From NCBI GenBank assembly GCA_027603945.1, contig JADIIU010000158.1:1-26608 (forward strand): a stretch of 26,608 nucleotides of DNA. Reading direction: 5' to 3'. Position numbers and translations under genes: made by a program. Shown in pieces: positions 1 through 26,608 of the stretch (position 1 is the first letter of the stretch; each line of letters starts with the position of its first letter). A model generated the notes under the pieces. It did not search any database. It saw only the letters and a program-made list of their open reading frames with translations, and had not been told where the DNA came from. This stretch comes from Terramyces sp. JEL0728 (taxonomy: Eukaryota > Chytridiomycota > Chytridiomycetes > Rhizophydiales > Terramycetaceae).

Positions 1-1393
1 TAATTACCCAGCAATCCTGTTCGGTGTTGTGTTTGGCTACTTCAGCAGCAGTAAAAGTCTTCAAAGCCGCTGCACTAGTAGATGCAGCGGTTTTTGGTTT
101 GTTTCTCTCTTGGTAATCACGGACTAGCCAGCCTTTACCAGAAAGCATATCAGTTGGATGCTCCATAACAATTTTAGAGTCTCTTTGATGGAACTTTACT
201 CTATACCATGGGTTGTTCATCATTCCCAAGTAATTCCATGTTGGTTGAGCAGGCTGTGTGTTTTGGCAGCAGTCCCAAGCACGCAGACAAACTTCAGAGC
301 TTGCAGAGATCTCTGATACAGGGATTTGAATATTCCACAAGAACCAGCACCAATATTTTGTGCCGTGACGAGGTCCTTTTGGAGACCCATACTTGAACTT
401 TGCCATTTTCCAAGTTTCTCCGCCGTCGATACTGAGCTCAACGCGAATGATTTTCTGGCCGCTGCCGTTGTATGCGTAACCCTTAAAGTTGATTGACTTT
501 TTTGCATCCATCGAGAATTGTTGGTCATGGCGAGGGTATAGAATGGCAGAGTTGATATTTCGATCGTTGATAATATACTCTGGCTTGGTCCACCATTCCT
601 CCGCAGTAGTACTGTCAACAACCGGAGGCGGAAGAACCCTGTTGTCTCTAAAGTGATAGTACGAACTCGATTCCTTGTCTGATATTTCAATCTTTTTCAG
701 CCACTTTACCATTCTTCCTCCAATGAACCCAGGAATCAGCACACGAATAGGGAAACCATGATCTGGTGGTAACAGTTCGCCATTCATTCCAAAAGCAATC
801 ATTACGTCATTGACTTGAGCCATTGCATAGTTGATATCCAAACTAGTTCCATATTTGCCTTGAGGAAGTTCATCGGTTCCTTCAAAATTGACCCACACGG
901 CCCCTTCAAGCGGTTGACACATTTTAAGCAAGTCAGACAGCAACACCCCACTCCATACTGCAGTAGATACAGCACACGGGCCCCAGCTGAACCCCTTGCT
1001 CTTCTTGATCATATTTTGTTCCTTTCTGCGATTGCCAGCGCAGTTCAGAGTAACTGGGATAGTGTGTGTAGGTAGTTTTTGCAAGTCAGACATGGAAAAT
1101 ACAAGAGGGGTTTTCACCAGACCACCAATTTCCAGTTTATGTGTATCCCAAGATATATTTGGTACAGGCCCGTGATTTCGAACATAATGCAAAGAAGAAG
1201 GGGTTAGCCCTTGATATTTTGATGAAGTTTCGTCCAGCAGCTTTGGTGTGGGTTCACAATTAAAAGGGTGTCTCCCGGTCAATCTAATTAAATCAGGATG
1301 TCTCTGGACCCAGCTATCTGGTGTACCTGCATCACGTTTATCCACTGGACCAGAGAACTGGCCAAGTTCGTTTGTGCTAATTTCTGTTTGCAT
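1..1393 (-). CDS. niaD: Assimilatory nitrate reductase, N-terminal part (Mo domain to start of cytochrome b5), runs off the window
   Basis: The enzyme reduces nitrate to nitrite in the cytosol using NAD(P)H. One open frame without introns runs from the ATG at 1393 (AAA before it) to the left edge, 464 codons plus one base. The molybdopterin domain contains the family motif VTLNCAGNRRKEQN, whose Cys118 would be the Mo-cofactor ligand. It is followed by the Mo-co dimerisation domain (motifs around YPRHDQQFSMD, IELSIDGGETW-like and RAWDCCQNTQPAQPTWN) and then, after an Ala/Ser-rich hinge, the start of a cytochrome b5 domain (FTAAEVAKHNTEQDCWVI). The heme-His part and the FAD/NAD(P)H reductase half lie outside. 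The gene is divergent from the truncated nitrite-reductase paralogue and shares a 328-bp GATA-rich promoter with it. It is the only long gene here without an intron in the visible part. Identity is very secure. Confidence 0.96.
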   Translation of the reverse strand, partial: MQTEISTNELGQFSGPVDKRDAGTPDSWVQRHPDLIRLTGRHPFNCEPTPKLLDETSSKYQGLTPSSLHYVRNHGPVPNISWDTHKLEIGGLVKTPLVFSMSDLQKLPTHTIPVTLNCAGNRRKEQNMIKKSKGFSWGPCAVSTAVWSGVLLSDLLKMCQPLEGAVWVNFEGTDELPQGKYGTSLDINYAMAQVNDVMIAFGMNGELLPPDHGFPIRVLIPGFIGGRMVKWLKKIEISDKESSSYYHFRDNRVLPPPVVDSTTAEEWWTKPEYIINDRNINSAILYPRHDQQFSMDAKKSINFKGYAYNGSGQKIIRVELSIDGGETWKMAKFKYGSPKGPRHGTKYWCWFLWNIQIPVSEISASSEVCLRAWDCCQNTQPAQPTWNYLGMMNNPWYRVKFHQRDSKIVMEHPTDMLSGKGWLVRDYQERNKPKTAASTSAAALKTFTAAEVAKHNTEQDCWVI

Positions 1394-1721
1394 TTTCAAA
1401 TTTTTTTCTTGCTTGCGGTTTATATCAAATTTCCTTATCTACCGTTATCTCCAGTTTCAGTGGAGTTTGATAACCAGCGTCAGCCACAGTCTTGTGAGTG
1501 CGCGATTACTGATAAAACCCAAAGTAGAAAGAATTGCGAGTTTCACGGCTGTTAATTCTGAGAGTTGAATATGCAAGCGGAATAAATTTGCAACGAGTTA
1601 TTTTCCCATCTTTCCATGTGAAAAATACAGAAACCAATCTAATCGCGGAAATTACGCATGGATCCTGGCTTTTGATAACGTTCATTAATAAATAAATTAA
1701 ATTTCACAAGTCGGAAACATC
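1394..1721. promoter_or_regulatory. Divergent promoter of nitrate reductase and nitrite-reductase-like gene, with five GATA motifs
   Basis: This 328-bp region between two divergent start codons holds five GATAA-type cores: 1434-1440 and 1445-1450 (minus), 1468-1473, 1510-1515 and 1673-1678 (plus). It also has a CCAAT at 1634-1638 and an interrupted palindrome CTCCA-N7-TGGAG at 1449-1465. GATA factors such as AreA/NIT2 activate nitrate genes in fungi when ammonium is absent, and a Zn2Cys6 activator (NirA/NIT4) gives nitrate specificity. The GATA density fits the first role. Linking the palindrome to the second is a guess, because the known NirA core is not present. Confidence 0.55.
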
Positions 1722-3182
1722 ATGGGACAAGAGGTGGTGAAAATTGTAATCGTTGGATTCGGAATGGCAGCTGGCAATTTCATTGAACGACTGCTTGAAT
1801 ATGACAGCTGCAAAAGGTACGAAATACTTGTCTATGGCGAAGAGTCTCATGTTGGGTATTATGTAACTGCTTCTTGATAATAGCGCGTTGCACTTTCAAG
1901 TTATTTCGAAACTCGTGATTGCACAAGTCTGTACATGAAGCAGCATGAATGGCTAGATAGTCACGATGAAATCCAACTGCAGTACAGTACTAATTCTCTA
2001 GTCACAAGGATTGATCACAAGCACAAGTTAGTTTACACCACGGAAGAAATTCGCTCGTACGATATCCTAGTATTAGCAACCGGGAGTGTGCCATTTGTGC
2101 CGCCAGACATCGATATGAACATTAATGGGATATTTGTATTCCGCACCATAGAAAATGTTCAAGATATGATCGTGTACAGCCGTTCAATGAAAACTGTCAA
2201 AACTGTCAGACGCGCGGTAGTTGTAGGAGGTGGATTACTAGGGTTGGAAGCCGCAAATGCATTCTTGAAACTAGCTGTATTTGATCAGGTACTAGTACTG
2301 GAAAGGTCTCCCCACATATTGTCCAGACAAATTGATCTCGAATCTGCTAAAATTGTAACTTTAAAAATTGAAGCACTTGGAATATCAATCAAGCAAAACG
2401 CAAGTATCGACCGCATTGAAACAACGAATGGGAAAATAGTTGGTTTGTTTCTCAAGGGTGGTGAATACTACGACTGTCAAATGTTGTGTTTTGCAGTTGG
2501 TGTTCGGCCACGCGATCATGTAGCAAGACAAGCAGGAATTAATTGCCATCAAAATGGAGGAATATTGATTAATAGCCATTTGCAAACTAGCATTAAGGAT
2601 GTTTATGCTATTGGAGAGTGTGCAAATTTCAATGACAAGTGCTATGGTTTGTATTCCCCTGGATTCCAAATGGGAGATATACTGGCTTTCAACCTTACAC
2701 GAGACATAAAAAAATCATTTTTGGAACCAGATATGAGCACGAAATTGAAGCTTTTAGGAGTGAACGTTGCTTCTTTCGGAGATTACTTTGCAGACAAACG
2801 AAAGGTAGCCAGACATTTACGATAGAATGTGAAAACAATGATCTACAAGGATCCTTTTGGCAAGATTTACAAGAAATTGATTTTCACTCACGATGGCAAG
2901 TATCTGCTAGGCGGCATCTTGATTGGGGACATTCGAGACTACTTTAAGCTTGCAAGTTTGGCAAAATCCAAAGCAGAATTGCCAGACCCTGCGCAGTTGT
3001 TGAGGAAACCAAATATTGTTTGCAAGCACTTTAACCTGAGTGAATTGCTCACATTTGTAATGAAACAGCACCTGAATTCACGCTCTAACGCAGCAAAGCA
3101 TAAAGAATTGGAAGGATGCGCATGTAATCAGTTGATTGATTTGGTATTAAACAACATGAATCAAATAAACGCAAAATTGTAG
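1722..3182 (+). CDS. Truncated nitrite-reductase paralogue: stand-alone FAD/NAD(P)H half (472 aa)
   Basis: Exons are 1722-1862, 1884-2804 and 2826-3182; both introns are 21 nt and in phase 0. The protein matches the N-terminal flavoprotein half of the neighbouring nitrite reductase: FAD-binding VGFGMAAG, the RVAL-YFETR segment, LATGS, NAD(P)H-binding VVGGGLLGLEAA, and the AIGECANF/GDYFADK region through the KYLLGGILIGD segment. It then diverges and stops. The BFD-type Fe-S cysteines, siroheme/4Fe-4S domain and Rieske tail are all absent, so it cannot reduce nitrite by itself. The frame is intact and both introns sit where the full-length copy has its first two, so it looks like a tandem duplicate kept as a gene rather than a decayed one. 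Role unknown: it could be an electron donor, a regulator or a redundant diaphorase. The FAD loop has Ala in place of the third Gly of GxGxxG. Confidence 0.85.
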
Positions 3183-3504
3183 TTTTTTCGTGTTGGATGA
3201 GGCTCAACGAAACAATAAATTCAAAATAATCGTCACAATGCGGATTTCAATGGCATCGATTTGGCTCCTTGGCTGCCACTTAGTACCATGGAATTTGGAC
3301 AGAGACAGGCTGCTTTGCAATTTTTTCCGCATTTTGATAAGAACTGACCATGTGAAAAATTGGACATCAATGCAGAAAAACAAAAATCCAGGGGTTTCAA
3401 AATCGTCTCTGACGAGTGTGGCTTGTAGATAAAAATGATAGCGTAGTGATAAGCACGATTAGAATTCTATACATAAACCTCAATATTTCCAAACAGAAAT
3501 CAAA
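3183..3504 (+). promoter_or_regulatory. Intergenic promoter of nitrite reductase with three GATA motifs
   Basis: This 322-bp gap has no recognisable gene. It contains GATA cores at 3335-3341, 3427-3432 and 3447-3453, the last about 50 bp upstream of the nitrite reductase ATG at 3505. No remnant of the missing siroheme or Rieske domains of the truncated paralogue could be read in any frame, so the truncation seems clean rather than recent decay. Confidence 0.45.
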
Positions 3505-6500
3505 ATGACAAAGAATCAAAGGGAAAAAATTGCAGTGGTTGGATTTGGGATGGTTGGGATCAACTTTGTCGAAAAGTTGCTTGATTTAGATAGAGACCAC
3601 CAGTATGAAATTGTAATCTTTGGAGAAGAACCATACTTGCCATACAACGTAAGCCCACTCTAATTATAGCGCGTCGGATTGACAAAGTACTTTGAGACAA
3701 GGGAAATCTCATCCTTGTACATGAAGTCGCCAGAATGGTTTGATTCCCACCCGGATGACAAGCTGCTGCACTTTGTAGATATGCAAATTGTTGACATGGA
3801 CACTGAAAAGAAGACTCTAACTGCTTCTGATGGCTCGATCCACACTTACGACAAGTGTGTCTTGGCTACGGGCAGCTTTGCATTGATCCCAAAAACCACA
3901 CTCGGCTGGGATTCCAAAGGTGTATTTGTGTACCGCACTGTGCAAGATTTGAAAGACATGATCAAATTCAGTCAGCAGGGCGTAGATTTTGAAAACGCTT
4001 CTGTAAAGCGAGCTGTCGTATTTGGTGGTGGTCTGCTGGGTTTGGAAGCAGCTGCCGCCCTAAAGAATCTTGATAGGTTCGACGAGATTGATATCATGGA
4101 ACGCTCGTCGCATATTCTAGCGAGGCAAATCGATCCAACTGGCGCTTCCTTGGTTGTCAGTCAGGTTGAACAAATGGGAATCAAGATACACTGTGATGCA
4201 TTTGTAAATGAACTCGAAAAGAGTGCGGCCACCGACAAAGTCACTGCTATCAAATTCGAAAACGGCAATGTCTTGGAATGTCAAATGGTCTGCTTTGCTA
4301 TTGGTGTTCGAGCAAGGGATGAACTGGGAAAGAAAGCAGGTATTCAGTGCCATGAACGCGGAGGTGTAATTGTAAATTCAAAGCTGGAGACCTCTGCTCC
4401 AGATGTATATGCAATTGGTGAATGTGCCAACTTTGAACAATTTTCATATGGGTTGATTGCACCTGGTGTGGAAATGGCTGATATTCTGGCATTCAATTTG
4501 ACGGAAGCAAAGTTGCACCAACCTCGCTTGTTCAAAACTCCAGACATGAGCACTAAACTAAAGTTGCTGGGTGTCCATGTTGCTTCATTCGGCGATTACT
4601 TTGCAGACAAGTTTGGACCAAAGTTCATTCCAAAGACTCCAAAAACCAAAAAAGTAAAATGAAATTTACCCTAGTTGTCTACTGCCGATGTCAAAGCACT
4701 AGTGTTTGAAGACCCATTTGGAAACGTATACAAGAAATACTTGGTACATTTTGTTAATATAGTTTTCTGCTGATGGCAAGTATTTGCTGGGTGGGATCAT
4801 GATTGGAGATACAGCCGACTATTCCAAGCTGCTGTCAATGGTTAAATCATGCAAACCTCTAGAAATCCCTGCTGGTGAATTAATTGTTGGTTCTCCAACT
4901 GGGCCTGAAGACGCCAACGCAATGTCTGACGACACCCAAATATGTTCTTGCAACAATGTAAGTAAAGGGCAAATCGTTGGTGCCATCAAGAACAAGGAAT
5001 GCGATTCTATTGGAAAAGTCAAGAGCTGCACCAAAGCTGGAACTACTTGTGGAGGATGTCTTCCGGTTGTTCAGTCCGTCTTTGAAGCCACTATGAAATC
5101 GCTTGGAAACAATGTAAGCACTGCATTGTGCCATCACTATGAACACTCTCGTGTAGAACTATTCCACATGGTTTCTGTAAAGCAGCTAAAGACTCCAGTC
5201 CAAGTAATGCGCGAATGTGGAAAAGTCCCGGATGCGCTTGGATGCAGCATATGTAAGCCGGCTATTGCCAGTATTCTGGCCTCTTTGTGGAACACCCACA
5301 TTATGGATAGAACAGTTATTGGAAATCAGGATACCAATGACAAGTACCTTGGAAACATTCAGCGTAACGGAACCTACTCTATTGTACCTAGAGTCTCTGC
5401 CGGAGAAATCACTCCTGAAAAACTTATTGTGCTTGGGCAGGTGGCCAAAAAGTACAACTTGTACACCAAAATTACTGGTGGTCAGCGTATCGATTTATTT
5501 GGAGCCAAAAAGCACGATTTGCCAGAAATATGGGAAGAGCTGATTCAAGCTGGGTTTGAAAGTGGACATGCTTATGGCAAGTCTCTTCGCACTGTTAAAT
5601 CCTGTGTTGGATCAAACTGGTGCAGATATGGTGTTGGTGACTCTGTAGGTCTTGCTTTGGCTCTTGAAGAAAGATACAAGTCAATCAGAAGCCCACACAA
5701 ACTGAAGGGCGGTGTGTCTGGATGTGTTCGTGAATGCGCAGAAGCACAAGGAAAAGACTTTGGGCTGATTGCGACTGAAAAAGGGTACAACATTTATGTG
5801 TGTGGTAATGGTGGGTCAGTGCCGAAACATGCTCAACTATTGATTGCAAACGCTCCGCCGTCTCAGGTTATTCCGATCCTAGATCGATTCTTGATGTTTT
5901 ACATTCGCACTGCTGACAGACTCCAACGAACTGCACGTTGGCTGGAAAAGCTACCTGGTGGAATGGACTATTTAAAAAAGGTTATCCTTGATGATTCACT
6001 TGGTATTAATGCCGAATTGGAAAGGCAGATGCAAGGTTTAGTGAATTCCAACTTTTGCGAATGGACAGAAGTAGTCAAGGATCTCAAGAAGCGACAGCTG
6101 TTTAAACAATTCGCCAACACCGAAGATACCATTGAAACCATAGAGCTTGTCCAGGAAAGAGGGCAACTCCGGCCAGCCAATTGGCCCAAAATAGATCCTT
6201 CTGAAAACTTTAGAGATATCGAATGGTCTTCTCTTGAATGGGTTCCAATTGTATCTAAATCTAAGATGGTCCATTCTCAAACTGGCAGTAGCTGCAATAT
6301 CAAGTACGGTGATACTCAACTGGCAATCTTTTACCTGCCTGGAAAAGGATATTACTCTAGTCAGTCCATGTGCCCACACAAGAGAGCATTTGTCCTGCAT
6401 GATGGTCTGATTGGTGACGATGCTAATGGCAACCCAACGGTGACTTGTCCGTTGCACAAGCGAGAATACAATATTTCTACCGATGCTACACTAGGGGGCA

Positions 6501-6724
6501 CGAGTTCTGATCCTGCATTAACTGTCGCTACATTTGAAGTCAAAGAAGAAGAAGGAATGATTTACTTGCGCCTTCCGCCAATTGATGAAATTGACAGCAA
6601 ATTGGGAACTTCAAGATGGATGGTCCGACAAGGCGAAACTGAAAATCAACTTGATATCCAAACTTTAATCGGGAGAAACAAACCTTGTCCATCAGCATGT
6701 GAAAGTACTGATCTTAGTTGGTAA
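3505..6724 (+). CDS. niiA: NAD(P)H nitrite reductase, full length (1052 aa)
   Basis: The enzyme reduces nitrite to ammonium with six electrons in the cytosol. Exons are 3505-3648, 3670-4653, 4675-4743 and 4763-6724; the introns are 21, 21 and 19 nt, all phase 0. Domains in order are: FAD-binding (VGFGMVG near residue 13, then PYNRVGLTKYFETR across the first intron); NAD(P)H-binding (VVFGGGLLGLEAAAAL); BFD-like [2Fe-2S] with Cys460, Cys462, Cys495 and Cys498; nitrite/sulphite reductase domains with siroheme/4Fe-4S ligands Cys680, Cys686, Cys720 and Cys724; and a C-terminal Rieske domain with Cys936/His938 and Cys961/His964. Length and order match fungal NiiA/NIT-6. All cofactor cysteines are present, so it should be active. 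The ATG at 3505 is preceded by CAAA and gives the usual short N-terminus before the FAD motif. Confidence 0.97.
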
Positions 6725-6856
6725 TATAATTTTGTTTGATATATTTGCATTCTAGTTGTGTTGTCGATACTTTCCTGAGAGTTTCCTTGATAATTGGACA
6801 ATGTAAAGTTTTTTGGGAATTCAAAAGTAATTTGGTATGAAATATCTATTACCATA

Positions 6857-6945
6857 CTTGTAGTCGTCAAACCCCGCACCTGTAGTCGTCAAACCCCGCA
6901 CTTGTAGTCGTCAAACCTCGCACTTGTAGTTCGTCAAACCTCATA
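6857..6945. repeat. 22-bp minisatellite, four copies
   Basis: Four head-to-tail copies of a 22-bp unit with core TGTAGTCGTCAAACC lie at 6857-6878, 6879-6900, 6901-6922 and 6923-6945. The first two differ at one base and the fourth has one inserted T. A decayed fifth copy may follow to about 6965. The array sits between the convergent ends of nitrite reductase and the transporter, so it could lie in 3' UTRs or a termination zone. No coding frame runs through it. Confidence 0.85.
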
Positions 6946-7007
6946 TGTATAGTTATCAAATATCACTGCAAACTTTAAAAGATATTAATACGAAAAACAA
7001 GTATTTA

Positions 7008-8542
7008 TTAATAAGGCTTTGGTTGGCGGCCTTTGATAGGTATCCAGAATACAAGTAAATGGAAAGCAAGAATGATAATCCCATTGATCAATGTGCCTTT
7101 GAAATAATTTGTTCCATTAAATCGATACACAAGTCCAAAGATTATCCCACCAAGATTCCCAAAGGCGCCAACCATGCCAGAAACAACACCGTTATGTTCA
7201 GAGTTGAGGTGCGGCACGAGTGCATAGTTTGAACCGTTGCCAGCTTCCATCATCACAGCGAGAACAAAGAATAAACCAAATAAGCCGAGCACATGGATGT
7301 TTGGGAATAAACCAATGATAACCATTAGAACACCTTCAAATGTACCCAAGAATATCATCCACCATTTCTTTGACACTGGTTTGCCTGTTCTAAGGTATAA
7401 CAGATCGGCAACGATCCCTCCAAGCGGTCTGGTAAAGATATTTAGTAATCCAAATATAGCAGCGTACGGTCCTGCAACAGTTTCACCCCAGTTTAATCCG
7501 GATTTGGTTGATTGCTGTTGATACCAAGCAGATAGGATGCCTTCCAGTGCCAGCTCTGCCCCAAATGTACAGGCGTAGGGCAACCCAGCAAGCAAAGTCT
7601 CCAAGCTAAGTGCAGCTTTGAGTGCAGGCAGATATGTCTTTTCCAATTCAGTTGTTGAGGTAGATCTAGATGATATTTTGTTGGAGTTGGAAGCAACTTC
7701 AGATTCGGCAAGCGCAGTGAGATTTGCGTCAGAACTAACTCGAAGAATTGCAACTCCAGTTACAGGCGAAGATACTTCGAGATCATCTACTCTAGGTTCC
7801 TTTTCTTGGACGGCAAGCACTTCAACGATTATTCTATCTGACCATTTACCTTGTGGACAATCATCACCAAATACAAGCACGAGGATAGCAGTAGTGGTTA
7901 TAATCAGGAATGGGACAATCAAGAAAGCGACTCGCCAAGCAGTGGATATGGACATGTGACTGTTTTGAACAAGACTATTTACAACTGCTGGCATAACAAA
8001 AAATACAACACCTCCACCGGCATTACCCCATCCTCCAGCAAGGGCATTTGCAGTTCCAACCACAGACTTGTCAAAAAACGCCGTAACCCACACTTGACAT
8101 GGGACAAAGGTACCACCGAGTACTCCAATAAAGAATCTAAGGATCAGTAAGCCAGTTGCATCATGAACTGTGCCGGCCAAAGCAGTAGGTATAGCTCCTG
8201 CAAAGAGTAATCCAACCATAACCAGTCTTGGACCGAACCGGTCGCACAATGCACCAGTGACAGCCCTGACCAACAAGGTTGAAGTTAAACCGAGAACATT
8301 AGAGTTTGCAATATCAACAGCAGTAAGTTTCAGATCATCCTTGAGGGTATGAGCCAACTAAAGTTAAAAGTAAGTACCAGAGGTGGAAAGGCAAACCATG
8401 AAAAGAACGCAACAAAAAATCCAAGCCAAGACAAGTGAAAGTTTCTGGCGTACTTGTCTCCCAGGTTCAAGAGCGGAAGCGTCGTAGCTTTGTGATTCTT
8501 TGGGTTAACCACTGCAGGCTGAAATAAACTAGAAAATCGCAT
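7008..8542 (-). CDS. nrtA: High-affinity nitrate transporter, NRT2/NarK (MFS) family (504 aa)
   Basis: A plasma-membrane nitrate/nitrite-proton symporter. Exon 1 is 8542-8378 and exon 2 is 8357-7008, separated by a 20-nt intron (8358-8377) whose removal joins WFAFPPL to LAHTLKDDL, as in the family's first helix region. The nitrate signatures are present: GGTFVPCQVWVTAFFDKSVVG followed by a GGWGNAGGG motif in the first half, and GSNYALVPHL with GAFGNLGG in the second. About twelve hydrophobic segments can be counted, with a hydrophilic central loop of roughly 100 residues, as in fungal CrnA/NrtA proteins. It is convergent with nitrite reductase and completes uptake, nitrate reduction and nitrite reduction within one cluster. 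A TATATAAT element lies 25-32 bp upstream of the start. Confidence 0.95.
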
Positions 8543-8566
8543 TTTATTTCTGGGTATATTTCTAGT

Positions 8567-8628
8567 ATTATATACTAGCTGGTTATCGTATTTATCAGTT
8601 TTATCTCAGAATGAAAAGATACGATAAG
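8567..8628 (-). promoter_or_regulatory. Core promoter of the nitrate transporter: TATA element and four GATA motifs
   Basis: On the minus strand TATATAAT lies at 8567-8574, 25-32 bp before the ATG at 8542. Immediately upstream are four GATAA cores at 8583-8588, 8592-8597, 8601-8606 and 8622-8628, spaced about 9-20 bp apart. This is the tightest GATA cluster in the window and supports nitrogen-repression control shared with the two reductase promoters. Confidence 0.6.
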
Positions 8629-9791
8629 CCATATCAATTTTCCTCAGAGCCACATCCAACGTGAAAGGGCCCTGTGTCTGCGATAAAACATATAGCCGGC
8701 TATATGCGGAAATATAGTTCACCCTTTCAGGCAGATACAGGTTTGTTTTTTAAAAGATTAATAACGCGAGTTGGCTGCTTTGGCTGCTGTAGAGACAGTG
8801 GGCACGACTCCCAAGCTCCAAATTACCAAATTTCATTCGCGATAAGAGCATATCTTGCGATGTCATGCGCCAAACAGAAAGTGATTTAGTGGAAATTGAG
8901 TTGTGGAATAACTGGACCTTTCAACGTTCCGAGTAACACATAACTATATTTAGGTTTGGGTTTGGTTGTGAACACAGCTGGACTTTCTACAGAGGTCATA
9001 GGCCAGCCAAACCGCAATTCCCCAATTGATACAACTCTGCAGATTTCATAAAGTTGCAGAAACGAGGAATTGCCAATAGTAAGAGAGCACACTCAAAGTT
9101 TGGCTCAGAACAAGCTCTTTTCGAATACCAGAACGAGGTTTCATTAGCAGATTGGACTACTGCAGCATTTCGGTGTAATTGTATTGTCAAAGAAATTGAA
9201 CGAGTAATAAATTACTAACCTATGTGGAATATTATCATTAATCAATGAGCGGATTAATATTGCTATTGACTAGCCCAGCTCCTGTTCATTGGGTGCTTGA
9301 ATAATCACGCGCAAAACATCTCAAAGACAATGATAACGATATTGGTGTCAAGATAAGAAAAATATTCCCCTCATGACATTACTTGGTATCTGAATCCCTT
9401 ATCACTCGTATGACGTCTGGCGACAATTATGCGACATTGTTTACTTTGAAATCGTACAGCTTTCATGACCTACCTGAAGAAACAGCTTGAACAAAAGAAC
9501 AAGTACAAAGCCAAGGTCGGGCACAATTACTTTCTCGAAGTTACGTTGATGGTTCTGCTTTCGATGAGCTAGGACTGGAGTATCGTCTGTAATATATTAT
9601 GTTGGATTGTTTATGTTGTATAGTTTACACCGAATGCTCAGCCAACTTGATCCTTGTGCATACAACACTGCCCAGATAGAACCTGGCGAAAAGAGTTGGA
9701 TACAAGGAATTACTGACGTAATATACCCTTCGGATCAGGTACAAGAATACACATGCAATGTTAATAAGAATTTATTCAACTATATAAAAAA
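8629..9791. other. Gene-poor 1.2-kb interval between transporter promoter and chitin synthase 3' end
   Basis: No recognisable gene was found. More GATA cores occur at 8841-8846, 9232-9237, 9331-9336, 9351-9357 and 9399-9404. Two overlapping minus-strand frames between 8886 and 9190 could not be joined with a 18-23-nt intron and resemble no family I know. A plus-strand ORF with one in-frame TGA lies at 9410-9592 and is listed separately. The interval is long for this compact region, so an unrecognised small gene, a regulatory block or a decayed gene are all possible. Confidence 0.4.
9410..9592 (+). pseudogene. Possible small protein gene interrupted by one in-frame TGA
   Basis: The ATG at 9410 opens 26 codons ending DLPEETA. 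A TGA follows at 9488-9490, and the same frame continues for 33 more codons ending SAFDELGLEYRL and TAA at 9590. Both halves have an ordinary soluble, charged composition. I found no GT...AG intron of the size used here that removes the TGA and keeps this frame; a GT-AG stretch of 21 nt (9439-9459) exists upstream but leaves the TGA in place. I do not recognise the family. It could be a decayed gene, a sequencing error, readthrough, or chance. Confidence 0.3.
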
Positions 9792-12700
9792 TCACATTTT
9801 GCCCAATAGAATTTCGTCAATCATACGATTCATCTGTTCTTTGCGAGGTTTCAAGTCAACTCCAAGCTTGGCGGACAAGTTATCTCTAATTTGTTTCTTT
9901 GTAAGTGTCATCAAATCAGCACCAACCAAAGATTGTTTGATTTCAAAGAACAACTGTTCATCTGTAATGACTCCACTGTTGGCTGGATATGGTCCAGGCA
10001 CACCAGCGCCAACCGGAGATGGTGAGTTGCCATACGATACCATTGACAAGTGTCTTGTATTAGTTGGCCCGTCATAAACTGAGCTGGCAGTGTAGTCATC
10101 GTGAAGAACTGGCGGCATACCGTGGCTTTTAACTGAAGACTGGAAGGAAGATCCTGATACGACAGATTCTTGTTCCCATAAATCATTCTCTTCGAAATCG
10201 CGCCATCTCTTCAACGGAATAGATTTAGGATCGAATGGCTCGGTATCAGCAAGATAGACAGTCTTTTTACCTTCACCAACAACCACACGAGTGTTACCCC
10301 ATGAAAAGTCATCAAAGTGCCAGAAAGAGTAACATGGAATCCAGAATGAAATGATTGGCATTGCAAGCAAGTAGATAAACATCCATGCAATGTGTTGCCA
10401 TTCTCTCTTGAGGACGAATATAATTACTTGAAGACCATAAATAGCTGAAATCAAAATAATCGAGAGCAGTGGGAATTGTTCAGTAGAAGTAATTGCAGCA
10501 TAGATCAAGTACCCGATATAAAGAATAGTGGCTGGAGCAACAAATGTGGCAAACAAATCCAACATTACAATGAAACGCATAGAGAAACAGCAGAAACCAC
10601 AAAGCTGTTCTAGTAGAATCAGCTCCAACAAGTTGTGGACAGTCGAGTTGATCCATCTACGTCTTTGAGACAACAACACAGCCCATCTATCTGGAGCAAC
10701 GGTGTAACAACGAGCCTCAGCAGCAAACTTGGTTTTCATTCTAGGGAAATGTTTCAGCAATAAGGTAGTCAAATATCTATCTTCGCCCAAGTGGAGCAAG
10801 TTTTGTTTGTGTAGAGTATCAACAGTGTTTTCAGCATAATCGGCAAGGATGCTTGGAGCCACCAAAACTGGGATATTCTTTGAAGCAGATCTAATACGGT
10901 ACATGGAGAAACAACCAGGTAAACAAGTAACCGACCCAAACAATGATTCGAATTGTTTTGCCAAATGATGGGAAATAAAGTATTCGTAAACCTATCATAA
11001 ATAGTCAATTACCTGAATCATAGTTACCCAAGAATCCTTTTCATTAGCAATCTTTGTTTCACCACAAAGACCCATAACAGTGGTATCATTCACCATCACA
11101 GACACCATCCTATTCAGCCCTGAGGCTTCTACTTCAGTATCAGCATCCACCATCAATATAAATTCATAGAAGCTGGGTGACACACCAATAATATTCTTCA
11201 TTTGATGGTACAGTTCCAATTCCATTGGAGAGAATTCAGAGTTGAAATGAACGCGGTTTAGGAAACGCATCAAACAAAGTTGGGAGTCACGCTTACCTCT
11301 GTTACCAGGCTTGCTACGTTCAGTTGGAGCACCACACTTGACAATAACAATGAATGGAACAGAGTGGCCACGAATTTCGTACAGACCAGAGTAAACTTTA
11401 CCCATATTGAATTGTTTGCTACCGTCACCCAAAGAGTTGAATGGCAGCGCTTCTGGGTTTTGAGAGTGGTCAACGCCAAGGATATCCAAAACGATACGCG
11501 GGGTTGGACGATCGTTGCCAGAACCGATAATCATACCATCACAAATAACAACCAGTAGTTTCCTCTTGTCGTCATATTTCAGCGTAGAGAGGGAATCAAT
11601 AGTTTTGGTCAGTGATTCGACACCTTCAGTATAACATGGAACCATCAAAATCACAAACTTGTCTGCAAGCTCAGGATCATGCTTGGCACCAAATTGGAGG
11701 GCTGCCAAGAACTTTACACCAATGACAGCAACCAGGAGAATGGAGGAACCAAAGAGCAAGTAGTTGGAAACACGACACTGGATTGTGTCACGACGATCAA
11801 CAGTGCCGATATAAAACATATTATTGATACAAGCCAACGAACCATCAAAGTTTGCATTCGTATTCGAGGCTCTAGCTGCCTTCCACTGTTTAGTAATATC
11901 TTTTCCTTGGTTGTTTGGCCCAAAGAGATCCATAATAGCCTGGTCAAAGACACCGCCCCCAAGAGTTAGCATAGTAGAAGTATAGTAAACATTATCAAAG
12001 AGAACAATATAAATCTGGGATTAGCAAAAAATACCTGCGAAGTAGATGAAATAGCATTAATAGTTTGCATGGACCAACCAATTCTCCCTTTGGCGTATTG
12101 GTACATGTTACCGAGATACTGCTGTGCCAAACCGTTTGGTGCCAATTGTCTGTGAGTAGTCTGGAAAGCTTGAGGAACAGTGTCACGTTTCATCCATTGG
12201 ATGTTGCTGTCCAAGTTATCCCACTTCTTGTTGGTTGGTGCAGGGATGCCTTTGCACAAGTTTGTCCAAGAGTCTTGCAAAAAGAATAAGTTAGAAACAT
12301 CCAATCCATAGAATTGCTCAAATCTAAAGTTTTGGATACCAGTAGGTCCTAAAGCAGAAACACCATAAGCTTTCTCGTGACTAGACATCAAGTCATCAAC
12401 ATAAAAGTATCTGCCATAAGCAGAAACCCATGGGTTTGGAGTTTTGCTTCCAAAGTTGGGTGTGGATTTCATCTGAACTTCACTCTGAGTCAATACCGGG
12501 ACTTGAGGACAAATGATGTAACGCATACCAATAATGATAAACAGTAAAGCACAACACATCAAGAAAATAATGATACATAATGCCACCTTTTCTCTCCATG
12601 CCATTCTAATATCTGGACGTTTCATGCCGCCGCACCATGAAAGGAATGGAGATGGAATCCACCAAGTAAAGAACCAAGTGCAGCAAACCCAGCATTTACG

Positions 12701-15353
12701 AGATCTAGTAATATCTTCAGTTCTGTCAATAATTTCTTGGTGAAGCTCTGGCTTAACATCGCCGCCTTTACCAAGTTCGATATCTTTCTTGGTTTTAGAG
12801 CCTCTTCCACGTGGATCGTCAGCATAGTTGTATTCAGAATCCATATTAGATTCAGCTTCAGAAAACATATCTTCTTCTCTTGGTGCGATACCTCTGACTT
12901 TGTCCCATTCAGACCCTTGATCGGATGTAGTGTAGTTTCCAGAGGAACGAGTTTCCAAGTTAACATCTCTGTTAATATGGCCATAGGCTTGCTCAATCCA
13001 TCTCCATTTGCTTGCAGAGAGGAACAGCATTGTATTACCATAGGCAACTTCGCGGGCAGGCCAGTATTGAGAGTTGATGAACTGTTTAACTTGATCGATA
13101 GATCCAGCCCCTCCTCTCGAAGAAATAGAAGTGCTAAGCAAGCTGCCATACTTTTTAATGAATGCATCATAAGTAATGCAGTCGCCCAAATCAATATCGT
13201 ATTGAGCTTTGAATGCAGCCAATTCACGGATATTTAGCAAAGCCAGCTGCTCTTTGACTCTGTTGGCATCAAATACACCACCAGGGGTTGCAGATGGCGA
13301 AAGACAAAAGATATTCCAGTGTTGAGAATCTTTTACTGCATCCAACAATGTTTCGACAGATGATTTTCCAGAACTGAATTGCAATTGTTTTTCTTCTGGA
13401 GTTGCATCCGCCTTCTTCTTTTTTCTCTTCATTGACGGTTGACGCAATGGTTCATTAGTCTTCTTTGCACCAGATACTCTTCCACTCTTGCCAGAGGTAA
13501 CTGCTTGGATACCATTTTGTTTAGAGAACAAGCTGGCAACAAAGGAGATTTCAGACTCGTCCTTGTCGACATTTAATGCAGCAGTAGAGCCTCTGAACAA
13601 GGAAACGAAATCAGCCATTACAGAGTCGTCGTCCAAGAAGGAATCAACATCATAGTCAACAGTAGGTCCTTGGAGGTAGTGTCGGATACCGAAAAGAGAT
13701 TTTGGACTTCCAGTGTTGGTGGCCATTCCAGATGCACATTTAGCAGAAGGAATAAAGTTTGGATTTGGCTTCAAAGTGCTATCAAGATTAGCAACCATTT
13801 CCTTTGCAACAGTAGAGTCAGCTGGGACATCCAAAGCACTAGCTTTGTCCAAAAGCGAGAACAGACCTGGGATTCTAGTTGTGCCTTCATACAAATCAAT
13901 TACGGATTGGTTATCTGGATAATCTGAAGAAATAACAGAAATTCCTTGCGCTTTGAATAAATCTATAGTGCGGTCAAAGTTTTCATTGTGAATGTAATGG
14001 ATCAATCTTTCTTGGCAGTAGTTGTAGTAGAATGTATCCAATTTAGCAAATGGGGTTCCAGCCTGCGATTCTTGGAACCATGGGAAATCTAGTACACCAA
14101 TGGTACAGTCAACTTCGGCTTCAGGCTTGCATAGTCTTTCATTCAAATGTTCAATAATCCAAGTAAACATCAAGGAGTATAAAACTTGGGCCAAAGCATC
14201 TCTTTGGTCAGAAGCACCATCTTCCTTCAAGAAAGAAGAGAAAGTATCAGTTCCCATCATCTTGGATTTGTACAAGATTGTATTTTGCAGTGATTCAGAT
14301 GATACACCTAATAACTGAGCAATCAAATGTAAAGTATCCATGTTCTTGATAGTACATGCTTCGTTTGGCTTCTTGTCGTCATCGACAAAGATCAAATTGC
14401 CCAAATGAAGAATACCAGCCAACACTTTGAAAATTTGTGCTTGGATACGTTTACCAACACCTAGTGATTTCAGATTATCGCGCAGCAACTCAAACTTTTG
14501 AGCATCTTCGGTAGTAGGAGTTGCATCTGCACTTGCAGCAGGAGTGGCAGGCTTCTTGCCGATGGATTTAGATCTGCCCAAAGTAAGCTTTCTTCCCAAA
14601 GATACACTTCTGCTTAGTGTTTGAGTAACAGCGTACGCACCTTTAGTGTAAACAAAAATAGAAGGATCGGTAATAAATAGAGCTTGCTTTTCTTCGGCAG
14701 TTGCGCCAGCCAACAATTGATAAAAAATGTTGAACGGTCTTTCGCCGTCCAAGAGAGATTGTCCATTGATGACTCTCCCCTTGTTCAATCCATAGTCGAG
14801 TAATTTCACACCAACCATTCTACCAGCATCCGAGTACTGATATTCAGTATAGCGTCCGAAAGCGGAAGCACCAACAGAATTTGATGATTTATAAGCCCCA
14901 AATGCATCCAACAAAGGTTCCATTTTAGCAGCTCCAGACAAAACCTTTGACTTTTTTTTCCCATTCTTTGCAACATCGATCAGCTGCTTTGAAAGGATCA
15001 TTCTGTTTTGCGACTTTCCAGATCCAGCTTGTCCACTAGATTAATAATAATTACATGAAAACTACTGTTTGATCTTGTTTTTTTTGTATCATCAAATTGA
15101 ATGCGTCGGAAGCTATTTGCAGGACGTGAGGAGATAGAGAATTTACACTGTCGTCAGCAAACTTTTGTTCAGAAACAGAAGCATACTTTTGGCCGTTACC
15201 GTCCTGCGATCCAAGGACAAGCAGATTATTTGATCCGATGAATGTTGCGGAGCGCTGGACAGCGAACCTTTCCTGTAGAGTATAAGTTACATCTGTATCT
15301 TTATTTTGCGACAAATAGAGAGCAACGTCGTCGGTCTGAGTTGCCCAATCCAT
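9792..15353 (-). CDS. Chitin synthase with N-terminal myosin-like domain (class V/VII type, 1833 aa)
   Basis: A plasma-membrane enzyme that polymerises UDP-GlcNAc into chitin at growth sites. Exons are 15353-15055, 15035-12035, 12014-11013 and 10991-9792; introns are 19, 20 and 21 nt. The N-terminal half is myosin-motor-like, with P-loop GQAGSGKS at residues 101-108. The switch I region ([11 protein letters not shown] near 152) and switch II region (LDFPWF near 416) depart from the myosin consensus. Then come a transmembrane pair around [13 protein letters not shown], a cytochrome-b5-like stretch, more helices and the catalytic domain with the DADTE, EDRYLT and QRRRW motifs. A C-terminal DEK_C domain closes the protein. 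The order and length match fungal myosin-motor chitin synthases. The start MDWATQTDD resembles the family N-terminus; no ATG lies in frame upstream. Confidence 0.95.
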
Positions 15354-15930
15354 CCTTCTTTTAGAGAAAAAAATGCAACTCGATTCAGACGCCCATAAAT
15401 ACGCCACAAACAATCGAGTTGGAAGGAAAACAAAGAGGACAAAGCCACTCTATTTATGGCCAACTGATCAAAAAGTATTTGCGTTTATTGACAGTATTCT
15501 TTGTATTAGATCATCTCTCGTGTTTTGGTGTGCACTTTCTTGCACAGAAAACCCTCACTTTTTTTGCGGCAAAGCAACCCAAAAATCTGGCGTTTCGAAT
15601 TGGATCTTGCAAATACTGCCATAGTCCGTTGGGTGTAGTCGGAAATCATCGCTCTTTCTATAATAATTGTTCCAGTTTAGCTTGGTTTTATTTATCTCAA
15701 TATGGATATCGTCTCAACATGCGGTCCAGTTAGCCTTCAACTTTGTGATTTTGGACGATAATTTTCCCGCTGATCTGGTTCTTTGCTTGATCTACCATCA
15801 TTTAGTGTTGTAATATTATGCAGCGGGACATTGACATTGATCAATCGGAAAACAAGGTCCGCTCAATATTCATTTGACCTACGGCAAGTATACCTAGAGG
15901 AAACAGCTCGCAAACAGAGAATGCTGTTTA
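15354..15930. promoter_or_regulatory. 577-bp interval: chitin synthase upstream region and SURF1 3' flank
   Basis: No supported gene. An open plus-strand frame (15419-15733) lacks an ATG start and has no family resemblance. The stretch is AT-rich with homopolymer runs, and presumably holds the chitin synthase promoter. A TATAAA-like element could not be placed with confidence. Confidence 0.3.
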
Positions 15931-16661
15931 TTAGAATAACTTGAACTTTTTCCTTCTGGCAAGCATATACGCACTAACAAGCGACAATGAAAACCTACAT
16001 GAAAAACACTTACCACGTAATAGCATACTCCATATGATTATTCTTGAAATTAGCAGCCGGCACTCGTAACAGCAAAACATCTCTCTTATTAACCACAGAA
16101 TCTACATTAATATTACTCACCCGCCGTTAATTCAACTAGGATGGGTTCTGAATCAGTTTCTTTGGCCATGGATTCTAAATCTACAGAGTACCACAAGTTA
16201 TTTTGTGGTTCGTTTTTTAGCCGCATCGAGCTATTAGATTCACCTTGCCGTAAACACCCTTCAATTTCAATTTCACCTTTGATTGCTCTGTTTTTATCTA
16301 GGTCATCTCTGGATATCCAACCACGGTTTACTAGTATTTGTTTGCCAGATGTTAATTTGAATGGGGTTATGCACAAGTATCCTGAATTCGTTATATGCTC
16401 TGTTTGTGGATCGTAGTAGCCATGCTGGTTTCTTGGCCTTACCCCGCATAGCATTTCCTTTTCATTTAAATATTCTCCTGCTTCTTTTATCCGCATGAAT
16501 TGTTTTTCATTTGTGATTTCATCTGGTAGTTTATTTGTCTGTTTCTGGAGCCGTTCTGCCTGCGCGATTAGGTTTTGTTTCCACTGGAGTCTCTGTATTT
16601 CCCATATTCCTAATCCTGTTGTTGTTAATGGTACTGCCCACAAGAAATTTATTTTACTCAT
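15931..16661 (-). CDS. SHY1: SURF1/Shy1-type cytochrome c oxidase assembly protein (230 aa)
   Basis: An inner-mitochondrial-membrane protein needed for heme a insertion and Cox1 maturation in complex IV. Exons are 16661-16121, 16101-16014 and 15994-15931; both introns are 19 nt. The family pattern is clear: an N-terminal membrane segment ending GLGIWEIQRLQWK, VRPRN, then LTSGKQILVNRGWI and a C-terminal NFKNNHMEYAITW that continues, after the last intron, into a second membrane helix (FSLSLVSAYML) and a basic tail. The intermembrane-space domain lies between the two helices. The protein starts almost directly at the first helix and shows no separate presequence. An additional 5' exon was looked for and not found, but a TATA-like element 40 bp upstream supports this start. 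Convergence with fungal SURF1 motifs is strong. Confidence 0.92.
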
Positions 16662-16700
16662 ATTTTTCTTTTTCCAGATTACTTGAAAATAGCGCTGATA

Positions 16701-16707
16701 ATTTATA
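16701..16707 (-). promoter_or_regulatory. TATA-like element upstream of SURF1
   Basis: TATAAAT on the minus strand, 40-46 bp upstream of the SURF1 ATG at 16661. It is close to the carboxypeptidase stop at 16778, so the whole promoter has to fit within about 115 bp. Confidence 0.45.
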
Positions 16708-16777
16708 GAGTATTAAAACACCAAAGCAAACGCACTTTAAACCACAGTTAATTCGAAAAAAGAACACTGTGATTTAT

Positions 16778-18053
16778 TCAATGTAGGGCAGCGTATTTCC
16801 AAGCAGCAACAGCGCCAGCCAGAGTTTCTTTGCCAGCAGGAACAATATACTTTGCAGGCAGCAGGAATCCACCACCCAAGAACCCGGTTGGCCTCAATTC
16901 AACAGCAAACGAATACTTTACGCCCAACTCTTGGTAGATATAATCAACACTTGACCCAGATGCTTGATAAATGGTGTTACAGATATCTCGTTACTAATCA
17001 ATTACCTCCATTTTTGAATCGCAGACCGTTAACTGATTTGATTGCTTTGACTGCTGCATTGGACGCATTCATCAAATCTTTTTCATCCTTGTTCTTGTAA
17101 TTGCAATCATGGCCAAAAGGAAACATGAATAGCTGGCTGTAAGCATGGAAATCGATATAGGAAACTACATTTGACAGAGACCTGATGTAATTTGTTATTG
17201 CCTGTACTTCTTTTGAGCTGCCTGGCGATGGACCATAGAAAGCGTCAGAGCAAGGATCACCAGAAGCACCTGGTTTACTCCAAGCAAACGGAAAGTTTCT
17301 ATTAGGATCAGTTCCTGCATTAGCATCCATTACCTATACAACCACCATAAGGTTCTCTGTTTTTCCTATTCATTCGATCTCCTTTAGGGTTTCTCGTATA
17401 GTCATATCCGTCAACATTCAAAACTGGGATGACATGAAAAGTGAATTGTTTGCGCAAGTAAATAGAATCTTTGTCTGTGCCTATTTATAAGTCTCGTGCA
17501 TACCTTTACTGATAGCGTTTGCAATGTAGACAACAGTCGCTGGGCCAATCCATTCTCTAGCATGAATTCCACCGTGAAAAACAATATTTTTATCACCAGT
17601 GCCAAACTTTACTCCATTAATTTCAGCGCCTAGAAAGGTTTTCCCCAAGTAAATCTTTTCACTATCCGGAAGAGTCTCCAAAAACGATTGGTAAACCAGT
17701 GTATCTTGGTAATCAGAAAATATCCGTTCTTCGCTGAGTGTAAAATCATCCTTGAATTTCAGCATATTATCAATCGAGTATTTGGCTTCCTCATCGACTC
17801 GTTTTTGCACGTCGTCAATATAGATTCTGCTCTTGATTCCAATTGCTTTTGACTTTATTTCATTGTCGAGTGATTTAGGGACACGCACGTCTACCATGCC
17901 GATTGTATTTTCAGTCCATAGATCTAGATGGTACTGATCAACCAGATTGGAGAGTAATTGTTGCTGGGATTTTGTATCAATTTCAAAGCGGTACACTTTG
18001 CCTTCGTATTTCTTTTTGCAATAGACTGACAATAAAAGAAGGAAAATATTCAT
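16778..18053 (-). CDS. M14 zinc carboxypeptidase (carboxypeptidase A-like, 404 aa)
   Basis: A secreted or vacuolar exopeptidase that removes C-terminal residues. Exons are 18053-17504, 17480-17334, 17314-17006 and 16986-16778; introns are 23, 19 and 19 nt. A short hydrophobic start ([12 protein letters not shown]) may be a signal peptide, followed by an activation propeptide and then the catalytic domain. Zinc ligands are His164 and Glu167 (HGGIHAREW) and His289 (IDFHAYSQ). The Asn-Arg of TDPNRNF fits the substrate-binding motif, and the catalytic Glu is Glu365 (FAVELRPTG). Length is normal for a pro-carboxypeptidase A. The 23-nt intron is the longest in the window. TATAAAG lies at 18084-18090, 31 bp upstream of the ATG. 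The signal peptide is short, so its cleavage is uncertain. Confidence 0.94.
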
Positions 18054-18357
18054 TTTTGCTGTTTTCTCTTTTACTTACCCTGGCTTTATATGAATGTCAC
18101 CTGTCAAATCAGTGCACTCTGTCGTTGGTAGTAAGCAATAACTTGTGTACCTATAAGCAGATAACCGTTTTTAACATGCTGCTGAAGCTGCAACAATAAT
18201 TCAAGGTACAACTAAGCACGTGGTTATTGCCTATGATGAAAGAATTTGCAAGTATACAGGACTGGCAGGGAAGGAAATCTGCAAGAGAAATCCAGTCTAT
18301 CAAAGAACCACGGATGAAACATAGAGTCCCCAAGCAAGCCCCAGTGCTTTGCAAAAA
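18054..18357. promoter_or_regulatory. Divergent promoter of carboxypeptidase and SH3-SAM-PH gene
   Basis: 304 bp between two divergent starts. TATAAAG on the minus strand at 18084-18090 serves the carboxypeptidase. Nothing clear was found for the plus-strand gene. The small open frames here are interrupted and carry no family resemblance. Confidence 0.4.
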
Positions 18358-20194
18358 ATGCAAAGACTGATAGTCTACGGAAAACACAACTTTCTAGCAG
18401 AAGAAAGCGACGAAATATCATTCAAAGCAGGTGAGCCTATCATAGTCCTTGAAAAAGATGAAAATTTTGGAGACGGATGGTGGACTGGCCAGAATATGAA
18501 TGGAGATGTGGGAATATTTCCAATGAACTTTGTTACTCTGAACAATAATCCGAATTCTGCAAAGTCTAATTTGGATATATTGCTGGAGGATTTGGAAACT
18601 GTGGAATTTCCGGATGATAATGTCTACCAATGGGATTGCAATCGAGTTGCAGATTTCATTTCATCAATCGGTTTCGATAACTTGAAGCATTTATTTATTG
18701 GTAAATATTACTAATTTAGAACATAATGTCGATGGAGCAAGATTGTTGGATAGCACTATTGCTAGTTTGAGGATGATTGGTGTCGATGTGCTGGCGAATA
18801 GAGTCAGAATAATGCATGAAGTTATTACTTTAAAAGAGACGCACAGAAAAGACGATCAATCTGATACAACGGACATTGAAATTCATGATAATCAAGTAGA
18901 AATCGGAGTAGATACAATCAGAGATACTACCGAATACATAGATAGCCATATAGAACCAGAGAAAAATACTACAGCTCCATTTGCAACAGATGGCGACAGT
19001 CCAAACACTCCAGAAACAGAGACGAGCCACAATATTCCAAAATCAAATATAGATTCTGTAATTAGGAAATATGAATATTTACCAGATATTATCCCGGAAC
19101 CATCTCTAGATTTCTCTGAAACTGACCAGGAAATAGAAAGGGAAGCCGGCCCTACAAAAGAAGATCAAATCCTAACATCCCAAATAAGACTCTCGGACCA
19201 AGTCATAAATGGAATGAGCCAAGATATAAGATACTCTGATCCAAAATCAGAGGAAATCCAAGCAGACTTGGCCTACTCTGATACTAGTTCGCAAGATCAA
19301 GATATACCCAGAATGACAAATTTAGCAGACTCTGAATTTGACTTTGAGTTTGAAAAGACTCTTGGAGAAATTAAATTGTCTGAAAAGTTGATTAAAGAGA
19401 AATTGATTGAAAAAGAAGAGGAAAAAGAACGAGAATTAAAGCAGCTGCCATTGATACCAGAGGACAGTGTTAAAACAGTAAGCGGTGCTAACAATAGATT
19501 AATGAAGAAATTGAAATTATGGATTACTATGCACCAGAAAAAACAACTTCACTAAACATTAATACCAAAATGCACAATGATTTCAAAATGTTTGCCGTAA
19601 AACAAAAACGATCCAGGTACACGTTTTTAATCCTAGTATCGCTCAATCAATGTCGACCCTGACTAGAAAGCTTTCGCTACGAAGAGAATCTAACGCAATC
19701 CCGGTCCCACAGTTTGACGACAGTAATCTAAGAGCATACCTACAGGTCAAACAAGAATCAGAATTAATGTCGCATAGAAAGAAATGCATCCTAAAAGCAT
19801 CATCAATCTACATATTCAAAAAAGATGTACATATTATTAACTGTAGGACCAGCAGCTATCGCAAATTGTACATTTAAACGATCCTTCGTCAATCTTGCCA
19901 TCAGACAAACCAAATTCATTCATGATTAAAGATACAATCAACCAAACCAAAACTGCCTTTACTTGTTCAACACAATTAGAAATGATTACGTGGGTAAACA
20001 AGCTAGTTAGGGCTACTCAACCGCCGATACATAAATCACCGTTGATACCGATAAAGAACGCTAATAGGGGGCATTTAAAGGACGGGATTATGGGAAAGAC
20101 TGTTAAATTGCAAGAAATTAAACGGCCAGCTAGTTTTATGGGGAAAGCTAAATTCATGCCGGAACGGTACAAGCGATACTCTTTAGAACAATAA
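18358..20194 (+). CDS. SH3-SAM-PH protein, Boi1/Boi2/Pob1-like (585 aa)
   Basis: Exons are 18358-18700, 18720-19477, 19498-19616, 19637-19826 and 19847-20194; introns are 19, 20, 20 and 20 nt. Residues 1-60 form an SH3 domain (ALYDF-like YGKHNFLAEESDEISF, then DGWWTGQ and GIFPMNFV). Residues about 90-155 form a SAM domain (WDCNRVADFISSIGF... LLDSTIASLRMIGV), split by the first intron. A long acidic, low-complexity middle part follows, with one charged helix rich in Lys and Glu. A PH domain sits near residues 436-530 (LRAYLQVKQ to EMITWVNKLVRA). This order is that of Boi-family polarity proteins, which link exocytosis and Cdc42 signalling at growth sites. The yeast proteins carry a proline-rich middle that is not obvious here. 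Function in polarity is inferred from architecture. Confidence 0.85.
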
Positions 20195-20291
20195 ATTAGT
20201 TTTAAACAGCGTGATAAACTGCTTAGTCAAACATAGATTGGGAAAACTACCGAAAAAGTCGCTTAAACTAATATTCCACGAAAGAATGAAA

Positions 20292-21638
20292 TTATACATT
20301 GGTTTTACTTAGATGAGCTTGAGAATTTTGAAACAATGATTTCCACATGAAAGCCTCACTCAACAACAGCTCAACATCTTTTTCCTGCCAATCTTGCGTC
20401 GGTAACGATTGTAAATGCATCATAATATCCTAAATTAGAGCCACTTACTTGAAATTCCATCTTTTTCAATGTTGCACTCCACTTGATCAGAAAAGCTGCA
20501 CAAACGTACAAGTGGAATTCAGAGAACGAGTCGTTGCCGTCAGCCTGCGTTAATTCAACGTACCAAGTACGAATCCCACATACGGATAATCAGGTTGAGT
20601 GATATTTCTCGCATTAGCAAACAATTCATCCATCTGAACGCGAATTGAATGAATTCCACTCCTTGTTGCTGTAAATGCTGGGATAATGGTGCTTGATAAG
20701 GAAACAATTACCATCCACTCTAGTGATAAGTTCTTTTAGTCGCGATATTTGTCTGGTAATCCCAGGCTGCGCATGTGTATAATTGTCTTGAATACCATCC
20801 AACAGTTTAGTCAGACACCAATACGAATCGGCTTCGACATTTGTCAATTGTTCTTTTGATAGCGACTCCAGTGTATTATTTTCGATATTTTCTGGAATGT
20901 ATTCTAGTAGGAACACCTGAAAAAATGGAGTCAGCAAGTCGTTTATTCCTTGTACATATCCTGAAGCCGGGTGCCTGATTGCCCAGACGTATAGTATTCG
21001 TTCTAGCGATTGTTGCGCGATAGGACTTTGATATAGTACTATATGAGCATTGGTTCTTTGAATATCTATATGTATCTGGATTAAGATCAAGTACTTGGTG
21101 TGACAACTGTTGATCTAGACCTGCTGTGCCTCTAGAAAACGATTGCGATACAAATTCCTCATATTCTTTTCTTTTTCTTGACAATGTTGCCTCTCTCCTG
21201 TCTGAATTTGCTGGAAGGTACCCCTGGATTAAATAAAATCACCATTAGCAGTTTCCACACTGTCGGTCTGATTTCATCGGGTATCCCTGGCCAAGCTAGT
21301 TTCCTTAGTATTTCAAAGTCAAGATTTGGCATATCTAGTAAATCTTTAAATTTCTTGCATCTGATAGACAGCGAATTCAGTTTCGCAATTTCCTGTTCCA
21401 TCTTTTGCTCTTGCGTTTGCACTACAGGAGCTTGTTAATTACTGCATTACTTTCTTTCTTTTTGCTCATTTCTTGCTTTTCGTGTACTTGGTGATCGTTT
21501 GTATAACTGGTTAAGATTCGGGTACCTCTTTACTCCTAAGATTCCTGTTCCTAATCCAATTGCGGTGCGATCCTGACCTATCGATTTGAAGGAAATATTG
21601 TTTGGCTTTGGAGCTTCTTTCCAAAGATTTGTTGCCAT
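20292..21638 (-). CDS. GYP1: TBC-domain Rab GTPase-activating protein, Gyp1/TBC1D22 type (403 aa)
   Basis: It stimulates GTP hydrolysis by Rab/Ypt proteins in Golgi traffic. Eight exons: 21638-21526, 21506-21451, 21430-21243, 21223-21095, 21075-20712, 20691-20564, 20544-20449 and 20429-20292. The seven introns (19, 20, 19, 19, 20, 19 and 19 nt) make this the most intron-dense gene here. The TBC domain starts near residue 97 (LAWPGIPDEIRPTVWKLL, GYLPANSDRREATL). The arginine finger is Arg169 in IHIDIQRT and the glutamine finger is Gln204 in GYVQGIND, so both catalytic residues are present. VEFIQFAFRWMNCLLMRE, then FHLYVCAAFLIKW, match the TBC1D22/Gyp1 subfamily. The chosen ATG (MATNLWKEA) has an A-rich context. 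Splicing the first two introns together is what restores the frame. Confidence 0.93.
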
Positions 21639-21901
21639 TTTTTGTATTTGTTGGAGTGGCTTTCCACCCACATTGTTGAGTTAGCTGAGTGGCATTAGTG
21701 CTATCGATTATAGCTGAGTGGCATTAGTGCTATCGATTATAGCTGAGTGGCATTAGTGCTATCGATTATAGCTGAGTGTATCGATTATAGCTGATTAAGA
21801 TAGCAGTATTCTCATCCTAGAAAATCAAAAACTAAGTGAATCTCAAAGAATCCACTCTAAAAGCCTACGGATAATGCGGTATTTGCTGGTTTATTAAACT
21901 A
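21639..21901. promoter_or_regulatory. Upstream region of the TBC gene, carrying a minisatellite
   Basis: 263 bp between the KEX1 stop and the TBC start. The array at 21683-21796 takes up almost half of it. No TATA element could be placed. KEX1 and TBC are in the same orientation, so the KEX1 terminator also has to lie here. Confidence 0.4.
21683..21796. repeat. 29-bp minisatellite, three full copies plus shortened copies
   Basis: Three identical 29-bp units (AGCTGAGTGG to ATCGATTAT) lie at 21683-21711, 21712-21740 and 21741-21769. A fourth copy at 21770-21788 has an internal 10-bp deletion, and a fifth fragment runs to 21796. Perfect identity suggests recent expansion. Each full unit contains an ATCGAT palindrome. 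It lies 45-160 bp upstream of the TBC gene start. Confidence 0.9.
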
Positions 21902-23625
21902 CTATTCAAGCCTTCTTCTTTCCTCCATCTCCAGATCTTCTTCATCCTCTGGAACAGAATCCCTGCATTAACCAAAATTACCATTGCGGAGGCTTGCGTT
22001 GTCTGATGATTTTCATAACGTAAACAGCACCAACTACCACTCCTAGCACAGCAAACATGATATAGAAACCTGTTAGCAATGATATTGGTGGGTCTGATGG
22101 CTGCGGTGGTGCTTCAGCTTCAGGCCACTAATATTAAATAATTGTACCTCCGGTTTAATAGACGCAACTACTTTTTCAATTTTTGTTGGTTCAGGAAGTA
22201 TTGTTTCGACAGTTGGCACAAGAGTATCAACAGGCACTTGACTTTCAACTGTCTTTGCAGGTGGAGTGTCTGCAGCTGTATCATTCCTAATATTCAAAAT
22301 ACGGGAAATCATATCAAGCGTGGCTTCTGGTTGATCGAAAGCAGACATATGAGAACCATCAAAAATAGTGTACAGTGATAAATTTCTATCCTTTGTAATT
22401 GTGCCTACCATCTCATCGTCCAATCGCCATTCTTCTGGTTCAGTCTACGTTAAAATAATGTACTTTAAATCCTTTATTTCCATTCCACTCCATGTATTGA
22501 ATCATATTTTTGATTCCAATAATATTACAAATCAAGTCCTTGTCTCCCACAAACATTACTACCTCAATTTTAGAGAGTAGATGAGGGAATAATGTAGCCG
22601 AAGATAGGGTATTTTCACTTGCTAAACTGGAATATACTCTCCCATTACATTCAGTTAAGGTGCTGTAGTTTTGAGACTCTACGTGCAAACCCTTCTGAGT
22701 ATCATGCAGAGATAAATATTTAGCCATGTCGTATACACCAGGCGGCCAAGACATTCCGCAACCTTCATTAGGTCCATGATCTCGCAATCTAATGTCATAC
22801 TTGTTTAAACAGAACCCTCCGTCTTTAACGGAAGCTTGCATAATAACATCCATAATCTTTTCACAGTGTTGGCTTGAAATCAGGTATGGATTTAGTTTTA
22901 ACTCTTTCTTGCAAAGATCCATGTACCCCTGCGCAACAGTCAAATCACTTCCTTTCAAAAGTCCATGTGTTTGAGCAAACACTAGATATGCCGGGTACTG
23001 AGTTAAATAAAAGTATACTTGATACCGAGGGTCCATCCATCCATTTCCAATAACCAGCCCTTTGAGATTAAACCCTTTCTTATCCGCTGCCGCAGCTACT
23101 ATTACATCTAACTTGCCATCATTATTTTTCAAGATCGCATCCGCAAAATATGGAATCCAAATTCCTGCAAAGCTTTCTCCAGATAAATACAGATCAAATG
23201 GAATAAATTCGGGATATGTTTGGTAAAAATTGTGCAAGAAATCCATAAAGTGCTCCACAACTTCCTGGTTAGTACTGGAATATTTTCCTACTGAATATCC
23301 TGTTCCTGCTGGTTGGTCAATATATACCACATTTGCATGTCGACTCCAATGATATGGATTGTAGGTTAGTGTTCCATTCATTCTCAAAGGACCATTTTCC
23401 AAAAAGAATCCATCCATCGATGTACACCCTTAATTTAACTGATAATAACCCTAAATTAAACCAAAATACTGGCCCGCCATTAAACCAAAAAATCAATTTA
23501 TTGGATTGCTTGTTTGCGGATAAAATATGAAAATATTGGCTGTCAAGTGCTTTAATAAATCCAGAATATAAATCCAACTTGTCCAGGACTTGCTGATCCA
23601 ATTTTGGCAAGCTTGTAATTTTCAT
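21902..23625 (-). CDS. KEX1: KEX1-like serine carboxypeptidase (S10 family, 541 aa) with an apparent 1-nt exon
   Basis: A late-Golgi enzyme that trims C-terminal Lys/Arg from secreted proteins. Exons are 23625-23470, 23450 (one base), 23428-22464, 22444-22148, 22127-21982 and 21962-21902; introns are 19, 21, 19, 20 and 19 nt. The catalytic triad is Ser138 (LSGESFAG), Asp350 (VGDKDLICN) and His406 (DGSHMSAFDQPE). The oxyanion motif NGGPGCTS is encoded across the one-base exon. A membrane helix near residues 491-510 (FYIMFAVLGVVVGAVYV) and an acidic cytosolic tail identify the KEX1 branch rather than soluble carboxypeptidase Y. No signal peptide precedes SLPKLDQQ from this ATG, although KEX1 needs one, so a further 5' exon may be missing. 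See findings for the one-base exon. Confidence 0.9.
23427..23472 (-). other. Double intron with one-nucleotide exon in KEX1
   Basis: Between the codon CCA (23472-23470) and TGT lies sequence that must contribute only one or three G to complete Gly53. Canonical splicing of a 19-nt intron (23469-23451) and a 21-nt intron (23449-23429) leaves a single G (23450), giving CCA-G-GG-TGT, that is Pro-Gly-Cys. A single intron ending at an AG cannot produce this frame. Confidence 0.65.
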
Positions 23626-24086
23626 GATTTGATTCAATCAGAAAAATGTGGGAAAATAATTGGGAATTTGGTAGATGGCAGTCTCAGACTATATCAACTA
23701 CTTATTCATTATTGGAGAGCACCAAATTAGGTCAATCACAAGAATAGGTTTGAATGGTCCTTTTTAATGACAATAATTTTATAGCTGGGGTTAGCCAGCA
23801 TTCAATTTACAAATTTCTAATGACATGGAATTTTACTTTTAATGTTTTCACCTTCCTTTGCAGGATCAAGGAATCAACGTGTTCTCTTCAAAATACCGAT
23901 GGGCTATCTTTTTAGACTTCTTTCCAAATCAAATTGGCAAATTCCATCGTTCAGATGTAACACTGCATACTAAATCCTTGATGTTGCTTGGACCGCCATT
24001 ATCGATTGTGTATCTGAACAATGTGGCGATAACATACAATGTCAACAAACTACAAATATAAAATGTGAAAGAAACTCTAAACGTTA
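23626..24086. other. 461-bp interval between KEX1 and Ser/Thr-rich gene
   Basis: No family could be recognised. A plus-strand ATG at 23646, only 20 bp from the KEX1 start, opens a 33-codon frame rich in Trp, Ser and Thr ending at 23747. Further plus-strand open stretches run to 24061, and a minus-strand hydrophobic stretch lies at 23929-24060. I could not join either into a convincing gene with 18-23-nt introns. TATAAAAT at 24057-24064 is the likely core promoter of the next gene. Confidence 0.35.
24057..24064 (+). promoter_or_regulatory. TATA element of the Ser/Thr-rich wall protein gene
   Basis: TATAAAAT, 23-30 bp upstream of the ATG at 24087. The same short spacing is seen in the transporter and carboxypeptidase promoters, implying very short 5' UTRs in this genome. 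Confidence 0.5.
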
Positions 24087-24758
24087 ATGCGTTTTGGATT
24101 AATACTTTTTTTAGTTGTTGGTACAACCCCTGCTCCAGATGGCAACGGAGCTGAATCAAACTACGAAGCATCCACTTCTTCTAGTATTTCGCAGTCTTCA
24201 AGTGCAAAATCGAGCAGTTCGGAATCCGCTTACGAAAGTTCAACCAGTGGATCCGTTTCAAGCTCTAAATCTGCTTCTCAATCAAGCAGTTCTGAATCTG
24301 ATTACGAAAGTGCTACTAAAGCATCCATTCAAGCCTCTATGTCTTCCAGTAGTAGCTCAGAAAATGCATACGGACAATCAACTTCAAAGTCTGGCAGCTC
24401 AAGTCTGGCAGCTAGTTTGTCATCTTCCTCATCCAGTGTTTCAGAAAGCAAATCGCTCGCAGCCGGTGGATACAAATCTGTGGTTACTACTGCCACCTAC
24501 AATGCTCAAACCACCACAACTACCACCAACAATTATGGTCCTTCTGCAACTACTACGACTACCACAAGTACAACAGCCTATTCTCCCCCAACAACTACAA
24601 CTACTACAACTCAAGCTGGTAATGCAGGATACACTTCAACGACCACGGCTTCAATTTCGATCACCACTCTGACTGGAGGAAAAGATTCCAACTCTGCCAA
24701 ATCAGCGCAAAATTCTGTATTGGCAAGTTTAATGGCATTCTTTGCCTTCCTTGTTTAA
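24087..24758 (+). CDS. Secreted, probably GPI-anchored Ser/Thr-rich cell-wall protein (223 aa)
   Basis: The protein has a short hydrophobic N-terminus (MRFGLILFLVVG) consistent with a signal peptide. A Ser-rich region follows with four spaced copies of an ESxYExST-like motif (ESNYEAST, ESAYESST, ESDYESAT, ENAYGQST). Then come a Thr-rich region with poly-Thr runs, and a C-terminal hydrophobic tail (VLASLMAFFAFLV) preceded by small residues (DSNSAKSAQNS), which is the layout of a GPI-attachment signal. The composition points to heavy O-mannosylation and a wall location. No enzymatic domain is visible. The gene has no intron. The motif is shared with the repeat protein at 25860-26608 and marks the two as members of one family. 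Function, such as adhesion or wall structure, is only inferred. Confidence 0.8.
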   Translation: MRFGLILFLVVGTTPAPDGNGAESNYEASTSSSISQSSSAKSSSSESAYESSTSGSVSSSKSASQSSSSESDYESATKASIQASMSSSSSSENAYGQSTSKSGSSSLAASLSSSSSSVSESKSLAAGGYKSVVTTATYNAQTTTTTTNNYGPSATTTTTTSTTAYSPPTTTTTTTQAGNAGYTSTTTASISITTLTGGKDSNSAKSAQNSVLASLMAFFAFLV

Positions 24759-24893
24759 ATAAATATTTGTACAATTGATCTTGGGTATTTCTTTTAGGAA
24801 AGCTGAACTATTACAGATCTGATTTACATGTTGCAAAGGGCTCTTAGTACTTACAATGGTCCTCATTATCCAAGAGGAAAACAATATATTATA

Positions 24894-25538
24894 TCAATCA
24901 GTGGTTTCAAGAGACTCTATTGCCAAAGTAATTAGCTGCAAGGCAGCCTTGTTTAACTCTTGCTGGCTATATGGATAGTCCACAGGAGGTAAATGTACAA
25001 ATAACGAAGACCCATCTTTCACTGCATACAAAGAAGCGCAGTAAATAAATTCACAGAGGAATCTTCCGGCATCAATCGAAGGAACAATTTCTACATTGGG
25101 GTTCATTCTTTCTGCCAACAGTTCAACATTAATACTTGTAGTGTATTGATCTTGTGCATCTTTAGAGTGGATACATTTTCCATTTCTAGGAATTTGGCCG
25201 CTATATTACTATTGAACTACTCTATATCTTTAGATTGATAATTGTCGTTGTGTGCTACAGTTTCCAGTTTTATGGCACCTTGGACACCAACGCCAAAGTG
25301 GATGGCTAGTGATGGATTCAACTCATTAACTAGTTGCGGAATGACATTACTAACATGCTCGTATCTAACTGGGATGTGGATTTTTCTGATTTTGAATCTG
25401 ATTAACTAAAAGTACCCATCGATTTCATCCGGTATTGTCTTTACTGCCTCCCAAGATGGATTTACTTCTACGGTTCCAAATGGCTATGTTAAAATTACAT
25501 ACTCCGCACCCAGTGACTAATATTGTTTTGTTGCTCAT
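24894..25538 (-). CDS. pcp: Pyroglutamyl-peptidase I (C15 family, 195 aa)
   Basis: A cytosolic cysteine peptidase that removes N-terminal pyroglutamate. Exons are 25538-25503, 25483-25416, 25397-25221 and 25200-24894; introns are 19, 18 and 20 nt. The start MSNKTILVTG followed by GPFGTVEVNPSWEAV matches the family N-terminus once the first intron is removed. The catalytic triad is Glu80 (IKLETVAHN), Cys142 (DAGRFLCEFI) and His162 (LFVHLPPV), at spacings close to the bacterial enzymes. Length is normal. In the usual GFxPFG motif the residue after Gly is Cys here (TGCGPFG). The second intron, at 18 nt, is the smallest in the window. The start codon lies 25 bp from that of the divergent MZT1 gene. 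Confidence 0.93.
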
Positions 25539-25563
25539 TTTTGATCTTGTCTGAATCTCCAAA
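25539..25563. promoter_or_regulatory. 25-bp spacer between divergent start codons (pcp and MZT1)
   Basis: Only 25 bp separate the two ATGs, so at least one of the two promoters must lie inside the other gene's coding sequence and the transcripts probably overlap at their 5' ends. No TATA element or GATA motif is present in the spacer. Confidence 0.6.
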
Positions 25564-25749
25564 ATGTCCAGCCAACTTGAAGAAACCAAAAAGACTATGG
25601 AAATACTACATGAAATGTCGGTTATATTAAATACTGGATTAGACAAAGAAACCCTGGCTAACTGTATCGCAATGATCGAATCCGGAGCCAATCCCGAAGC
25701 TTTAGCAGCAGTAATCAAAGAGCTGCAACGTGAAAGTAAATTGCAATAA
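25564..25749 (+). CDS. MZT1: MZT1/MOZART1 gamma-tubulin complex protein (61 aa)
   Basis: A very small helical protein that binds the N-termini of gamma-tubulin complex proteins and helps target and activate microtubule nucleation at the spindle pole. The whole family core is visible: the amphipathic helix LEETKKTMEILHEMSVILNTGLD, the helix ETLANCIAMIESGANPEALA and the terminal AAVIKELQRE. The match to human MZT1 and plant GIP1 in LNTGLD, GxNPEAL and VIKEL is unambiguous. There is no intron, unlike almost every neighbour. The ATG context is CCAAAATG. It is divergent from pcp and convergent with the Ser-rich repeat gene, 110 bp away. Confidence 0.96.
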   Translation: MSSQLEETKKTMEILHEMSVILNTGLDKETLANCIAMIESGANPEALAAVIKELQRESKLQ

Positions 25750-25859
25750 TATAATATTTTAATTGTCCTTGGAAACAGTCTTTATATTTGGAATATTGTC
25801 AAGAGAGAAATAAAAGTATACGAGCTCAGGTATCAATACTTGGATCAATCGATATTTAT

Positions 25860-26608
25860 TCAAGTTCTCTTGCGGCATTTCTGGCCCTGCTTGTTTACAC
25901 CAACAAACGGATCATAAGTTACGATAGCAGAAATAGATGAAGCAGTGGATGATTCATAGTTTGATTCAGATTGAGAGTATGAAACAGCGCTGGTAGCGGT
26001 CGCATCGGCCTTGACTTTAGAGGTTGATGCTTCATATGCGGATTCTGAGGTTAAATAGGACGCTTTAGACTGTGCATTAGAAGCGGAAGAGGCATAGGCG
26101 TTTGCTGATTCATATAACCCTTCTGAAGTGCTTGATTCATAGTTTGATTCAGTTTTAGAAGCGAAATATCCAGAAACTGAAGCCTGCAGTGCTGATTGAA
26201 CTTGTGATGCGTAACTGGAAGCTGAAGAGGCATAGGATTTTGCAGATTCATATAATCCTTCTGAAGTGCTTGATTCATAGTTTGATTCGGTTTCGGAAGC
26301 TAAATATCCAGAAACTGAAGCTTGCAATGCTGATTGAACTTGTGATGCGTAACTGGAAGCTGAAGAAGCATAGGATTTTGCAGATTCATATAATCCTTCT
26401 GAAGTACTGGATTCGTAGTTTGATTCGGTTTCAGAAGCTAAATATCCAGAAACTGAAGCTTGCAATGCTGATTGAACTTGTGATGCGTAACTGGAAGCGG
26501 AAGAAGCATAGGATTTTGCAGATTCATATAATCCTTCTGAAGTGCTTGATTCATAGTTTGACTCGGTTTCGGAAGCTAAATATCCGGAAACTGAAGCTTG
26601 CAGTGCTG
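25860..26608 (-). CDS. Ser-rich repeat protein, C-terminal part (runs off the window)
   Basis: An open frame enters from the right edge and stops at 25860 in the form annotated. It is made of 46-residue (138-bp) tandem repeats containing YLASETESNYESSTSEGLYE, followed by a Ser/Ala/Tyr-rich part with further ESAYEAST and ESNYESST motifs. The repeats are rich in Ser, Ala, Tyr and Glu, with little Pro, and could form an extended or coiled surface protein. The start and any signal peptide are outside. The end is uncertain: unspliced, it ends in a basic tail (GQKCRKRT). Removal of a possible 19-nt intron at 25883-25901 would instead end it RARNAARELE with the stop at 25856. No GPI tail is visible in either version. 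The shared motif links it to the protein at 24087-24758. Confidence 0.75.
   Translation of the reverse strand, partial: ALQASVSGYLASETESNYESSTSEGLYESAKSYASSASSYASQVQSALQASVSGYLASETESNYESSTSEGLYESAKSYASSASSYASQVQSALQASVSGYLASETESNYESSTSEGLYESAKSYASSASSYASQVQSALQASVSGYFASKTESNYESSTSEGLYESANAYASSASNAQSKASYLTSESAYEASTSKVKADATATSAVSYSQSESNYESSTASSISAIVTYDPFVGVNKQGQKCRKRT
26169..26608 (-). repeat. 138-bp coding tandem repeat
   Basis: Three complete units start at 26169, 26307 and 26445, and the next begins at 26583 and leaves the window. The period is exactly 138 bp (46 codons). Units differ at only a few bases, mostly silent, apart from the first (C-terminal) unit, which carries replacements such as Phe-Ala-Ser-Lys for Leu-Ala-Ser-Glu. 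The low divergence suggests recent expansion or gene conversion, and copy number is likely to vary between isolates. Confidence 0.9.

Follow-up and report, generated by a model that had tools for sequence, protein, structure and literature searches.

The locus raises the question of whether a fungus can carry its genes with introns of only about 20 nucleotides (nt), here and elsewhere in its genome, and how its spliceosome would handle them. The window, which is the whole stretch of 26,608 nt analysed from the Rhizophydiales chytrid Terramyces sp. JEL0728, contains 34 introns of 18-23 nt in ten genes by a curated reconstruction. An earlier note had proposed 33 introns in this size range and these genes; they were rebuilt with identical lengths, namely 18 nt (1 intron), 19 (16), 20 (9), 21 (6) and 23 (1), and a 34th of 21 nt was added. 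All 34 have GT-AG ends; the gene finder accepts no other pair, but decoy pairs yield no peak like the one described below. The donor counts given for the first 33 (30 GTA, two GTG and one GTT, all ending in AG) came out the same. The divisibility by three claimed for the coding sequences (CDS) holds for the ten spliced frames, each of which runs from an ATG to a single terminal stop. Conserved domains are rebuilt across splice junctions, as seen in domain matches on the spliced proteins, and several of the intron segments are missing from deposited proteins of Terramyces sp. JEL0728 and its relatives. The list was curated by hand from protein motifs, not taken from automatic gene-finder output, because the gene finder alone misplaced several introns: its choices of 43, 29, 43, 26 and 44 nt fell where conserved motifs are regained with 19-20 nt, and it also placed false introns at gene ends. 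The genes and their introns are as follows.

1722-3182, + strand: NirB-like FAD oxidoreductase gene, two introns
1863..1883, +: intron of 21 nt, Pyr_redox_2 spans the junction
2805..2825, +: intron of 21 nt, curated reconstruction
3505-6724, + strand: nitrite reductase gene, three introns
3649..3669, +: intron of 21 nt, Pyr_redox_2 spans the junction
4654..4674, +: intron of 21 nt, curated reconstruction
4744..4762, +: intron of 19 nt, Rubredoxin_C spans the junction
7008-8542, - strand: MFS transporter gene, read as nitrate type, one intron
8358..8377, -: intron of 20 nt, curated reconstruction
9792-15353, - strand: chitin synthase gene with myosin motor, three introns
15036..15054, -: intron of 19 nt, protein continuous with P0001
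12015..12034, -: intron of 20 nt, protein comparison
10992..11012, -: intron of 21 nt, protein comparison
15931-16661, - strand: SURF1 gene, two introns
16102..16120, -: intron of 19 nt, SURF1 domain (10-215) spans the junction
15995..16013, -: intron of 19 nt, curated reconstruction and domain match
16778-18053, - strand: M14 carboxypeptidase gene, three introns
17481..17503, -: intron of 23 nt, Peptidase_M14 spans the junction
17315..17333, -: intron of 19 nt, gene finder, frame and domain match
16987..17005, -: intron of 19 nt, curated; gene finder alone gave 43 nt
18358-20194, + strand: SH3-SAM-PH gene, four introns
18701..18719, +: intron of 19 nt, SAM domain spans the junction
19478..19497, +: intron of 20 nt, gene finder and spliced frame
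19617..19636, +: intron of 20 nt, gene finder and spliced frame
19827..19846, +: intron of 20 nt, PH match (451-527), slightly below cut-off, spans the junction
20292-21638, - strand: RabGAP-TBC gene, seven introns
21507..21525, -: intron of 19 nt, in a variable region, continuous with P0207
21431..21450, -: intron of 20 nt, Boothiomyces protein two residues longer at the site
21224..21242, -: intron of 19 nt, frame and protein comparison
21076..21094, -: intron of 19 nt, frame and protein comparison
20692..20711, -: intron of 20 nt, curated; gene finder alone gave 43 nt
20545..20563, -: intron of 19 nt, curated; gene finder alone gave 26 nt
20430..20448, -: intron of 19 nt, frame and protein comparison
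21902-23625, - strand: serine carboxypeptidase (KEX1-like) gene, six introns
23451..23469, -: intron of 19 nt, left of the 1-nt exon
23450..23450, -: predicted 1-nt exon (G), sole GT-AG solution keeping the frame and FNGGPGCTSMDG
23429..23449, -: intron of 21 nt, right of the 1-nt exon
22998..23018, -: intron of 21 nt, missing from the earlier list, absent from P0083 and P0084
22445..22463, -: intron of 19 nt, gene finder, frame and protein comparison
22128..22147, -: intron of 20 nt, curated; gene finder gave 44 nt
21963..21981, -: intron of 19 nt, gene finder, frame and protein comparison
24894-25538, - strand: pyroglutamyl peptidase gene, three introns
25484..25502, -: intron of 19 nt, Peptidase_C15 spans the junction
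25398..25415, -: intron of 18 nt, gene finder, frame and domain match
25201..25220, -: intron of 20 nt, gene finder, frame and domain match

The KEX1-like gene holds the 34th intron (22998-23018), which is in frame and stop-free; its seven codons are absent from the contig's deposited protein (P0083) and from the Boothiomyces JEL0866 orthologue (P0084). The same gene apparently requires a 1-nt exon between introns of 19 and 21 nt, this being the unique GT-AG solution; a single 49-nt GC-AG alternative keeps the frame and loses the GPG of the motif. By this reconstruction the gene seems to contain a predicted single-nucleotide exon whose base is required by the reading frame. A stwintron is an intron nested within the donor or acceptor splice site of another intron. 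This arrangement was rejected for the KEX1 pair: both introns are complete GT-AG units with one frame-required base between them. A second apparent 1-nt exon, on contig C1, was discarded because one 20-nt intron in its place brings back a zinc-cluster-like motif, as read by eye.

The introns share a donor resembling GTAATT and the branch word YTAAY; the tail after the branch, mostly of 5-6 nt, ends in (T/C)AG. When donor-to-branch-word distances were scored independently of gene models, the branch A fell at intron positions 14, 15 and 16 in 105, 54 and 20 sites, respectively, against a background of 4.9 sites per position and a single site at position 13. The sampled sequences are flat at positions 27-306, where no comparable spacing signal was seen. 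Because the branch A sits at 14-16 with almost none at 13, the spacing resembles a ruler that has a lower stop, or floor. Regarding the window itself, the TAA(C/T)-like branch element that had been described in many introns stands for 25 of the 34, in which YYRAY has its A at 14-16 (exactly 14 in 20 of them), but it is absent there in the other nine. The unusual and measured feature is the geometry, with the branch A at position 14-16.

The tiny introns might be a local minority within an ordinary fungal distribution, or an artefact of joining frames. A sample of 270 kb from seven contigs (1.8% of the genome) bears on this. Using a gene finder with a uniform length prior and dinucleotides as the sole splice signal, GT-AG was compared with seven decoy pairs. 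In the 17-24 nt class GT-AG gave 101 introns and the decoys 6, 13, 12, 15, 19, 11 and 30; the last figure belongs to TA-GG, which was retained in the count and whose excess perhaps comes from landing beside true introns. The corresponding figures were 24 against 50-76 at 25-60 nt, 20 against 35-47 at 61-120 nt, and 55 against 50-64 at 121-300 nt, and no longer class was seen in the 270 kb, GT-AG introns above 24 nt not exceeding the decoys. A trained model placed 150 of its 242 introns in the 17-24 nt class, 144 of them at 19-22 nt. The 92 outside this class speak for an ordinary distribution, as do the longer introns of deposited gene models such as that of KEX1. However, GT-AG does not outnumber the decoys in the longer classes, and the 92 were deemed noise from that comparison, not one by one; the longer KEX1 intron deletes 33 residues that three relatives keep. 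Furthermore, the spacing signal is confined to 14-16, and strict-motif sites occur in all seven sampled sequences, at 5-11 per 10 kb in each. The same intron class is found on other contigs, in the loci of actin, Prp8, Aquarius, SF1 and U2AF, and an intron shared by two near-identical gene copies is 21 nt long in one and 20 nt in the other. Density is about one intron per kb, or roughly 16,000 in the 15-Mb genome by extrapolation. The wider length histogram that the earlier note had called for peaks at 19-22 nt in the 270 kb; a distribution centred at 50-100 nt, which it had named as contrary evidence, was looked for there and not found. The ordinary distribution is thus largely refuted already, and we consider it very improbable. 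That the segments are something other than spliceosomally removed introns is harder still to believe, given their GT-AG termini and the constant position of the branch word, the same positions apparently being intron sites in Boothiomyces models, and the core splicing factors in the genome. Judged by sequence, they are very probably U2-type spliceosomal introns of the Terramyces sp. JEL0728 nuclear genome, compressed to about 19-22 nt.

It is a separate matter whether parts of the spliceosome have changed beyond the spacing that it accepts, through altered U1/U6 recognition or loss of RED-Smu1 type factors; this is compatible with compressed U2-type introns. In its favour, descriptions of human splicing complexes put the required distance between 5' splice site and branch at about 50 nt, against 14 here, with Smu1 and RED required when it is short (excerpts of PMC6692369). 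The donor has no preference for G at +5 (G in 24 of 150), U1 and U6 snRNAs were not found among the genome-search matches listed, and RED_N was not found in the genome search. These negatives show little because the searches had no positive controls; moreover, exons were scored singly, and the assembly may be incomplete. Several U6 candidates were rejected: Rfam matches on C199 and C111 lie in a duplicated stretch, coding by eye, and cross a 21/20-nt intron; an exact 17-nt stem-loop match on C59 falls in coding-looking DNA and has no Rfam match; and the two-mismatch matches on C11 and C87, two of five examined, lack ACAGAGA. Against altered parts, several of the components that the earlier note had singled out for inspection are present: U2 snRNA fits its model at 140 bits with GUAGUA intact, the main Prp8 exon (1409 residues) is collinear with human Prp8, and SF1 and the U2AF large subunit (U2AF2) were found, the latter below its family's curated cut-off (251.7 vs 310.3 bits). 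Aquarius is kept as well. The suggestion of an unusual spliceosome is supported as to geometry, not as to parts, and altered parts appear to us a real but lesser possibility.

For the compressed introns we propose that the donor (about positions 1-8) would be read by U1 and then U6, and the branch (about positions 9-15) first by SF1 and later by U2. With both recognition helices abutting, 14 would be the closest branch position, which in this proposal is why the floor is so sharp. The whole intron may be recognised as one short unit, with the first AG past the branch used as the 3' splice site and a lariat released with a loop of 14-16 nt. A 1-nt exon would be tolerable if its flanking introns were removed successively, because nothing need be read across it. 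Counted against the scheme are the undetected U1 and U6, the 92 model introns outside 17-24 nt, the nine window introns lacking YYRAY at 14-16, the decoy reaching 30, and Aquarius, which requires a stretch of intron upstream of the branch, one that is missing here. A bolder version, in which a re-engineered spliceosome of the Terramycetaceae, with a 14-nt ruler floor, changed U1/U6 recognition and RED-type loss, splices introns one nucleotide apart, is rather unlikely on the sequence data.

With a narrow range below about 25 nt, no longer class in 270 kb and a near-fixed branch A, Terramyces appears to belong among the ultra-short-intron genomes, which are compared here from excerpts of the cited papers. 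Stentor coeruleus has introns of 15-16 nt in 18% of its genes, with the branch A at 10 or 11 and a 5-nt tail (PMC9505925). It shares with Terramyces GT-AG ends, AT-richness, near-fixed length and branch-A position and a conserved core spliceosome, the near-fixed branch position being documented from Stentor in this comparison; its excerpt reports no strong branch consensus, whereas Terramyces has a clear YTAAY, 19-22 nt introns with the A at 14-16, and about one intron per kb. Chlorarachniophyte nucleomorphs, relict endosymbiont nuclei with about 300 intron-bearing genes, have many introns of almost the same length (18-21 nt; PMC10245619); in Terramyces the genome concerned is the main one of a fungus, at 15 Mb. 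The reduced parasite Mikrocytos mackini likewise shows extremely narrow lengths (16-17 nt) and conserved sequence, with 224 introns against the roughly 16,000 extrapolated here (PMC10245619). Paramecium, a ciliate, resembles Terramyces in having only ultra-short introns in a whole genome, although they are longer, at about 25 nt (PMC5014332). Regarding fungi, the literature matches listed include none described with such introns, in agreement with the earlier remark that no fungus with so uniform a set was known. In the excerpt of a survey of 644 fungal genomes, chytrids are also intron-rich, a Cryptococcus mean of 63 nt is called relatively short, and nothing near 20 nt is seen (PMC8476143). 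A single-nucleotide exon is described in Arabidopsis (PMC4674806); the one predicted in Terramyces is flanked by two introns of about 20 nt.

The deposited gene models of Terramycetaceae stop short at the tiny introns or span them with introns of greater length, and comparative protein work therefore inherits these errors. Introns so small were known before in ciliates, in nucleomorphs and in one parasitic rhizarian, and would now extend to a fungus. Their size approaches the minimum known for introns of any organism and would offer a fungal test case for the minimal spliceable intron. As this fungus has a Prp8 collinear with the human protein, the question may be brought nearer to the spliceosomes whose structures are known, those of yeast and human: what is the minimum distance between branch and 5' splice site, and what must yield to reach it.

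Curation against conserved motifs recovered exactly the 33 introns that the earlier note had placed in ten genes of the window, all 18-23 nt long: one of 18 nt, 16 of 19, nine of 20, six of 21 and one of 23. As claimed there, all end in AG and most begin with GTA (30 GTA, two GTG and one GTT). A 34th intron, absent from that list, lies in the KEX1-like gene (22998-23018); it is stop-free and in frame, and its seven codons are missing from the JEL0866 orthologue and from P0083, the deposited product of this gene ('Cell death protease [Terramyces sp. JEL0728]'). Among all 34 introns, 31 begin with GTA, the 3' ends are TAG (21), CAG (nine), AAG (three) and GAG (one), and phases 0, 1 and 2 number 19, 8 and 7. 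The note also reported a branch-like element just before the AG; 19 of the 34 carry the strict motif GTA...[TC]TAA[CT]...[TC]AG. The assembly comprises 15.0 Mb in 231 contigs, of which the window is contig 158 (26,608 bases); its genes and other features include:

61-8542: nitrate-assimilation-like cluster, with a molybdopterin oxidoreductase carrying a Mo-co dimerisation domain, an MFS transporter, and a short NirB-like FAD protein adjoining a full nitrite reductase with a Rieske domain
6856-6954: intergenic tandem repeat, unit 22 bp
9792-15353, minus strand: chitin synthase gene with myosin motor
18358-20194, plus strand: SH3-SAM-PH gene
20292-21638, minus strand: RabGAP-TBC gene (RabGAP)
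21682-21797: intergenic tandem repeat, unit 29 bp
21902-23625, minus strand: serine carboxypeptidase gene (KEX1-like)
25564-25749: MOZART1 gene, intronless, near the RabGAP gene
26080-26608: tandem repeat, 138-bp unit, 3.8 copies, with a serine-rich reading frame reaching the contig end

Each of the ten spliced frames opens with an ATG, closes with its only stop and is a multiple of three in length. Nine of the proteins were scanned with Pfam and all match the expected families, with PH in the SH3-SAM-PH protein scoring slightly under the cut-off; we read the MFS transporter as of the nitrate type. The tenth, the chitin synthase, was identified from relatives, and shares 93% identity over 1833 residues with a Boothiomyces sp. 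JEL0838 protein; Boothiomyces, like Terramyces, belongs to the Terramycetaceae (Rhizophydiales, Chytridiomycota). Three proteins were aligned with homologues over 16 junctions (seven RabGAP, six KEX1, three chitin synthase). RabGAP junction 1 falls in a variable region, RabGAP junction 2 has two residues fewer than Boothiomyces, and KEX1 junction 5 has one residue fewer than its homologue; besides these and a pair flanking a predicted one-nucleotide exon, the junctions are continuous wherever homologue coverage is full. An initial gene finder, with GT and AG obligatory and length unweighted, called 11 window introns in the 17-24 nt class, of which one was false, and more after splice model training.

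The length distribution was analysed in 269,610 bases from seven contigs, or 1.8% of the genome: the window, 200 kb of contig 1 and a further 43 kb spread over five more contigs. Lengths of 12-300 nt were given equal likelihood, and GT-AG was compared with seven decoy dinucleotide pairs. The 17-24 nt class holds 101 of the 207 predicted GT-AG introns, against 6, 13, 12, 15, 19, 11 and 30 for the decoys. GT-AG counts in this sample are not above the decoys at 25-60 nt (24 versus 50-76), 61-120 nt (20 versus 35-47) or 121-300 nt (55 versus 50-64), and it therefore gives no evidence of longer introns; the distribution centred at 50-100 nt that the earlier note named as a refutation did not appear in this 1.8% of the genome. 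The trained splice model, allowing 14-300 nt, predicted introns of 17 nt (1), 19 (29), 20 (60), 21 (39), 22 (16), 23 (4) and 24 (1); the remaining 92 of its 242 predictions are scattered thinly across 15-300 nt. Similar introns, plus some scattered longer predictions, were found at the actin, Prp8, SF1, U2AF and Aquarius loci.

Independently of gene models, GTA, a gap, [TC]TAA[CT], 1-3 bases and [TC]AG were counted at every gap on both strands of the sample. The branch A lies at position 14, 15 or 16 in 105, 54 and 20 sites, and at 13, 17 and 10 in one, three and 13; the background over 33 positions has a mean of 4.9 and a maximum of 12, and positions 27-306 are near chance (mean 5.1, variance 5.8, maximum 14). 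The lower edge is abrupt at 14. At most sites the first AG follows the A by 5 or 6 nt, and at position 15 also by 4. Among the 150 model introns in the 17-24 nt class, the A is at 14, 15, 16 and 17 in 54, 40, 16 and three, and the branch word is absent from 37. Their donor consensus is GTAATT. A G at +5 is common in other eukaryotes; here G is not favoured at +5, which is T in 75 introns, A in 26, C in 25 and G in 24. The strict-motif excess over background is about 164 sites which, given its presence in 19 of 34 window introns, corresponds to about 290 sampled introns and, by rough extrapolation, some 16,000 genome-wide. Two near-identical gene copies share an intron of 21 nt on contig 199 (L025:1513-1533) and 20 nt on contig 111 (L026:1513-1532), one T apart.

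In the KEX1-like gene, the FNGGPGCTSMDG motif requires removal of 23451-23469 (19 nt) and 23429-23449 (21 nt), with the G at 23450 kept. Both introns were in the earlier list, which left the one-base exon itself unmentioned. Single introns of 10 nt or more, starting with GT or GC and ending with AG, and pairs of GT-AG introns, each 15 nt or longer, were enumerated, yielding this solution and one 49-nt GC-AG alternative, which loses the GPG of the motif. All three deposited Terramycetaceae models inspected fail at the predicted exon: P0083 begins downstream, P0085 skips the site and over 100 residues besides, while in P0084, from Boothiomyces JEL0866, 13 additional residues remain, VISTNPGSILVNS. 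This insertion can be back-translated, we infer, to two introns, of 19 nt (branch A at 14) and 20 nt, with a single G between them, so the predicted arrangement may be common to two genera.

Deposited models are also affected at other tiny introns. The RabGAP models P0203 (Boothiomyces JEL0866) and P0207 (B. macroporosus) stop exactly at the sites of the sixth and fifth Terramyces introns, respectively, and the GTIH-stop ending of P0207 is consistent with read-through into a GTAC...TTAA intron with the A at 14. In the deposited Terramyces KEX1 model, a longer intron spans a 19-nt one, removing 33 residues kept in three relatives. Thus the deposited annotation already includes some tiny introns and misses others. 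A Polyrhizophydium protein (P0205) is listed with RabGAP and MOZART1 domains, and may be a gene model that joins two neighbours.

Tiny introns are already known as a class. Stentor introns are 15-16 nt; their branch A is mostly at position 10, in contrast to 14-16 in Terramyces, and is followed by a 5-nt tail (PMC9505925). Those of chlorarachniophyte nucleomorphs and Mikrocytos are 18-21 and 16-17 nt (PMC10245619), against 18-23 nt in the window. A survey of 644 fungal genomes terms the Cryptococcus mean of 63 nt relatively short (PMC8476143). Searches of open-licence papers showed, among the best-ranked matches, no description of such introns in fungi, chytrids, Boothiomyces or Terramyces, though one could exist elsewhere. 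The tiny-intron observation is confirmed and extended; as far as searched, a fungus with such introns, the donor-branch geometry and the predicted one-nucleotide exon are new.

Regarding the splicing machinery, the assembly contains U2 snRNA (140 bits, GUAGUA present), Prp8 (a 1409-residue open exon collinear with human residues 114-1514), SF1, the U2AF large subunit (251.7 bits, below the curated 310.3) and Aquarius. In human introns Aquarius makes its contact so far upstream of the branch that the Terramyces introns do not reach that distance. Rfam models found neither U1 (41 of 233 candidates scored) nor U6 (48 of 1,328), two core patterns and a human-sequence search of the assembly found no U6, and RED_N gave zero candidates; these negatives show little, because they lack a positive control and the assembly is possibly incomplete. 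The U6 gene may contain an intron, may have diverged or may be absent from the assembled sequence.

Donor-to-branch spacing is fixed, the tail is short, a longer class is absent in the sample and the core factors are kept. A tiny intron is most likely recognised as one unit, in which the helix at the 5' splice site (about positions 1-8) would abut the U2-branch helix (about 9-15), making 14 the nearest possible branch position. The earlier note suggested that the spliceosome may be unusual. Human complexes are described as needing about 50 nt from 5' splice site to branch, with activation at short distance requiring Smu1 and RED (PMC6692369). Some step of the Terramyces assembly path should therefore differ, perhaps through changed components, perhaps through standard ones being used more freely.
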